Of a stretch of 64,000 nucleotides of DNA, positions 1 through 64,000 are shown in pieces. The DNA lies in NCBI RefSeq assembly GCF_025398735.1, contig NZ_CP104694.1:2009001-2073000 (forward strand), in the 5' to 3' direction. The translations under genes and the position numbers were made by a program. A model generated the notes under the pieces. The model searched no databases, had not been told where the DNA came from, and was given only the letters and a program-made list of their open reading frames with translations. Within the stretch, counting starts at the first letter, position 1. Each line of letters opens with the position of its first letter. The stretch comes from Tahibacter amnicola. GTDB lineage: Bacteria; Pseudomonadota; Gammaproteobacteria; Xanthomonadales; Rhodanobacteraceae.

Positions 1-40
1 CGGAGTTTTCGATGCCTTGAAGGCGCCCGCCGGTCGGGCG

Positions 41-69
41 GGAACTTCGGCGCGGGATGCCGGTCCCTA
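41..69 (+). promoter_or_regulatory. Sigma-E type promoter upstream of rpoE
   Basis: GGAACTT at 41-47 matches the sigma-E (RpoE/AlgU) -35 element. After the usual 16-base spacer from GAACTT comes TCCCTA at 64-69, a partial match to the TCnnA -10 element. The position, about 200 bases before rpoE, fits the known autoregulation of rpoE operons. The -35 match is good and the -10 match is imperfect. Confidence 0.45.
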
Positions 70-262
70 GACGGGCCTGGCACAAGGTCGGGAGCGACAG
101 ACGCGCAGCGGGGTCAGCATCGTGGAAGGGATCATTTCAATAGGGGGCGGCCTGATGAACTGGGGGAACCGTCGCACCGCCGAACGGCGGCGCACCGACG
201 TCCCGGCGACGGGTCCGGCCGCACAACCGGCGCCCGTGTCGTCGGCAGGGAGAGAAGCCCGG

Positions 263-850
263 ATGGGCGAGGAAATTTCGGACAACGTACTGGTCGAACG
301 CGTGCAGAAGGGCGACAAGCGCGCCTTTGACCTGCTCGTGCGCCGGTACCAGCACAAGGTCGTGAGCGTCATCTCCCGATACATCAACGACTGGGCCGAA
401 TGCCAGGATGTCGCGCAGGAGGCTTTCATCCGTGCCTATCGCGCGATCGGCGCCTTCCGCGGCGACAGCGCGTTCTACACCTGGGTCTACCGGATCGCGA
501 TCAATACGGCCAAGAACCACCTGGTATCGCAGGGGCGCCGACCGCCCACGGATGACGTCGCCGTGGATGACGCCGTCCAGCTGGATGCCGGGATCCGCCT
601 GAAGGACAGTGCCACGCCCGAACGCGAGCTGCTGCGCCAGGAAATTGAACGAACCGTTTTCGCGACGGTCGAACAGTTGCCGGAAGAGTTGAAGACAGCC
701 ATCACGCTTCGCGAAGTCGATGGGCTGTCATACGAAGAGATTGCCGAGCAGATGCAATGTCCGATCGGCACGGTTCGCTCACGGATCTTCCGTGCCCGCG
801 AAGCGATTGATACCCAGTTGCGTCCGCTGCTTGCGGACAGCGAGGTCTGA
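263..850 (+). CDS. rpoE: RNA polymerase sigma factor RpoE (AlgU family)
   Basis: ECF sigma factor of 195 residues, the usual size for RpoE/AlgU; it directs transcription of envelope-stress genes. Region 2 lies at about residues 20-90 (QHKVVSVISRY, DVAQEAFIRAY, FYTWVYRIAINTAKN) and region 4 at about 135-185 (LPEELKTAITLREVDGLSYE, then the helix-turn-helix IGTVRSRIFRARE). I chose the ATG at 263 because GGGAGAGAAG lies just upstream and the protein then begins MGEEISDNVLVERVQKGD, as in the family; the frame stays open upstream to 122 but that part has no family resemblance. It is followed five bases later by its anti-sigma factor and then by degP, the classic order. The identification is secure. 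Confidence 0.96.
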   Translation: MGEEISDNVLVERVQKGDKRAFDLLVRRYQHKVVSVISRYINDWAECQDVAQEAFIRAYRAIGAFRGDSAFYTWVYRIAINTAKNHLVSQGRRPPTDDVAVDDAVQLDAGIRLKDSATPERELLRQEIERTVFATVEQLPEELKTAITLREVDGLSYEEIAEQMQCPIGTVRSRIFRAREAIDTQLRPLLADSEV

Positions 851-855
851 TTGTC

Positions 856-1518
856 ATGAGCGCCGATATCAAACAGGAACTTTCCGCACTGATGGATGGG
901 GAAGCCGATCGCGACTCGGCTCGCTTCGTCTTGCGCTCCGTCGACCGCGACCAGGCGCTTGCCGCTGCCTGGACGCGTTACCACGTGGCGCGCGATTGCC
1001 TGCGCCAGCAGCCCATAGTGTCCGCAAGGGCCGGTTTTGCCGATAGCGTGATGGCACGGCTGGAGGCCGAGTCGGCGGCGCCGGCCACTGACAACGGCCG
1101 TCATTGGCTGCGTTACGCCGGGGGTGGTGCGATTGCCGCGGCGGTTGCGGCGATTGCAGTGATCGCCTCGAATCCGGCGCAGCCGCCTCCGGTTCCGTCT
1201 GCGCCGGGAATGGTGGCAGCCACGACGGCGCCCCCGGTTGCGGCCCCGATCCAGCCCGCCGTGCCCTACAACGAAAGTGCGTTGCTGCCTGCCGTGTCGC
1301 CCGCGTTGTCCCAGCCGGTCTCGGCCACGATTTCCGGGCGCACCTACTTCGCACCCGGTTATCTCGCTGCGCCGGCCAGCAAGAGCCTGCGCGCCGCCGA
1401 ACCGGCCATTTTCACCACGACAAACGCCAATGGTGTCCAGTACGTGCTGATGATCGTCCCGGGCCGGGAGGCGCGTCCGGTGGACGTTGATGCCAGCCGC
1501 ATGCCCCCTCAGCAGTAG
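856..1518 (+). CDS. rseA: Anti-sigma-E factor RseA (MucA-like)
   Basis: Inner-membrane anti-sigma factor of 220 residues that holds RpoE inactive until stress-induced proteolysis. The N-terminal cytoplasmic domain has the family start (KQELSALMDGE, then RYHVARDCLR at about 41-50). One membrane segment lies at about residues 86-105 (RYAGGGAIAAAVAAIAVIA). The periplasmic part is rich in Pro and Ala and ends with a conserved-looking TNANGVQYVLMIVPGRE region. It starts five bases after rpoE, so the two are surely cotranscribed. No RseB homologue follows; degP comes next, as in some Xanthomonadales. Confidence 0.9.
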   Translation: MSADIKQELSALMDGEADRDSARFVLRSVDRDQALAAAWTRYHVARDCLRQQPIVSARAGFADSVMARLEAESAAPATDNGRHWLRYAGGGAIAAAVAAIAVIASNPAQPPPVPSAPGMVAATTAPPVAAPIQPAVPYNESALLPAVSPALSQPVSATISGRTYFAPGYLAAPASKSLRAAEPAIFTTTNANGVQYVLMIVPGREARPVDVDASRMPPQQ

Positions 1519-1549
1519 CACCTCCGACGCGGTAGCGCCTGCCTGACTG

Positions 1550-1572
1550 CACCCCGGCCTAGCGCCGGGGTG
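1550..1572 (+). terminator. Hairpin after rseA
   Basis: A 9-bp GC-rich stem (CACCCCGGC / GCCGGGGTG) with loop CTAGC, followed by TTGCTTTG. It is a likely intrinsic terminator or attenuator between rseA and degP, consistent with degP having its own promoter further down. Confidence 0.7.
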
Positions 1573-1646
1573 TTGCTTTGTATTGCATCGAAACAGCTGA
1601 GCCCTTATCTCATCGCTGAACAGTTCTCCGTGGGCGTCAGGCGCAC

Positions 1647-1674
1647 GGAACTTTCGCGAAACGCTTGCTTCAAA
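1647..1674 (+). promoter_or_regulatory. Sigma-E promoter of degP
   Basis: GGAACTTT at 1647-1654 and TCAAA at 1670-1674 match the sigma-E consensus GGAACTT-N16-TCnnA, with exactly 16 bases between GAACTT and TCAAA. The predicted start of transcription, near 1680, lies before the chosen degP start codon. Control of the DegP/MucD protease by the adjacent sigma factor is known for the family. Confidence 0.75.
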
Positions 1675-1754
1675 TCGGGCAATCAGACGGACATCCTTTC
1701 AGGGTGCCGTCCTCGAAGCCCCCTTCTCAACAAAGGCTAAAAGGTATGCAAGGC

Positions 1755-3191
1755 ATGCTCAAATCCATCGCCCTGTCGGTCGCCATGCTGGCCCTTGTCG
1801 CAGGTCCGTCCAGCCAGGCTGTCGAACTTCCCGATTTCACGCCGCTGGTCGACCGCAATGGTCCCGCGGTGGTCAACATCCAGGCCCGCCAGGGCAATGA
1901 CGATGACCCGGACCCGTCCGACGCGGACGGTGGCCCTGGTGAAGAAGAGGTGCCTGAAATCTTCCGCCGCTTCTTCGGTCCGGGTGGTCCGGGCGGCGCG
2001 CCGGGCGTGCCGCGGGGGCCGCAGCGTGGGCGCGTCTCGTTTGGTTCCGGCTTCCTCATTTCGAACGATGGTTACATTCTGACCAACAATCACGTGGTGG
2101 ATGGGGCCGATTCGGTGACAGTGCGCCTCTCCGACCGTCGCGAACTCGACGCGACCATCGTGGGCTCCGACGCGCAGTACGACATCGCTCTGCTCAAGGT
2201 CACGGCGGCAGATCTTCCTGCCGTCACCATCGGCGATTCCAAGAAACTCAAGCCCGGCCAGTGGGTGGTGGCGATCGGTTCCCCCTTCGGGTTTGATCAC
2301 TCGGTGACCGCCGGTATCGTCAGTGCCGTCAGTCGCAGTTTTGGTGGCCGCGACCAGCAATATGTTCCCTTTATCCAGACCGACGTCGCCATCAACCGCG
2401 GTAACTCGGGTGGCCCGCTGTTCAATCTCGACGGCCAGGTCGTCGGCATCAATTCCCAGATTTTCTCCAACACCGGCGGTTTCATGGGCGTGTCGTTCGC
2501 GATTCCCATTGATACTGCGATGAGTGCCGTCAAGCAGATCAAGGAAAAGGGCTTCGTGTCCCGCGGCATGATCGGCGTGCAGATCCAGGACGTGAACCGC
2601 GAGCTGGCGCAGTCCCTGGGCCTGCCGCGGACCGGTGGTGCGCTGGTCAATTCCGTCAACGCCGGCAGTGCGTCGGACAAGGCCGGCATCAAGGTCGGCG
2701 ATGTCATTCTGAGTTTTGGTGGCGTCGATGTGGTGCGTTCGTCGGACCTGCCGCCCATGGTCGGCGCGACCATTCCGGGCACCAAGGTGGACGTCGGCGT
2801 GTTCCGTGACGGAAAGACGGTCACGATCCCCGTGACCGTGGCCGAGCTGCCGCGGGATGCCAGCAGCCGCAGTGCGGCCGCCGCGGCGGATGGCGCCGCC
2901 ACCAATCCGCTGGGAATGGTGGTCGAGGATCTCACCGCCGAGCAGCGCCAGCAGCTGGGCCTGAAGGACGAGGGCGTCGTGGTGACCCGCATCACCGGCG
3001 TGGCGGCGCGTCGCGCTCAGCTCCAGCCGGGCGACATCATCCTGATGGTGGGCAAGGTCAAGGTGAAATCCAGTGCGGAGTTCAGCGCTGCCGTGAAGTC
3101 GGTCCAGCCCGGCGACAGCGTCATGCTCCTGGTACGTCGCGAAGACGCCAGCCAGTTCATTGCCGTAACGGTTCCGAAGAAGACCAGCTGA
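1755..3191 (+). CDS. degP: Periplasmic serine protease DegP/MucD (HtrA family, DegQ-like)
   Basis: Periplasmic quality-control protease and chaperone of 478 residues. A signal peptide at 1-22 ends SSQA. The trypsin-like domain carries the triad His113 (NNHVV), Asp143 (QYDIALL) and Ser218 (RGNSGGP). Two PDZ domains follow, at about residues 285-375 and 395-475 (MIGVQIQDV; QPGDIILMVGKVKV). A Gly/Pro/Asp-rich linker precedes the protease domain. I prefer the ATG at 1755 to the one at 1746 because AAAAGG at 1739-1744 is correctly spaced only from 1755; longer versions would begin upstream of the sigma-E promoter. Its place after rpoE-rseA matches mucD of the algU clusters. Confidence 0.95.
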   Translation: MLKSIALSVAMLALVAGPSSQAVELPDFTPLVDRNGPAVVNIQARQGNDDDPDPSDADGGPGEEEVPEIFRRFFGPGGPGGAPGVPRGPQRGRVSFGSGFLISNDGYILTNNHVVDGADSVTVRLSDRRELDATIVGSDAQYDIALLKVTAADLPAVTIGDSKKLKPGQWVVAIGSPFGFDHSVTAGIVSAVSRSFGGRDQQYVPFIQTDVAINRGNSGGPLFNLDGQVVGINSQIFSNTGGFMGVSFAIPIDTAMSAVKQIKEKGFVSRGMIGVQIQDVNRELAQSLGLPRTGGALVNSVNAGSASDKAGIKVGDVILSFGGVDVVRSSDLPPMVGATIPGTKVDVGVFRDGKTVTIPVTVAELPRDASSRSAAAAADGAATNPLGMVVEDLTAEQRQQLGLKDEGVVVTRITGVAARRAQLQPGDIILMVGKVKVKSSAEFSAAVKSVQPGDSVMLLVRREDASQFIAVTVPKKTS

Positions 3192-3208
3192 CGTCCGCCG
3201 GTCAGGCT

Positions 3209-3235
3209 CCCGGCGGCGCGCAGTGCGCCGCCGGG
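3209..3235 (+). terminator. Hairpin after degP
   Basis: An 11-bp perfect stem (CCCGGCGGCGC / GCGCCGCCGGG, loop GCAGT) 17 bases past the degP stop. No T-run follows, so it may stabilise the mRNA end or act with Rho rather than terminate alone. Confidence 0.45.
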
Positions 3236-3426
3236 GGCAAATCAACTTATTGAATTGACGTGATTTAAGTGGGACGGGTCGATCTTCCGGCGGCGCGGGG
3301 TGCCGAAGATTGACCGGTTATCGGAGCGGGAATCCGATTCCAGCGGAAGCAGCTGCCTTCGTGCGATAATCGCCGCTTTGCCGATTCGTACCCCCGGTGC
3401 GACCGGCCCAGGCTTTTGGCTGCGCG

Positions 3427-5220
3427 ATGGACCATATCCGAAACTTCTCGATCATTGCCCACGTCGATCATGGCAAGTCCACTCTTGCCGATCGCATCAT
3501 TCAGCTTTGCGGCGGTCTGGAAGCCCGCGAAATGGAAGCCCAGGTGCTCGATTCCAACCCCATCGAGCGCGAGCGGGGCATCACCATCAAGGCGCAGAGC
3601 GTGTCGCTGCCGTACCGCGCGAAGGACGGCACGGTCTACCAGCTCAACTTCATCGACACGCCCGGCCACGTTGACTTCAGCTACGAGGTCAGCCGCTCGC
3701 TGGCGGCCTGCGAAGGCGCGCTGCTGGTCGTGGACGCTGCCCAGGGTGTGGAGGCGCAGTCCGTCGCCAATTGCTACACCGCGGTGGAGCAAGGGCTGGA
3801 GGTAGTGCCCATCCTGAACAAGATCGACCTTCCCACGGCGGATATCGATCGTGCCAAAGAGGAAATCGAGGCGGTCATCGGCATTGATGCGACCGACGCG
3901 ATTCCGATCAGCGCCAAGACCGGGCAGAACATCGAGGCCGTGCTCGAAGCCATCGTGGCGCGGATTCCGCCGCCGCGGCCGCGCGACACGGACAAGCTCC
4001 AGGCCCTGATCATCGATTCCTGGTTCGACAACTACCTCGGCGTCGTGTCGCTGGTGCGCGTGATGCAGGGCGAAATCAAGCCGCGCGACAAGATCCTGGT
4101 CATGTCCACGGGCCGCTGGCACGAAGTCGACCAGGTCGGCGTGTTCACGCCCAAGCGCAAGGTCAAGGATCGCCTGGGTGCCGGTGAAGTGGGCTGGGTG
4201 ACGGCCTCCATCAAGGATGTCCACGGCGCACCGGTCGGCGATACCCTGACGCTCAATTCCGATCCGGCGCCGCATCCGCTGCCTGGTTTCCAGAAGATGC
4301 AGTCGCGCGTGTTTGCCGGCCTGTTCCCGGTGGTCGCGGACGATTATCCGGCCCTGCGCGAAGCCCTGGACAAGCTCAAGCTCAACGACGCCGCGCTCAA
4401 TTTCGAGCCGGAAAGCTCCGAAGCCATGGGCTTCGGCTTCCGCTGCGGCTTCCTCGGGCTGCTGCACATGGACATCATCCAGGAACGGCTCGAGCGCGAG
4501 TACGACCTGGATCTCATCACCACTGCCCCGACCGTGGTCTACGAGGTGCTGCAGACCGACGGCACCATCCTGGCGCTGGATAACCCGGCCAAGCTGCCCC
4601 CGGTGCAGTACGTCGAGGAGATCCGCGAGCCGATCATCGTGGCGGACATCCTCACGCCGCCGGACTACGTCGGTAACGTCATCAGCCTGTGCGAAGAAAA
4701 GCGCGGTGTGCAACGTGCGATCCATTACGTAGCAACGCAGGTCAAGATCAGCTATGAACTGCCCTTGGCCGAGGTGGTGCTGGACTTCTTCGACAAGCTC
4801 AAGTCGGTGTCGCGTGGCTACGCGTCGATGGACTACCACTTCCTGGAATTCCGCACGGGTCCCTTCGCGCGGCTGGATGTGCTGATCAACGGCGACCGTG
4901 TCGACGCCTTGAGCCTGATCGTCCATCGCTCCCTGGCCGATCGCCGCGGCCGCGATCTGGTGGAGAAGATGAAAGACCTGATCCCCCGCCAGCAGTTCGA
5001 CGTGGCGATCCAGGCGGCCATCGGTTCGCAGATCATCGCCAGATCCACCGTCAAGGCGCTTCGCAAGAACGTCCTGGCCAAGTGTTATGGCGGCGACGTC
5101 TCGCGCAAACGTAAACTTCTTGAGAAACAGAAGGAAGGCAAGAAGCGCATGAAGCAGGTGGGCCGCGTGGATATCCCGCAGGAAGCCTTCCTGGCTGTCC
5201 TGCAGGTCGACAGCAAGTAG
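3427..5220 (+). CDS. lepA: Elongation factor 4 (LepA)
   Basis: Ribosome-associated GTPase of 598 residues, the family length. The G domain shows AHVDHGKST (residues 11-19), DTPGHVDF and NKIDLP. The C-terminal LepA-specific domain is recognisable ([10 protein letters not shown], and [17 protein letters not shown] near the end). The ATG at 3427 gives the family start [17 protein letters not shown]; a start at 3397 would add ten residues with no family match. It is followed 47 bases later by lepB, the usual lepA-lepB order. Confidence 0.97.
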
Positions 5221-5267
5221 TGCCCACGCGTGTCGCGCGCAACACCACCTATTACTGAGGAGCCGGG

Positions 5268-6071
5268 ATGCATTTCGATTTCGCCTTGATACTGGTCGTG
5301 CTGACATCGGTGACTGGTGTCGTATGGGGCATCGACAGCCTGTTTTTCGCCAAGGGACGCTCGAAATTCCAGAGCCCCGACCAGCCGCCACGCGAGCCGG
5401 TCCTGGTGGAATACTCGCGCTCGTTCTTTCCGGTTCTCCTGATCGTGCTGCTGTTTCGCTCGTTCCTGGCCGAGCCTTTCCGGATCCCGTCCGGGTCGAT
5501 GATGCCGACCCTGCTGGTGGGCGATTTCATCCTGGTCAACAAGTTTGCCTACGGCATCCGCCTGCCGGTAGTGGACAAGAAAATCATCGAAATCGGCGAG
5601 CCCAGCCGTGGTGACGTGGTGGTGTTCCGCTACCCGGAGGACCCGCGCCAGGATTACATCAAGCGGGTGATCGGCCTGCCGGGGGATGAGATTTCCTACC
5701 ATGACCGCACGCTGTACGTGAACGGCAAGGAGGTCGTGCAGGACCGCGTCGGCCTTTACGACGGCAATGACAGCGAAGCCCGTGGCCTGATCCATGACGG
5801 TGCAGAATCGCTGGTCGAGCACCTGGACGGCGTCGATCACGCCATCATCGAGATTCCGACCCGTCCCCGTATCCGCGAGGGCACGTGGAATGTGCCAGCT
5901 GGTCATTATTTCGTGATGGGTGATAATCGCGATAATAGCCAGGACAGCCGGTTCTGGGGCTTCGTGCCCGAGCAGAACCTCGTCGGCAAGGCGTTCGTCA
6001 TCTGGATGAGCTGGCGCGGCCTGGACAACGGCTGGGTCGAGTTCGGACGGCTCGGAAAATTGATCAAGTAG
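5268..6071 (+). CDS. lepB: Signal peptidase I
   Basis: Inner-membrane peptidase of 267 residues that removes signal peptides from exported proteins. Two hydrophobic segments lie near residues 5-22 and 53-65. The catalytic Ser77 lies in PSGSMMPTLL and the catalytic Lys132 in DYIKRVIGLPGD; the C-terminal box GDNRDNSQDSR is also present. GAGGAG precedes the ATG with good spacing. It is part of the lepA-lepB-DUF4845-rnc-era-recO run. Confidence 0.97.
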   Translation: MHFDFALILVVLTSVTGVVWGIDSLFFAKGRSKFQSPDQPPREPVLVEYSRSFFPVLLIVLLFRSFLAEPFRIPSGSMMPTLLVGDFILVNKFAYGIRLPVVDKKIIEIGEPSRGDVVVFRYPEDPRQDYIKRVIGLPGDEISYHDRTLYVNGKEVVQDRVGLYDGNDSEARGLIHDGAESLVEHLDGVDHAIIEIPTRPRIREGTWNVPAGHYFVMGDNRDNSQDSRFWGFVPEQNLVGKAFVIWMSWRGLDNGWVEFGRLGKLIK

Positions 6072-6085
6072 GGGAGTGCATCGTA

Positions 6086-6466
6086 ATGACGCGCAAACAA
6101 CGCGGTATCACGTTGATCGGTTTTGCCATCATCCTCGCGATTGTCGGGTTTTTCGCTTTCATCGCGATGAAACTGGTCCCTGTCTATTCGGAATACATGG
6201 GCGTGGTGAAGTCCATGAACCTGGTGCGTAACGAGGCGAACATCGGTCAGAAGTCGATCGAGGAAATCCGCCAGTCGCTGTCGATCAAGATGGACTCGCA
6301 GTATGTCGACAGCAAGACGATTCCGCCGCAGCAGATCCAGCTCAAGAAGCAGGGTGGTTCGGCCAGCCTGCGCATCTACTACGACCGTCGCGTCGATTTC
6401 ATCTACAACGTCGACCTGCTGGTCAGTTTCGACAAGACCGTCGACCTGACGGGTCCGTCGCTCTGA
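6086..6466 (+). CDS. DUF4845 family membrane protein
   Basis: Protein of 126 residues with one N-terminal membrane segment at about residues 8-28. In gammaproteobacteria DUF4845 proteins are typically encoded between lepB and rnc, as here; their function is not established. The N-terminus (KQRGITLIGFAIILAI) resembles a type IV prepilin signal, with a Gly before a hydrophobic stretch, although there is no Glu at position 5 after that Gly. The remainder looks like a small periplasmic domain. Confidence 0.8.
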   Translation: MTRKQRGITLIGFAIILAIVGFFAFIAMKLVPVYSEYMGVVKSMNLVRNEANIGQKSIEEIRQSLSIKMDSQYVDSKTIPPQQIQLKKQGGSASLRIYYDRRVDFIYNVDLLVSFDKTVDLTGPSL

Positions 6467-6489
6467 CGGGCAGCATGCCGTACTGATAC

Positions 6490-7158
6490 TTGGCAGCTCC
6501 CCGATTTCCGCACGTCTTCCGGGATCCGGGCCTGTATACGCAGGCCCTGACCCATCGCAGTGCCGGCCGCCCCAACAATGAACGCCTGGAATTCCTTGGC
6601 GACTCACTCGTGGGCATGCTGGTGGCGGAGATGCTGTTCGAAGCCCATCCGCGCGCGGACGAGGGCGAGCTCACGCGCCTGCGCGCGCAACTGGTGAGTG
6701 GCGCGGCGCTGGCGGAGGTCGCGCGCGACCTGGACCTGGGTGACCAGCTGCGACTGGGCACTGGCGAGCTCAAGAGTGGTGGGTTCCGGCGTGATTCGAT
6801 CCTCGCTGACGCATTCGAGGCGCTGGTCGCGGCGGTGTATCTGGATGCCGGATGGGACGCCTGCCGCCAGTGCGTCCGCACGTTGTTTGCGCAACGGGTG
6901 GCGACGTTGCGGATCCCGGAAAAAGATGCGAAGACCCGCCTGCAGGAATTGCTCCAGTCCAAGGGCAAGCCGCTGCCCGCCTACACGCTGATTGCCAGCA
7001 CCGGCGAGGATCACGCCAAGACTTTCGACATCGAGTGCGTGATCGAGTCGCCGCCCCTGCGCCTGGCCGGACAGGGATCGAGCCGGCGTGCCGCCGAACA
7101 GATGGCGGCAGCCGCCGCGCTGGTACACATCAAGGAAATTTTTGCGAATGAGCGATGA
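6490..7158 (+). CDS. rnc: Ribonuclease III
   Basis: Double-strand-specific endoribonuclease of 222 residues for rRNA and mRNA processing. The signature ERLEFLGDS is at about residues 31-39 and a second acidic cluster is in [12 protein letters not shown] double-stranded-RNA-binding domain occupies about residues 150-218 ([18 protein letters not shown]). The start is probably the TTG at 6490; the only nearby ATG (6475) runs into a stop. The end overlaps the start of era by 11 bases, implying translational coupling. Confidence 0.94.
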
Positions 7159-8065
7159 ATCCATGGCTGTCGCGCCGGACCACCGGTGCGGGCTGGTCGC
7201 CCTGCTCGGCAGGCCGAACGTCGGCAAGTCCACGTTGTTGAACGCCCTGATCGGGTTTCGCGTCAGCATCGTGAGTCCCAAGCCCCAGACCACGCGGCAC
7301 CGCATCCTGGGCATTGCCACGCGTCCCGGCGCGCAGCTGCTGTTTGTCGACACGCCGGGCATGCACGCCAGCGCCAAGCGCGCGATCAACCGCCAGCTCA
7401 ACCGGGCGGCGCGCCACGCCATCGAGGAAGTCGATGTGCTGGTACACGTGGTCGAGGCCGGGCGCTGGACCGATGAGGATGAGCAGGTCTGGCAGGCGAT
7501 GAAGGCGTCCGGAAAACCGGCACTGCTGGCGATCAACAAGGTCGACGCCATGAAGGACCGGGAAAAGTTGCTGCCCTTTATCGATTCGTTGACCCGCGAG
7601 CGCGCCTACGCCGCGGTGTTGCTGGTGTCGGCGCGTCGCCGTGACGGCCTGGATGTCCTGGAACGTGAAATCGTCGCACGCCTGCCGCTGGCGCCGCCGG
7701 TATACGGAGAGGACGAGATCACGGACCGCAGCGAACGTTTCCTGGCGGCCGAACTCGTCCGTGAACAGCTGATGCGGCAGCTGGGCCAGGAACTGCCGTA
7801 TTCCTGCACCGTCGAAATCGAGCAATTTGGCGTGCGTGAAGACGGCATTACCGAGATCGGTGCCGTCGTGTGGGTGGAACGTGCCGGACAGAAGGCCATC
7901 GTGATCGGCGCGGCCGGCGCCCGCCTCAAGGAAGTGGGCACTGCGGCGCGCCTGTCGATGGAGCGCCTGTTCGAACGGCGTATCTTCTTGAAGCTGTGGG
8001 TGCGCGTTCGCGAGAATTGGTCGGACGACGAGGCGGCGCTCAAGCGCTTCGGCTACGAAGGCTGA
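7148..8065 (+). CDS. era: GTPase Era
   Basis: GTP-binding protein of 305 residues needed for 30S ribosome maturation. The G domain has GRPNVGKST (about residues 21-29), FVDTPGMH and INKVDAM; the C-terminal KH domain binds 16S rRNA (about residues 200-290, including [15 protein letters not shown]). The ATG at 7148 overlaps the end of rnc and has AAGGAA about ten bases before it; an ATG at 7163 is an alternative. rnc-era-recO is the conserved order. Confidence 0.96.
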
Positions 8066-8119
8066 GCGCGGCGTCCGTTCCGAACCGGTTGTTTCCCGGG
8101 CGTCCAGTGACGGTGCCGC

Positions 8120-8842
8120 ATGCGCATTGACGATCAGCCCGGCTGGATCCTCCATGCCCGGCCGTACCGGGAAACCAGCGTCCTGCTCGAATGCCTGAGC
8201 CGTGAATTCGGCCGTGTCGGGCTGGTCGCCCGCGGCGTGCGCAAGGACAAACCACGTCAACCCCGGGCCCTGCTCCAGGCGTTTGCCCCGGTGAGCTTCA
8301 GCTGGGCGGGGCAGGGTGAACTGGCGACGCTCGTTGGCGTCGATGCCCGCGGGCAGCCCCCGGTACTGCAGGGTGAGGCGCTGATGTGCGGGATGTACGT
8401 CAATGAGCTGGTCATCCGGCTGGTACAGCGGCAGGACCCCCTCCCGGACCTGTTCGACTGCTACGAATCCACCCTGTATCGACTGGCGCAGCCGCTTTCC
8501 CGTCCGTGGACGCTGCGGCGGTTCGAACGCGACCTGCTTTCCGAGATCGGTTACGGCGTTGCCGCGGAGGAAGCGGATACGGGCGATGAGCTTGATGCGG
8601 AAGCCGACTACGCCTACGTCCCGGAGCACGGCGCCGTCCGCTGGGCCAACCAGCCTGACGCGCTGCGCTTGCGCGGTTCGGCCCTGCTGGCATTGATCGA
8701 AGACAGTGAACCACACCCGCGGGATCTGGCCACGCTTCGCTTGTTGATGCGCGCCCTGATCAGCCACCAGCTGGGCGGCGCCAGCCTGCGCTCCTGGAGC
8801 CTGCTTGCGCCCCCGTCGCGCCAGGACTCGCCATCACGCTAG
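8120..8842 (+). CDS. recO: DNA repair protein RecO
   Basis: Protein of 240 residues, close to E. coli RecO in length. It loads RecA onto SSB-coated DNA in the RecFOR pathway. The N-terminal OB-fold is clear (GWILHARPYRETSVLLECLS, then GLVARGVRK), followed by a helical domain. It lies 54 bases after era. Its last nine bases overlap the end of a convergent gene. Confidence 0.92.
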   Translation: MRIDDQPGWILHARPYRETSVLLECLSREFGRVGLVARGVRKDKPRQPRALLQAFAPVSFSWAGQGELATLVGVDARGQPPVLQGEALMCGMYVNELVIRLVQRQDPLPDLFDCYESTLYRLAQPLSRPWTLRRFERDLLSEIGYGVAAEEADTGDELDAEADYAYVPEHGAVRWANQPDALRLRGSALLALIEDSEPHPRDLATLRLLMRALISHQLGGASLRSWSLLAPPSRQDSPSR

Positions 8843-9514
8843 CGCGCGCAGCGTTTCGCCGGCGATGCCGAGGAGTTCGTCCAGGTCAGCCCGGCAGACC
8901 GTGCCTGTCGCGTCAATGCGACCCTGCAGTCGCACGCAGGCCTGATCCAGCGCCACGGCGCCGCAGAATCCGCATGACGCGCGCAACCGATGCAGTCGAT
9001 CGCGCACGGCACTGCCATCGCCCGCGCCCGCGCCGGCCGACAGGACTGCCGGCAGCTCGCGCAGCTCGTCGGCGAAGAGCGCGCGCAGCGCCCGCAGCGT
9101 TTCGCTATTCCCGGCGGCCTTGAGGGCGGCCTCATCGTCCAGCGTCCGGCGGATTGCCGGGCTGCCCAGCGCCGCGGCCAGGGCGTCACCGAAGGCAGCG
9201 ACCGTCAGCGGCTTGCGCAGGCAGGCCAAGAAACCGGCAATCGATCCGGCGTCGTCGGCCGCCGTGGTGGCGATCGCCGGCGCATGGCAGGAGGCGGCCA
9301 ATGGATTGCCGCGGATCGCCTCCAGCACGGCCGGGCCGACCATTCCGGGCATATTGACGTCCAGCACCAGCAGGTCGAAGTGTGTCGACTCGGCCATCCG
9401 GCGCGCCTGGTTCCCATCCCCGGCACACGCGCACAGATGGCCCAGCGCCGCGCCGGCGTCGGACAGGAAACGCAGGGTCAGTGGATTGTCGTCCGCGATC
9501 AGCAGGTGCGGCAT
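8834..9514 (-). CDS. Response regulator receiver-Hpt protein
   Basis: Stand-alone signalling protein of 226 residues with two phosphotransfer parts and no DNA-binding domain. The receiver (1-115) has the acidic pair Asp8/Asp9, the phosphoacceptor Asp52 (LLVLDVNMPGM) and Lys101 (CLRKP). The C-terminal Hpt domain (about 130-226) has the phosphorylatable His175 in LHRLRASCGFCGA. I chose the ATG at 9514 because GGGGAA sits just before it. Such proteins relay phosphate from hybrid sensor kinases; no kinase is nearby, so the partner is unknown. It runs convergently into recO. Confidence 0.82.
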   Translation of the reverse strand: MPHLLIADDNPLTLRFLSDAGAALGHLCACAGDGNQARRMAESTHFDLLVLDVNMPGMVGPAVLEAIRGNPLAASCHAPAIATTAADDAGSIAGFLACLRKPLTVAAFGDALAAALGSPAIRRTLDDEAALKAAGNSETLRALRALFADELRELPAVLSAGAGAGDGSAVRDRLHRLRASCGFCGAVALDQACVRLQGRIDATGTVCRADLDELLGIAGETLRALA

Positions 9515-9574
9515 GAATTCCCCGTTCACTCGTGTGCCGCGACAATAGCGCGCGCACGTCTTGCGGACCTCCGG

Positions 9575-11566
9575 ATGCCGGCACTTCTCCGAACAGCCAT
9601 TGGATTACTCGCCCTGGTGGGCATCACGCCAGCGATTGGCGCGGCGGGCCTTGCGCTGCGGATCGAGCGCGTCGACGCCGGGGGAATTATTGCAGAAGGC
9701 ATCGATGTGAAACTCGCCCCGGCCACATCGGGTGGCGCAGGGTTGTCGCTCCAGGCGAAGGCGCGAATGCCGGGCAGTGGCGGTGCAACACCGGTATCTG
9801 CCCGCTGCACGCTCATGGTTGTGGATGGGGCCTGGCGTTGCGAGGGGACAGCGGCCTTGGCCGCCACTGCGCAGTCGGACGACGGCCGGCTCACCGTCAC
9901 GGTGAAAGCGGGCAATGTTGACGCCGAAGTGAAGCAGGCAGCGGCGCGGTTGCGGGTGCAATCCACGGCGCGCGAAGGCGCACGTCGCTGGCAGGTGCAA
10001 TTGCGCCGGTTCCCGCTGGCGCGACTGGCCGATGCGGTCCGGGCGCGCTGGCCCGAGATCACCCGTCTGTCGGGCGAACTCGACGCGGAAGCGGAGGCCG
10101 GCGGCGCTGCGCTGCGCGGCACCTATGCGGTGCGAGACGGAGCCCTCGACAGCGCCGACGGCACCACGGCGGCCGCCGGCGTCCGCCTGCATGGGGCCTG
10201 GCAATGGCTCCCGGGCACCTCGTGGCGGCTCACGCCGACCCTGCAACTGGAGAAGGGCGAGTTTCTGCACGGCCGCTTCTACGCGGCGGTGCCTGAAGGC
10301 GGTATTGACCTGCGCGGCACCATTGCGCAGCGGCCGGGCGGCGTAGCACTGGACGAGGTGCATCTGACCGATCACGGCGCCGTGGAGATTCGCGGCAAGG
10401 CGATGTTTGCCGGTGCGGGAAATGCTGCTGGCTGGTCCGTGGATCTCGCGTCTGCCACGCTGACCTTTCCGCAGGCGTTTGACCGCTATATCAAGCCGAT
10501 GGCGACGGCGTCCGGCTGGGGCGGCCTGGGCTTGCGCGGAAGCGTCGTGGCTTCCGGCGCCGCGTCCGACGCTGGCGTGCAGCGCTGGTCGATCCAGCCG
10601 CAATCGGTGGATCTTGCCGACGACGCCGGCCGGCTCGCCGTGCGCGGCCTGGACGGTGCGGTGAACTGGCATAACAGCGGTGACTACGACGGTGGTTCCC
10701 TCGGCTGGACCTCGGCCGAGGCCTATCGCGTAAGCCTCGGCCCGGCGCACTGGCGTTTTCGCGGTAACGACGGCCGCTTTGCGCTTGCCGGGCCGGTGTC
10801 CGTGCCGCTGATGGGCGGGGCGCTGGACGTGAAGGCACTCTCGGTCGACCGGCACGCCGCGCGGGATCAGCGCTGGCAGGCCACGCTGGCCGTCCATGAC
10901 ATCGACATGGGGGCGCTCAGCCGTGCCATGGGCTGGCCGGTCTTCGGCGGCAGGCTCGGCGGCGCGGTTCCGCAGGTGCGCTACGACGGCGAACGTCTCG
11001 TGCTCGACGGCGGGCTGATGCTGCATATCTTCGACGGAACGCTCAACGTGACCGGCATGGCCCTGGAGCGCCCCTTTGGCGTGGCGCCTACGCTCGCGGC
11101 GGAAATCGCCTTTTCCGACCTGGATCTGGCCCTGCTGACCGGGACATTCGATATCGGCGAGATTTCCGGCCGTCTGTCCGGCAAGCTGGCCGGCCTGCGC
11201 CTGGTGGACTGGCAGCCGGTCGCCTTCGATGCACGGATGACGGCGCTGGGCGGCGGGACAATCAGCCAGCGTGCAGTAAAAAGCATCTCATCTGTCGGCG
11301 GCGGCGGATTTGCCGCCGGCATCCAGGCCAGCCTGCTGCGGATGTTCGACACCTTCGGGTATTCGCGCCTGGGCATCGGCTGCGCCCTGGCCAATAACGT
11401 CTGCCACATGAGCGGACTGGATTCATCGGGTCATGGCTACACTCTCGTCGACGGCCGCGGCCTGCCCCGAATCCGCATCGTCGGTCACCAGTCGCAGGTG
11501 GACTGGCCGGTGCTGGTGGATCGTCTGCGCGAGGCCATGCGAGGCCACCGCCCTATCGTCGACTGA
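9575..11566 (+). CDS. ydbH: YdbH-like AsmA-superfamily intermembrane protein
   Basis: Large exported protein of 663 residues, shorter than E. coli YdbH (about 880). It begins with a signal-like hydrophobic stretch (residues 7-25) and continues as repetitive beta-rich sequence. The C-terminus has the YdbH hallmark: the GGGTISQRAVKSISSVGGGG region, CALANNVCHMSG, and VIVGH-like IRIVGHQSQVDWPVLVDRLR. In E. coli YdbH works with the lipoprotein YnbE, alongside TamB and YhdP, in moving phospholipid to the outer membrane. The next gene, 17 bases later, is a YdbL-type lipoprotein. The frame is open far upstream, but only the ATG at 9575 gives a signal peptide. Confidence 0.8.
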   Translation: MPALLRTAIGLLALVGITPAIGAAGLALRIERVDAGGIIAEGIDVKLAPATSGGAGLSLQAKARMPGSGGATPVSARCTLMVVDGAWRCEGTAALAATAQSDDGRLTVTVKAGNVDAEVKQAAARLRVQSTAREGARRWQVQLRRFPLARLADAVRARWPEITRLSGELDAEAEAGGAALRGTYAVRDGALDSADGTTAAAGVRLHGAWQWLPGTSWRLTPTLQLEKGEFLHGRFYAAVPEGGIDLRGTIAQRPGGVALDEVHLTDHGAVEIRGKAMFAGAGNAAGWSVDLASATLTFPQAFDRYIKPMATASGWGGLGLRGSVVASGAASDAGVQRWSIQPQSVDLADDAGRLAVRGLDGAVNWHNSGDYDGGSLGWTSAEAYRVSLGPAHWRFRGNDGRFALAGPVSVPLMGGALDVKALSVDRHAARDQRWQATLAVHDIDMGALSRAMGWPVFGGRLGGAVPQVRYDGERLVLDGGLMLHIFDGTLNVTGMALERPFGVAPTLAAEIAFSDLDLALLTGTFDIGEISGRLSGKLAGLRLVDWQPVAFDARMTALGGGTISQRAVKSISSVGGGGFAAGIQASLLRMFDTFGYSRLGIGCALANNVCHMSGLDSSGHGYTLVDGRGLPRIRIVGHQSQVDWPVLVDRLREAMRGHRPIVD

Positions 11567-11583
11567 GTACACGGGAGTTCCTA

Positions 11584-12177
11584 ATGAAGCGCTTCGGAGT
11601 GTTCCTCCTTGCCCTGGGCCTGACGCTGTTGTCGGCCTGCGTCACCATCAACGTGTATTTCCCGGCCGCGGCGGCGGAAAAGGCCGCCGAGCAGTTCATC
11701 GGCAAGGTCATTGGCGAGGCCGCGGACGCTGATCCTCCCAAGTCCGGCGACGCGCCCGCTCCCCGGCAGCCGCCGCAGGCCAGCCTGCTTGACCTGCTGA
11801 TTCCCGCCGCGCACGCGGCGGAGCCGGATCTGAACATCCAGACGCCGGCCGTGCGCGAAATCCAGGCGCGCATGAAACAGCGCTTCGATACGACGCTGAC
11901 CAAAGCCTTTGCCGCCGGCACGATCGGCATGACCGGCAACGGCCTTGTCGCGATGCGCGACGCCGCTTCCGTTCCCCTGTCGGAGCGTGCTGCCCTTACC
12001 CAGGCGCTGGCGGACGAGAATCGCGACCGTGCGGCCGTCTACCGTGAAATCGCCGTCGCCAACGGCCATCCGGAGTGGGAAAGCCAGATCCAGTCGACAT
12101 TCGCGCGCCAATGGATCGAGCGCGCCCGGCCCGGCTGGTATTATCAGGACCCCACGGGCTCGTGGAAGCAGCGCTAG
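11584..12177 (+). CDS. ydbL: YdbL family (DUF1318) lipoprotein with YnbE-like N-terminus
   Basis: Protein of 197 residues. Residues 1-19 form a lipoprotein signal ending LLSAC, so Cys19 should be lipidated. A short beta-prone segment follows (VTINVYFPAAAAEKAAEQFI), then a Pro/Ala linker and a second signal-like stretch (IPAAHAAEPD). The C-terminal half is a DUF1318/YdbL domain (about 80-190: IQARMKQRFDTTLTKAFAAG, GNGLVAMRD, ENRDRAAVYREIA). E. coli has ydbH-ynbE-ydbL as three genes; here YnbE-like and YdbL parts appear to be one polypeptide. GGGAG precedes the ATG. It is probably cotranscribed with ydbH. Confidence 0.8.
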   Translation: MKRFGVFLLALGLTLLSACVTINVYFPAAAAEKAAEQFIGKVIGEAADADPPKSGDAPAPRQPPQASLLDLLIPAAHAAEPDLNIQTPAVREIQARMKQRFDTTLTKAFAAGTIGMTGNGLVAMRDAASVPLSERAALTQALADENRDRAAVYREIAVANGHPEWESQIQSTFARQWIERARPGWYYQDPTGSWKQR

Positions 12178-12212
12178 CGGCCCCGTCAGCCCCCTGAAAC
12201 TCCGGAGACCTG

Positions 12213-12250
12213 GCGCCCGGGATGCCACCATCCCGGGCGCTTCTCATTTG
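12213..12250 (+). terminator. Terminator of the ydbH-ydbL unit
   Basis: A 10-bp perfect stem (GCGCCCGGGA / TCCCGGGCGC) followed by TTCTCATTT. It ends immediately before the rlmD start codon at 12251, so the rlmD message must either start inside it or read through it. Confidence 0.75.
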
Positions 12251-13555
12251 ATGAAAAGCCCGATCCTTCTCGAACTGGATATCACCGACCTTTCCCACGA
12301 TGGGCGCGGCGTCGCACACCACGAGGGCAAGGCCGTCTTCGTCAGCGGCGCGCTTCCCGGCGAACGAGCGGTGGTCAAGCTGACCCAGCGCCACCGTCAT
12401 TTTGACGAGGCACAGGTCGATTCGCTGCTGACGCGCGCGGCAACCCGCGTTGATCCAAAATGCCCGCATTTCGGAGTCTGCGGCGGTTGCGCGCTGCAGC
12501 ACCTGGACCCGGCCGAGCAGATCCTCGCCAAGCAGCGCGTGCTGGCGGAGAACTTCGAGCGCATCGGCAAGGTCGAGCCGCGCCGTTGGCTTCCGCCCCT
12601 GGCGGGCCACCCGTGGGGCTACCGCCGCAAGGGCCGGCTGTCGGTGAAGTTCGTGCACAAGAAGGGCAAGGCCCTGGTCGGTTTCCGCGAGGAAAACGGC
12701 CGGTACGTGGCCGACCTGACCCGCTGCGAGGTGCTCCATCCTGCTGTCGGCGAGCGTATCGAAGCGATTGCCGGCCTGATCGGGTCGCTCCAGGCGGTGC
12801 AGGACATCCCGCAGATCGAGATCGCTGCCGGCGACGATACCGTGGCGCTGATCTTTCGCCACCTGAAGCCGCTGGTGGACACGGACCGCGACGCACTGGT
12901 CGCTTTCGGCCGCGAACACGACCTGGCGATCTATCTGCAGCCGGGCGGCAACGACAGCGTGCATCCGCTGTGGCCGGAAAACCCGCGGCTCGCCTTCCGC
13001 ATTCCGTCCTTCGATGTCGAGCTGGAATTCCGGCCGCTGGATTTCATCCAGGTCAACTCGGCCATGAACGAACGCATGATCTCCCACGCGCTGGATCTGC
13101 TCGATGTCACGGCGACCGACCGCGTGCTCGATCTCTTCTGTGGCCTGGGCAACTTCACCTTTCCGCTGGCGCGCCGCGCCGCGCAGGTGGTGGGCGTGGA
13201 AGGCGAGCATGGGCTGGTCGAACGGGCGCGCGCCAATGCCGCCCGGAACGGTATTGCCAACGTCGAGTATCACGTCGCCAATCTTCTGGAAGACCAGCGC
13301 GAGACGCCCTGGGCGCGTCAGGGCTACGACAAGATTCTGCTCGATCCGCCGCGCTCGGGGGCCGCAGCGGTCTTTGAATACCTTCCGAAGAAGGGAACAA
13401 ATCGCATTGTGTATGTTTCCTGTCATCCGGCGTCGCTGGCGCGGGATGCGGGCATCCTGGTGGAAAGACACGGGTTCAAGCTCCAGTCTGCCGGTGTGAT
13501 GGACATGTTTCCGCACACGGCGCACGTCGAGTCCATCGCGTTGTTTGAACGGTGA
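12251..13555 (+). CDS. rlmD: 23S rRNA (uracil(1939)-C(5))-methyltransferase RlmD
   Basis: SAM-dependent rRNA methyltransferase of 434 residues. It has an N-terminal TRAM domain (1-60), the iron-sulphur cysteines CPHFGVCGGC (71-80) with a further Cys in TRCEVLHP, the SAM site (VLDLFCGLGNFTFPLA), the catalytic motif LLDPPRSGA and the catalytic Cys in YVSCHPASLARD. The ATG at 12251 gives the family N-terminus; there is no clear ribosome-binding site because a terminator hairpin occupies that position. CYTH and nagZ genes follow closely. Confidence 0.94.
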   Translation: MKSPILLELDITDLSHDGRGVAHHEGKAVFVSGALPGERAVVKLTQRHRHFDEAQVDSLLTRAATRVDPKCPHFGVCGGCALQHLDPAEQILAKQRVLAENFERIGKVEPRRWLPPLAGHPWGYRRKGRLSVKFVHKKGKALVGFREENGRYVADLTRCEVLHPAVGERIEAIAGLIGSLQAVQDIPQIEIAAGDDTVALIFRHLKPLVDTDRDALVAFGREHDLAIYLQPGGNDSVHPLWPENPRLAFRIPSFDVELEFRPLDFIQVNSAMNERMISHALDLLDVTATDRVLDLFCGLGNFTFPLARRAAQVVGVEGEHGLVERARANAARNGIANVEYHVANLLEDQRETPWARQGYDKILLDPPRSGAAAVFEYLPKKGTNRIVYVSCHPASLARDAGILVERHGFKLQSAGVMDMFPHTAHVESIALFER

Positions 13556-13567
13556 ACGGAGGTTGGC

Positions 13568-14080
13568 ATGGGCATCGAGATTGAACGCAAGTTCCTGCTT
13601 TCGTCCGACGCCTGGCGCAGCCAGGTGTCGCGTTCGCAGCGCATGGTGCAGGGATACCTGGTCACGGCGGCGGCGGTCACCAGCGGCGCGGCGAAGAGTT
13701 CCGTCCGCGTGCGCGTGGCTGGAGACCAGGCCTGGCTCAACATCAAGTCGTCGACCCTGGGCGTGGAACGTCTCGAATTCGAATACGCCGTACCGCTGGT
13801 CGATGCGGAAACCCTGCTGGCACGCCTGTGCGACGGCGTGGTGGAGAAAATCCGCCACTACGTGGCACATGCCGGCCACGAATTCGAGGTCGACGAATTC
13901 TTCGGCGACAACGACGGACTGGTGGTTGCCGAGCTGGAACTGAATTCGGTCAATGAATCCTTCGAGAAGCCCGATTGGCTCGGACGTGAAGTGACCTCGC
14001 ACGCCCGCTACTACAATCTCAACCTGGTCAAACATCCTTATGCCGCGTGGTCCGCGGCCGAGCGCGAAGGACAGGACTGA
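13568..14080 (+). CDS. CYTH domain protein (probable inorganic triphosphatase)
   Basis: Single CYTH domain of 170 residues. It starts with the diagnostic ExExK motif (EIERKFLL, residues 4-11) and alternates charged strands lining a triphosphate tunnel (RVRVAGDQAWLNIKS, LEFEYAVPL, KIRHYVAHAG). CYTH enzymes hydrolyse tripolyphosphate, thiamine triphosphate or similar. A good Shine-Dalgarno sequence (GGAGGT) precedes it. Its stop overlaps the nagZ start (TGATG). The substrate cannot be told from the sequence. Confidence 0.85.
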   Translation: MGIEIERKFLLSSDAWRSQVSRSQRMVQGYLVTAAAVTSGAAKSSVRVRVAGDQAWLNIKSSTLGVERLEFEYAVPLVDAETLLARLCDGVVEKIRHYVAHAGHEFEVDEFFGDNDGLVVAELELNSVNESFEKPDWLGREVTSHARYYNLNLVKHPYAAWSAAEREGQD

Positions 14081-15099
14081 TGCTGGTTATCGGAATCACC
14101 GGAAAGGAACTGACTGCCGCCGAGCGCGACTGGATCGCAGCCCCGGAAGTCAGTGGCGTCATCCTGTTCACCCGCAACTTTTCCTCGCGCGAGCAGGTCA
14201 CCGCGCTGGTCGACGACATCCGTGCACTGCGCGCCGATGAATTCCTGCTGTGCGTGGACCAGGAAGGCGGTCCGGTGCAACGCTTCCGTGACGGATTCAC
14301 GCGGCTGCCGGCCCTGGCGCGCCTGGGTGACCTTTTCGACCAGGATCCGGCTCATGCCGTTGCCCTCGCCGAGGAGCACGCCTGGGTCATGGCCAGCGAA
14401 ATGCGTGCCCTCGACATTGACCTCAGCTTTGCGCCGGTGGTCGACCTCAAGCGCGGCAATCGCGCCATCGGCGAACGCGCCTTCCATGCCGATCCGCGCG
14501 TCGTGTCGACGCTGACCCAGGCTTACCTGCGTGGCATGCACCTGGGCGGCATGGCTGCGACGATCAAGCATTTCCCGGGTCACGGCTCGGTGCTGGAAGA
14601 TACGCACTTCGACGCGGCGATCGACCCGCGATCACTCGATGCGCTGCGCGAAACCGACCTGATTCCCTTCGCCGACGGCATCGAAGCCGGCGCCGAGGCC
14701 ATCATGCTCGCGCACGTCACCTATCCCGCCGTCGATGCCGCGCCTGCCGGCTATTCACGCCGGTGGATCCAGGACATCCTGCGCGGGGAGATGGACTTCC
14801 ACGGCGTCGTGTTTTCCGACGACATCGGCATGGCCGCCGCCGAATCGGCCGGGGGCATCGCAGCGCGTATCGACGCGCACCTGGACGCCGGTTGCGACCT
14901 CGTCCTCGTCTGCAGCCCGACTCTCGTACCCGACGCGATAGCGGCCGTCCGCGGCCGCACGCCCTGCGCGGCCGGCAAGCTGGCGGCGCTGCGCGGCATG
15001 GTCGCTTCTACCTGGGAATCGTTGCTGGACAACCCGCAGCGTGCCCGTTTCGTCCAGCGCCTCGAAGCGCTGAACGCCATAGACCGAGTAAATCCATGA
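14080..15099 (+). CDS. nagZ: Beta-N-acetylhexosaminidase NagZ
   Basis: Cytoplasmic family 3 glycosidase of 339 residues that removes GlcNAc from anhydro-muropeptides in peptidoglycan recycling. It has the binding motif KHFPGHG followed by the flexible-loop HF(D), the sugar-binding CVDQEGGPVQRF, and the catalytic Asp in VFSDDIGM. The start codon overlaps the CYTH stop, and the end overlaps hpt by four bases (ATGA). This tight nagZ-hpt-mtnP order resembles that of pseudomonads, where nagZ adjoins the MTIP phosphorylase gene. Confidence 0.95.
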   Translation: MLVIGITGKELTAAERDWIAAPEVSGVILFTRNFSSREQVTALVDDIRALRADEFLLCVDQEGGPVQRFRDGFTRLPALARLGDLFDQDPAHAVALAEEHAWVMASEMRALDIDLSFAPVVDLKRGNRAIGERAFHADPRVVSTLTQAYLRGMHLGGMAATIKHFPGHGSVLEDTHFDAAIDPRSLDALRETDLIPFADGIEAGAEAIMLAHVTYPAVDAAPAGYSRRWIQDILRGEMDFHGVVFSDDIGMAAAESAGGIAARIDAHLDAGCDLVLVCSPTLVPDAIAAVRGRTPCAAGKLAALRGMVASTWESLLDNPQRARFVQRLEALNAIDRVNP

Positions 15100-15635
15100 A
15101 TCGACCTCCGCTTGCCGAGGCGCTGTCACGCGCCGACCTGATCCACGACGCCGCCACCCTGGACGCGGCGATTACGCGCCTTGCGCCGCAGATAGACGCT
15201 GCGCTGGCGGGCGAACGGGCCGTCTTTCTCACCGTCATGCACGGCGGCCTGCCGTTTGCGGCGAAGCTGGCCCTCGCCATGAAGACCGACATGGAATTCG
15301 ACTACCTGCACGCGACGCGGTATCGCGGCCAGACGTCGGGTTCCGAAATCCACTGGCTGCGCCAGCCCGCGGTCGACCTGGCCGGACGTACGGTCGTGCT
15401 CGCCGACGACATTCTCGACGAGGGCAAGACGCTGAAGGTCATCCGTGATTTCTGCGTGGACCGCGGCGCGCGGCGCGTCCTCGTTGCCGTGCTGTGCGAA
15501 AAGCGCCATGGCCGCTGCATCGAGGGCATCACGGCGGATTTCTGCGGCGTGGAAGTGCCCGACCGTTACGTCTTCGGCTATGGCATGGACTACTACGAGC
15601 AGGGCCGCAACCTGCCGGGCATCTACGCCATCTGA
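15096..15635 (+). CDS. hpt: Hypoxanthine-guanine phosphoribosyltransferase
   Basis: Purine salvage enzyme of 179 residues that converts hypoxanthine or guanine to IMP or GMP using PRPP. The PRPP-binding signature VVLADDILDEGKTL is present, with MHGGLPFA near residue 50 and the C-terminal base-binding region (PDRYVFGYGMDYYEQGRNLPGI). It is translationally coupled to nagZ by a four-base overlap. A GC-rich hairpin at 15640-15657, without a T-run, separates it from mtnP. Confidence 0.92.
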   Translation: MNRPPLAEALSRADLIHDAATLDAAITRLAPQIDAALAGERAVFLTVMHGGLPFAAKLALAMKTDMEFDYLHATRYRGQTSGSEIHWLRQPAVDLAGRTVVLADDILDEGKTLKVIRDFCVDRGARRVLVAVLCEKRHGRCIEGITADFCGVEVPDRYVFGYGMDYYEQGRNLPGIYAI

Positions 15636-15688
15636 GCGTGGCCCGCGGACGCGGGCCGATCGTCCATCGCATTCGCAAGGATTCCATC

Positions 15689-16432
15689 ATGACCATCGCA
15701 CTGGCCGTCATCGGCGGCACGGGCCTGTATCAATTTCCCGGACTGGAAAATATCGAGCGCCGCAGCGTGGACACGCCGTTCGGGCCCACGTCCGCGCCTG
15801 TCGTGCTGGGCGAATTCAAGAATCAGCGGCTGGCCTTCCTGGCGCGTCACGGGGAAGGGCACAGCGTGCCGCCGCACCGGGTGAATTACCGGGCCAATGT
15901 CTGGGCGCTGCATAGCCTGGGGGCGCGCCGGGTCATCGGCGTCAACGCCGTCGGCGGTATTCGCGACGACATGGGGCCAAAGGTCGTTGTGTTGCCCGAC
16001 CAGGTCATCGACTACACCCACGGGCGTTACACGAGCTTCTGCGATGTCGACGGCGCCGAGGTCAAGCATATCGATTTCAGCGAGCCCTACAGCCGTGCGC
16101 TCCGCTCGGCGCTGCGGGATGCGGCAACAAAGGCAGAAGTAGCCGTTGTGGATAACGGCTGCTATGGCGCAACCCAGGGGCCGCGCCTGGAAACGATCGC
16201 CGAGATTGCGCGCATGCGTCGTGATGGCTGCGACCTGGTCGGCATGACCGGGATGCCGGAGGCGGCCCTGGCGCGGGAGCTGGAGCTGGAGTACGCCTGC
16301 ATCGCGCTGGTGGCCAACTGGGCGGCGGGTTGTGGTGACCAGGCCGAGATCAGCCTGGAAGAGATTTTCGCCAACCTGGCGACGGCGACGCAGGCCGTGC
16401 CAAAGCTGATCGCTGCGCTGCTCGAAGGGTGA
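15689..16432 (+). CDS. mtnP: S-methyl-5'-thioinosine phosphorylase (MTAP family)
   Basis: Purine nucleoside phosphorylase family 2 member of 247 residues. It has the phosphate-binding GGTGLY start, RHGEGHSVPPHRVNYRAN, and the substrate residues around VVDNGCYGATQGPRLET and LVGMTGMPEA. Family members act on methylthioadenosine or methylthioinosine; in Pseudomonas aeruginosa the gene next to nagZ encodes an enzyme specific for methylthioinosine, and the shared neighbourhood favours that call. It is adjacent to hpt, which can use the hypoxanthine released. Confidence 0.88.
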   Translation: MTIALAVIGGTGLYQFPGLENIERRSVDTPFGPTSAPVVLGEFKNQRLAFLARHGEGHSVPPHRVNYRANVWALHSLGARRVIGVNAVGGIRDDMGPKVVVLPDQVIDYTHGRYTSFCDVDGAEVKHIDFSEPYSRALRSALRDAATKAEVAVVDNGCYGATQGPRLETIAEIARMRRDGCDLVGMTGMPEAALARELELEYACIALVANWAAGCGDQAEISLEEIFANLATATQAVPKLIAALLEG

Positions 16433-16548
16433 CCGGCTGCCGCCCAGGTGGGCGCTAAAACGCTACTTCTACACGGCACGTTCGTGGTGCTTCGGCACCT
16501 GTCTCACGGTGACTTGTCGACGAAAGGTATCGTAGGTCAATTGTGTAC

Positions 16549-16579
16549 TTGATTCGCTCGGTAAGGAAGTGTTTATACT
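16549..16579 (+). promoter_or_regulatory. Possible promoter of the cold-shock gene
   Basis: TATACT at 16574-16579 is a good -10 element; TTGATT at 16549-16554 could be the -35, but the spacer would be 19 bases. It lies about 80 bases before the start codon, consistent with the long 5' leader typical of cold-shock genes. Confidence 0.35.
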
Positions 16580-16655
16580 TCGATCGTGCACGGCAAGACG
16601 TACTCGGGGGAGGAAGTGCTGCCGTTGCACTTGTCCAGCCGATTGAGGGGAAACA

Positions 16656-16862
16656 ATGCGTTTCGGTACCGTGAAGTGGTTTAACGACGCCAAGGGTTTT
16701 GGATTCATCGCGCCGGAAGATGGCGGTGAAGACGTCTTCGTTCACTACTCGGCGATCAATTCCAAGGGCTTTCGCAGCCTGCAGGAAGGTCAGCGGGTGA
16801 GCTTCGAAGTGACCCAGGGCCCCAAGGGCTCCCAGGCGTCCGGCGTTGCGCCAGTGCAGTAA
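16656..16862 (+). CDS. cspA: Cold-shock protein, CspA family
   Basis: Single cold-shock domain of 68 residues that binds single-stranded RNA and DNA. RNP1 ([10 protein letters not shown]) and RNP2 (DVFVHYSAI) are intact. GAGGGG lies seven bases before the ATG. It is a single-gene unit with its own terminator. Whether it is cold-induced or constitutive cannot be told. Confidence 0.95.
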
Positions 16863-16889
16863 GCGGATTCGATCGGGGATCGAATTGCA

Positions 16890-16914
16890 AGGCCCCGCCA
16901 TGCGGGGCCTTTTG
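16890..16914 (+). terminator. Terminator of the cold-shock gene
   Basis: A 9-bp stem AGGCCCCGC / GCGGGGCCT with a three-base loop, followed by TTTTG: a clear intrinsic terminator. Confidence 0.9.
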
Positions 16915-16977
16915 TCAGGTGGACGAAGCAGGTCGACGCGTAGTGCAGTGCCACTGCAGTGAGTCGATGTTTTCGTG

Positions 16978-17009
16978 CCAAAAACAAAAACGGCCGCCAG
17001 TGGCGGCCG
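16978..17009 (-). terminator. Terminator of tRNA-Pro
   Basis: Read on the minus strand, a perfect GC stem (CGGCCGCC / GGCGGCCG) at 16991-17009 is followed by TTTTTGTTTTTGG. It lies directly downstream of the minus-strand tRNA gene. Confidence 0.9.
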
Positions 17010-17019
17010 TCTTGTGTAT

Positions 17020-17096
17020 TGGTCGGGGAGACAGGATTTGAACCTGCGACTTCTACGTCCCGAACGTAGCGCTCTACCAGGCTGAGCTACACCCCG
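17020..17096 (-). tRNA. tRNA-Pro (anticodon CGG)
   Basis: A full 77-base cloverleaf can be read on the minus strand, including the encoded CCA end. The acceptor is CGGGGTG with CTCCCCG, the D-arm is AGCTCAGCCTGGTAGAGC, the anticodon arm is CTACG-TTCGGGA-CGTAG with anticodon CGG, and the T-arm contains GGTTCAAATCC. One mismatch (T-T) lies in the acceptor stem. Confidence 0.95.
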
Positions 17097-17108
17097 AAGG
17101 AGTCGTGC

Positions 17109-17137
17109 ATCATAATGACCGAACGACCCTTTGGCAA
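17109..17137 (-). promoter_or_regulatory. Promoter of tRNA-Pro
   Basis: On the minus strand TTGCCA (17132-17137) and TATGAT (17109-17114) are separated by exactly 17 bases and lie just upstream of the tRNA 5' end at 17096: a good sigma-70 promoter. Confidence 0.7.
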
Positions 17138-17313
17138 TACCCGGGCTGCAAGAAATCGTCGGCATTGAAGACAGTCGCTGACGCGCGGCGCTGGCTGCGG
17201 GCAGGAACGCCTGCGATGGCATGCGTGCGGCTCCAAGGCGCCGGGCGGCCTGCGTGCAACACGCCGATCGTCGTCCTTTCCAAGGGGCGGGGCAGGCTCT
17301 ACGATCGCGCCCT

Positions 17314-18570
17314 ATGTCCGAAACCCATTCCGATATTGTCATTCTCGGCGCCGGCGTCATCGGCCTGTCGTGCGCGTGGCATTTGTTGCAAGCGGGACGC
17401 AGCGTCACCGTGATCGATCAGGGGCGACTGGGCGGCGGCGCCTCCCACGGCAACTGCGGCACCTTGACCCCCAGCCACGCCGCTCCCCTGGCCATGCCTG
17501 GAATGGTGAGCCAGGCCCTGCGCTGGATGCTCAAGAAAGACGCCCCTTTTCGCGTCGCTCCGCGGCTGGATCCGGAGCTGTTTGGCTGGATGCTGCGTTT
17601 TTCACAGCGCTGCAATTGGAAAGATTTCAATGCCGTCAACCGCGCCAAGGCCGCCATCCTCACGCATTCGCGTGCGATGACCTCGGCGCTCGTGGCGGAG
17701 CAGGCGCTTGACTGCGAATACGTTGAATCCGGCACGCTCTACGTCTTTCGCGACCAGCGCCAGCTCGACGAATTCGCGTGGCACACGCGTTCGCTGGAAG
17801 AAGTCGGCATTGCTGTTCAGCATCGCGACGGCGACACCCTGCGCGGCATCGAGCCGTGCCTCCTCGACAGCGTGATCGGCGGCGTTTTTCATCCCGGTGA
17901 TGCCCAGTTGCGTCCCGATCGTTTCGTGGCCGAGCTGGGGCGCATCGTCCGTGCCGGTGGCGGCCAGATCGTCGAGCAGGCCGCGCCGGAAGCAATTGAG
18001 CGCGAAGGCGACCGGATCACGGCGGTGCGCGCCGGTGGGCGCCGCTACACGGCCGACCGGTTTGTACTGGCCGTCGGTGCATGGTCGGCCCCGGTGGGGC
18101 GACAGCTGGGGCTGCGCATTCCGGTGCAGCCCGGCAAGGGCTACTCCATCACGTACACACGCCCGTCGCTGGCCAATCGCATTCCGCTGGTGCTCAAGGA
18201 AGACAGCGTCTGCGTGACCGCCTGGGAAGGCGGCTACCGGCTCGGCAGCACGATGGAGTTCGCCGGTTACGACACGCAGCTCAACCGTGTGCGCCTGGAC
18301 GCCCTCAGGCGCGGTGCCGCGCGCTATCTGCGCGAACCCGAGGGGCCGGTACAGACCGAGGAATGGTATGGCTGGCGGCCCATGACCTATGACGACCTGC
18401 CGATCATCGGTCCCAGTCGCCGCCACGCCAATCTCATGCTGGCGACCGGTCACGGCATGCTGGGTGTCAGCATGTCGGCGGCTACCGGTCAGCTGGTCGC
18501 CGAGTTGATCAGCGAGCGTGCCACGACGCTGGATCCCGCGCCTTACAGTCCGGCGCGCTTCAGCCTGTAA
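17314..18570 (+). CDS. D-amino-acid dehydrogenase-like FAD oxidoreductase (DadA family)
   Basis: FAD-dependent oxidoreductase of 418 residues. The N-terminal dinucleotide motif GAGVIGLSCAWHLLQAG is at about residues 11-27, and the glycine-rich region GGASHGNCGTLTPSHA is typical of DadA-type enzymes. The C-terminal FAD contact region (RPMTYDDLPIIGPS, ATGHGMLGVSMSAATGQLVAEL) is intact. Family members oxidise D-amino acids or D-hydroxyproline; the substrate here is not determined. An N-formylglutamate deformylase gene follows, suggesting amino-acid catabolism. I took the ATG at 17314 because homology starts there. Confidence 0.85.
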   Translation: MSETHSDIVILGAGVIGLSCAWHLLQAGRSVTVIDQGRLGGGASHGNCGTLTPSHAAPLAMPGMVSQALRWMLKKDAPFRVAPRLDPELFGWMLRFSQRCNWKDFNAVNRAKAAILTHSRAMTSALVAEQALDCEYVESGTLYVFRDQRQLDEFAWHTRSLEEVGIAVQHRDGDTLRGIEPCLLDSVIGGVFHPGDAQLRPDRFVAELGRIVRAGGGQIVEQAAPEAIEREGDRITAVRAGGRRYTADRFVLAVGAWSAPVGRQLGLRIPVQPGKGYSITYTRPSLANRIPLVLKEDSVCVTAWEGGYRLGSTMEFAGYDTQLNRVRLDALRRGAARYLREPEGPVQTEEWYGWRPMTYDDLPIIGPSRRHANLMLATGHGMLGVSMSAATGQLVAELISERATTLDPAPYSPARFSL

Positions 18571-18627
18571 GTACCGCTTCCGCCGGCAGCGCACTCCGCT
18601 GCCGCGTGCCATTCCTGTTTCGGAACG

Positions 18628-19416
18628 ATGTCGATGAACACGTTTACGCTCCATGCCGGCCACGCGCCGCTGTTGATCTCGCTGCCGCACGATGGTCACG
18701 CCTTGCCCGAGGGAATGGCTGGACGCCTCGTGCCGTCCGCGCGACGTGTCCCGGATACGGACTGGCACGTCAGCCGCCTGTACGATTTCGCGCGCGAGCT
18801 GGGCGCATCCATCCTGATGCCACGCTATTCCCGTTACGTGGTTGACTTGAATCGCCCGCCGGACGATGTCTCCCTCTATCCGGGACAGAACACCACGGGG
18901 CTTTGTCCCATTGTTCAATTTTCCGGCGAGCCGGTGTACCTGGCGGGCGAGGAACCGCAGCCGGAAGAAGTCGCGCAGCGTGTGGCCACTTACTGGCAGC
19001 CTTACCATGAGGCGCTGCGTGACGAGCTCAATCGCCTGCGCACCGCCCACGGACGGGTCGTCCTGTGGGAAGGTCACTCGATCCGCAGCGTCGTGCCCTT
19101 CCTGTTCGACGGCCGCCTGCCGGACTTCAACCTCGGCACCAGCGGCGGCGCGAGCTGCGCGCCGGCGACGCAACAGCGGCTCGAAGCGGTGCTGTCGGCG
19201 CAGCGCGGCTACAGTTACGTTGTCAACGGACGGTTCAAGGGCGGCTACATCACGCGTCACTACGGCAAGCCCGGCGAAGGGGTAGAGGCTATCCAGCTGG
19301 AGCTGGCTCAGCTCAACTACATGGACGAGGCGAATTTCGACTATCTGCCCGAGCGCGCCGAGCCCACGCGTTTGCTCATCCGCGAGCTGCTCGTCGCGGC
19401 GCTGGGCGCCGGTTGA
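18628..19416 (+). CDS. hutG: N-formylglutamate deformylase (HutG family)
   Basis: Amidohydrolase of 262 residues that releases formate and glutamate from N-formyl-L-glutamate, the last step of one histidine degradation route. Motifs seen: LLISLPHDGHALPEGM at the start, PDTDWHVSRLYDFA, a metal or active-site region RYVVDLNRPP, LWEGHSIRSVVPFLFDGRLPDFNLGTS-type core and GGYITRHYGKPGEGVEAIQLE. No other hut genes are in the window, so it may be separated from them or have another substrate. It is separated by 57 bases from the DadA-like gene. Confidence 0.88.
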   Translation: MSMNTFTLHAGHAPLLISLPHDGHALPEGMAGRLVPSARRVPDTDWHVSRLYDFARELGASILMPRYSRYVVDLNRPPDDVSLYPGQNTTGLCPIVQFSGEPVYLAGEEPQPEEVAQRVATYWQPYHEALRDELNRLRTAHGRVVLWEGHSIRSVVPFLFDGRLPDFNLGTSGGASCAPATQQRLEAVLSAQRGYSYVVNGRFKGGYITRHYGKPGEGVEAIQLELAQLNYMDEANFDYLPERAEPTRLLIRELLVAALGAG

Positions 19417-19493
19417 GGCGCCGCAAATGCGCAGATGACGCCGGCTAGCCGGCGGAGTAGTGTGGGCAGGCCAGCCGAAAGGAGGGCTTCGCC

Positions 19494-19766
19494 GTGCGTC
19501 TACCCATGATCGTCGCCAGCGTCCTGCTGGCAGCGGGATGCTCCCTCGCCGGGGCCGCTCCCCAGAACACTCCGCCGCCGTCTAACGGGCTCGGCCAGAA
19601 CCAGGGGCCCTACGATCCGTATGCGGCGCCACCGTCGCAGCAGCAACCGCCCCCTCCGCCAAGCCAGCCGCCACCGGCGCAGCGGCGCAATCCCCATGCA
19701 CCGCAAAGTCCGCCGCCGCCGCGCGAGGGCGACGAACGGCGCGGCAAGGAAGGCGATGAGCGCTGA
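19494..19766 (+). CDS. Small proline-rich lipoprotein
   Basis: Predicted protein of 90 residues starting at a GTG with an excellent ribosome-binding site (AAAGGAGGG). The N-terminus is a lipoprotein signal with lipobox LAAGC at about residues 12-16. The mature part is almost wholly Pro, Gln and Ala followed by a charged tail (GDERRGKEGDER), so it is probably disordered. No family is recognised. The start signal and lipobox support a real gene despite the low-complexity sequence. Confidence 0.6.
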   Translation: MRLPMIVASVLLAAGCSLAGAAPQNTPPPSNGLGQNQGPYDPYAAPPSQQQPPPPPSQPPPAQRRNPHAPQSPPPPREGDERRGKEGDER

Positions 19767-19854
19767 CTACGGCAGGTCAGGCGCCGCCGGCGGTTGCCAG
19801 CGGCGTCGGATTTCCGGTTGAGTCCGGCAACTGACGTCCGAGTGCAACCGGCGA

Positions 19855-21744
19855 TCAGACCTCGAGCGAGGCCAGGTCACCCTTTTCTTCCAGCCAGCTC
19901 TTGCGGTCCGAGGCACGTTTCTTCGACAGCAGCATGTCCATGACCTTGCTGGTGCCGTCGTCCGGTTCGACCGTGAGCTGCACCAGGCGGCGCGTATCCG
20001 GATGCACGGCGGATTCGCGCAACTGGCCGGGATTCATTTCGCCCAGACCCTTGAACCGCGTGACCGATACCTGGCCCTTCATCTTTTCGCGCTCGATCTT
20101 TTCGAGCAGCACACGCTTTTCTTCTTCGTCCAGGCAATAGAACACCTGCTTGCCCACGTCGACGCGGAACAAGGGCGGCATTGCCACGAAAACCCGGCCA
20201 TCGCGCACCAGGCCCGGGAAATGACGCAGGAACAGTGCGCACAGCAGCGTGGCGATGTGCAGACCGTCCGAGTCGGCGTCGGCGAGAATGATGACCTTGC
20301 CGTAGCGCAGGCCGTCAATCCGGTCCACGCCGGGATCGCATCCGATGGCGACCGCCAGATCGTGCACTTCCTGCGACGCCAATACGGAGCCGGACTCCAC
20401 CTCCCAGGTGTTCAGGATCTTGCCGCGCAGCGGCAGGATGGCCTGGAAGTCCTTGTCGCGCGCCTGCTTGGCGGAACCACCGGCGGAATCGCCTTCGACC
20501 AGGAAGATCTCGGTCCGCGACAGATCGCTGGAGGCGCAGTCGGCGAGCTTGCCGGGCAGGGCGGGACCCTGGGTGATCTTCTTGCGGACGATCTGTTTTT
20601 CGGCCTTCAGGCGCGCCGCCGCGCGCTCGATGGCGAGCTGGGCGATCCGCTCGCCGAGCTCGACATGCTGATTGAGCCACAGCGAGAAACCGTCGTGAAC
20701 AACGCCTTCGACGAACGCCGCCGCGTTGCGCGAGGACAGTCGTTCCTTGGTCTGGCCGGAAAACTGGGCATCCTGCATCTTGAGCGACAGCACGAACGAG
20801 AGCCGGTCCCACACATCTTCCGGCGCCAGTTTCACACCGCGGGGCAGCAGGTTGCGGAAGTCGCAGAATTCGCGCAGGGCTTCGGTCAGGCCCGATCGCA
20901 GGCCATTGCAATGCGTGCCGCCCTGCGCGGTCGGGATGAGGTTGACGTAGGACTCCTGCACCAGCTCGCCTTCCGGCACCCACGCGATGGCGAACTCGAC
21001 GGCCTCGGTGTCGCGCTGCAGGCTGTGCACGTAGAGATCCGGCGGCAGGAATTCGGTGCCCTTGAGCATGCTGCGCAGGTAATCCGAAAGACCATCCTCG
21101 TAGTACCACTGGTCTCTCTCGCCACTGGCCTCGTCGGTCAGGCGCACTGTCAGACCCGAACACAGGACGGCTTTTGCCTGCAACAAATGCTTCAGTTTGG
21201 ACAAAAGGATTTTGGGCGTATCGAAATACTTCGGATCCGGCCAGAACCGAACGGTCGTGCCCGTCTGCCGCTTCGGCACGGTACCGATGACTTCCAGCGG
21301 GCTGGACCGGTCGCCATTGCGGAACTCCATCCGGTAGACCTGGGCGTCACGGCGGATCGTCACCTCGACCAGCGTCGATAGCGCATTGACCACCGATACG
21401 CCGACGCCGTGCAGGCCACCCGAGAACTGGTAGTTCTTGTTCGAGAATTTGCCGCCGGCGTGGAGCCGGGTCAGGATAAGCTCGACACCCGGAATGCCTT
21501 CCTCCGGATGGATATCCACTGGCATCCCGCGGCCGTCGTCGCTGACGGTCACCGAGCCGTCGGCATGGACGATCACTTCCACCGTCTTGGCGTGACCGGC
21601 CAACGCCTCGTCGACCGAGTTGTCGATCACTTCCTGGGCAAGGTGGTTGGGGCGCGCCGTATCCGTATACATGCCCGGGCGGCGTTTGACCGGGTCCAGT
21701 CCCGACAGGACTTCGATATCGGCGGCGTTGTAGCGACTACTCAT
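19855..21744 (-). CDS. parE: DNA topoisomerase IV subunit B
   Basis: ATPase subunit of topoisomerase IV, 629 residues, which decatenates chromosomes. The GHKL ATPase domain is N-terminal (EVIDNSVDEALAGHA, DDGRGMPVD, GGLHGVGVSVVNALS). The TOPRIM region has EGDSAGGSAKQARDKDFQAI and DADSDGLHIATLL; the C-terminus has RFKGLGEMNPGQL. The length suits ParE rather than GyrB. The ATG at 21744 gives the family start MSSRYNAADIEVLSGLDPVKRRPGMY. The gene stands alone. Confidence 0.95.
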   Translation of the reverse strand: MSSRYNAADIEVLSGLDPVKRRPGMYTDTARPNHLAQEVIDNSVDEALAGHAKTVEVIVHADGSVTVSDDGRGMPVDIHPEEGIPGVELILTRLHAGGKFSNKNYQFSGGLHGVGVSVVNALSTLVEVTIRRDAQVYRMEFRNGDRSSPLEVIGTVPKRQTGTTVRFWPDPKYFDTPKILLSKLKHLLQAKAVLCSGLTVRLTDEASGERDQWYYEDGLSDYLRSMLKGTEFLPPDLYVHSLQRDTEAVEFAIAWVPEGELVQESYVNLIPTAQGGTHCNGLRSGLTEALREFCDFRNLLPRGVKLAPEDVWDRLSFVLSLKMQDAQFSGQTKERLSSRNAAAFVEGVVHDGFSLWLNQHVELGERIAQLAIERAAARLKAEKQIVRKKITQGPALPGKLADCASSDLSRTEIFLVEGDSAGGSAKQARDKDFQAILPLRGKILNTWEVESGSVLASQEVHDLAVAIGCDPGVDRIDGLRYGKVIILADADSDGLHIATLLCALFLRHFPGLVRDGRVFVAMPPLFRVDVGKQVFYCLDEEEKRVLLEKIEREKMKGQVSVTRFKGLGEMNPGQLRESAVHPDTRRLVQLTVEPDDGTSKVMDMLLSKKRASDRKSWLEEKGDLASLEV

Positions 21745-22012
21745 TGGTATCGGCGAGCGAGAGCGAGTCGCGCATGGTGGCCGCATCGGCCAGACGGATC
21801 AAGTCTTGCGCCGGCGCCCCCGGTTACGGTCCGGCACGGTTCGTGCGTGGTGTCGGATTGTTGACGCGACCGCAGTGTGGCGGGGTGGACAAGACATTGG
21901 TCGAAGAAGGGCTCCTGGCGCTCGCTCCTGGCTCGAAAGCCGCTAAGCGGCCCCGAAACCCCTGTCGGACTGCCGAAATTTGTCAAAACCCCGGTTGGCG
22001 GCCCCGACGATG
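21745..22012. other. Non-coding gap between parE and pilE
   Basis: No credible coding region in either direction. It must contain the parE promoter (minus strand), which I could not place with confidence. The far end holds the pilE terminator, listed separately. Confidence 0.6.
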
Positions 22013-22036
22013 AAAAAAATGTGCCTTTCGGCTCAC
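22013..22036 (-). terminator. Terminator of pilE
   Basis: On the minus strand a short stem GTG-A-GCC / GGC-A-CAT with a GAAA tetraloop is followed by seven T residues (22019-22013), about 40 bases after the pilE stop. Confidence 0.65.
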
Positions 22037-22076
22037 GGGGGTGTCAACGTCCTTCGGCCATTTTCTGCCGTTCGTC

Positions 22077-22484
22077 CTAATTCCAGCACTCCAGACCAGT
22101 GGTTGACCCCTTGGTCGTGGTGCCGGCGGCATAGGTCAGCGTCATGCTCAGACATTTGGTGTCTTTGAGCTGGACGCCCTGGGCGGCGGCAGTTGCCACG
22201 AACCCGGTCGCCGTGTTGTTGGTGATGGTGAAGGCGTAATAACCGCGCTCGGACGTGGCGTTGGCACCGATCTGGGCCACGGTTCCGTAGGTGGGCTTGT
22301 TGGCGCGGTATTTTTCCTGAAGCAATTGAATCTGCTGCAGGCCGGTCACGGCTTCGGAGCGTCGGCTGCGACGCATCTGCTCAGTGAATGCCGGGTAGGC
22401 GATCGCGGCGATGATAGCGATGACTGCCACCACGATCATCAGCTCGACCAGGGTGAAACCGAGGGTTTTCCACTGCCGCCGCAT
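22077..22484 (-). CDS. pilE: Type IV pilin, PilE/PilA-like
   Basis: Prepilin of 135 residues. The class III leader ends at Gly9, giving mature FTLVELMIVVAVIAIIAAIA with Glu5 in place. A small globular domain follows with two C-terminal cysteines (DTKCLSM and LECWN) that can form the D-region disulphide loop. AAGGAG precedes the ATG. It is divergent from fimT-pilW-pilX-pilV. The short length and disulphide loop fit a PilE minor or major pilin; which of these it is cannot be decided here. Confidence 0.9.
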   Translation of the reverse strand: MRRQWKTLGFTLVELMIVVAVIAIIAAIAYPAFTEQMRRSRRSEAVTGLQQIQLLQEKYRANKPTYGTVAQIGANATSERGYYAFTITNNTATGFVATAAAQGVQLKDTKCLSMTLTYAAGTTTKGSTTGLECWN

Positions 22485-22561
22485 GGGGGTTCTCCTTCAC
22501 GTGGATACGAGAACAACGCGCCTTTTGTAGAGCCGATGGTACTCCGAAGCGCAGACGGGGC

Positions 22562-22577
22562 AGCAACCATCATTCCA
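22562..22577 (-). promoter_or_regulatory. Sigma-54 type promoter of pilE
   Basis: Minus-strand TGGAATGATGGTTGCT has the invariant GG and GC of the -24/-12 promoter at the right spacing (TGG at -24, TTGCT at -12). It lies 78 bases before the pilE start. The -24 element deviates at three positions from TGGCAC. RpoN control of pilins is established in pseudomonads and xanthomonads. Confidence 0.6.
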
Positions 22578-22649
22578 GGCGAGCCGTTCAAATCGACGGC
22601 GCCCGTCAATTTCACGAATTATTTCGGCCGCAACAGGGGATTTGCTCGT

Positions 22650-22665
22650 TGGCAGAGAAGTGCCA
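22650..22665. promoter_or_regulatory. Inverted repeat between the two pilin promoters
   Basis: TGGCA-N6-TGCCA lies in the middle of the divergent control region, between the two sigma-54-like promoters. It could be a binding site for a PilR-type activator serving both directions. That role is inferred from position only. Confidence 0.35.
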
Positions 22666-22782
22666 CCGAGCTACCTTAGAAACCGTAAAGAAACGTGCCG
22701 TTAGATCGGTTTTGTCGTCCGACGCAGTTATACAGAGCACTACGACGCGACAACGGCCATCTAAAAACTCAGGGCAAATCGG

Positions 22783-22798
22783 TGGCACGCCGTTTGCT
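22783..22798 (+). promoter_or_regulatory. Sigma-54 promoter of the fimT-pilV operon
   Basis: TGGCACGCCGTTTGCT is a full match to the RpoN consensus TGGCAC-N5-TTGCW. Transcription would start near 22810, leaving a leader of about 130 bases before fimT. Confidence 0.8.
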
Positions 22799-22942
22799 CA
22801 TGCCTCGGAGAAACAAGCTCGCAGCACGCGCAAACCCAATGCGCAACCCCAAAGGATTGAGCTGACGCTGCGTGAGCGGTTTGTGCCGCACAGGCACAGT
22901 AGTCAAGAAATTGACGCATTCAGTGCGATTCAGGGGAAAAAC

Positions 22943-23542
22943 ATGAAAACATCGCCTGCAGGCATTCGCTTCTCGAAGCGATTTTCGGGCTTCACTCTTA
23001 TAGAGCTGATGATCACCATTGGCGTGATCGCAGTTCTCGCTTCGCTGGCTGCTCCTTCCTTCTTTGAATTTCGCCATCGGTCCGCACTACGCGGCGCCGC
23101 TGAACAGGTTGTCGACTTCTGGGGAAATGCCCGCTTCGAGGCGGTGAAACGTAATACACCAATCAAGGTGACTTTCCGCCGCGCGACCAACGGCAGCATG
23201 TGCCTGGGGGCCGTTGCGCAGACGGATACCACGGACTACACCGCCTGCGATTGCTTCAGCGCAACAGGTTGCGCACTGGCCCGTTTTCCCGCTGACCAGG
23301 GCGAGTGGCGCGGCGTCACCGCGAACGCCGCCCCGACGATGGGCGCGGGCACTGGCGTGGTGTTTATCGATCCGAAACGCGGATTTCTCTCGCGCACGAC
23401 GGATGTCGGGAATCTGACGCTGACCTCGCTCAGTCCTTACCAGCTTCGCATCAGCATCGACATGCTCGGTCGCGCATCCACCTGCGAGCCGGCGTCGGCA
23501 TCCAAGAAGCTCAGTGATTACACCAAGCGCACGTGCGGGTGA
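22943..23542 (+). CDS. fimT: Minor pseudopilin FimT/FimU (GspH family)
   Basis: Prepilin-like protein of 199 residues. The leader ends FSG, followed by FTLIELMITIGVIAVLASLA with Glu5. The rest fits the GspH/FimT fold (ARFEAVKRNTPIKVTFRR, VFIDPKRGF), with several cysteines. GGGGAAAA precedes the ATG at 22943. First gene of the minor pilin operon; such proteins prime pilus assembly at the tip. Confidence 0.87.
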   Translation: MKTSPAGIRFSKRFSGFTLIELMITIGVIAVLASLAAPSFFEFRHRSALRGAAEQVVDFWGNARFEAVKRNTPIKVTFRRATNGSMCLGAVAQTDTTDYTACDCFSATGCALARFPADQGEWRGVTANAAPTMGAGTGVVFIDPKRGFLSRTTDVGNLTLTSLSPYQLRISIDMLGRASTCEPASASKKLSDYTKRTCG

Positions 23543-23545
23543 ACC

Positions 23546-24310
23546 ATGAAAACGACAATGACAATCAATCCCCGCCGCCAGACCGGTGTAACGCTGATCG
23601 AAATGATGATCGCCCAGGTCGTGGGCCTGATCATCGCCGGCAGTACACTCAGCTTCGTGATGGCCGGTGTGCGCAGTAATACCGAGTTCGTCTCGACCAC
23701 GCGCCTGACCCAGGAACTGCGCGGGCTGATGGACGTCAGTACGCGTGAACTGCGTCGCGCCGGCTTCGATCAGAATGCCTACAGAACGATCGGCGCGGGC
23801 ACGACCTACACCTCGCCCTTCGCATCGATGCAGTTCGTGCCGACCCCGACTGCAGGCAACACCGTCGCCAGCTGTGTGGTGCTGGCCTACGACAGCGCCG
23901 TGACCACTGCCGGCAGCGGCCCGGGCGTGCTCGGTTCCACCGAACGTCGCGGCATTCGCTACAACGCGGCCAACCGTTCCGTGGAGTTCAACTTCGGCAC
24001 CGGCGCAACGCCCGACTGCGCAGCCGCCGGCGCGAACTACGCCGTGTATCCGCCGGCCTGCAATGCGGCGACGGGATGGTGTGCGCTGACCAACCCGCAG
24101 CAGATGGAAATCACGCGTTTCGAGCTCGACACGAAAGACTCCAAGAGTATTGCCCCGGTCGGCACGACGACGCCGGGCGTCGCCATTCGCGTGGTGACCC
24201 TGACCGTCGCTGGAAACCTCCCTGGCAACAATCAGGTGGTGCGCACGCTGGTCAACGAAGTGCGGGTACGCAGCGATTGCACACTGGCTAACTGCACGGC
24301 CGCACCGTAG
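23546..24310 (+). CDS. pilW: Minor pilin PilW
   Basis: Protein of 254 residues with prepilin leader RRQTG and mature VTLIEMMIAQVVGLIIAGSTL. The downstream sequence matches PilW in arrangement (TQELRGLMDVSTRELRRAGFD soon after the membrane helix, then an extended beta-rich domain). It lies three bases after fimT. PilW acts with PilV and PilX in the priming complex. Confidence 0.85.
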   Translation: MKTTMTINPRRQTGVTLIEMMIAQVVGLIIAGSTLSFVMAGVRSNTEFVSTTRLTQELRGLMDVSTRELRRAGFDQNAYRTIGAGTTYTSPFASMQFVPTPTAGNTVASCVVLAYDSAVTTAGSGPGVLGSTERRGIRYNAANRSVEFNFGTGATPDCAAAGANYAVYPPACNAATGWCALTNPQQMEITRFELDTKDSKSIAPVGTTTPGVAIRVVTLTVAGNLPGNNQVVRTLVNEVRVRSDCTLANCTAAP

Positions 24311-24378
24311 TGAATAGGGCCCCCTGTTTCGGCAAGGGATACCTCGCGATGCCGGAGATGAACATAGGACGCAATGTC

Positions 24379-26004
24379 ATGAGATTGCAGACCGCATATC
24401 CTTCTGGCCCGGCGCTGCGGAATCGACAGCACGGATTCACCACGTTGCTGGTGTCCATCCTCATGCTGCTGATACTGAGCGTGATCGTGGGCTTCGCAGC
24501 GAAGGTCGGTGTTTTTGAATACCGTACCAGTACGAACGAGAACCGGGCGCGGCTGACCCAGGGGGCGGCCGAGAGTGCAATGGGCCTGGCGACACAGTTC
24601 GTCAAGTCAAACTCCGGCAATGTCATTTCGACCAAGGCCGGCACCGGCTGGCTCGATCCGGCCGCAAGCCGCTGGCAGAGCTGCCAGGTGGCGGTTGCAT
24701 CGGGGCAGCCCGATCCCTGCCTGGCGGAATCCGATACCGTCCGCCGCGCGCGCATGTTCCGCTACTTCTCTGGTGGCAGGACCACCATCGACTACACCGC
24801 AATGGTGCCGGCGCAGGCGCAGGTCACTGGGGTGGGGGGTGTGATTGACGCGTCCACCCGGCAGGGCGAATTCGCGGTGTCCACGAACGTCTCGGCCCTG
24901 CTGTGCCGGCTCGACACGGCGAACCCGTCGCGGCCCTGCATCTGCAAGCCCGATCCGGATCCGACCAAGCCCTGCGCGGCCGATCCCGTCGACTCGCGCT
25001 CCTACGCCGTGACGCTGGTGTCGACCGCGGACATGGGGGGCGAATCGGCGTCAGCGGAGGTCAAGCAGACGTTGGCTTCGTATCGCGCCATCGGTGGCGC
25101 CTCGCCGGTTCCGCTGGTGGCCTCTGGTCTGGTGGAGGGTCTTGGCAACGCGCAGATCGTCACCAGCGCCAACGCGGGCGGCTGGGGTGTTCCAGCCTCG
25201 ATCTGGAGTCCCCGCGATGTCGATATCGAAGCCAGCAGCGGCGGCGGCATCGGCAGCGTGTCTACCTGTCACATGGGCGAATACCTGCAGGACACGCCGC
25301 GCGCGGACCTGCTCACGACGTGCCCCAACAGCAACAATGCCTGCGGCTGTCCGGCCGACGACATCATTTCTGGTCACTCGGCGCGCATCAAGAGAGAAGG
25401 CATCGATATCCTGGATATCGACAACGGCAAAGGCGCGCTGCCCGATATCACTTATTACCCGAAAGAACCCTACGACGATCCGAACGATCCCATGGACGAT
25501 TCGCTGTTCGAGTGGATGTTCAACAAGGACGTCGTCAACGAAGGCCAGACCAAGGTTCGCCAGGACTGCGGTACAAGCGCCAACCAGGACTGCGCCATGG
25601 CCGCGCTGGAACGAATGGCGACGCTGATCCTCAATGACTGCAACAGCCTCAATGAAAAATCCACCGGCCTGATCTGGGTGAAAGGAGACTGCGACCTGCC
25701 AGATGTGGTGGGCACGCCCGAGGAACCGGTCGTCCTCGTCGTCGAGAACGCCGTCCGCCTTTCCGGCAACGCGGTCTTCTTCGGCATGATGTTCATCCGC
25801 TCGTCCGACGGGACGGCGACGATGGATGGTGCCGGCAACGTGAAGGTGTTCGGTTCCATCGTGGTCGAAGGCAACGTCAACCTGCGCGGCGGTCTGGATA
25901 TCGTCTACGCGCAGGAGATTACCGACGCCATCAACAATTCGCCTGCATTCAACCGGCTCGGGCGCCTGCCCGGCAGCTGGCTGGATTCCAGGACGGCGTT
26001 CTAG
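24379..26004 (+). CDS. pilX: PilX-like minor pilin with large C-terminal domain
   Basis: Protein of about 541 residues with leader RNRQHG and membrane helix FTTLLVSILMLLILSVIVGF lacking Glu5, as in PilX. Usual PilX proteins are under 200 residues. The additional region is cysteine-rich in its middle (DTANPSRPCICKPDPDP; NNACGCPADD) and ends with a segment that looks like a short beta-solenoid (VVLVVENAVRLSGNAVFFG, then GNVKVFGSIVVEGNVNLRGG). The start is uncertain: GTG at 24310 (overlapping pilW), ATG at 24349 and ATG at 24379 are possible; 24379 gives a leader of normal length. Confidence 0.78.
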   Translation: MRLQTAYPSGPALRNRQHGFTTLLVSILMLLILSVIVGFAAKVGVFEYRTSTNENRARLTQGAAESAMGLATQFVKSNSGNVISTKAGTGWLDPAASRWQSCQVAVASGQPDPCLAESDTVRRARMFRYFSGGRTTIDYTAMVPAQAQVTGVGGVIDASTRQGEFAVSTNVSALLCRLDTANPSRPCICKPDPDPTKPCAADPVDSRSYAVTLVSTADMGGESASAEVKQTLASYRAIGGASPVPLVASGLVEGLGNAQIVTSANAGGWGVPASIWSPRDVDIEASSGGGIGSVSTCHMGEYLQDTPRADLLTTCPNSNNACGCPADDIISGHSARIKREGIDILDIDNGKGALPDITYYPKEPYDDPNDPMDDSLFEWMFNKDVVNEGQTKVRQDCGTSANQDCAMAALERMATLILNDCNSLNEKSTGLIWVKGDCDLPDVVGTPEEPVVLVVENAVRLSGNAVFFGMMFIRSSDGTATMDGAGNVKVFGSIVVEGNVNLRGGLDIVYAQEITDAINNSPAFNRLGRLPGSWLDSRTAF

Positions 26005-26013
26005 GAGATGGCC

Positions 26014-28398
26014 ATGACTCGCATCCATCCGAAAACTCTTGGCCGTCGCGCCACAGGTTTCAGCCTGATCGAAGCGATGATCGCACTGCTGGTGCTGTCG
26101 ATCGGCCTGCTCGCGCTGGCCGTTCTGCAAGTGACCGTCATGCGCAACTCCGGTGAAACCAAGGCACGGACCAGCGCACTGTCGCTGGCGCAGGAAAAAC
26201 TCGAGGAACTCAAGTCCTTCTCGTCGCTGGATGGCTACAAGGCGATCCAGGTGGGCGCGTCGGGCTCCACCTTGTCCGACATGACGACGGCGGCCCAGAC
26301 GGGTACCACCTTCACGCGTTCCTGGACGGTACGCCGCTATGTCTACGATCGCAGCACCAGGGCGTTTGCCGATGTCGGCGCATCGCGCGTCACGGCCACC
26401 GACGTACAGCTCCTTGCCTTCAATGCGAACCTGCAGCCCGGCACCGAGTTCAAGCGCGTCGACGTCACCGTGGGCTGGCAGGACGCGGCCAGTGGTGCTT
26501 CCACGTCCATTACCGTTGGCGACATCATCGACGCGATCGACCCGGGCGATACGGCGGCTGTGATCCAGCAGATCACCTCGGCCGGCAAGAACCCGCTGGT
26601 GCGCATCTACGATCCCGCGCTGCAGGAAGGTGTGGTGCCGATTGCCGTGGGCAACAACCAGTCATCTGCCTCATCCGATCCGAAGCCGGTGCAGGAAGGC
26701 AGTGACGGCAACGTCACGACGCGCTACACGGTGGCCTCCTACGTGAAGGACGGCAACGATGCGCGCATCCTGCGGCTGATCGACACGGTGGTGACCAGCT
26801 GCCAGTGCACCTCGGTCCAGCAGAACAACACCTATGGTGAGAACGAAGGTCCGTTTGCTCCTTCGTACTGGGACGGCGACAAGTTCACCACGCCCGAGGA
26901 GCTGCCCAACAAGCCGCGTGGCTGGATCAACGATCGCGTGGGTCAGAACGAGCGGTTGTGCAGCGTGTGTTGCCGCGACCATCACGACGTGAGCACGCAG
27001 ACGGTCAAGTTCGATCCGTTTCGTCCCTCCAGCGATTTCACCGGCGGCGACCATAACCATTATCGGAATACCAACCGCGGTGGAACGCCGGCCTTCCAGT
27101 TGCTCGGCGATGGTGGCAACAAGCTGTACGACGAGGCCTGCCGTTTTGTGCGCGTGGATGGCATCTACCGCGCGACCACCGATCCACGCATGGAAAACGT
27201 CGCCATGCTCAACATGGAGCGCGCGACCAATGGTGATACCAGTCTGAGCAGCAGCACGACCACCGCCTATAGCAGCTTTGCCCAGAAGTACCTGGAATCG
27301 CTGGCGAATTCGGCCAAAGGCGGGGCCGACCAGGCGAACTACCCGGACTTCACTTCCTCATCGGGCAGTCTCGGTCAGCTTGACCCTGTCACGCTGCGCG
27401 TTGGCGGCATCGCGAACCTGCACTCGCGTGCCATTTTTGCCGACTGGGTCAGTCCGGAGACAATCAAGAAGCTCAATTGTGTCGGCACCGACAGCACCAA
27501 TACCGAATGCTCAATGGTGTATCCGTCCTACCAGACGATGAGTGCCCTGCAGATCATGCCGTTCGTGGCGATCAACCTTACCAATATCGGCGAATGGGCG
27601 GAAAACTCGGCGCGACAGATCATCACGATGCGCAACGAGGCCATCCCCAACGACGCGTCGACCAGCTTTGTGCGCGGCGAAGTGACGGCAGTGAAGTCGG
27701 GCAATGCGGTGGGAACGGCAAACAGCTATCGCGGCGCTGACGCACTGACGGATCAGTATCCGATCGATCCGAATGATGCCGGCTATGGCGTGACGACGCG
27801 TCCGGAGCCCTTCTCTGTGGCGCGGAACGTCCAGGTTACCGGCGGCGTGACCCAGAACGCGCGATTCGTGCTGGAAGTCATCGACTCGACGGCCGACTCG
27901 GGCAACTTCCCGTCCGGTGGCATCAACGTCACCAGCTGTACCCGCGGCGCCGGCAAGGTTGGCACCGATCCGACCGATGGCTCGAAGCTGGAAACCAACG
28001 AGCATCTGTGCGCCGTCGACAGCCAGGCGACCACGATGACGCTGATCCTGAGCAACTACAACCGTGTCACCAATATCGTGTGTCCCACCGGGTCGAAGGG
28101 GAACAACTACTCCTACGTAGCCAATTCCTACCCGCCAGTCTGCGAAGGATCGAAGAACCACGACATCGTCGCGGCGACTTCCTACGTCAATCGCGACTAC
28201 AAGCTCTGCAACGTGGCGTCGCCCGTATCCGGTGCAACCTTCACCTCGCCGGTGGAGACCAATCCGTCGACGAGCACGCCGAAGGATCCGACCAAGGAAG
28301 TGACAACCATTGTCCTGACCATGACACCGGACGCGAGCGTATTTGACCTGAAACGCGCGTTGACGACCTTCGTCAAGCAGACTGGCACCTGTCCGTAA
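26014..28398 (+). CDS. pilV: PilV-like minor pilin with very large C-terminal region
   Basis: Protein of 794 residues with a standard PilV N-terminus (leader RRATG, mature FSLIEAMIALLVLSIGLLAL, then ALSLAQEKLEELKSF). PilV is normally under 200 residues; here some 600 extra residues follow, rich in Thr, Asn and Asp with many cysteines (SCQCTSVQQNN, CSVCCRDHH), and likely extracellular. AGGAG lies six bases before the ATG at 26014. It is the last gene before a strong terminator. No PilY1 gene follows, so the added domain may supply the tip or adhesive function; that is inference. Confidence 0.8.
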   Translation: MTRIHPKTLGRRATGFSLIEAMIALLVLSIGLLALAVLQVTVMRNSGETKARTSALSLAQEKLEELKSFSSLDGYKAIQVGASGSTLSDMTTAAQTGTTFTRSWTVRRYVYDRSTRAFADVGASRVTATDVQLLAFNANLQPGTEFKRVDVTVGWQDAASGASTSITVGDIIDAIDPGDTAAVIQQITSAGKNPLVRIYDPALQEGVVPIAVGNNQSSASSDPKPVQEGSDGNVTTRYTVASYVKDGNDARILRLIDTVVTSCQCTSVQQNNTYGENEGPFAPSYWDGDKFTTPEELPNKPRGWINDRVGQNERLCSVCCRDHHDVSTQTVKFDPFRPSSDFTGGDHNHYRNTNRGGTPAFQLLGDGGNKLYDEACRFVRVDGIYRATTDPRMENVAMLNMERATNGDTSLSSSTTTAYSSFAQKYLESLANSAKGGADQANYPDFTSSSGSLGQLDPVTLRVGGIANLHSRAIFADWVSPETIKKLNCVGTDSTNTECSMVYPSYQTMSALQIMPFVAINLTNIGEWAENSARQIITMRNEAIPNDASTSFVRGEVTAVKSGNAVGTANSYRGADALTDQYPIDPNDAGYGVTTRPEPFSVARNVQVTGGVTQNARFVLEVIDSTADSGNFPSGGINVTSCTRGAGKVGTDPTDGSKLETNEHLCAVDSQATTMTLILSNYNRVTNIVCPTGSKGNNYSYVANSYPPVCEGSKNHDIVAATSYVNRDYKLCNVASPVSGATFTSPVETNPSTSTPKDPTKEVTTIVLTMTPDASVFDLKRALTTFVKQTGTCP

Positions 28399-28420
28399 CC
28401 CTCGCAGGTGGAGAACCCAA

Positions 28421-28453
28421 TGGCCGCGGAGTTCGCTCCGCGGCCATTTTCTT
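28421..28453 (+). terminator. Terminator of the minor pilin operon
   Basis: A 10-bp perfect stem TGGCCGCGGA / TCCGCGGCCA with a six-base loop, followed by TTTTCTTT. Confidence 0.9.
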
Positions 28454-28769
28454 TACGGGAACCGCTCCGGCGGAATGCCGGAATTCCTGCGGATCCAACG
28501 GGGAATTTCGTCTAAGTCATTGACTCAAAAGCCCAGCAAATTTAGAGAGCTATTGTAATGACAAGCGGCGCGTAAACGCCGACAAAGGGCTCCATAGTTG
28601 TTAACCACGGGGCACATGGATTGCACAGGGGCGGGGTGTAAAACTTGCAGAGGTGAGCGGGCCCGGCGGGTCCTCGGGCACGCGTATTTCGTCACGATTT
28701 CATGGCGAGTTCCTAGGCATAGTCGCCTCCCGAAGGGTGGGCGAAGGTTTTATGGTGATCGGGGGGATC
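28454..28769. other. Leader region before the FG-GAP gene
   Basis: No gene seen. The stretch 28500-28580 is less GC-rich than its surroundings and probably holds the promoter of the next gene, but no well-spaced -35/-10 pair could be fixed. Confidence 0.5.
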
Positions 28770-30371
28770 ATGCATAAGCGGTTCAGATTGAAGTGGCGGC
28801 CGTTGAGCCGGGCTGTTTGCGGGGCCCTGCTCGGTGCAGCGGTTGTGCAAGGGGAAGCCTCGGCCATCACTGTGTCGCTGGGATCCCTGGTCGGTTCCAA
28901 TGGCTTTCGCATCGCAGGCGCTGCGGCGGGTGATTCCTCCGGTTTCAGCGTGAGCGCCGCGGGCGACGTCAATGGCGACGGCAAGCCGGACCTGATTATC
29001 GGGGCGCCCGATGCCGATCCGAACGGTGCCTCGTCCGGCAGTGCCTATGTGGTATTCGGGAAAAGTTCCTACAGCGCATCGCTGGAGCTTTCTTCGCTCA
29101 ACGGCACGAATGGTTTTCGCATTGATGGTGCCGCCGCCAATGACCGCCTGGGGATGGCGGTCAGTGGTGCAGGTGACGTCAATGGCGACCATATCGCCGA
29201 TATCATCGTCGGTGCCTATCACGCGACAACGAGCAACGGCGCCGAAGCGGGCGCCAGCTATATCATCTTCGGCCGAGCCACCGGCTTTCCCGCCACGTTG
29301 AATGTGTCAACGCTCAATGGCACCAATGGCGTGCGGCTGGAAGGTGACGCGGGTGAATATTCCGGTCGCGCCGTCGCATCAGCGGGTGACATCAACGGCG
29401 ACGGCCTGGGTGACACGATCATCGGGGCCTACCATTCCGGTGACGGGCATTCAGTGGGTTCCAGCTACGTCGTGTTTGGCAAGTCCGGTGCGTTTCCAGC
29501 GACGATCAACCTCAAGTCCATGAACAGTTCGTCCGGCTTCCGCCTGAGCGGGAACGGGCCGGGCGATCTTTCCGGTATCTCGGTCGGTAGCGCGGGTGAC
29601 CTCAACGGCGACGGCCGTTCGGACCTGCTTATCGGCGCCATCGGTACCGACAATCATGGTGAGAGCTCGGGCAGTACCTATGTGGTCTACGGCCGCAACA
29701 ATTTTCCCGGCAACGTGCCTCTGAACAGCTTGAACCCGAACACGGGGTTCCGTGTCGATGGCGAAGCTGAGGGAGATCGATCGGGAATTTCGGTCAACGC
29801 CGCTGGCGACGTCAACGGCGACGGCATCGGCGACCTGATCATCGGCGCCTACCTGGCCGATCCGCATGGCAGCTACTCCGGCCGCACCTATGTGGTGTTC
29901 GGCCGCCAAGGCGGCCTGCCGACCGACCTGCCGTTAAATTCCATCGACGGTGTCAACGGCTTCCGTCTCAACGGCGCGTCCGACGGCGACGTCGCAGGTA
30001 CGTCGGTGAGCCGCGCGGGCGACGTCAACGGCGACGGCATCGCCGATATCCTGATCGGTGCGCCAAAGGCTGATCCCGGTGGCGTGGAAGCCGGCCGCGC
30101 CTACATCATGTTCGGCAAGCGCGGTGCGTTTCCGGCGACGGTGGAAATGTCGTCCCTGCACGGCACGACTGGCATGGTGATCAACGGCGCATCCGGTGGC
30201 GACTACGCCGGCCAGACCGTGGGCGCCGCCGGTGACCTCAACGGTGATGGCCTGGGCGATGTCGTGCTCGGCGCGCCGGGTGCCGATCCGCACGGCAGTT
30301 TCTCGGGCAATACCTACGTCGTGTTCGGGAACGACACCATCTTCGCCAACGGTTTCGAACCGCAGCAGTAA
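28770..30371 (+). CDS. Secreted FG-GAP (integrin alpha N-terminal-like) seven-bladed propeller protein
   Basis: Protein of 533 residues with a signal peptide ending GEASA (about residue 32). Seven successive repeats of about 65 residues each carry the FG-GAP core AGDVNGDG.x.DxIIGA...SYVVFGK, enough for one complete seven-bladed beta-propeller; each DxNGDG loop is a calcium site. The protein ends DTIFANGFEPQQ, one of three tails of this type in the window. An ATG at 28752 is an alternative start. It follows the pilin operon but has its own leader. The ligand is unknown. Confidence 0.85.
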   Translation: MHKRFRLKWRPLSRAVCGALLGAAVVQGEASAITVSLGSLVGSNGFRIAGAAAGDSSGFSVSAAGDVNGDGKPDLIIGAPDADPNGASSGSAYVVFGKSSYSASLELSSLNGTNGFRIDGAAANDRLGMAVSGAGDVNGDHIADIIVGAYHATTSNGAEAGASYIIFGRATGFPATLNVSTLNGTNGVRLEGDAGEYSGRAVASAGDINGDGLGDTIIGAYHSGDGHSVGSSYVVFGKSGAFPATINLKSMNSSSGFRLSGNGPGDLSGISVGSAGDLNGDGRSDLLIGAIGTDNHGESSGSTYVVYGRNNFPGNVPLNSLNPNTGFRVDGEAEGDRSGISVNAAGDVNGDGIGDLIIGAYLADPHGSYSGRTYVVFGRQGGLPTDLPLNSIDGVNGFRLNGASDGDVAGTSVSRAGDVNGDGIADILIGAPKADPGGVEAGRAYIMFGKRGAFPATVEMSSLHGTTGMVINGASGGDYAGQTVGAAGDLNGDGLGDVVLGAPGADPHGSFSGNTYVVFGNDTIFANGFEPQQ

Positions 30372-30434
30372 CCGACGTATCGCATCCGGGCGGCCGCTGT
30401 CGCCAGGCAGCGGCCGTCGTGCGTTGCGGCGTTC

Positions 30435-31481
30435 TCAGCCAATGTCCGGTGGCAGTGACAAGGTGCGCTTGATGTCGTCGGCCATGAAGCCGACGGCCGC
30501 CGGATTGCATACGCCAGGCAGCACGGCGGTGTCGAACAGTTCCTCCACCACACCGTCAAGACGCAGCTCGTGCACGACGTCGCCGCGCTTGAGATCAATC
30601 ACGGCCAACCCGCAGCGGGCCGAGACGTTTTTCTCCGCCAGGCGCTGATCCAGCAGCAATCCATTGAAAGTGCGGTTCTGTCGCTGCCTGGAAAGACCGA
30701 CGACGGCAAAGTCGCCGCAGAAGCTCATGCCGCGCAGATAGCCGGCGCAGAAGGCGACGGGTTCGAACCGCCCGGCGGCAAGGTCCACATAGCCGAATTC
30801 GCCGGTGCCGGAATTGAGCACCCACAGCCTTCCCCGATACATCCGCGGCGAGTGCGGCATGGACAATCCTTCGCACACGATCGCACCGCTCTTCACGTCG
30901 ACGACGATGCCTCCCTGCGTGCGATGCTCGCGCCAACCCTCATTGGCATCGCTGCGCGCCACGCACGTCACGTAGGCGGGAGCGCCATCCGCCATCGCCA
31001 GCCCATTCATGTGGCAGCGGTCCTCGGCGGCGTAGCGGCTGACAAACGGCGGCTTCCACACCGGAATGAAACTGTAGCGGGCGTCCGGCCGCGCCAGGCA
31101 CGAGAACAAGGTGCTGACGAAGATCGGATCACCTGCCGCATCGATTCCGACATCGTGTACATCGATATCGCCCGTCGTGTATGCCAGTTGCGGGACGTAG
31201 TAGCGGTCATGTGCACCGAACACCTCGCCCGGCTTGAGCGCATTCTCAAATCGCCACAGCTGCCACAGCGTCGCGACCCACAAGGTGTCGCCCTGAGCCG
31301 CGAGACCCATCACGCGGGCGATCGTGCGGTTGAACACGGCCAGGCGCCCTGCCGGGTCGATCCCGACGAAAAACAGCTTGCCCGCCTGGTAGGTCGTGAA
31401 TGCCAGGCTCACCTTCTGTTCGGCCAGCCACGATTCGAACAATCGCGAGGAGTGGATCTCAAGGCCTGAGGGGTTGCTCAT
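30435..31481 (-). CDS. TIGR03032 family protein
   Basis: Protein of 348 residues without a signal peptide. It matches the TIGR03032 pattern as I recall it: an opening SRLFESWLAEQKVSLAFTTY, then YQAGKLFFVG, beta-propeller-like strands, CHMNGLAM, and PHSPRMYRGRLWVLNSGTGE. Members are found scattered in proteobacteria and their function is not known. The ATG at 31481 was chosen because family similarity starts there. It is followed upstream (on the same strand) by an AraC regulator. Confidence 0.75.
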   Translation of the reverse strand: MSNPSGLEIHSSRLFESWLAEQKVSLAFTTYQAGKLFFVGIDPAGRLAVFNRTIARVMGLAAQGDTLWVATLWQLWRFENALKPGEVFGAHDRYYVPQLAYTTGDIDVHDVGIDAAGDPIFVSTLFSCLARPDARYSFIPVWKPPFVSRYAAEDRCHMNGLAMADGAPAYVTCVARSDANEGWREHRTQGGIVVDVKSGAIVCEGLSMPHSPRMYRGRLWVLNSGTGEFGYVDLAAGRFEPVAFCAGYLRGMSFCGDFAVVGLSRQRQNRTFNGLLLDQRLAEKNVSARCGLAVIDLKRGDVVHELRLDGVVEELFDTAVLPGVCNPAAVGFMADDIKRTLSLPPDIG

Positions 31482-31552
31482 GGGCGAATCCGTCGGAGGC
31501 GTCGGCAGGCACAGGATACCTGTGTCGGCGCGCTCCTGGTCGTCCGCGGTAC

Positions 31553-32605
31553 TCAGGCGGGGCCAGGAAGCAGGCTCGCGCGCAGCGAGCATGGCGTAAG
31601 TCCAGTCCAGCGCTTGAAGGAACGGCGGAAATTCGCGGCGTCGTGAAAGCCGAGATAGGCGGCGGCGCGGCTGTTGTCCATGCCGACGGTGTGGAACAAG
31701 TGCAGCGATACGTGCGTGCGAACCCGGTCCAGCTCTGCCTGGAAATGCGTGCCGGACTGTGCGAGGTGCCGCTTGAGTGTGGCCGGGCTCACTCCCAGGG
31801 CAGCAGCCGCACTGTCCAGCGTCGGTGCGCGGCGGATGTGCTCGAACAAGTGATCGTAGAGCGCATCGACAACGCCGGGCGCGTGGTCCTGCGCGGCGGC
31901 CTCGCGACCGGCCATGGCGGCGGCCAGCGCATTGCCGCGTGGCCAGGGCACGGCCAGCCATCGTGCATCGATCAGCAGCGCGTCGAGCTGGCAGTTGAAG
32001 CGCAGCGACGGCCCCAGGTGTACTTCGTACTGGGCGCAGCGGCGTGGCGGCGTGCGGTTGAAGCAGAACTGCCAGGGCAGGCGTTGGCCACCCAGCCATC
32101 GCGCCATTGCCACGACGGCGCTCATCTGCAGGTCGACCAGGCGATGGTGCACCGAACCCGTGCCGTGGCTGTCAGTGAAGTACAGGACGGCCAGGGCCCC
32201 CTCCATCCGCAAGCGTGGCCGCAGCAGCGGGCTGAGCACGCTGGCGTGGCGGCAAAGCGCTTCCAGCGCGTGGCCGAGATCCGGTGCCAGGGCCATCGCA
32301 TGGCTGGCCGCGCCGAAATGTGCGGGCAGCAATGACTGGCCGAGCAGGAAGGGTTCGTCAGGCCCCGTGATGGCTGCGAACGTGGCTTCGAACAGGCGGC
32401 ACAGCTGCATGGCGCTGATCCGGCATGCGGCGTCATGCAACACCGCCGGCTCCAGTCCGGCTTCGCGCAGAATCCGTCGCGTGTCCACCTCGCAGCGTCG
32501 CACGTGGTCGATGATCAGTGCAGGCTGGTAGATCGTCGCGATCGCCGGTGTCTCTCGCAGTGTATAGGCGGTCACGGTGGTGTCTATGCGGCGTGTGTTG
32601 CCCAA
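31553..32605 (-). CDS. AraC family transcriptional regulator
   Basis: Regulator of 350 residues with an N-terminal arabinose-binding-type domain (about 20-215, PF12625-like: GLEPAVLHDAACRISAMQLC) and a C-terminal AraC helix-turn-helix pair (about 255-345: AAALGVSPATLKRHLAQSGT and AYLGFHDAANFRRSFKRWTG). The best start is a TTG at 32605, which overlaps the end of the GGDEF gene by 22 bases; no clear ribosome-binding site is seen and a GTG at 32575 is possible. It may regulate the neighbouring TIGR03032 gene. Confidence 0.83.
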   Translation of the reverse strand: MGNTRRIDTTVTAYTLRETPAIATIYQPALIIDHVRRCEVDTRRILREAGLEPAVLHDAACRISAMQLCRLFEATFAAITGPDEPFLLGQSLLPAHFGAASHAMALAPDLGHALEALCRHASVLSPLLRPRLRMEGALAVLYFTDSHGTGSVHHRLVDLQMSAVVAMARWLGGQRLPWQFCFNRTPPRRCAQYEVHLGPSLRFNCQLDALLIDARWLAVPWPRGNALAAAMAGREAAAQDHAPGVVDALYDHLFEHIRRAPTLDSAAAALGVSPATLKRHLAQSGTHFQAELDRVRTHVSLHLFHTVGMDNSRAAAYLGFHDAANFRRSFKRWTGLTPCSLRASLLPGPA

Positions 32606-33480
32606 TGTGCCGGGTGCTCGATTGCACGATTGAGTGCGCCGAGCAATGCCTCGGGTTCACCGTCGATGGATGATGCGCTGTAGCGCACCGTGAAGGAGAT
32701 CGCCTGGTCGTCGGCGCAGGTGTGATGGGTCAGTCCTTCGATGGCGCGCGCCAGACGTGCAGCATGCCGGAGCGCTTGCGCGGCGTCCCGGCCCGGCATC
32801 AGTACGGCGAAGCGATCGCCCGCATAGCGGCACAGCAGGTCTGCATTCCGCAGGTTCAGCAGCATCACCTGCGCCACGGCCTGCAGGACGCGATCGCCTT
32901 CAGACGGTCCGAAGGTGTGATTGATCCGATGGAAGTCATCAATGTCAAACAGCACCAGTGCGCCGCTTGTCGCCTGCTGGCCCGACAGTTCGAGGCGAAT
33001 CTGCTGCACGAGATATTCCGCATCAGCCAGCTGCGTCACACGGTCGAATGCACGATGTTCGCGGAACAGTCGCTCACGCTTGCGCAGTTGTCGCGACAAG
33101 GCGGATTGTTCCTCGCGCCAGAAATACAGCCCGGCCGTCAGCAGGATCACGCCCACCGGCATCAGCGTGCCTTCTAGCAGGTTGTCCCAGCGCTGCAGCT
33201 TGTCGACCTGGAAGAACTCATCGAGGCAATCCGTCCATGCCGCCAGCAGCACGGCAGCCAGGCCACCGGCCAGCAGCCGGGTGACGCGCCCGCGCGGTCT
33301 GCCGTCAAGCAGGAACACCAGCCACAGCGCACACATCAGCGTCGTGCCGCCCTCGCCAACGATATCGATCCACGTCCAGGCCTGCGGCGGCTTCGCACTG
33401 CCGGAAAACACGAATAGACCGAAAATGCCAGCCAGCGCCGCGGCGCAGCCCAGCAGGGTCGAACGATGCAAAGCCAGCAT
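32584..33480 (-). CDS. Membrane GGDEF-domain protein with degenerate active site
   Basis: Protein of 298 residues with four or so membrane helices in the first 130 residues (STLLGCAAALAGIFGLFVFSG; LMCALWLVFLL; LLAGGLAAVLLAAW; GVILLTAGLYFW), a charged coiled linker, then a GGDEF domain (about 145-298). The signature reads AGDRF, not GGDEF/GGEEF, while the inhibitory-site motif RxxD is intact (RNAD, five residues before). This suggests weak or no diguanylate cyclase activity and a possible c-di-GMP sensor role. The ATG at 33480 was taken; the frame remains open to 33591. Confidence 0.8.
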   Translation of the reverse strand: MLALHRSTLLGCAAALAGIFGLFVFSGSAKPPQAWTWIDIVGEGGTTLMCALWLVFLLDGRPRGRVTRLLAGGLAAVLLAAWTDCLDEFFQVDKLQRWDNLLEGTLMPVGVILLTAGLYFWREEQSALSRQLRKRERLFREHRAFDRVTQLADAEYLVQQIRLELSGQQATSGALVLFDIDDFHRINHTFGPSEGDRVLQAVAQVMLLNLRNADLLCRYAGDRFAVLMPGRDAAQALRHAARLARAIEGLTHHTCADDQAISFTVRYSASSIDGEPEALLGALNRAIEHPAHWATHAA

Positions 33481-33703
33481 GGTGCACCAGGATGCCCGGG
33501 AGAATTCGGCCAAACCGTATGTCGTGGCGATGACACTATGGCGACATCCACCGGCGACGGGTCCGATCAGCTCAGCGCGGAGGCGCCGCATCGTACCCTG
33601 CCGGCATCGCTGCGACGGGAGCGCGGCATCGCGTGGTCCGATCGGCTCACTGGCGTTCGAAAAATCGGAAAAACACCCTGATTTCCCATCAATTCGCGGT
33701 GTG

Positions 33704-33721
33704 ACGTCACGGGACTGTCAT
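33704..33721 (+). promoter_or_regulatory. Pho-box-like site before the TonB-dependent receptor
   Basis: acGTCACgggaCTGTCAT consists of two 7-base direct repeats 11 bases apart; the second is identical to the PhoB half-site CTGTCAT and the first differs at its first two bases from CTGTCAC. It lies 49 bases before the receptor start codon. The receptor and phytase genes that follow fit phosphate-starvation control. Confidence 0.55.
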
Positions 33722-33769
33722 GCGGTGACCTGAAAGTCCGCGACCTCACGTCGCTCAGGGTTGCCCCAC

Positions 33770-36082
33770 ATGAAAAACGATGCGAAGCGCACGGTGCTTG
33801 CCGTCGCACTGGCTCTGGCCATTGGACAGTCCCGGGCCGCGCCGGAACAGGCCGGCCCGGACGTCGCCACGTCCATGGACGAAATCGTCGTCCAGGCGGA
33901 CATCACCTATCGCGATCGCAGTGACGAGACACCACCGGTTCTCGTGTACGACCTGGAGTATTTCCAGCGCTTTGAACCGCTGACGGTGGGCGACATGCTC
34001 AAGCGCGTGCCGAGTGTCGCCTTCGTGTCCGACGTTCTGGAATACGACGGCGCCCAGCTGCGGGGCCTGCAGGCGGCATATACGCAGGTGCTGATCAATG
34101 GCAAGAAAGTACCCGGCGCTGGCGATGACCGCTCGTTCTTCGTCGATCGCATTCCGGCCGAACTGGTCGACCATATCGAGGTCGTCCGCAGCGCCAGCGC
34201 GAGCCGGTCCGGCGACGCCGTCGCCGGTGCGCTCAATATCGTGCTGCGCGAGGCCTACGCATTCGATGGCGCCTACCTGCGCGCCGGCGCGCTGCACTTT
34301 GACGATGGCACGATGAAACCCACCTACGGGGGCCTCGCCGGCGGTGATGTCGGCGGTGGCCGACTGCTCGCGGGCTTCAATGTGCAGGGGCGGTACAACC
34401 CCAAGCAGAAGCAGAGCGTCCGCTTTGAGGAGCCCGGCGGCGATTTCGTCGATCGCGAAGACCAGGATGATATCCGCGACGGTACCGACTACTCGGCAAA
34501 CCTGAGCTATCACCGCGAGTTCGGTCCGGGGGAGCTGGATCTGTCTGCCTTCCTGGTACGCACGGATCGCCGCGAATCGGAACACTCCGTCGAGTTCAAT
34601 GACCCCGTCAGTCGTGCCATCGCGCACCGGGTGTCGGTCAACGACCAGGTCGTCGATATCGATCAGGACAACTACTCCCTGGCCGCTTCGTACCGGTTCG
34701 AGGGGTTGGGTGGTGCGACAGAGATCTCGCTGCAACGCGCCGCTTTCGACGATTCGCGTTTCGACACGGAAGAAGAGAGCAGCTTCGATGACGAGGAAAT
34801 GCCGCCCGCTTTCGACGAACGCGAAGGCACGCGGACCCTGACGGCTACGCACGACACGGAAACGACCCTCCGGGTATCGCACCAGCGCGCCATCGGTGGA
34901 CGGCAACTCGCATTCGGGATCGATCTCCAACGCAAGGATCGTGACACGACACTGTTGACCGCCGAAGTCGATACGGACGAAGAGCACGCGCCGTTGCCGC
35001 CGTACACGGAATTCGTGCACGTTGCCAGTGACATCCAGGAACGGCGCGTCGATCCATGGATCACCTGGTCCGGCCAGGGGCGCGCGCTTCGGTGGGAAAC
35101 CGGATTGCGCTACGAACGTACCGACGCCGATATCCACTCCGACAATGAGGCTGTGGCGAATGAGTACCGCATCCTTCTACCGTCCGCCCACTTTCGCTGG
35201 GAGCTGAGCGATGGCGATCGCCTCCGGCTGTCGCTGGCGCGTACCGTGCGCCGGCCAGATTTCAAGCAACTGCTGCCGGTGACATTGGAGGAGGAGTTCG
35301 GTGACAACGATTTCATCGGCAATCCGTCCTTGAAACTGGAGAATGCCTGGGGTCTGGACCTGGGTTTCGAACATCGGCTGGGCAAGCGCGGCGTCGTAGG
35401 TATCAACCTGTTCTACCGTAACGTGCGGGACTTGATAGAAGTGGTGAACACGGGGACTCCCAGTGCGACGGCACTGGATGACTACGAAGAGGCGGTGGAT
35501 GAATTCCTTGAGGAACATCCCGGCGCGACCGCGGCCACGCCCGGCTATCCCGTATTTGACCCTGACAGCTTTGTTTTCAGTGCGGCCAATGTCGGGCACG
35601 GCCGCGTCTACGGCGTGGAGCTGGATGTTTCCACGCCGCTCACGGCGCTGGGGTTGCCGGATACCGGCGTGTTTGCGAACTACTCCTGGCTCGACAGTTC
35701 CGTGCGCGATGCGATGGGTGCGCGGCGCTTCAACAACCAGCCGCGCTTTGTGTACAACGTCGGCGTCATTCACGACATTCCATCGGTCGGTATGAGCGTG
35801 GGGGCCAGTTACCGCAAGCAAGGTGACGCCGAGCAACGCCTGCTTGCCGAAGAAGTGCGCACCGAGTACGGCGCCGATCTGGAGGCGTTCGTCGAGAAGC
35901 GCTTTGGCGACAGCGTGTCAGTCCGCCTGACTGCCTCGAACCTGCTCAACGCCAGGAAGGACGAGTTCTTCGGCAAGTTCGATACGCTGGGGGACCAGCA
36001 GGGTCGCGACTTCGACGAGTACGAGCTGGAAAGCGAGCAATCCGGCCCCGTCGTGCAGCTGATCGCCCGGTTTGCGTTCTGA
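33770..36082 (+). CDS. TonB-dependent receptor, probably for phytate or its products
   Basis: Outer-membrane receptor of 770 residues. A signal peptide at 1-24 ends SRA; the plug domain follows (VGDMLKRVPSVAF, AQLRGLQAAYTQVLINGKKVPG, VDHIEVVRSASA, AVAGALNIVLR), then a 22-strand barrel ending in Phe (VVQLIARFAF). The phytase gene starts seven bases after its stop, so they form one operon; pairing of beta-propeller phytase genes with TonB receptors is known in other proteobacteria. A Pho-box-like site precedes it. Substrate assignment is from context. Confidence 0.85.
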   Translation: MKNDAKRTVLAVALALAIGQSRAAPEQAGPDVATSMDEIVVQADITYRDRSDETPPVLVYDLEYFQRFEPLTVGDMLKRVPSVAFVSDVLEYDGAQLRGLQAAYTQVLINGKKVPGAGDDRSFFVDRIPAELVDHIEVVRSASASRSGDAVAGALNIVLREAYAFDGAYLRAGALHFDDGTMKPTYGGLAGGDVGGGRLLAGFNVQGRYNPKQKQSVRFEEPGGDFVDREDQDDIRDGTDYSANLSYHREFGPGELDLSAFLVRTDRRESEHSVEFNDPVSRAIAHRVSVNDQVVDIDQDNYSLAASYRFEGLGGATEISLQRAAFDDSRFDTEEESSFDDEEMPPAFDEREGTRTLTATHDTETTLRVSHQRAIGGRQLAFGIDLQRKDRDTTLLTAEVDTDEEHAPLPPYTEFVHVASDIQERRVDPWITWSGQGRALRWETGLRYERTDADIHSDNEAVANEYRILLPSAHFRWELSDGDRLRLSLARTVRRPDFKQLLPVTLEEEFGDNDFIGNPSLKLENAWGLDLGFEHRLGKRGVVGINLFYRNVRDLIEVVNTGTPSATALDDYEEAVDEFLEEHPGATAATPGYPVFDPDSFVFSAANVGHGRVYGVELDVSTPLTALGLPDTGVFANYSWLDSSVRDAMGARRFNNQPRFVYNVGVIHDIPSVGMSVGASYRKQGDAEQRLLAEEVRTEYGADLEAFVEKRFGDSVSVRLTASNLLNARKDEFFGKFDTLGDQQGRDFDEYELESEQSGPVVQLIARFAF

Positions 36083-36088
36083 GTACCC

Positions 36089-37954
36089 ATGATGGAACCC
36101 ATTGTGAACAAACGTACGATCATTCACTCTTTGTGCGGTCTGGTGTTGTGCGCGATCGGCGCGATGGACATGGCGCGCGCTTCCGCGACCCTTCTTCCGC
36201 CCGCCGGTGCGGAAGAAGTCGTGGCCGCCGGTGGCGGCTGGCTGGTGCGCGAAGCGCGCGCCGTCCGCTTGATCGACGCGCACGGAAAGGAGCAGGCGGT
36301 GTTGCGCGTTCGCGGCGAACACCTCGATGCGCGTTCCACGAAGGACGGTCTGTTCGCGGTCGTGATGAACGCCGACACGCAGCAGGTGCAAATGCTCGAC
36401 GTGTTGCCGGCGAGCGGCCGCTGGACGATTCGCGACCCGCTATCGATCACGACGGTGATGGTCGAGACGCTCTGCCTCTATCGCGACGGCCGGAATGTGG
36501 ATCACCTGGTCGTCATAGGGAAGGATGGCTTGTCGGAGGAATGGTTGCTCGGCGACAGGCCGGTGCTGTTTCGGCGTCTTGCGCTGCCGGCAGGCGCCGA
36601 GCATTGCGCCGTCGACGATGCGACCGGGACGTTGTTTGTCGGCGAAGCGGGTGTCGGCATCTGGGCCTACGACATTGCCAGTGAAAGGGCACCGCAACGT
36701 CGTCCCGTGCTGCTGCGCAAGCCATGGGGGACGCTCGAGGGCGACGCCGGCCCGCTGGTCACGCTTCCGGGCGGCCTGGCCGTCGCCGACGACGCGGCCG
36801 GCATCATTCGCGTCCTGCGTGAAACGTCGGACGGTTGGGGCGCTGAAGCGTCAATCCGCACGTCCGGTCCGGTCGACGCTTTGCTTGCCCACCCAGTCGG
36901 GGAATCGATCGACATTCTGGCCGCCTCGGGCTCGGCCACTCCGTGGCAGCGTTACAGCCGGCCATGGAAGGCACCGTCGACGACCGCAGCGGCGATGGCG
37001 ACCGTCACACCGCGCGCGCAGACCGACCCGGTAGCCCGCCTGGGGGATGCGGCGGACGACCCCGCCATCTGGGTGCATCCGACGCAACCGCGTCTGTCAC
37101 GTGTACTGGGAACCGACAAGAAGCAGGGGCTGCTGGTGTTCAATCTGGCGGGCAGCCTGCTACGAACCTTGGACGTGGGCCGTCTGAACAACGTTGATCT
37201 GCGCCAGCGGGTGCGCTTTGGCAAGGCGCAGTACGATCTTGCGGTCGCGACGCATCGTGATGACCACAGTCTGGTGGTGTTCGGCATTGATGCGGAAGGC
37301 CTGGTGCAGGAGCTGCACCGCATTCCGACGGGTCTGCGCGATATCTACGGCGTTTGCCTGTACGCCCCGCCGGGCGGCGGCCTTCAGGTGGTCGCCAATG
37401 ACAAGGATGGATCCGTCAGGCAGTTTGCCGTCACCCGTAGGAACGGACGCTGGGGCGGCACCTTGTTGCGCCAGTTCGAGCTGGAATCCCAGCCCGAAGG
37501 TTGCGTCGTGGACGATGTGCGCGGGCGCCTGTTCATCGGTGAGGAAAAGCGGGGCGTGTGGGCGTTGGCCGCCGACGGAAAGGCACCGGCCAGGCCGGTG
37601 TTGATCCTTCCCGTCGGTGACATTTTGCGCGCTGATGTGGAAGGCATGGCGATCCATCACGGAGCAAAGCCCTATCTCGTCGTGTCGAGCCAGGGGAACA
37701 ACAGTTATGTCGTGCTCGATGCGATGGCGCCGTACGCGGTGCGGGGCACATTTGGCATTGCCCTGGACCACCAGCGCGTGATCGACGGGACGTCTGAAAC
37801 CGACGGGCTGGACGTCACGGCGGCGGCGCTGGGGGAGGACTACACGCAAGGGCTCCTGGTGGTGCAGGACGGCTTCAAGCGCCTGCCCGACGGGCCGCAG
37901 AACTTCAAGTACGTCGCGTGGGCAGATGTGGTGAAGGCGCTCGGACTGCCCTGA
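36089..37954 (+). CDS. phy: Beta-propeller phytase, two-domain form
   Basis: Exported 3-phytase of about 621 residues that releases phosphate from inositol hexakisphosphate. A signal peptide ends ARASA (about residue 33). The C-terminal domain (about 310-620) is a full BPP propeller with DAADDPAIWVHP, LGTDKKQGLLVFNL, GRLNNVDLR and NFKYVAWADV, including the acidic calcium and phosphate residues. The N-terminal half (about 35-300) is a weaker propeller-like repeat, as in described dual-domain phytases. The start could also be the ATG at 36092 or a GTG at 36104. It is cotranscribed with the TonB receptor. Confidence 0.88.
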   Translation: MMEPIVNKRTIIHSLCGLVLCAIGAMDMARASATLLPPAGAEEVVAAGGGWLVREARAVRLIDAHGKEQAVLRVRGEHLDARSTKDGLFAVVMNADTQQVQMLDVLPASGRWTIRDPLSITTVMVETLCLYRDGRNVDHLVVIGKDGLSEEWLLGDRPVLFRRLALPAGAEHCAVDDATGTLFVGEAGVGIWAYDIASERAPQRRPVLLRKPWGTLEGDAGPLVTLPGGLAVADDAAGIIRVLRETSDGWGAEASIRTSGPVDALLAHPVGESIDILAASGSATPWQRYSRPWKAPSTTAAAMATVTPRAQTDPVARLGDAADDPAIWVHPTQPRLSRVLGTDKKQGLLVFNLAGSLLRTLDVGRLNNVDLRQRVRFGKAQYDLAVATHRDDHSLVVFGIDAEGLVQELHRIPTGLRDIYGVCLYAPPGGGLQVVANDKDGSVRQFAVTRRNGRWGGTLLRQFELESQPEGCVVDDVRGRLFIGEEKRGVWALAADGKAPARPVLILPVGDILRADVEGMAIHHGAKPYLVVSSQGNNSYVVLDAMAPYAVRGTFGIALDHQRVIDGTSETDGLDVTAAALGEDYTQGLLVVQDGFKRLPDGPQNFKYVAWADVVKALGLP

Positions 37955-38043
37955 ACGGGCAGGCAGTGTGGCGTATGTGCGCGGCCCCTTGCCGTTGGGG
38001 TCGCTGTCGGGGAGGATGGGAAACCCTGGCCTGGGATCTTGCC

Positions 38044-38913
38044 GTGACGCCCGCTGCTTCCCGTCGATCGCCGCCGTCCCGCAGCGCCGCTGTGTCGCTG
38101 AGCCAGGCACTGTTCGCGCTGGCACTGGATCAACTGGAGCAGGCCGATCGACACTGGCGCCGCGTGCAGCGACACCCCCACGCGGCGATCCATGAATCGC
38201 GCAAGGCGCTGCGTCGCTTCCGGTCGCTGCTTGCTTTAGGTATCGGCGTTCCGCCAGATCTTACCGACGTCCTCGACCGTCAGGCGCGTCGCCTGGGACG
38301 TGGCTTGTCGCGGCTGCGTGACGCGCATGTCCTCGCCGTTGCGCGGATGCCTGCTGATGGGGCGACCGCCGCAGCGTGGAAGTCCTTGCGCGAGCACTTG
38401 GTGCAGCGACGTGACGCGATAGTGCGTGAGATGCTGGCGCAGGATCCGGCATTCGCGCGCCGGCGTCGTCAATTGGCAAGCCTGGCCACCCGGATGCGGC
38501 GGGGCTCGCCGCCTGACGGCGTCGCCGTCGACTTCCACGCGGCATTGAAGAAAAGTGCCGCGCGGGTGCGCCGCGCGGAGAAAGGCGCTCTCGTTGCAAA
38601 AACCACTGCGGACTTTCACCGTTGGCGCCGTCGCGCGCGACGCCTGCGGATGCAGGTGCAACTGTTGGGCGGGCTCATGCAGGAAAAGTCCGTGCCATCG
38701 CAGACCCGGTTGGCGGCAAAGCGGCTGTTGCGCGACGCGTCACCGCACTTGCCCAAGGAAAAGCGTCTTGTCGCGCTGACAGATGCCCTTGGCAAGCAGC
38801 AGGATCTGCACCTGCTTCGCGCCTTCCTGCGGCGCCGGCGGGAATTTCCCCACCGATTGGCATTGCTTCGAGGGGTGAGCGAGCGGCTCAGGCGCTTGGC
38901 GCCGGCCGTGTAG
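38044..38913 (+). CDS. CHAD domain protein
   Basis: Protein of about 289 residues consisting of one CHAD domain, a helical bundle strongly rich in Arg, Lys and His (IHESRKALRRFRSLL, then a second similar half at FHRWRRRARRLRMQVQLL). CHAD proteins bind polyphosphate and are often near CYTH or phosphate genes. It follows the phytase operon and precedes pstS, consistent with phosphate storage. The start is uncertain; the GTG at 38044 was taken because earlier sequence is not CHAD-like. Confidence 0.82.
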   Translation: MTPAASRRSPPSRSAAVSLSQALFALALDQLEQADRHWRRVQRHPHAAIHESRKALRRFRSLLALGIGVPPDLTDVLDRQARRLGRGLSRLRDAHVLAVARMPADGATAAAWKSLREHLVQRRDAIVREMLAQDPAFARRRRQLASLATRMRRGSPPDGVAVDFHAALKKSAARVRRAEKGALVAKTTADFHRWRRRARRLRMQVQLLGGLMQEKSVPSQTRLAAKRLLRDASPHLPKEKRLVALTDALGKQQDLHLLRAFLRRRREFPHRLALLRGVSERLRRLAPAV

Positions 38914-39028
38914 ATCGCGGAAGGCCATCGTTGCTGCCACGTCATTCGGCGCCCGGCACGTCGTGCCGAACCATGCCCCCACGCCTTCACAAAAACAATT
39001 TACGGATTTTTCGTCCGTTGAAACATTA

Positions 39029-39046
39029 GTGTCATCACGCTCTGAC
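39029..39046 (+). promoter_or_regulatory. Pho-box-like site before pstS
   Basis: gTGTCATcacgCTCTGAC has two 7-base half-sites 11 bases apart. The first differs from CTGTCAT at one base, the second from CTGTCAC at two. It lies 110 bases before the pstS start; PhoB control of pstS is well known in other bacteria. Confidence 0.55.
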
Positions 39047-39155
39047 ATCTGCCCCTTAGGCTCGGGAATGTCCCATCCCCGGTGCCGGGTTTCCCGGCGC
39101 CGCAGCCCCGGCCGTGCCGGCGTTGCCGTGACGGCCATTCCCGAGGAGGTACGTC

Positions 39156-40193
39156 ATGAGTGTGGTTGCCTCACGCGTGTGCAAGAACCGTTTCGGGTTG
39201 GTGTTCGCGACATTGCTGTCCGGCTGTGCAGCGGCATTCCCGGCCGTCGCTGACATGAGTGGTGCGGGATCCACGTTCGTACAGCCGATCATGCTGCGAT
39301 GGGCCGATGCGTGGGGGCGGCAATCGGGAGCGAAAGTGACCTACAGTGGCGTGGGATCCGGCGCGGGTGTGGAACAGCTGGTGGCGGGAAAGGTGGATTT
39401 CGCGGCATCCGATGCGCCGCTGTCTGAGGAAGATCTCGCCAAGAACCGTTTTACGCAGTTCCCGATCGTTGCGGGTGGCATCGTTGTCGTCGCGAACATG
39501 CCGGGCGAACGCAAACGCGTGCAGTTCAGCGGGCCGCTGCTGGCGCAAGTGTTTCTCGGCCAGATCACAAAGTGGAACGATCCTGCGCTGCAGGCGGCCA
39601 ACGCGGGCATGACCTTGCCGGACCAACCCATCACCGTGGTTCATCGCAGCGACAGCTCGGGCATCACCTACAACTTGACCGCCTTCCTGTCGCGCGTGAG
39701 TCCGGCGTGGGCAGAGAAGTACGGCACGAACAAGTTGCCGCAATGGCCCGCTGGCGTACCTGCCAAGGGCAACGATGGTGTCGGACAGAAGATCACGCAG
39801 ACGCCCTATTCGATCGGCTATGTCGAGTACGGGTATGCGCTGGAGCACAACATGTCCATCACCGGGCTGCGCAACAGCGCAGGTGCGACCATTGCCCCCA
39901 CGCAGACGACGATTTCCAACGCAGTCGCCGCTGCCGACTGGGAAAGCGCACCGCATTTCAGCACTTTGCTCAGTGGCGTGCAGGATGCCAATGCCTGGCC
40001 AATTGCGGCGGTGACCTGGGTAGTGATGCCGCGCACGCCACGCAAGATGGCGGAGGACCAGGGGACGCTCGACTTCTTCACCTGGGTGTTGCGCAACGGT
40101 GCCACTCTCGCCGACGCACAGGGCTACACGCCGATGCCCGAGCGTGTGGTGAAACTGGTGGAAGCGGCATGGGCCAAGGAGGTCACGCGCTGA
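39156..40193 (+). CDS. pstS: Phosphate-binding protein PstS
   Basis: Periplasmic phosphate receptor of 345 residues for the Pst ABC transporter. The mature start DMSGAGSTF is characteristic, as are SGVGSGAGVEQL, DFAASDAPL, VVHRSDSSGITYNLTAFL and the GYVEYGYA region. The signal region can be read two ways: cleavage after AVA (residue 32) or a lipobox LSGC with Cys24. No pstCAB genes follow; a long non-coding stretch comes next. A Pho-box-like site lies upstream. Confidence 0.92.
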   Translation: MSVVASRVCKNRFGLVFATLLSGCAAAFPAVADMSGAGSTFVQPIMLRWADAWGRQSGAKVTYSGVGSGAGVEQLVAGKVDFAASDAPLSEEDLAKNRFTQFPIVAGGIVVVANMPGERKRVQFSGPLLAQVFLGQITKWNDPALQAANAGMTLPDQPITVVHRSDSSGITYNLTAFLSRVSPAWAEKYGTNKLPQWPAGVPAKGNDGVGQKITQTPYSIGYVEYGYALEHNMSITGLRNSAGATIAPTQTTISNAVAAADWESAPHFSTLLSGVQDANAWPIAAVTWVVMPRTPRKMAEDQGTLDFFTWVLRNGATLADAQGYTPMPERVVKLVEAAWAKEVTR

Positions 40194-40677
40194 CACGCAG
40201 GTGGCGCCGGACGCGTCGCACGCGAATTCCGCTGTCCATGCGGCAGGTGTCCGCATCGTGGTGAAGCCACGGTCGACGGAAGTCGCCGGAACGTCCGGCG
40301 ACTTCCCGAAGCGCGCGTCTGTGTGATGTACCTCCTCGCGGAAAGGCACCTGCGCAGGTGGCGTGGAAGGGCCGTCAACCGCGGCCGCGGCAACGGAGTG
40401 GACGTCGGCCGGAACACGCGTTTGGCCCCGCGATTCCGACCGGCAATGCTGTCGTCAATAGCCATCGCGCATCGGGACGGTCGCAGGACGTCCTGCAGAT
40501 TTCACCATGATGATACGCATTCAGTAGCGTGTGTTTGCGCAGAAAACGCACGATCGGGCGACCGACAACTGCGGGCGCCCGGGTCGTGCGGTCACCTTCG
40601 GTGATCACACGCTCCTGGAGTCATTGCGCCATTCTCACGGCGTGACGACGGATGACGGGTACCTTCGTCAGAAAGGG

Positions 40678-40752
40678 TGACGGGCGACGCATGGTTGGCG
40701 TCCCGGTTGGCGCAACCGTCCAGCCTTGCGGCTGCCAATGCGTCGCCCGTCA
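40678..40752. repeat. Palindromic structured element, copy 1
   Basis: A 15-bp perfect inverted repeat (TGACGGGCGACGCAT at 40678-40692 and its complement at 40738-40752) encloses 45 bases that hold two further hairpins, CGGTTG/CAACCG and CAGCC/GGCTG. A transcript would fold into a branched, cloverleaf-like shape. Copy 2 shares the arms and the CAGCCTTGCGGCTGCCA core. Confidence 0.75.
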
Positions 40753-40917
40753 TAGAGCCGGCAGGGCGGCCGCGTCATGCGGAACGCCTCTGGTGCGGGT
40801 GGCGTCGGAGTCGACGCGTCAGGAAAGGTTCGCTCGGTACGAACAGGTATTCGCTGCGAAGAGACACTGCGGAGTCCTCGACGAGTGGCCATGACCCGTC
40901 ACCGGACCCGAATCGGT

Positions 40918-40991
40918 GACGGACGACGCATGGTTGGTCTACCGGCTACCAAGGACCGGCCAGCCTTGCGGCTGCCACGCGCCGCCCGCCA
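40918..40991. repeat. Palindromic structured element, copy 2
   Basis: Related to copy 1: the same TGACGGaCGACGCATGG left arm, the same CAGCCTTGCGGCTGCCA core, and a right arm (40975-40991) that pairs with the left arm except at positions that would be G-U pairs in a minus-strand transcript. It also has TTGGT/ACCAA as the other inner hairpin. Confidence 0.7.
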
Positions 40992-41006
40992 TAAACTGGG
41001 GGCAAG

Positions 41007-41062
41007 AGCGCCCACCCGACGAGCAGGCGCAAAAAAAGCGCCGACATCGACGGATGGGCGCT
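41007..41062. other. Nested hairpin upstream of the Septu-like operon
   Basis: Outer 8-bp stem AGCGCCCA / TGGGCGCT (41007-41014 and 41055-41062) encloses an inner stem GGCGC / GCGCC with a seven-A loop. It is immediately followed by another small palindrome TGGTA-GTACCA (41072-41082). Confidence 0.6.
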
Positions 41063-41299
41063 TGAGCGCCTTGGTAGTACCAGGAGACCAATCCCGGGCC
41101 GCCGGATTTGCGGCAGCGATGTGATTCTGCGCGCGATGCGCGTTTCGCGTCAACGCGAATATCCGTGCGCTGGCGCAGGTAGCGCCGAACGGTCCGCTGC
41201 AACGGTTCACTGTGGTGGATCCGGTAGAATTCGGCGAAGTAGCGTTGGCCTGTCGCCTGCGGCTGGCGACACCGTTACAGGATTGCTGGAGGTAAATGA

Positions 41300-42712
41300 A
41301 TGGTGGGTTCTATCGAAGAGTCGATTGGCGATGCTGGTTTCCGCCTCAAGCAACTGTCCCTGACCAATTTCCGATGTTTCGAGCAGCTGACCATCCAGTT
41401 TCATGATCGGCTGACGGTTCTGGTAGCAAGGAACGGCCGAGGGAAGACAGCGGTACTGGATGCGTTGGCGATTGCGCTGGGGCCATTGGTTGGCGCGTTT
41501 GATGAGGGAGAAGATCGCACGTTTGTTGCCGGGGATATTCGCCTCGTCCGTGCTTCTCCGACGACAAATACGATGGAATATGCGGATGGGGGCGTTTCCC
41601 TGGCTGCGGATGGGTGGCTTCCCTTCGATCCGGAAATCGGGTCCGACTTCCTGCAAATGCAGCGTTGGGAGCGTCATCGTCGAGGCCCGAAGACCAAGAC
41701 GACGCGAAAGGAATCCCTTCCTCTGGCCGAGTACGGCAAGTTCCTCCAGGGGCGTGTACGCCGCGCTGCCGAGGGCATTGGCCAACCAGTGGTGCTGCCC
41801 CTCGTGGCCTACTACGGCACAGGCCGCCTTTGGGACCTGCACCGGTTGCCTTACAAGTCGTTGTCCCGCACATCCCGAATGGTCGGCTACACCCGGTGCC
41901 TGGAATCGGGCTCGGATTTCAGGCTTCTTGCGGATTGGTTCCAGTACTGGAGTCGTAACACAATTGCGAAGCACTTCGAAATCCAACGAACTGGGCTGGT
42001 CATGGAATCGATCGAGTCCGACAACGCAATTGCCGTACTGCAGGCGGCAGTAAACCATTGCCTTCGGGACACGGAGTGGGGGGAGATTTCGTTTGACTTC
42101 AGTCTTGACGAGGTGGTGGCTCGACACCCCGACCATGGTGCGCTGCCAGTTGGTATGCTGAGCGACGGTATCCGCAGCATGCTTGCACTAGTGGCAGACT
42201 TGGCATTTCGGGCTTTCAAGCTGAATCCCGACCTGGGCACTTTGGCCGCCCAGAGAACTCCAGGAATCGTGTTGATCGACGAAGTGGAGATGCATCTGCA
42301 TCCCGGCTGGCAGCAGACCGTTCTGTCCAGTTTGCAGGAGGCCTTTCCTCGCGTGCAGTTTGTCGTGACGACTCATAGTCCGCATGTGTTGACCACGGTT
42401 GACGCGCATTGCATTCGACTGTTGCACCAAGACCATGTAGAGACGGTTCCGCGTCAGACAGCTGGAGTAGACAGCGCTGCAGTGCTTGCCGAAGTAATGG
42501 GGGTTGATCCGCGCCCAGAAGTTCCCATTGTCGAGCAACTGAGCGCTTACAAAGCCCTGATCAATGAAGGTTTGCACGATTCTGAGCGTGCAGTTCAACT
42601 GCGAAAAGAACTCAATGACCACTTCTTTGGCGCCATGCATCCCGAGCTGCTCGAGTGCGATCGATTGCTTCGGCTGGCTTCGCTGAAGCGGTCGATAGCG
42701 GGCAAAGGATAG
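41300..42712 (+). CDS. ptuA: AAA ATPase, PtuA-like (Septu defence system)
   Basis: ABC/RecF-type ATPase of 470 residues. N-terminal LTNFRCFEQLTIQF and Walker A VARNGRGKTAVLDAL (about residues 40-54; first Gly replaced by Ala), a long helical insertion, then the signature-like region MLSDGIRSMLALVADLA, Walker B GIVLIDEVEMHLHPGWQQ and switch His in VVTTHSPHVLTTVD. An HNH nuclease gene follows after three bases, the arrangement of Septu PtuA-PtuB. GGAGGT six bases before the ATG gives a strong start. Base composition is visibly less GC-rich than neighbouring genes, suggesting transfer. An OLD-type or other ATPase of an uncharacterised pair is the alternative. Confidence 0.82.
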   Translation: MVGSIEESIGDAGFRLKQLSLTNFRCFEQLTIQFHDRLTVLVARNGRGKTAVLDALAIALGPLVGAFDEGEDRTFVAGDIRLVRASPTTNTMEYADGGVSLAADGWLPFDPEIGSDFLQMQRWERHRRGPKTKTTRKESLPLAEYGKFLQGRVRRAAEGIGQPVVLPLVAYYGTGRLWDLHRLPYKSLSRTSRMVGYTRCLESGSDFRLLADWFQYWSRNTIAKHFEIQRTGLVMESIESDNAIAVLQAAVNHCLRDTEWGEISFDFSLDEVVARHPDHGALPVGMLSDGIRSMLALVADLAFRAFKLNPDLGTLAAQRTPGIVLIDEVEMHLHPGWQQTVLSSLQEAFPRVQFVVTTHSPHVLTTVDAHCIRLLHQDHVETVPRQTAGVDSAAVLAEVMGVDPRPEVPIVEQLSAYKALINEGLHDSERAVQLRKELNDHFFGAMHPELLECDRLLRLASLKRSIAGKG

Positions 42713-42715
42713 TCT

Positions 42716-43360
42716 GTGCACAAATTGAATCGCGGGCTGGACGGCCCGCCCTGCTTGCGAAAGTTCCGTCACGGCCACCACTACTGGGGCGACATCTCTG
42801 TTCCCGATGGGTACGTTGAGATCTGGCTATGCCTGGACGACATGCAGGGAAGTCGTTGTGCCTATTGTGAGGCTCCCATCGATGAGCACAATCGACATGT
42901 CGAGCACTTCTGGCGCCGTCGAGATCACCCGCGTCGGACATTCGACTGGACGAATCTATTCGGATCCTGCAATTCCGGTAACTCTTGTGGAATACACAAA
43001 GACCAGGGTGCTGGTGCGTATGATCCAGCGCTGCTGATCAAGCCAGACGAAGACGACCCGGACGACTTCTTTCAGTTCCTGAGTGACGGGTCGATAGTGT
43101 CGAAGGAGTCGCTGGACGCGATTCAGAAGCGCCGTGCCGACGAAACACTTCGGGTGTTCAACTTGAACGGCCACGCGGCCTTGCGCTGGCGACGGCAGCA
43201 AGCCGCCGCGGGCTACGTCCAAACAGCGCTTGAGCTTTGGGGGTTGCGGCCTGAGTGTGACCAAGAGGAATGGCAACAACTGCTGCATCAGGAACTAGCC
43301 GCAATCACGGGTCATCCGTTTGAAACAGCCATCCGGCACACATTGACCATCGTTCGTTGA
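42716..43360 (+). CDS. ptuB: HNH endonuclease-like effector, PtuB-like (TIGR02646 type)
   Basis: Protein of 214 residues starting at a GTG with AAAGGAT before it, three bases after the ATPase gene. The nuclease core has zinc-type cysteines CAYC (residues about 44-47), the His motif HVEHFWRRRDHP, and NLFGSCNSGNSCGIHKD, which fits the HNH pattern of the TIGR02646/PtuB family. The C-terminal 100 residues are helical. With PtuA it should form the ATP-dependent complex that cuts DNA upon phage infection. No reverse transcriptase gene is nearby, so it is not a retron-associated copy. Confidence 0.82.
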   Translation: MHKLNRGLDGPPCLRKFRHGHHYWGDISVPDGYVEIWLCLDDMQGSRCAYCEAPIDEHNRHVEHFWRRRDHPRRTFDWTNLFGSCNSGNSCGIHKDQGAGAYDPALLIKPDEDDPDDFFQFLSDGSIVSKESLDAIQKRRADETLRVFNLNGHAALRWRRQQAAAGYVQTALELWGLRPECDQEEWQQLLHQELAAITGHPFETAIRHTLTIVR

Positions 43361-43551
43361 CGATCCTCGGTAGTGCATTGACCGTGAAATGCTCTCGTAG
43401 CGTATTTGTCAGGACGCTAGCCAGACGTCGCTGACTTCCGTGGTGTGGCTAGCTGCCATCGCGTAGCGTCCGATTCTCCACGCATAGGCAACCTGGCATC
43501 GCGAAACCTGCACCTACCGGAACACAATCGCCGAGTACGGAAGGAATACGA

Positions 43552-44559
43552 ATGCTATTGCGTGGTCTTGCTGTGGCGGCTGCGGCAGCCGCTCCTGGAA
43601 TCGTCGCCGCACATTCGCTCGCCGCAAGCGACCACGCCCCGGCTGGGGTGATGTTCGAGCACGCGCATGCGGCCGGCGGATGGATGGCGGGTGTGCGCTA
43701 TCTGGACGAAACGTATTCCGGTGTGCGCAGCGGCAGTCGGCCGATCTCCGATGCGGCGCTGGTGGAGCTGGGGTATCACAGCCGCGCCGGCCACATGGAC
43801 ATGCGCATGGCGATGTTCGAGCTGATGTACGCGCCCACCGATCGGCTCACGCTGATGCTGATGCCGCAGTACATGTGGATGGACATGGGCATGGTGGCGC
43901 TGGCATCCCACGGAGGCGAGCCGGGCGGTGGACACGGTCATGGTGATGGCGCGCACCGGGATCACGTCGCCGGATGGGGCGACACGCAGATGTCGGGAAT
44001 CTGGCGCCTGCATGGTGACGCGCATCAGCAATGGCTGCTGACGGCCACGCTGAGCGCGCCGACGGGAAAAGTGGATATTCGCGGTAGCGACGGCCGCTAT
44101 GCGCACTACGGCATGCAGCTGGGTTCGGGTACCTGGGATTTCCTGCCCGGCATGACCTATGTGCGACGCGACAACGCCTGGAGTGCCGGCGTGCAGGTGG
44201 GTCTGATACGGCGACTGGAAGACCAGAACGCATCGGGATTTCGCCTGGGCGACGGATGGAACGGCACGGTCTGGGCGGCGTGGTCGCCGTCGCCGCGGTG
44301 GAGCCTGTCGACGCGGCTTGCGTACAAGGACATCGGCAAGATCGAAGGTCACTATAACGGCGCGCACAATCACGCGGCGCCCGAGGACTTTCAGCGCAAC
44401 TACGGTGGCAGGCTGCTGGAGGGTGGTCTGGGCGTGAACACGGTGCTGGGCCGCACGCGTGTCGGGCTGGAATGGCAGAAGCCCTTGCGACAGGACGTCA
44501 ACGGGCAACAGCTGGGCAAGGACCGCAGCCTCTGGCTCAGTGTGAGCCAGGGCTGGTAG
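43552..44559 (+). CDS. His/Met-rich outer-membrane beta-barrel protein, possibly metal-related
   Basis: Protein of 335 residues with a signal peptide ending VAAHS or nearby. The mature part is a likely beta-barrel of the Phenol_MetA_deg-like transporter group (GVMFEHAHAAGGWMAGVRY at the start, repeated Trp/Tyr/Gly strands, terminal LWLSVSQGW). It is strikingly rich in Met and His: MDMRMAMFELMY, MLMPQYMWMDMGM and HGGEPGGGHGHGDGAHRDH. Such runs often bind copper or other metals, but no metal-resistance genes lie nearby. AAGGAA precedes the ATG. The function is unproven. Confidence 0.65.
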   Translation: MLLRGLAVAAAAAAPGIVAAHSLAASDHAPAGVMFEHAHAAGGWMAGVRYLDETYSGVRSGSRPISDAALVELGYHSRAGHMDMRMAMFELMYAPTDRLTLMLMPQYMWMDMGMVALASHGGEPGGGHGHGDGAHRDHVAGWGDTQMSGIWRLHGDAHQQWLLTATLSAPTGKVDIRGSDGRYAHYGMQLGSGTWDFLPGMTYVRRDNAWSAGVQVGLIRRLEDQNASGFRLGDGWNGTVWAAWSPSPRWSLSTRLAYKDIGKIEGHYNGAHNHAAPEDFQRNYGGRLLEGGLGVNTVLGRTRVGLEWQKPLRQDVNGQQLGKDRSLWLSVSQGW

Positions 44560-44579
44560 ACGTTCAGCCATACCCGCAA

Positions 44580-44601
44580 CCGGCCCGCGTTGGCGGGCCG
44601 G
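44580..44601. terminator. Hairpin between convergent genes
   Basis: CCGGCCCGC / GCGGGCCGG with loop GTTG, between the convergent His/Met-rich protein and metalloprotease genes. It may terminate both; no T-run is seen on either side. Confidence 0.6.
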
Positions 44602-44614
44602 CCGGTGGTGCTAC

Positions 44615-47600
44615 TTACTCGAAACCATCACGGAACAGCAGGTCGCCGCACTGGCCGTTGTCGGGAACCGTGGTGAGGAACGGGGTGTTCGCCAGACCCG
44701 TGAACGTCACATCGTCGATATCCCAGCCGGGTGCGCCGATGCCTTCGTCGCTACCGATGACAAAGCGGATGCGGATCGTCTGGCCCGCGTACGCGTTGCC
44801 AAGGTCTACCGTATACGTCTGGTAGGCCGGGTATCCGGCGCTGTTGCCCACGAACGCCTGCTGATTGGCGAGTGGATTGTTGCAGCAGTTGGAGATCGCG
44901 CCGCCGTAACTGGGTGTGACTGCGCTGCCGGCAATGGGATTCCAGCTCGTGCCGTTGTCGGTACTGATCTCCAGGCGGCCGCCGTCGTAAAACGTGGCCG
45001 TGCCTTCAAACGAATGGCGCGCCTTGAAGGTGAACCCGAAATTGCCGCTGGCGTTGACCTGCAGGGCGGGTGACTCAAGGTTCGTGAGGGCTGCGGAGGC
45101 CAGGTCCGGTCCGTTGGCAATGTGCTGCAGCGGGTCGACTTCGCGACGACCCCAGCGTTCGCTGCTGCCGCCGACACTGCTTGTCGGCGTCCAGGTGTAC
45201 TGCAGGCTTTCGAAATCTTCGCCGGCGGCTGGCGCGCTGTCGACGTTCACGCGAAATTGCTGCGAACCCGCTACGGGCGCCGGCAGTCCTCCGCCGCTGG
45301 CGACGTAGTTGACGGTGATGACCTGGATACCCGTCACGTCGTATAGTTGAATGGGCAGGTTGATCGACGCATTGGTCAGCGGCTGGATCACCGGCGTGGT
45401 GAAATCGGCCTGTGGGAAGTGCACCGTCGTATCCGGCGATGACAACGTGAGGTTGAATGCGCCGGCCTGGAAGCCATCGTTGCGGACATTGAGCACCAGG
45501 CGGCCGCTTTCCATGTTGTCGAGTTCTCCGTCGGCATCGCAGCTGCCGTTGCCATCGTCCGAGAGGCTGGCGCGTGACAGCGACGCGGAGACGCCGAGCG
45601 TGAAGCTCTCGACGACGCCGGCGTTGGTGGCGCTGTAGCGGTCGGAGGGGCCTTTCGCACCGACGCCCAGGCCGCGCCGGGCAAAGCCGGCGGCGCACAG
45701 CTGGAAGTCGGTCTGATCCTGCGCCCGGGCAGCCGCCAGGATGGCGTCGCGCGCTTCGACGAAGGTGGGCGCGAACGGCATCAGCTTGTAGCCGACCGTG
45801 AGATAGCGCTTCATACGCTCCTGCGCCTGGGCGAAGGTCAGGCGCTGCGTATCGCGTAGCAGGGAGCCATAGCATTCAAACAGCATGCTCGCCCAGACCT
45901 CGCCAGTGGCGTGCACCTCGGCGTTGTCGCCGGCAAAGGCCGGGGCCGGATTGGTCGGCAGGGGCGCACCGGTCACGATGTGACGGTACATCAGCGGGTT
46001 CTTGCGCAGGTTGTTCGAGTAGGGATAGCGCCGGATACCGTTGTAGTAGCCGTTGTTCGGGTTCACTGAGACGCTGGGCCCGCCCGAGGTATAGCCCGCC
46101 GCCGCGTACACGCCGGCGAAGTTCGGATTGCTGCCGACCTGCACGTCCTGCTCGGCGATCATCATGAGCAGGGCATGGAAGTCGCCGAAGCCTTCACCCA
46201 TGCCGCCGGAATGGTTGCTCGACAGGCCCGAGGAGTTCTGCACGAGGCGATTGGAGATATAGTGACCCCATTCGTGCGCGACGATGGCGTTGTCGATCGT
46301 GCCGTCGCGATCGGTACCCTTGGTGCGCATCATCGTCGCGGTGACACCCGGCAGGGACGCCTTGATCGCGTTGCCGTCGGCGAGGGTGACACGCAGCGCG
46401 GGAATGGTGACCGCCGGATCGGCGCCGCCCATGCTGGCCACGCCGCCGGCCACGTTGTCGGCGACGATGATGCCGGTGGCGCCGGCTGTCTGCGCATTCA
46501 TGGCCTTGACGGTGAAGTTGCAGTTGCCGCGGTCGACCAGGGCGATCTTGCCCGTCACCGGTGCGGTGAAGGCCTGGCAGCCATCGTTGGCGGGCGCGGT
46601 GCCGTCAACGGCAAGCACCACTTCGCCGCTGTGATTGAACTGCTGCGCGCCGAAGCCGGTGGCGACACCCGTGGCGTAGTCGCCGGTCTGCGTGCCGGCC
46701 GTGGTCATGTGGCTGGCGCTCTTGCCGTCGAACACGTACATGCGCATGCGCGGGTGATAGCCGTCCGCCGGCGTGGACATATTGGCGTTGTTGCGCCCGG
46801 AGACGTCTTGCGCGAGCGTGCGCAGGTTGTCGTTCCCCAGGCCGCCGCGGCCGTAGTTGTCGTTCTGCGCATTGCCGGCGGCTTCGTTGAAGCCCACGTC
46901 GTAGAAGTCGTCGTGCAGCCAGTTGTTCGTGTAGAAGAGCTGCGTCGTCGCGGCCTTCACCTGGGCGGGTGTCACCTGCGGCCCGGCACTGGTGTCGTAG
47001 GTGCGGTCGAAGGTGCCGGCAGCGGTGAGTTCGGGACGGTAATCCTGCGGCGGATCGAAGGTGGAGGCGCCGGGCGTTGCGTCCTGAAGGTTGGCGAAGG
47101 CATCGACGTTGTTGCCTTGCGTATCCGTGGCGTTGTCGGCCAGCCAGGGGTCGTTGACGGCGACCGAGGTAGGCGGCAGGGCGTTGATCAACGTGATCAG
47201 GCCCGGTGCAACGAAGGCGGGCTGGAAACCGTCGGCCATGCCCGTCGGGTGGGGCGTCGCGCCGCGGCCTTCCGGGCCCGGCTGCGGTGTGCGCGTGGCG
47301 GGATCGGCCCAGACGCGATAGGTGAACGGGGTGAGATCGTTGGTCAGATTCTTGCGGAACAGCAGGTCGCCGTTCTTGGCGGAGACGACGTAGGCGAAGT
47401 ACTCGTCCAGTTCGCCGTTGTTGCGGGCGACGTCCGCTTCAACGTAGTAGGCGGCTTCCAGTCCCGCAGCGGTGCGGAAGAAGACCGGCCGCGCGCGTGC
47501 CGGCGCGACCAGTCGCGCACCGTCGCGGCCTTCCGCATCGAGCGTGAAGAAGGTGTAGCCGTCGCGATCTTCGGTGCGATCGAGCTGGGCCATGAGGTCC

Positions 47601-48220
47601 GCATCGGCAAACCCGTAGCCGGCCAGCACGCCGGCGACGGCCTGCTGCGCGGAACGGCGGAACAGCGAATCGGTCCGCCCGTGGCGCAGGGTGCCAGCGC
47701 CGGAGAGGACGCCGCCGATGCTGTTGAGCGCACCGTCCGCATTGATCAGCACGGATGTGCGTTCGCGGAAGACTTCCACGCCGTTGATGTGGTGCGCGAA
47801 CTGCACCAGCGCGGCACCGTTGGGCATGCGCTGCAGATCCTGCACGTGAAGGGCGTCGATTTCATCCGGCTCGATCCGGTAGGCGCTGCGCAGCGTCTTG
47901 AGGTAGTCGCGCGCCACGGCGGCGGGATCGTTGCGCAGCAGGAGCGAGTCGGAAAGCTTGGGTGTGTGCTCAGTGGCCGACAGGAAGGTGGGCAGGCCGA
48001 GCTGGTCATTGAAGTGACCGCGGAAACTGTCGAGTACGGCGGCTTCGCGGACGGCCGGCGCCTTGTCTGCCGGTGCCAGCGCCAGCGCGTCGAATCCGCT
48101 GGTGGCGCCGGCCTGGCCGGCACCGGCAAGCAGGGACAGTGCAGCACAGAGTGCGCTTATCAACGGTTTCCGGCCAGACACGCGCCATCCATGCTGCGAG
48201 GTTCGCATCAAAATCGCCAT
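44615..48220 (-). CDS. Secreted M36 (fungalysin-like) metalloprotease
   Basis: Exported zinc protease of 1201 residues. A signal peptide ends AGATS region (about residue 40), followed by a FTP propeptide and the M36 catalytic domain. The zinc site is HEWGHYISNR with the downstream Glu in GMGEGFGDFHALL. A PA domain is inserted before it (GKIALVDRGNCNFTVKAMNA). The C-terminus has beta-sandwich domains (FGFTFKARHSFEGTATFYDGG) and ends GDLLFRDGFE, the tail shared with two other secreted proteins here. ATG at 48220 has AAGGAAAA upstream on its strand. Confidence 0.9.
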   Translation of the reverse strand: MAILMRTSQHGWRVSGRKPLISALCAALSLLAGAGQAGATSGFDALALAPADKAPAVREAAVLDSFRGHFNDQLGLPTFLSATEHTPKLSDSLLLRNDPAAVARDYLKTLRSAYRIEPDEIDALHVQDLQRMPNGAALVQFAHHINGVEVFRERTSVLINADGALNSIGGVLSGAGTLRHGRTDSLFRRSAQQAVAGVLAGYGFADADLMAQLDRTEDRDGYTFFTLDAEGRDGARLVAPARARPVFFRTAAGLEAAYYVEADVARNNGELDEYFAYVVSAKNGDLLFRKNLTNDLTPFTYRVWADPATRTPQPGPEGRGATPHPTGMADGFQPAFVAPGLITLINALPPTSVAVNDPWLADNATDTQGNNVDAFANLQDATPGASTFDPPQDYRPELTAAGTFDRTYDTSAGPQVTPAQVKAATTQLFYTNNWLHDDFYDVGFNEAAGNAQNDNYGRGGLGNDNLRTLAQDVSGRNNANMSTPADGYHPRMRMYVFDGKSASHMTTAGTQTGDYATGVATGFGAQQFNHSGEVVLAVDGTAPANDGCQAFTAPVTGKIALVDRGNCNFTVKAMNAQTAGATGIIVADNVAGGVASMGGADPAVTIPALRVTLADGNAIKASLPGVTATMMRTKGTDRDGTIDNAIVAHEWGHYISNRLVQNSSGLSSNHSGGMGEGFGDFHALLMMIAEQDVQVGSNPNFAGVYAAAGYTSGGPSVSVNPNNGYYNGIRRYPYSNNLRKNPLMYRHIVTGAPLPTNPAPAFAGDNAEVHATGEVWASMLFECYGSLLRDTQRLTFAQAQERMKRYLTVGYKLMPFAPTFVEARDAILAAARAQDQTDFQLCAAGFARRGLGVGAKGPSDRYSATNAGVVESFTLGVSASLSRASLSDDGNGSCDADGELDNMESGRLVLNVRNDGFQAGAFNLTLSSPDTTVHFPQADFTTPVIQPLTNASINLPIQLYDVTGIQVITVNYVASGGGLPAPVAGSQQFRVNVDSAPAAGEDFESLQYTWTPTSSVGGSSERWGRREVDPLQHIANGPDLASAALTNLESPALQVNASGNFGFTFKARHSFEGTATFYDGGRLEISTDNGTSWNPIAGSAVTPSYGGAISNCCNNPLANQQAFVGNSAGYPAYQTYTVDLGNAYAGQTIRIRFVIGSDEGIGAPGWDIDDVTFTGLANTPFLTTVPDNGQCGDLLFRDGFE

Positions 48221-48623
48221 TGGGAGTTTTCCTTGAGTGGAAGAAGTGTTGCCGGCGCGGCTGCCCGGTTTCTCCGCGCGGCTCCCGCATCCTCGGCCGG
48301 CCTTGCCCGGTGAACAATTGGTCGCAGGTCGTGCCGGGATTCGGTTCTTCGATGTATACAGAAGGAAAGATGGCGATGGCAACTAGCGAAAAAATGGATA
48401 CGTTGGCGAATGGATTTCCCGGTGTGCGACCTTGCCTCGGTGCCGCTGGTGCATGCCGGCGCGGTTGCTATCGGTTACCGACGCGCGTTGGAGGGCAGCG
48501 CCTGCAGGGTTACGCGGGCGACAGGCAGGGTGCTGGCGGCGCGATCACGCCGACGGTCGGACAGGCTTTGGCAGGTGGCAGCACCCACTGACCAGCGGGC
48601 GCAGCGGACGGCGCTGGTTTTGG
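48221..48623. other. Intergenic region between the methyltransferase and protease genes
   Basis: No gene is supported. It contains the probable protease promoter (listed separately) and, towards 48600, the trailer of the glycan operon; no strong terminator hairpin with a T-run was found. Confidence 0.55.
48353..48382 (-). promoter_or_regulatory. Likely promoter of the M36 protease
   Basis: Minus-strand TTGCCA (48377-48382) and TATACA (48353-48358) with an 18-base spacer, about 130 bases before the start codon. Confidence 0.5.
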
Positions 48624-49382
48624 CTACGCCGCCGCCAGCACCACGCTGGCAAACCGCGCGCCGGTTTCGTCGGGCAGTTGGCCGTAGTTCCACGCCACGT
48701 GGCGCACCTGCAGCCCGGCGCGCTGGCCCAATGCGACCAGTTGGGCCGGGGCATAGGGGCGAATGGTTTCGTCCGTGGTGAATTCCTGGAGCGGGTGGCC
48801 GCTGGCATCAAGCAGGCAGTAGCGCCGTTCGATGCGGTTGCTGCCGTCGCTGTTGGCGGTGATGCGCTTGTGCCGTTCCAGGGCGCCATCGCCGTGCGGA
48901 CGCCGGTAGTCGAGCCGGAAGTCCGAGAAGCTGCTGACCGGTTGCGGAATGAAGGCGTCCAGTACCAGCACGCCGCCGGGTGCCAGGTGCTCGCGCAACT
49001 GCCCGATCACGGCGGCGGCAGTCACGTTGTCGGTGACATAGGTGATCAGGGAATAGGGCAGGAGGATGGTGGAAAACGTGCCGCGCAGCGCCAGTCCGCG
49101 CAGATCCATCTGCACAAGGGACGGCGCCAGCCCGCGCGACAGGGCGTCCAGGCGCAACCGGCGCAGCATGGGCAGCGAGCGGTCCACGCCGATGGCGTCG
49201 ATACCGGCCGCGAGCAGCTCGTTGAGGATGCGCCCGGTGCCGCAGCCCAGCTCCACGGTGGTACCGCCCTGCGCTATCGCCAGCTGGCGGTACCAGCCGA
49301 CGTCGTCGAACGGCATGCTTTGCCCCATGTCGGTGGCATACACATCGGCGATGGCGTCGTAGGACCAGGCAGCGGATGACAT
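48624..49382 (-). CDS. SAM-dependent methyltransferase
   Basis: Class I methyltransferase of 252 residues. Motif I is VELGCGTGRILNELL (about residues 43-57), followed by the acidic GVDRSLPML and the later FIPQPVSSFSDF region. GAGGAG precedes the ATG. It is the last gene of a minus-strand operon with a two-domain glycosyltransferase, an unknown protein and a UDP-GlcNAc 2-epimerase-like enzyme, so it may methylate a sugar or glycan. The substrate is unknown. Confidence 0.85.
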   Translation of the reverse strand: MSSAAWSYDAIADVYATDMGQSMPFDDVGWYRQLAIAQGGTTVELGCGTGRILNELLAAGIDAIGVDRSLPMLRRLRLDALSRGLAPSLVQMDLRGLALRGTFSTILLPYSLITYVTDNVTAAAVIGQLREHLAPGGVLVLDAFIPQPVSSFSDFRLDYRRPHGDGALERHKRITANSDGSNRIERRYCLLDASGHPLQEFTTDETIRPYAPAQLVALGQRAGLQVRHVAWNYGQLPDETGARFASVVLAAA

Positions 49383-49415
49383 GCGGGCTCCTCAGTGGTG
49401 TTGTCGTGGCGCCGG

Positions 49416-51611
49416 TCAGGCGGACACCCATTGACGGTACATCGCCAGCTGGCGCTGTGCCATCGCGTCCCAGGTATAGCGGTCCAGGCGTTCGCGATCC
49501 GCCGATTCGCGGCGGCGGCGTTCCTGGGGATTTTGCAGCAGCTCCGCGATGGGGTCAGCCATGCCGGCGATATCCGCGGCGATGACCAGGCCTTCGAGGG
49601 TGTCGTTGGCGAAACCGCGGGCGCCGTCGGCGGTGCTCACGCAGACGCGTCCGGCCAGCAATGATTCGATGAGTTTGATCGACGAGCCGCGGATGTCCAT
49701 CTGCGGATTGATCGTCAGTGCGCAGCGTTCGAGGTAGGGCGTCGGGTCGACAAAGGCCGAAACGACGTCAATGCCGTCGCCACGGAAACGCGCATCGGCG
49801 GCGACCACGACGGCTGACTCGGCGCCGCCGAGAATGGTCAGCGACAGTGCCGGGACGCGTTGCTTGAGCGTCGGCCAGGCCTGGTCGAGGAAAGCACGGA
49901 TGCCGCCCAGATTCTGGGCGTAGCGGAACGGCCCCATGAACAGCAGGTGCGGGCTGTCGGCCGAAGGATTGGCGGTGCCGCGCCGGTCCACGGCACCGTT
50001 GCCAATCAGGGCGACATGGGTATGTCGCAGCAGGGTGGCATCCTCGCTGGAGCACGCGGTGACCGCGTCGTAGCGTGCGATGGCGGCATGCTGCGGTTCG
50101 TCGAAGCTGGTGTCGTTGCCGCGCACGTAGACATCGTGCAGCGCCAGCAGCCACTTCGCGCGGCCGCGCCGCAACTCGGCCAGTCGCGCCAATTCCATGA
50201 ATTCGATCTGGACGATATCCGGATCGTAGAGCGCGATCAGGCGTTCCAGCTCGCGCTTCAAATGCGGCCAGCAGTGGCGTTCCAGCCGCTGGATCAGGTC
50301 CAGTGGCGCCTCGCCGGCACGATCGCCGCGTCCCTCGACCAGATGCGTGGCCAGGAACATCGACAGTCCGGGCTCGGACTCGGCCGAATACAGCGATCGT
50401 TCGTCGCTGAGCAGGATGAAATCCACATCGCGGTGCAATCGCTTCACCAGCTCCGCGACACGGCGAGCGCCGCCGTGGGCCGGCGGGAACAGCGCGAACG
50501 GCGATACCACCAGCACCCGCGGCTTGCGCGGCGTCGTCTGCGCGACAGGCGCGTAGTAGCGGTCAGTGGCGAGCTTGTCGAAGGCAAGGCCGCGGCGCTG
50601 CGCGCGGCGCGTGGCCAGGCGGATACGGAAAGCGCGCCAGGCCCGGTCCAGGCCAGCCAGTTCATCCCGGGTATCCGGCTCGTGGCGGGCAATGTGGTGC
50701 ATCAGCTCGTCCGGTCGCCGACCCGACCAGCCGTGACGGATGTCAAATTGCAGCGAATTGCGCCAGATGATGCGCTCGATCACGTCCTGTTCGTAGTAGC
50801 GCTTGACAGTGCCGCGGTGGCGATGCCAGGCCCGTGACGTGGGGCAGAACAGGACTTCCCAGCCGTCGCTCCAGGCGCGGATCCCCCATTCGGCATCCTC
50901 CCAGTAGAACGGGGAGTAATCGCAGGAGTCCGCCACGTAGCGACGCAGCACGGCCGTGCGGCAGAGCGAGGAGCCACCGCCCGGATAGAGATTGCCGCGC
51001 GCCAGCGCGCCCGGTTCCGGGGTGCGCTCGTACACTTCCGGCCGCTGGTCATTCCAGTGGTAGTCCGACCAGCCTGTTTCTTCGCGGCGCCGCTCGGGAT
51101 CGGTGAAGAAGATCTGCGAAGTGACGGCGAATACGCTGTCGCGACGGTAGGGCAGGAGCTCGCTCAGGGCGTCCGGCTCCAGTCGCATGTCGCTATTGAG
51201 AAGGTAGCACCAGTCGTGCCGCACGGCGGCAAGGCCCGCGGCAATCGCGCCGTTGTAGCCCAGCGCATGCTCATGAAACAGCCACTCGACCGTGGGATGC
51301 CGACGCGCCAGTTCGCTGTAGTCGCCCTTTGGCGCGCCATTGACGACCACGATGACCTGGGTCGGCTCCGTGATCACGGCGAGGGCGTCGAACAGGGCCT
51401 GCAGCGTTTCCGCCAGCAGGTCCGGCGTGCCGCGCTCGGGAACGATGACGGTCAGGCCTGCCGCCGTAACGGGCGGCTTGCGCGGTTTCCAGCGGCCGGG
51501 TGATAACCGCGCAAGCAGGCTCGCTGCGTTGATGGCGACGTAGAGGGGAATGAACCGGACCATGCCCGGTATACGCCACCAGGGTTTGCCGGGTGCTGCA
51601 GGCGTGGTCAT
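49416..51611 (-). CDS. Two-domain glycosyltransferase (GT2 + GT4)
   Basis: Protein of 731 residues. The N-terminal half is a GT2 fold (LTVIVPERGTPDLLAETLQA, the NSDM metal-site region, SSLCRTAVLRRYVADSCDYSPFYWEDAEWG). After a helical linker, the C-terminal half is a GT4/GT-B enzyme (VLVVSPFALFPPAHGGARRV, LFMGPFRYAQNLGGIRAFLDQ, IKLIESLLAGRVCVST). The start ATG at 51611 overlaps the preceding stop by four bases, showing translational coupling. It probably adds two successive sugars to a surface polysaccharide. Confidence 0.85.
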   Translation of the reverse strand: MTTPAAPGKPWWRIPGMVRFIPLYVAINAASLLARLSPGRWKPRKPPVTAAGLTVIVPERGTPDLLAETLQALFDALAVITEPTQVIVVVNGAPKGDYSELARRHPTVEWLFHEHALGYNGAIAAGLAAVRHDWCYLLNSDMRLEPDALSELLPYRRDSVFAVTSQIFFTDPERRREETGWSDYHWNDQRPEVYERTPEPGALARGNLYPGGGSSLCRTAVLRRYVADSCDYSPFYWEDAEWGIRAWSDGWEVLFCPTSRAWHRHRGTVKRYYEQDVIERIIWRNSLQFDIRHGWSGRRPDELMHHIARHEPDTRDELAGLDRAWRAFRIRLATRRAQRRGLAFDKLATDRYYAPVAQTTPRKPRVLVVSPFALFPPAHGGARRVAELVKRLHRDVDFILLSDERSLYSAESEPGLSMFLATHLVEGRGDRAGEAPLDLIQRLERHCWPHLKRELERLIALYDPDIVQIEFMELARLAELRRGRAKWLLALHDVYVRGNDTSFDEPQHAAIARYDAVTACSSEDATLLRHTHVALIGNGAVDRRGTANPSADSPHLLFMGPFRYAQNLGGIRAFLDQAWPTLKQRVPALSLTILGGAESAVVVAADARFRGDGIDVVSAFVDPTPYLERCALTINPQMDIRGSSIKLIESLLAGRVCVSTADGARGFANDTLEGLVIAADIAGMADPIAELLQNPQERRRRESADRERLDRYTWDAMAQRQLAMYRQWVSA

Positions 51612-52687
51612 ACCAGCCACTCGGCAGCCGGCGTCGCGTGCCCGGCCAGGCGCCCGGCCTGCCAGCGCAGGGCCTGTTCGGCAAACATGGCGCACCAGAC
51701 GTTGGGTTGCGGCTGCGGTGCATCGGGCCGGAAGGTGAGCACACCGGATGGTGCGATGCGTTGGACCAGTGCCCGTGCAAGACTGGCCATTGCTGGCGTG
51801 GGTGCGCCCTCGCGGGTGAGCAGGGCGATGCGCAGGGCCTGGGCAATGATGTCGCTGCGCGGAACGGTCGAATCTTCCGCTTCTGGCAGGCTGCCGTCGG
51901 CGTTTTGCAGTGCCAGCAGGCGCTGCAGCAGTATTCGCACGCCATCAATGCTGGTGGGATCGGCGACGAGTATGCCCTCTGCGAAATACAGGGTCGGATG
52001 CAGCATTTCCAGCGGAACCTGCGCGGCGACGGCGGCGTAGCGCTGCGCCAGCGCGGTGCAGGCCTGCGCGAGCAACGGCGGCACAGTGATGTGCCGTGCT
52101 GCCAACGTGACGCGCGATGATGCCTTCACCTCGAACGGGCCGCCCACCGTCGACCAGCGGACCGGCAACCGGGCATCCGGCGTGAGTCGGCGCGCGGCGC
52201 GGATCTCGCCGGTTTCGTCCACCAGTCGCGCCAGTTCGGCCAGCACGCGTTCGACCGCATTGCGCGGCAGCGTGATCAAACCCGTTTCGGTGGCGGCACA
52301 CAGGCCGCGCAACAGCATGGCCAGGTCGAAGAAGAACACGGCGTCATTGCGCCAGTCGCTTTCCGTCTCGCCGTTCACATAGGCGCGCGTCGCCGGCACA
52401 GCGCCGTTTTCAAACTGGCGCGTCGTCCAGTCGGCCGCGGCCTGTGCCGCCCGGGCGAGCAGTGGGCGTTCGGCGGCCTGGTCGCGTGCGACATCGGCCA
52501 GCCAGTGCAGGTAGTAGCCGGTGATTTCCGGATAGACGTAGCGCGCCGTGCCGTCCGCGTCGAACGCGCCGAAGACACCGCCGGCATGAACGCCGCTGTC
52601 GCATTGCACGGCGCCTGACAGCAACCAGGAGCGCAGGCGGTCGGCCGCGGCCGTCAGTTCCGGGCCGGACAGTGAAGCGGTGGTCAT
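51608..52687 (-). CDS. Unknown protein of the glycan operon, predicted alpha/alpha-barrel
   Basis: Protein of 359 residues without signal peptide. The sequence is mainly helical with repeating hydrophobic pairs and fragments such as YVYPEITGYYLHWLADVA and NADGSLPEAEDS, which recall terpenoid-cyclase-like or six-hairpin glycosidase toroids; no family or catalytic residues were recognised. AAGGA is well spaced for the ATG at 52687. It overlaps the glycosyltransferase gene downstream and follows the epimerase gene by 34 bases, so it most likely works on the same glycan. Confidence 0.7.
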   Translation of the reverse strand: MTTASLSGPELTAAADRLRSWLLSGAVQCDSGVHAGGVFGAFDADGTARYVYPEITGYYLHWLADVARDQAAERPLLARAAQAAADWTTRQFENGAVPATRAYVNGETESDWRNDAVFFFDLAMLLRGLCAATETGLITLPRNAVERVLAELARLVDETGEIRAARRLTPDARLPVRWSTVGGPFEVKASSRVTLAARHITVPPLLAQACTALAQRYAAVAAQVPLEMLHPTLYFAEGILVADPTSIDGVRILLQRLLALQNADGSLPEAEDSTVPRSDIIAQALRIALLTREGAPTPAMASLARALVQRIAPSGVLTFRPDAPQPQPNVWCAMFAEQALRWQAGRLAGHATPAAEWLV

Positions 52688-52721
52688 TCGGGACATCCTT
52701 TTTCTGGTGTATTTGTAAGAA

Positions 52722-53876
52722 TCAGGCGGGCACTGCGGCCGGTCTTGCGGTCTGCGCGGAGCGGATGGCGAGGAAGCGCGCGATCTCGGCGGCGATGCGT
52801 TCGCCGCTGTAACCGTCGCCGTAGGGCGCATCCGCGGAAAATGGCAGGCGCGCCGGCGGCGGCGCAGCGAGGATCCGGTCCGCCTCGGCAACGATGCGGT
52901 CCACGCGGGGCGGCACCAGTGTTGCAGCGCCGATCGCCACGCTTTCGGGCCGTTCCGTGTTCTCCCGCACCACCAGCACCGGCGTACCCAGGTAGGGCGC
53001 TTCCTCCTGGATGCCGCCCGAGTCGGTGATCGCCAGCCGCGAGTGCGCCAGCAGGGCGATAAAGGGCTGGTAGTCCATGGGATCGACCAGGGCGACGCGC
53101 GGATGGGTCGACAAGTGGCGCCGGATGCGTCCGCCGACCGCGGGATTGGGATGAACCGGGCAAACCACACCGGCTTCCGGATGGCGCGCAAGCAGATCCA
53201 GAACCGACGCGCAGACCACGTCGAGGCCGCGGCCATAATTTTCGCGACGGTGCAGGGTAAGCGTGATCAGGTCGCGCACGCCGGGAATCTGCGGCACTGG
53301 TACCGGATCGGGCGATTCCACCTGCCAGCGCAGGAGGTCGATCACGGTATTGCCGACGCGATGGATCCTGGCCTCCGCTATCCCTTCGTGGCGCAGGTTC
53401 TGCGCAGCGCTGACCGTCGGCGCGAAATGCAGCGCGGCGATCGGCGCGATGCGCCGCCGGAACAACTCCTCGGGAAAGGGGCGGTACGGGTGGCTGGTTC
53501 GCAGCCCTGCCTCGACGTGTGCGAGCGGCAGGAGCAAATCCCGCGCTGCCAGCGATGCCGCATAGGCCGTCGTGGTATCACCCTGGGAGACGACCAGGTC
53601 GGCGCGTTGTTCCGCGGCGACGCGCCGGATCTGCGCCCGCAGGCTGGCCAGGGCGTGCGACAGCGAGGCGGGCGCGATCTGGCCCGCCTGCACATCGCAG
53701 GCGATGCCCACGTGGGCGAACGTGCGTTCCACCATCTGTTCGTGCTGGCCACTGTTGACCAGTACCGTGCGCAATGACGGCTGCTGCCGCAGCGCCGTGA
53801 CCAGGCTGGCGAGCTTGAGGCACTCGGGACGCGTGCCTGCCACAACCAGTACGGTGGAATTCAACGAGGTTTTCAT
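52722..53876 (-). CDS. wecB: UDP-N-acetylglucosamine 2-epimerase (WecB family)
   Basis: Non-hydrolysing epimerase of 384 residues, the family size, which interconverts UDP-GlcNAc and UDP-ManNAc. Seen: VLVVAGTRPECLKL near the start, VSQGDTTTAYAASLAA, AHVEAGLRT, THHRREN-like TLHRRENYG, CPVHPNP, and ITDSGGIQEEAPYLGTPVLVVRENTERPE. The start at ATG 53876 gives the family N-terminus. First gene of the minus-strand glycan operon. wecB is given for the family; the cellular pathway is not known. Confidence 0.85.
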   Translation of the reverse strand: MKTSLNSTVLVVAGTRPECLKLASLVTALRQQPSLRTVLVNSGQHEQMVERTFAHVGIACDVQAGQIAPASLSHALASLRAQIRRVAAEQRADLVVSQGDTTTAYAASLAARDLLLPLAHVEAGLRTSHPYRPFPEELFRRRIAPIAALHFAPTVSAAQNLRHEGIAEARIHRVGNTVIDLLRWQVESPDPVPVPQIPGVRDLITLTLHRRENYGRGLDVVCASVLDLLARHPEAGVVCPVHPNPAVGGRIRRHLSTHPRVALVDPMDYQPFIALLAHSRLAITDSGGIQEEAPYLGTPVLVVRENTERPESVAIGAATLVPPRVDRIVAEADRILAAPPPARLPFSADAPYGDGYSGERIAAEIARFLAIRSAQTARPAAVPA

Positions 53877-53984
53877 GCGCTCGTCGCCCCCCAAGAGCGA
53901 CGTGGATATCGAACAGTACGTAACACGCTGCCAACGACGCGGGTGCGGGACGCAGCGTCGCAGGACGCGTACAACAGATGGCAA

Positions 53985-55769
53985 TCAAAGGGGTTCACAG
54001 CGCCGGGCCAGCCAGTCCTTTTCGTCCGGCGTCAGCAGTGGACCCACGCCATCGAGCACGGTGCGGTGATAGCGGTTCAGCCAGTCGACTTCCGCGCCAT
54101 CGAGCTGTTCGCGCACGATCGGACGGGTGTCGATGGGGCAAAGTGTCAAAGTCTCAAAAGAGAGAAATTCACCAAACTCGGTGGTGCCGGCGGCAACGGT
54201 CGCCAGAAGGTTCTCGATGCGCACCCCGTGGCGACCCGGCCGATAGATGCCCGGCTCGTTGGACGTGACCATGCCTTCCACCAGGGCAACGGGGGGTTCG
54301 GCGCTGCTCGGGCGGATCGATTGCGGGCCTTCGTGGACGTTGAGGAAATAGCCCACCCCATGCCCGGTGCCATGCCCGTAGTTGATGCCGGCCGCCCAGA
54401 TCGGCGCGCGCGCCAGGGCGTCGAGCTGCTGGCCGGTGGTGCCGCGCGGAAAGCGGGCGTGCGACAGGGCGATCATGCCTTTGAGCACCAGGGTGTAGTC
54501 GGAACGCTGTTCGGTCGTGGTCGGGCCCAGTGCAATGGTGCGGGTGATGTCCGTCGTGCCGCCTTCGTACTGGCCGCCCGAGTCGACCAGGAGGAGTCCT
54601 TCCGCGCGAAGCGCCGCGTGCTGCGTCGGCGTTGCCCGGTAGTGCGGTAGCGCGCCGTTGGCGAGGTAGCCGGCAATGGTGGCAAAGCTCTCGCCGACAA
54701 AGCCTGGCTGACGGCTGCGTTCATGACGCAGGGCGGCGTCGATGTCCAGCTCCGTCAACGGCTGGCCACGCGCCAGTTGTTCCTCCAGCCAGCGCAGGAA
54801 GCGCACCAGGGCTACGCCGTCGTGGCGCATCGTCTGGCGGATGTGGGCCAGCTCCTCGCGGCTCTTGGCCGCCTTGAATGCCTGGCTGGGGTTGGGGTGG
54901 CGGATCTGCCGCACCGATGCCGGTGCCGCCTCGGCGATAGCGGCGACGATGCGCCGGGGATCGAGCCAGAGCCGGGCGTCGGCGGGCAGGTGCGCCAGCG
55001 CAGGCGGGAGCGTGTCGTACGGCGCCAGGTGAATACCGTCCCGGGCGAGTTCAGCGGCCAGCTCGTCGGCGATCTTGCCCGGATCAATGAACAGGGTGCT
55101 GTGCTCCGGTCCGATCAGCAGGTGGGCGAGAAAGACCGGGTTGTAGGCCACGTCCGTGCCACGCAGGCCAGTGATCCAGGCCACGTCGTCCAGCGCGCTG
55201 ACCAGGTGGTGCGTAGCGTCCTTCTCCCGCATCGCCGTGCGGACCCGGGCGAGCCGTTCGGCGCGGGTAGTGCTGAGGTAGGCCGGTTCATGGGCGCGCA
55301 CCGGATGGGCAGGGCGCGCCGGGCGGTCGGTCCAGATGCGATCGACCGGGTCCAGGTCCGTGCGCAGGCGGCGTTCGTTCTCGAACTGGCGGCGCAACTG
55401 ATCCTGGGCTGCGAGGGAAAGGGTATCGCCGGCGACAGCGACGGTGGCGTCAGCTGGCGTGTTCCCGGCAATCCACGCCGCGTGATCGGGAATGCCGGGA
55501 TTTCCCTGGCGCATCAGGGTGATGCCGCTGCCATCGAGCTCCTGGGCGGCCTGTTCGAAGTAGCGTGAGTCGGTCCAGAGCCCGGCAAATTCCGCGGTCA
55601 CGACGAGCGTGCCGGCCGAGCCGCCGAAACCGGAGAGCCACTGCCGTGCCTGCCAGCGTGCCGGCAGGTACTCCGACAGATGCGGATCCGCCGACGGAAC
55701 GACCAGCGCAGCGACCCCCTCGGCGTGCAAGATCTGGCGCAGGGCGTCGATGCGTTCGGGAATGGACAT
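53985..55769 (-). CDS. pepP: Aminopeptidase P family protein (M24B)
   Basis: Metallopeptidase of 594 residues with three domains, like eukaryotic-type Xaa-Pro aminopeptidase 1: two creatinase-like N-terminal domains (starting IPERIDALRQILHAEGVAALVV) and a C-terminal pita-bread domain. Metal ligands are seen in LLLVDSGGQYEGGTTDITRT (Asp pair), GHGTGHGVGYFLNVHEGP (His), VTSNEPGIY (Glu) and IENLL (Glu). It removes N-terminal residues preceding proline. The ATG at 55769 begins the conserved part. It is transcribed away from the repeat array. Confidence 0.88.
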   Translation of the reverse strand: MSIPERIDALRQILHAEGVAALVVPSADPHLSEYLPARWQARQWLSGFGGSAGTLVVTAEFAGLWTDSRYFEQAAQELDGSGITLMRQGNPGIPDHAAWIAGNTPADATVAVAGDTLSLAAQDQLRRQFENERRLRTDLDPVDRIWTDRPARPAHPVRAHEPAYLSTTRAERLARVRTAMREKDATHHLVSALDDVAWITGLRGTDVAYNPVFLAHLLIGPEHSTLFIDPGKIADELAAELARDGIHLAPYDTLPPALAHLPADARLWLDPRRIVAAIAEAAPASVRQIRHPNPSQAFKAAKSREELAHIRQTMRHDGVALVRFLRWLEEQLARGQPLTELDIDAALRHERSRQPGFVGESFATIAGYLANGALPHYRATPTQHAALRAEGLLLVDSGGQYEGGTTDITRTIALGPTTTEQRSDYTLVLKGMIALSHARFPRGTTGQQLDALARAPIWAAGINYGHGTGHGVGYFLNVHEGPQSIRPSSAEPPVALVEGMVTSNEPGIYRPGRHGVRIENLLATVAAGTTEFGEFLSFETLTLCPIDTRPIVREQLDGAEVDWLNRYHRTVLDGVGPLLTPDEKDWLARRCEPL

Positions 55770-56023
55770 GTCAGGCAGGGGCGGCGGGTCAACCGCCCAC
55801 GCTAGTCGTTTCAACCTGGGCCTTCAAGTCTGCTGACACATAACTGTCACCGGGCGACGGGGCTGGCCGTCAAGTGGTCCGGCACGGTTGCGCCCAAACC
55901 CGTCGTCGGCCGGACCAGGTGACCTGCGCCGGGGCTGGACAGCGTCGGCGCCGTGCCTGACGGAGTCCGGCCCGCACATCTCCCGGCGATCCCCCGGCAG
56001 ACGGCGTCCCGTGCGGGCATTTT
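55770..56023. other. Non-coding sequence before the tandem repeats
   Basis: Very GC-rich and without a gene. It should hold the pepP promoter on the minus strand, which was not identified. Confidence 0.5.
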
Positions 56024-56870
56024 GGCCGCCCCCTTGACTCAAGGGGGCTCCAGAGAAATTCCGTGCACCGGGGCTGGTCTTGCCGTCCCTGGCGATCATT
56101 CGCTCGCAGCTAGGGGTAGATGCCTGTGACAGGTCTCCACAACCCCGCCAAACGCTGGCGGTGCCAGCATTTGGCCGCCCCCTTGACTCAAGGGGGGCCG
56201 GAGAATTCCCGTGCACCGGGGCTGGTCTTGCCCTCCCTGGCGATCATTCGCTCGCAGCTAGGGGTAGATGCCTGTGACAGGTCTCCACAACCCCGCCAAA
56301 CGCTGGCGGTGCCAGCATTTGGCCGCCCCCTTGACTCAAGGGGGCTCCGGAGAATTCCTGTGCACCGGGGGTGGTCTTGCCCTCCCTGGCGATCATTCGC
56401 TCGCAGCTAGGGGTAGATGCCTGTGACAGGTCTCCACAACCCCGCCAAACGCTGGCGGTGCCAGCATTTGGCCGCCCCCTTGACTCAAGGGGGCTCCAGA
56501 GAATTCCCGTGCACCGGGGCTGGTCTTGCCCTCCCTGGCGATCATTCGCTCGCAGCTAGGGGTAGATGCCTGTGACAGGTCTCCACAACCCCGCCAAACG
56601 CTGGCGGTGCCAGCATTTGGCCGCCCCCTTGACTCAAGGGGGCTCCAGAGAATTCCCGTGCACCGGGGCTGGTCTTTCCCTCCCTGGCGATCATTCGCTC
56701 GCAGCTAGGGGTAGATGCCTGTGACAGGTCTCCACAACCCCGCCAAACGCTGGCGGTGCCAGCATTTGGCCGCCCCCTTGACTCAAGGGGGCTCCGGAGA
56801 ATTCCCGTGCACCGGGGCTGGTCTTTCCCTCCCTGGCGATCATTCGCTCGCAGCTAGGGGTAGATGCCTG
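56024..56870. repeat. Six-copy tandem repeat, period 148-149 bp
   Basis: Units begin with GGCCGCCCCCTTGACTC at 56024, 56173, 56321, 56470, 56619 and 56768; the sixth is cut short at about 56870, where pyrG's promoter begins. Units are nearly identical, differing at a handful of sites (for example CTCCAGAG or CTCCGGAG, GTCTTGCC or GTCTTTCC). Each contains CCCCCTTGA-C-TCAAGGGGG, a perfect inverted repeat, and a second hairpin in AACGCTGGCGGTGCCAGC. Short open frames inside it are by-products of the repetition. Confidence 0.95.
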
Positions 56871-59398
<2,528 letters not shown>

Positions 59399-59414
59399 GA
59401 GGAAATGGAATCCG

Positions 59415-59654
59415 ATGCACGATGAGGCCGCTGTAAAGCTCCTGACGGAAATCCGCGATATCCAGCTGCGGCTGGAATCGTCCTACCAGGAAACGGCAAG
59501 GCGTGCACTGGAGATCCAGCAGGCCGCCGTCGAGACACAGCGTGCGGCCTACGAACAGCAAATGCGTACGGCGAGGCTGTATCGCCGGGTTGTGGGAAGT
59601 TCGGCGGTGATCATGGTGATCATCCTGTTCATGGCATTCCGTTCGTCCTTTTGA
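59415..59654 (+). CDS. Small membrane protein with coiled coil
   Basis: Protein of 79 residues. Residues 1-52 are an amphipathic, charged helix (VKLLTEIRDIQLRLESSYQE, RRALEIQQAAVETQRAAYEQ) likely to form a coiled coil; residues 57-75 are a membrane helix (VVGSSAVIMVIILFMAF) close to the C-terminus. The orientation would place the coil in the cytoplasm. GAGGAAAT lies ahead of the ATG. It is 16 bases after kdsA and probably cotranscribed. Family not recognised. Confidence 0.75.
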   Translation: MHDEAAVKLLTEIRDIQLRLESSYQETARRALEIQQAAVETQRAAYEQQMRTARLYRRVVGSSAVIMVIILFMAFRSSF

Positions 59655-59782
59655 TGATGCCGCAGGCCCCCGCCCTTGCATGGACCGGAGTCCGGCGTTC
59701 CCCGTCGTTCTCCCGGGCAAGGCAGGCGCGGCATCAGGGAAGGTATCGCTCGCGAACAAATGCTGGTGCAGGAGACTTCAAA

Positions 59783-60961
59783 ATGAACAAGTACGCAAAA
59801 TGGATGGTTGCGGGAATGGCAGTGCTGGGTGCTGCCGCCCCGGATGCGGTGTTGGCGGATGCGCAGCGGCTCGGTCCGCCAGCCGGCGGTACCGCTTACC
59901 CGGCCTTCGCCCAGAATATTGCGTTGGATGACCTCACTGGCACAGTGGCAGCCAGTTCGCATCTTGAGCAAAATGCGGGAACATCGAATCGGGGAGCAGT
60001 CGAGCTGTTCCGCCGTGCTGACAGTGGCTGGAATCACGTCGGAACACTGAAGGATCCGACGGCGGATATTTTCGGATGGCGCCTGGCAGCGGGTGATGGA
60101 TGGATTGCTGTCGGTGCTGCGGTGTCCGGCACGCACGTCATCGATCTGTTCCAGAATACGGGCGCTGGATGGGTCTATCGCCAGCGCCTGGTGCCCTCCA
60201 TACCCGGCGTGCCTGCCGTCCATCTCGGCAAGATCACGCTGGACGGCGGGAACCTGCTGGTCGGTTCCAGCTATTTTCCGGGGAACATGCCGGGAAAGAC
60301 CCAGGTGGAGGCCTACCGCCTGGTGGGTGAGACCTGGCAATCCGAGGGCGTCCTGGAAACGCCCTACGCCCGGTGGTACCTGGGCCGCGCGATGGTGCTG
60401 TCCGGTGACTCCGCGGTCGTCACGGTGGAGTTCCCGACCCTCGACCAGGCTCCCAAATTCGCCAGCTTCGTCCGCAATCAGGGGCAGTGGCAGCACGTTT
60501 CCAGTGCCCTGGCGCCCGCGATCGACTATCCCTATGTCAATCATGCCCTCGCAATCTGTGGTGGCAACTTGTTCGTCTCCGTCCGCTCGGTAAACGTCGA
60601 CGGCGGCAACGGCCTCGTCCAGCGATACACCGGCAGCGCCTCTGCCTGGACGCCTTCCGGCAATCCGCTGACGAGCGGCGACCACTATTTTGGCTGGGGC
60701 CTCGGCTGCTCAGCAGGCGCGCTGGGCATCACTGCGCCCGGAGCGCAAAAGGCGTATCGCCTTGCGCCGGGACATGGCGCCGAGCTGGAAACACTGCAGA
60801 CGCCCGAGTACACCGGCAGGGCCTTCGACGACAACCAGGTTGTGGTGCACGCCAACGACGTCATCATCAACGACATGTGGGGGCTGGTACCGGCTGTCGG
60901 CTACGTCGGTGCGGCGTTTGCCTTCCTCGATGATCGTCTGTTCCGCCATGGTTTTGATTAA
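59783..60961 (+). CDS. Secreted beta-propeller-like protein of unknown function
   Basis: Protein of 392 residues with a signal peptide ending AVLADA (about residue 26). The body has repeated beta strands of the type GAVELFRRADSGWNHVGTL, VIDLFQNTGAGWVYRQRL and VEAYRLVGETWQSEGVL, the pattern of FG-GAP-like propeller proteins, without clear calcium loops. It ends DDRLFRHGFD, like the tails of two other secreted proteins in this window. AGGAG precedes the ATG. It is inserted between kdsA and eno. Confidence 0.72.
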   Translation: MNKYAKWMVAGMAVLGAAAPDAVLADAQRLGPPAGGTAYPAFAQNIALDDLTGTVAASSHLEQNAGTSNRGAVELFRRADSGWNHVGTLKDPTADIFGWRLAAGDGWIAVGAAVSGTHVIDLFQNTGAGWVYRQRLVPSIPGVPAVHLGKITLDGGNLLVGSSYFPGNMPGKTQVEAYRLVGETWQSEGVLETPYARWYLGRAMVLSGDSAVVTVEFPTLDQAPKFASFVRNQGQWQHVSSALAPAIDYPYVNHALAICGGNLFVSVRSVNVDGGNGLVQRYTGSASAWTPSGNPLTSGDHYFGWGLGCSAGALGITAPGAQKAYRLAPGHGAELETLQTPEYTGRAFDDNQVVVHANDVIINDMWGLVPAVGYVGAAFAFLDDRLFRHGFD

Positions 60962-60974
60962 TTCACTCACGTAG

Positions 60975-62279
<1,305 letters not shown>

Positions 62280-62292
62280 GGCCTGATGCCAC

Positions 62293-62604
62293 GTGCTGCG
62301 TTACGCCGCCCTGATTCTCCTGATTCTCCTGATCGTTCTGCAGGTCAAGCTGTGGACAGGAGCGGGCGGCGTGCGCGAAGTGGAAAGCCTGCAGAGCGCC
62401 GTCGAGGCGCAGAAGAAACAGAATGCCGAGCTCAAGGCGCGCAACGACGCACTGGGCGCCGAAGTGCAGGACCTCAAGGAAGGGCGCGATGCCATCGAAG
62501 GCCGCGCCCGCTCCGAGCTGGGCCTGATCCGGCCGGGTGAAACCTTCTATCAGATCGTCGAGCCCGGTGCGGAGGATAAGAACCCGCCGCCGCGGCGGCC
62601 CTGA
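62293..62604 (+). CDS. ftsB: Cell division protein FtsB
   Basis: Divisome protein of 103 residues: membrane helix at about 3-20 (YAALILLILLIVLQVKLW), then a periplasmic coiled coil (REVESLQSAVEAQKKQNAEL) and the conserved end EGRARSELGLIRPGETFYQI. The start is a GTG at 62293. It works with FtsL and FtsQ. The position between eno and ispD is canonical. Confidence 0.93.
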   Translation: MLRYAALILLILLIVLQVKLWTGAGGVREVESLQSAVEAQKKQNAELKARNDALGAEVQDLKEGRDAIEGRARSELGLIRPGETFYQIVEPGAEDKNPPPRRP

Positions 62605-62650
62605 GCCGGTACCCGGCTCTGCGGGACGATCAACGTCACCGGAGGGATGG

Positions 62651-63349
62651 ATGAGCAAGGCCTATTGGTGCGTCATTCCCGCGGCGGGGGCGGGGCGTCG
62701 CTTCGGCGCCGCCATGCCCAAGCAGTATCTGCGCCTGGGCGAAAAACCCTTGTTGCTGCATACGCTCGAGCGGCTCGCCGCCCACCCGCAGGTAGCGGGA
62801 CTCATGGTGGTGATCGCGGCGGACGACAGCTACTGGACGCACGGAATGCTGGAAGTGCTGGGCAAGCCGCTGCTGCTGGCGACTGGCGGCAGCGAGCGCG
62901 CCGATTCGGTACTGGCGGGATTGCGTGCACTGCCTTCGTCCATCGCTGACGACGAATTTGTGCTGGTACACGACGCGGCGCGGCCCTGCGTTTCGGCAGA
63001 GGACATCAGCCGTCTGGTCGCACGTGCGACCGCCGGTGACGGCGGCCTGCTGGCGGCCCCCCTGCGCGACACGCTCAAGCGGGCCGATGCCGACGGCTGC
63101 GTCCAGTCGACCGAGCCGCGAGAGGCGCGCTGGCGCGCCCTGACGCCGCAGATGTTTCGCCGCGGGCCGCTTAGCGCGGCCCTGGCAGCGGCGGCGGAAG
63201 CGGGCGTGATGGCGACCGACGAATCCATGGCCATGGAACGGGCCGGTCACCGGCCATTGCTGGTGGAAGGCGCGGAAACCAATCTCAAGGTCACCACGCC
63301 GGCGGATTTGCTGCTGGCCGAATTTCTACTGGCGCGCCACGTTGGATGA
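62651..63349 (+). CDS. ispD: 2-C-methyl-D-erythritol 4-phosphate cytidylyltransferase
   Basis: Enzyme of 232 residues in the MEP isoprenoid pathway, transferring CMP to MEP. Nucleotide-binding start [18 protein letters not shown] (about 10-27), [23 protein letters not shown] and the C-terminal ATDESMAME-type region are present. GGAGGG is well placed before the ATG at 62651. Confidence 0.96.
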
Positions 63350-63386
63350 CGGCATCGCATCGGTGCCGGGTCGAGGAATAGAGATA

Positions 63387-63863
63387 ATGCGGATTGGGCA
63401 AGGATTTGACGTACACGCCTTCGGGCCGGGAGATCATGTCGTACTGGGCGGCGTACGCATTGCGCACAGCCAGGGCGTGATTGCCCACTCGGACGGCGAC
63501 GTGGTGATCCACGCGCTATGCGACGCCCTGCTGGGTGCGTTGGCGCTGGGCGACATCGGACAGCACTTCCCGCCCAGTGACGAGCGCTGGCGTGGTGCCG
63601 ACAGCCGCGTGTTCCTGCGTCATTGCATGGCCTTGCTGGCACAGCAGGGCTACCGGCTTGGCAACGCCGATGTCACTGTGATCGGCGAGCGCCCGAAGGT
63701 GTTGCCGCATGCACCGGCGATTCGCCAGGTGCTCGCCGCCGACATGGCCTGCGAGCCGGGAGCGGTGAGCATCAAGGCCACGACCACTGAAAAGCTCGGC
63801 TTCACCGGCCGTGGCGAAGGCATCGCGGCCATGGCCGTCGTGCTGGTGGAAAAAGCCGGCTGA
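63387..63863 (+). CDS. ispF: 2-C-methyl-D-erythritol 2,4-cyclodiphosphate synthase
   Basis: Trimeric zinc enzyme of 158 residues, next step but one after IspD. Zinc ligands Asp8 and His10 (GFDVHAF) and His42 region ([19 protein letters not shown]) are present, as are HFPPSD and the C-terminal [26 protein letters not shown] precedes the ATG at 63387. After it, to the end of the window, there is no further supported gene. Confidence 0.96.
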
Positions 63864-64000
63864 GTGCCGGCGGTGCTTTCGATACCTTTTTGTCGAGGGG
63901 AGATCTGGACAATGCCGCATTCGCTTGTCCGTCGCCATTCCCTCGGAATAGCGCGGTGTGTGCGTTCGGATCTCTCCTGGTGGTGACTGCCTGATGTCGT

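Follow-up and report, generated by a model that had tools for sequence, protein, structure and literature searches.

The window, a 64,000-nt stretch of Tahibacter amnicola contig NZ_CP104694.1 (positions 2,009,001 to 2,073,000), carries genes for an FG-GAP repeat protein, an M36 metallopeptidase and a secreted propeller-like protein, each of which ends in a short tag (Table 1). A sequence-only reading had noticed a similar tail on these three proteins and had described their domains as otherwise unrelated; translation places each tail where it had been reported, and Pfam matches bear out the difference in domains. Specifically, the FG-GAP protein ends in ...NDTIFANGFEPQQ (stop codon at 30369–30371, + strand), the M36 protease ends in ...CGDLLFRDGFE (stop codon at 44615–44617, − strand), and the propeller-like protein ends in ...LDDRLFRHGFD. 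Among all frames of at least 60 aa in the window, the pattern [LIVMF]F.[DNH].F[DE] has exactly three matches, separated from the stop by 3, 0 and 0 residues. The M36 protease matches the NCBIfam models NF038112, NF038111 and NF038113, all below their cut-offs. A Pfam profile search with the propeller-like protein returned no confident family, the best match being FG-GAP_2 at E 0.58. An AlphaFold model of the FG-GAP protein, predicted without an alignment, had a pLDDT of 29 and was discarded.

Table 1. Tagged proteins of the window and their tags (coordinates are window positions)
Feature	Position	Strand	Evidence
FG-GAP repeat protein, 533 aa, signal peptide, tagged	28770..30371	+	translation; PF01839 E 3.4e-50; signal-like start
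Tag D-T-I-F-A-N-G-F-E, then PQQ and stop (FG-GAP protein; L064)	30333..30359	+	translation, genome pattern list
M36 metallopeptidase with PA and MAM-like regions, 1197 aa, tagged	44615..48208	−	translation; PF02128 E 5e-78
Tag D-L-L-F-R-D-G-F-E adjoining stop (M36 protease; L065)	44618..44644	−	translation, genome pattern list
Secreted propeller-like protein, 392 aa, tagged	59783..60961	+	translation; signal-like start
Tag D-R-L-F-R-H-G-F-D adjoining stop (propeller-like protein; L066)	60932..60958	+	translation, genome pattern list

A nine-residue tag on dozens of exported proteins

In the source bacterium, dozens of unrelated exported proteins carry a short nine-residue tag, the consensus of which is D-x-[IL]-F-x-[DN]-G-F-[ED]. 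The pattern F-x-[DNH]-G-F-[ED] occurs at 79 sites of the genome, versus one for the reversed pattern, and the strict pattern with an immediate stop occurs at 19 sites, 18 of which end a real frame, versus one for the reversed control. Sixty-three of the 79 sites lie at most 11 residues from the stop, in frames that average 729 codons as fetched. These 63 sites are encoded by 60 different 18-base sequences, indicating that the peptide, and not a DNA repeat, is conserved, and ruling out a DNA repeat or terminator artefact as the origin of the tag. The tail had been described as C-terminal, which holds for the 63 sites but not strictly, as four of the 79 are close to an N-terminus and about five are located between domains or short of the end; these copies indicate that the tag is portable and linear. 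No helix or basic cluster follows the motif in the 63 C-terminal tags, which have 0–11 residues after it, and no Cys column is present in them. Asn-Gly or Asp-Gly chemistry as the point of the motif is weakened by relatives that show S or R at the G. The neighbourhoods of tagged genes, as clusters listed from 518 called frames, contain no recurrent machinery that we recognised.

The tagged proteins are mostly exported. Under a strict, home-made rule, a signal peptide is present in 50 of the 63 tagged frames (13 fail the rule), whereas 44 of 148 neighbouring coding-like frames without the tag have one (Fisher 2e-11). The comparison has a small asymmetry, in that reading ran from stop to stop for the tagged frames but began at the first start codon for the controls. 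A lenient rule (60/63 versus 92/148) was rejected as too loose. Together with the excess of sites over the reversed pattern, these counts verify the proposed enrichment of the tail among proteins with signal peptides. NCBIfam and Pfam searches with the 63 tagged proteins returned diverse, unrelated domains. Some of the NCBIfam families bear the names of other anchors: 8, 7 and 3 tagged proteins match M36 models, 5 match choice-of-anchor Q, 3 match CSLREA and 3 match rhombotarget A, with E values up to 0.01 and partly perhaps via shared domains. The tail had been thought to belong to no named family, and indeed no NCBIfam model covers it in the three window proteins or among the best 25 of the 63 NCBIfam families matched by the 63 tagged proteins. 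No T9SS C-terminal domain was found among the best 25 of 63 NCBIfam or the best 25 of 66 Pfam families. Literature listings for the lineage, for anchors, for type II secretion motifs and for the motif letters showed nothing on the tag; a second listing for the motif letters was dominated by papers matching the fragment NGFE and does not count as a negative.

Within its class, the tag is almost restricted to one order. Outside the order, there are 24 pattern matches in 23 of 364 genomes, and only two of these matches (L184 and L185) are C-terminal in frames of at least 60 aa. Within the order, the on/off state of the tag varies by genus, and the richest genome has nearly two hundred tags by pattern count. 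The suggestion of a sorting, secretion or anchoring signal of the lineage thus stands as to a lineage-specific tag of exported proteins, which may serve export or surface anchoring.

The tag tracks one class of type II secretion system

The machinery profiled against the tag comprised the type II secretion system (T2SS), rhombosortase and PF03934, the T2SS having been chosen a priori because it is a machine for folded exported proteins. A co-occurring transporter or sortase-like gene had been proposed, and the outcome was divided: a second T2SS co-occurs with the tag, and rhombosortase does not. None of 25 tag-bearing genomes has a rhombosortase (TIGR03902) match above the cut-off, compared with 2 of 24 tag-poor ones. 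PF03934 (GspK) proved uninformative about the T2SS, with matches in 75 of 76 genomes that apparently come from helix-hairpin-helix proteins.

Class A of the T2SS comprises gspC-gspD-gspE with a PDZ-type GspC and is located at about 1305900–1310070 of contig C1 in the source genome (G000). There, GspD scores 548 bits (cut-off 351), GspE scores 690 bits (cut-off 630), and the GspC frame scores 86 bits (cut-off 102), gspC being split over two frames. The PDZ domain (PF13180) matches class A GspC at 8e-8 in the source genome and at 5e-7 in G028, and no PDZ domain was seen by profile search in the class B candidate GspC. The G028 cluster has T2SSC plus PDZ and T2SSF matches, so that the class A parts identified are GspC, GspD and GspE, with T2SSF in G028; pseudopilins and GspL/M were not located. 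A gene of the G028 cluster taken by its place for gspN encodes an alpha/beta hydrolase instead. The class B-type T2SS, which we liken to Xps, is present in both the tag-bearing and the tag-poor group.

Genomes with at least 7 tags were scored as tag-bearing and those with a GspD match at E ≤1e-110 as class A, both cut-offs having been chosen after the tables were seen. Across 299 genomes of the order, 96 have both, 17 the tag only, 15 the secretin only and 171 neither (Fisher 1.4e-43). At a completeness of at least 97%, tag and secretin are in accord in 203 of 210 genomes, of which 53 have both and 150 have neither; the other seven are 2 with the tag alone and 5 with the secretin alone. The agreement is robust to the cut-offs: in the same completeness range, thresholds of 5, 7 or 10 tags give p values of 7.5e-39 to 3e-41 with a GspD E of 1e-110 or 1e-140, and of 2e-27 to 6e-30 with 1e-60. 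Furthermore, two secretins exceed the TIGR02517 cut-off in 25 of 25 tag-bearing genomes and one does in 10 of 10 tag-poor genomes of family f1, while G019, which lacks the tag although the rest of its family carries it, has no secretin above the cut-off. Within families f1 and f2 the contrast is plain, and it is also found in one genus of f8 and one genome of f9; as the genomes are related, the within-family contrasts amount to two clear and two weak ones, not hundreds.

Of the 55 tagged genomes that are at least 97% complete, 53 have class A. One of the remaining two, G114, has a partial GspD match (E 1e-107), and the other, G063 (97% complete, 17 tag matches), has class B-type matches only, GspD_A and GspE_A both being absent. 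Four tag-only genomes (G118, G128, G153 and G167) possess a class A-like GspE, and eight genomes with tags but neither GspD_A nor GspE_A (G048, G059, G122, G123, G168, G182, G188 and G209) are all fragmented or incomplete. G257 (2 strict matches) and G082 (1) are nearly tagless yet fall inside the class A GspE clade, as do the small f10 genomes G089 (1) and G183 (2); the clade has modest support (91/90) and includes G303 of another order. G257, G082 and G063 are real exceptions to the link. In f8, tag counts overlap, being 1, 1, 2, 3, 19 and 33 with a class A secretin versus 0–17 without. In 19 tag-poor f2 genomes, the secretin is intermediate (E 1e-56 to 1e-105), and some genomes therefore do lie at the boundary between the classes.

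The three exceptions and the overlap in f8 fit a phylogenetic coincidence, in which the tag and class A would both be ancestral to the order and co-lost in a few lineages, and the tag would have another role, e.g. end shielding or binding of a matrix polymer. The clustering of on/off states by genus and family, which implies few independent events, points the same way. However, 0 of 14 random gene segments used as a control are present in 6/6 tagged and 0/6 untagged genomes, and the five segments found at good identity in all six tagged genomes also occur in 4–6 of the six untagged ones. The occurrence of the class B-type T2SS in both groups and the a priori choice of the T2SS also argue against coincidence, which we consider clearly unlikely. 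The link between the T2SS and the tag is correlative.

Tagged and tagless M36 homologues

Among M36-type loci with the peptidase region covered and a complete C-terminus, the tag is present in 7 of 15 in tag-bearing genomes versus 0 of 1 in a tag-poor genome, so that the expected retention of the tail in orthologues was found at seven loci and failed at the other eight. Loci that have only the PA or MAM-like region in common carry the tag in 3 of 3 cases in tag-bearing genomes versus 0 of 4 in tag-poor ones. The tag-poor genome G268 retains a tagless M36 homologue. The eight tagless loci of tag-bearing genomes count against an address read by class A. A scan of named genomes for M36 returned a single locus, in Hyalangium, whose C-terminus combines a stretch with Cys, a hydrophobic segment and arginines and which we take from this shape to have a MYXO-CTERM tail.

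The tagless homologues in G268 and at the eight loci give the tag the appearance of an additional step, which would suit a label for retention or anchoring at the surface. A further factor specific to the order, such as a receptor, a ligase or a processing enzyme, would read this label once T2SS export is complete or alongside it, class A being the shared road and not the reader. The match of the cargo to families that bear anchors elsewhere (M36, choice-of-anchor Q, CSLREA and rhombotarget A) and the presumed MYXO-CTERM-like tail in Hyalangium are consistent with such a label. We regard it as somewhat unlikely, since helix, Cys and basic cluster are all absent from the tag, copies near N-termini and between domains are ill-suited to a cleave-and-attach step, rhombosortase is not associated, and no partner gene was found among the profiled T2SS, rhombosortase and PF03934.

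DISCUSSION

We tentatively favor, at a little under an even chance, the reading that the tag is a portable linear address tag recruiting exported proteins to the class A T2SS. Tagged proteins would pass the inner membrane via Sec and reach their folded state in the periplasm, with the tag displayed on a flexible end or linker. Through the tag they would be recruited to the class A T2SS, which would then take them across the outer membrane. As class B is a second T2SS in the same cells, the tag would help to divide cargo between two machines. We infer the export of tagged proteins by class A; a role of the GspC PDZ domain as the reader is more speculative. PDZ domains classically bind chain ends, and the tag also occurs inside chains, unlike a classical PDZ ligand, which counts against the PDZ reading. 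The split of gspC over two frames in the source genome also weighs against the favored explanation. Two reports describe GspC-PDZ, or GspC and GspD, in contact with substrate loops in Vibrio and Dickeya (PMC12369372, PMC7949064). A linear signal shared by T2SS substrates, with the PDZ domain of GspC (or with GspD) in one of the cell's two T2SSs as its reader, would serve as a barcode for tens of cargo proteins per genome; this is a doubtful but quite real possibility.

How the T2SS recognises its cargo is a long-standing open question. It becomes directly testable with a tag that about 60 proteins of one genome share and that tracks, throughout an order, one of two T2SSs. The class A machine may read the tag as an address label; if so, the tag would predict the secretomes of many environmental bacteria and could be grafted onto proteins for export.

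Among known systems, T9SS resembles the tag in the C-terminal sorting of diverse cargo, including M36 proteases (NCBIfam holds a T9SS-dependent M36 model), but T9SS C-terminal domains are much longer and the machine belongs to Bacteroidota. The PEP-CTERM-like precedent first proposed for the tail did not survive, as the tag has neither the helix nor the basic cluster of a tripartite tail. GlyGly-CTERM/rhombosortase likewise places one short C-terminal signal on many unrelated exported proteins, and its cargo families overlap with the tagged cargo; unlike the tag, it requires both a transmembrane helix and a basic cluster (PMC3237569). MYXO-CTERM/myxosortase MrtX is similar in being a phylum-wide tail on dozens of proteins, with T2SS-dependent surface display, and one M36 NCBIfam model bears its name, but its tail has an invariant Cys, a helix, an Arg cluster and lipidation, none of which the tag shows. 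For proteins with MYXO-CTERM or GlyGly-CTERM tails, the T2SS is the reported route to the surface (PMC11980579).

A degenerate form of PEP-CTERM/exosortase, GlyGly-CTERM/rhombosortase, MYXO-CTERM/myxosortase or T9SS would share with the tag the logic of many proteins with one tail and the overlapping cargo families, and rhomboids of the tag-bearing genomes G028 and G150 are 1.3 and 3.9 bits under the rhombosortase cut-off. Anatomy largely refutes this origin, which is extremely improbable: in the 63 C-terminal cases the motif has at most 11 residues behind it, with no helix plus basic cluster, and the two genomes of 49 with a rhombosortase above cut-off are both tag-poor.

Within type II secretion, a lipoprotein motif linked to GspN is also short and is required for surface export, lying near the mature N-terminus; unlike the tag, it consists of GGG or ND(N/D) beside the lipobox cysteine and is confined to lipoproteins (PMC12802150). 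Papers of 2021 and 2025 state that no common linear T2SS sequence is known (PMC7949064, PMC12369372). As described there, the substrate PelI contacts GspC and GspD through a short exposed loop of 9 residues (PMC7949064), and export of VesB depends on the PDZ domain of EpsC (PMC12369372). The EpsC/VesB and PelI/Pel3 signals are structural and specific to one protein (PMC12369372, PMC7949064), whereas the tag is a linear sequence found at the end of 63 frames in a single genome.

A conserved tag at the C-termini of exported proteins

The tails that the sequence-only reading had described on an FG-GAP protein, an M36 metallopeptidase and a propeller-like protein are all present on translation, and the pattern [LIVMF]F.[DNH].F[DE] has no other match in window frames of at least 60 aa. 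In the whole Tahibacter amnicola genome (G000, one contig of 6,458,662 bases, with the window at 2009001-2073000), 19 sites match the tail pattern with a stop immediately behind it, versus one for the reversed pattern, and 18 of these sites close a genuine frame. Without the stop requirement, F-x-[DNH]-G-F-[ED] occurs at 79 sites, versus one for the reversed pattern, and reading frames examined in 8 kb around each site place a stop within 11 residues of the motif in 63. The existence of the tag, D-x-[IL]-F-x-[DN]-G-F-[ED], is certain.

In the 63 C-terminal tags, the columns set by the search pattern (F, G, F plus the sets D/N/H and E/D) read F 63, then D 32, N 30 and H 1, G 63, F 63, and E 43 and D 20; the position following the first F is A in 26 and R in 15. 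Column −3 holds D in 47 and E in 9, while column −1 holds I in 28, L in 27, V in 6 and F in 2. Because both columns lie outside the search pattern, D at −3 and I/L at −1 represent independent conservation. The chain ends directly at the E/D of the tag in 18 of the 63, the commonest residue after the tag is P (17), and the sites have 60 different coding DNA forms.

The 16 non-C-terminal sites were classified by eye. Four are near the N-terminus, two immediately behind a plausible cleavage site for a signal peptide (L087, L101) and two about 50 residues from the start (L082, L108); five are interdomain or fall short of the C-terminus (L057, L075, L091, L092, L125), and seven are in chance-looking frames. 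Loci L108 and L125, tagged in the front part or mid-chain, have Pfam matches to polysaccharide lyases, and their products are likely extracellular enzymes. The front, mid-chain and between-domain copies, provided they are functional, thus make the tag portable.

Coordinates of tagged proteins and of the class A gspC locus
Feature	Location	Strand	Remark
FG-GAP protein	window 28770..30371	+	C-terminal tail
M36 metallopeptidase	window 44615..48208	-	C-terminal tail
Propeller-like protein	window 59783..60961	+	C-terminal tail
L092, RHS/YD-repeat-like-looking protein	G000:C1:3606928		tag DIIFKHGFE inside chain
Class A gspC	L206 ~12550-13536 = G000:C1 ~1305550-1306535		two reading frames: membrane-anchor half, PDZ half

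Tagged proteins and M36 relatives

Under a strict rule, a signal peptide is found in 50 of 63 tagged frames versus 44 of 148 control frames of the same genome, and the tagged proteins fall into many unrelated families, with subtilases, FG-GAP, PKD, cadherin-like, DUF11, beta-helix, BNR and MauG-type proteins among the first 25 of 63 NCBIfam and 66 Pfam families. Tagged proteins also match NCBIfam M36 models named as rhombosortase-dependent (8 members), myxosortase-dependent (7) and T9SS-dependent (3), and the anchor-named models choice-of-anchor Q (5), CSLREA (3) and rhombotarget A (3); these matches, taken at E up to 0.01 among the first 25 of 63 families, perhaps arise partly via shared domains. 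The window M36 is below cut-off on three M36 models (1260 of 1500, 805 of 1700 and 352 of 885 bits). Such model names would suit a surface-anchoring label, a less probable but plausible role for the tag; rhombosortase passes its cut-off in two of 49 genomes, both poor in tag matches (tag-poor), and misses it by 1.3 bits in G028 and 3.9 bits in G150.

M36 relatives were counted at loci with a complete C-terminus, leaving out the own locus, Hyalangium and six loci running off their stretch. The tag ends 7 of 15 peptidase-region loci in tag-bearing genomes versus 0 of 1 in the tag-poor genome G268, and 3 of 3 versus 0 of 4 loci with a PA or MAM-like region alone in common. The other 8 peptidase-region loci in tag-bearing genomes lack the tag, so that, as a test of whether orthologues share the tail, these counts are suggestive, not strong. 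Several untagged M36 proteins of tagged genomes (G291, G012, G281) appear to be a different M36 paralogue. Tails on the relatives include FANGFDAD, FADGFESD and FRDGFETLP, with variants FRDSFE and FADRFESGR; dialects with Ser or Arg for Gly (DSFE, DRFE) occur in families f10 and f4 (L137, L138, L145, L159). The C-terminus of the Hyalangium M36 comprises a stretch with Cys, a hydrophobic run and arginines, a shape that we take to be MYXO-CTERM.

Distribution of the tag

Matches were fully read as proteins in the own genome and taken as pattern counts elsewhere. Among 369 genomes of the class, the own genome has 51 matches to D-x-[LIVMF]-F-x-[DN]-G-F-[ED] and a congener has 24. Of the 364 genomes outside the order, 23 have one or two matches each; 2 of these 24 matches are C-terminal in frames of 60 aa or longer, and none of the 364 genomes is tag-rich. 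T2SSs (type II secretion systems) are common in such bacteria. Across 299 genomes of the order, counts are sharply bimodal by genus, with a maximum per genome of 185 ([DE]-x-Phi-F-x-[DN]-x-F-[ED]) or 202 (another, looser pattern), and 0-4 by the first pattern in tag-poor genera of families f1 and f2. The largest set, 185-202 matches, belongs to a 4.8 Mb genome of genus g12 (G279). G019, of the otherwise tag-rich family f9 (4.7 Mb, completeness 100), has one tag match and no GspD-family or GspE_A match.

The tag is co-distributed with a class A T2SS

The T2SS loci examined comprise a gspC-gspD-gspE cluster and a complete operon of a different type, which we label class A and class B. Among 49 profiled genomes, two secretins (GspD) exceed the TIGR02517 cut-off in 25/25 tag-bearing genomes and one in 10/10 tag-poor f1 genomes; a single such secretin is also usual in f2 genomes that are tag-poor, with two in G061 and none in G001. 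In local alignments, the own GspD_A shares 53-68% identity with its counterparts in seven tag-bearing genomes (f1, f2, f4, f6) versus 24-34% with the other secretins compared, and the own GspE_A shares 70-79% with its counterparts in tag-bearing genomes versus 46-50% with others.

With cut-offs set after the tables were seen (at least 7 tags by [DE]-x-Phi-F-x-[DN]-x-F-[ED]; GspD_A E ≤1e-110), the 299 order genomes divide into 96 that have tag and secretin, 17 with the tag alone, 15 with the secretin alone and 171 lacking both (Fisher 1.4e-43). Among genomes that are at least 97% complete, the counts are 53, 2, 5 and 150, and eight other cut-off combinations applied to these genomes give p of 2e-27 to 3e-41. 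Genus medians (80 genera, completeness at least 90%) give 27, 2, 3 and 48, the 48 wrongly including g55 of f9, which has the secretin in G064, a class A-like GspE in G167 and tags in both by the looser pattern. The median tag count is 28 with class A and 1 without; within families, f1 and f2 show the contrast clearly and f8 weakly, and in f9 it is limited to one genome.

In a midpoint-rooted GspE tree of 41 rows, with two fragmentary class B rows flagged as long branches, the class A clade (support 91/90) contains all 14 tag-bearing class A rows, the tag-poor G257, G082, G089 and G183, and G303 from another order. The secretin-only G230 and G156 fall outside it, as does G275, whose secretin is below cut-off. 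G303 and G456 are the two non-order genomes with real tails, and their GspE proteins show 69% and 61% identity.

None of 14 random own-genome gene segments, searched against six tag-bearing and six tag-poor genomes, was present in 6/6 of the former and 0/6 of the latter among the matches listed. Five, by eye a carbon-nitrogen hydrolase, an aminotransferase, a YceH-like protein, rpsB and uvrA, are at good identity in all tag-bearing genomes and also in 4-6 of the tag-poor six, among the matches listed. The nearest control, an apparent sugar dehydrogenase clustering with two frames at tagged loci, has matches in 6/6 tag-bearing genomes (E 3e-35 to 7e-14) and weaker ones in two tag-poor genomes (5e-11, 1e-8), again among the matches listed. 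The link between tag and class A is correlative, comprising co-distribution in related genomes, plausibility and controls of modest size.

Exceptions to the co-distribution

Among the 17 tag-only genomes, the GspD match is partial or split (41-56% identity) in G114, G128, G153, G177 and G212 and weak in G167, and a class A-like GspE occurs in G118, G128, G153 and G167. Neither GspD_A nor GspE_A is found in G048, G059, G123, G168, G182, G188 and G209 (73-96% complete, fragmented) or in the f8 genomes G063 and G122; the remaining genome is G178. Among the secretin-only genomes, G005 and G064 have 26 and 25 tags by the looser pattern, and G127, G143, G156, G176, G197, G205, G220 and G226 are 63-89% complete. 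The serious exceptions are G063 (97% complete, 17 tag matches, no class A) on the tag-only side and G257 and G082 on the secretin-only side. G257 keeps a class A gspD-gspE pair with two tag matches, and it and G063 would inform on the tag's requirements. In f8, tag counts overlap (1, 1, 2, 3, 19 and 33 with the secretin; 0-17 without), and a secretin of intermediate match (E 1e-56 to 1e-105), presumably of the Xcs type, occurs in 19 tag-poor f2 genomes.

The class A GspC PDZ domain as candidate reader

Both class A GspC proteins scanned contain a PDZ domain (own, 8.3e-8; G028, 5.2e-7), and relatives of the own GspC frame have PDZ-like ends at 39 of 39 class A loci in 32 genomes. The candidate GspC of class B, whose own match is weak (14 bits against a cut-off of 27), showed no PDZ. 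The split of the own class A gspC is either an assembly error or a real frameshift; the gene is in one frame in G150 and G028.

According to two papers, export of VesB in Vibrio needs the EpsC PDZ domain (PMC12369372), a 9-residue PelI loop contacts GspC and GspD in Dickeya (PMC7949064), and no common linear T2SS signal is known (both). We therefore propose that the tag may dock folded cargo to the class A T2SS, with GspC-PDZ as the first candidate reader.
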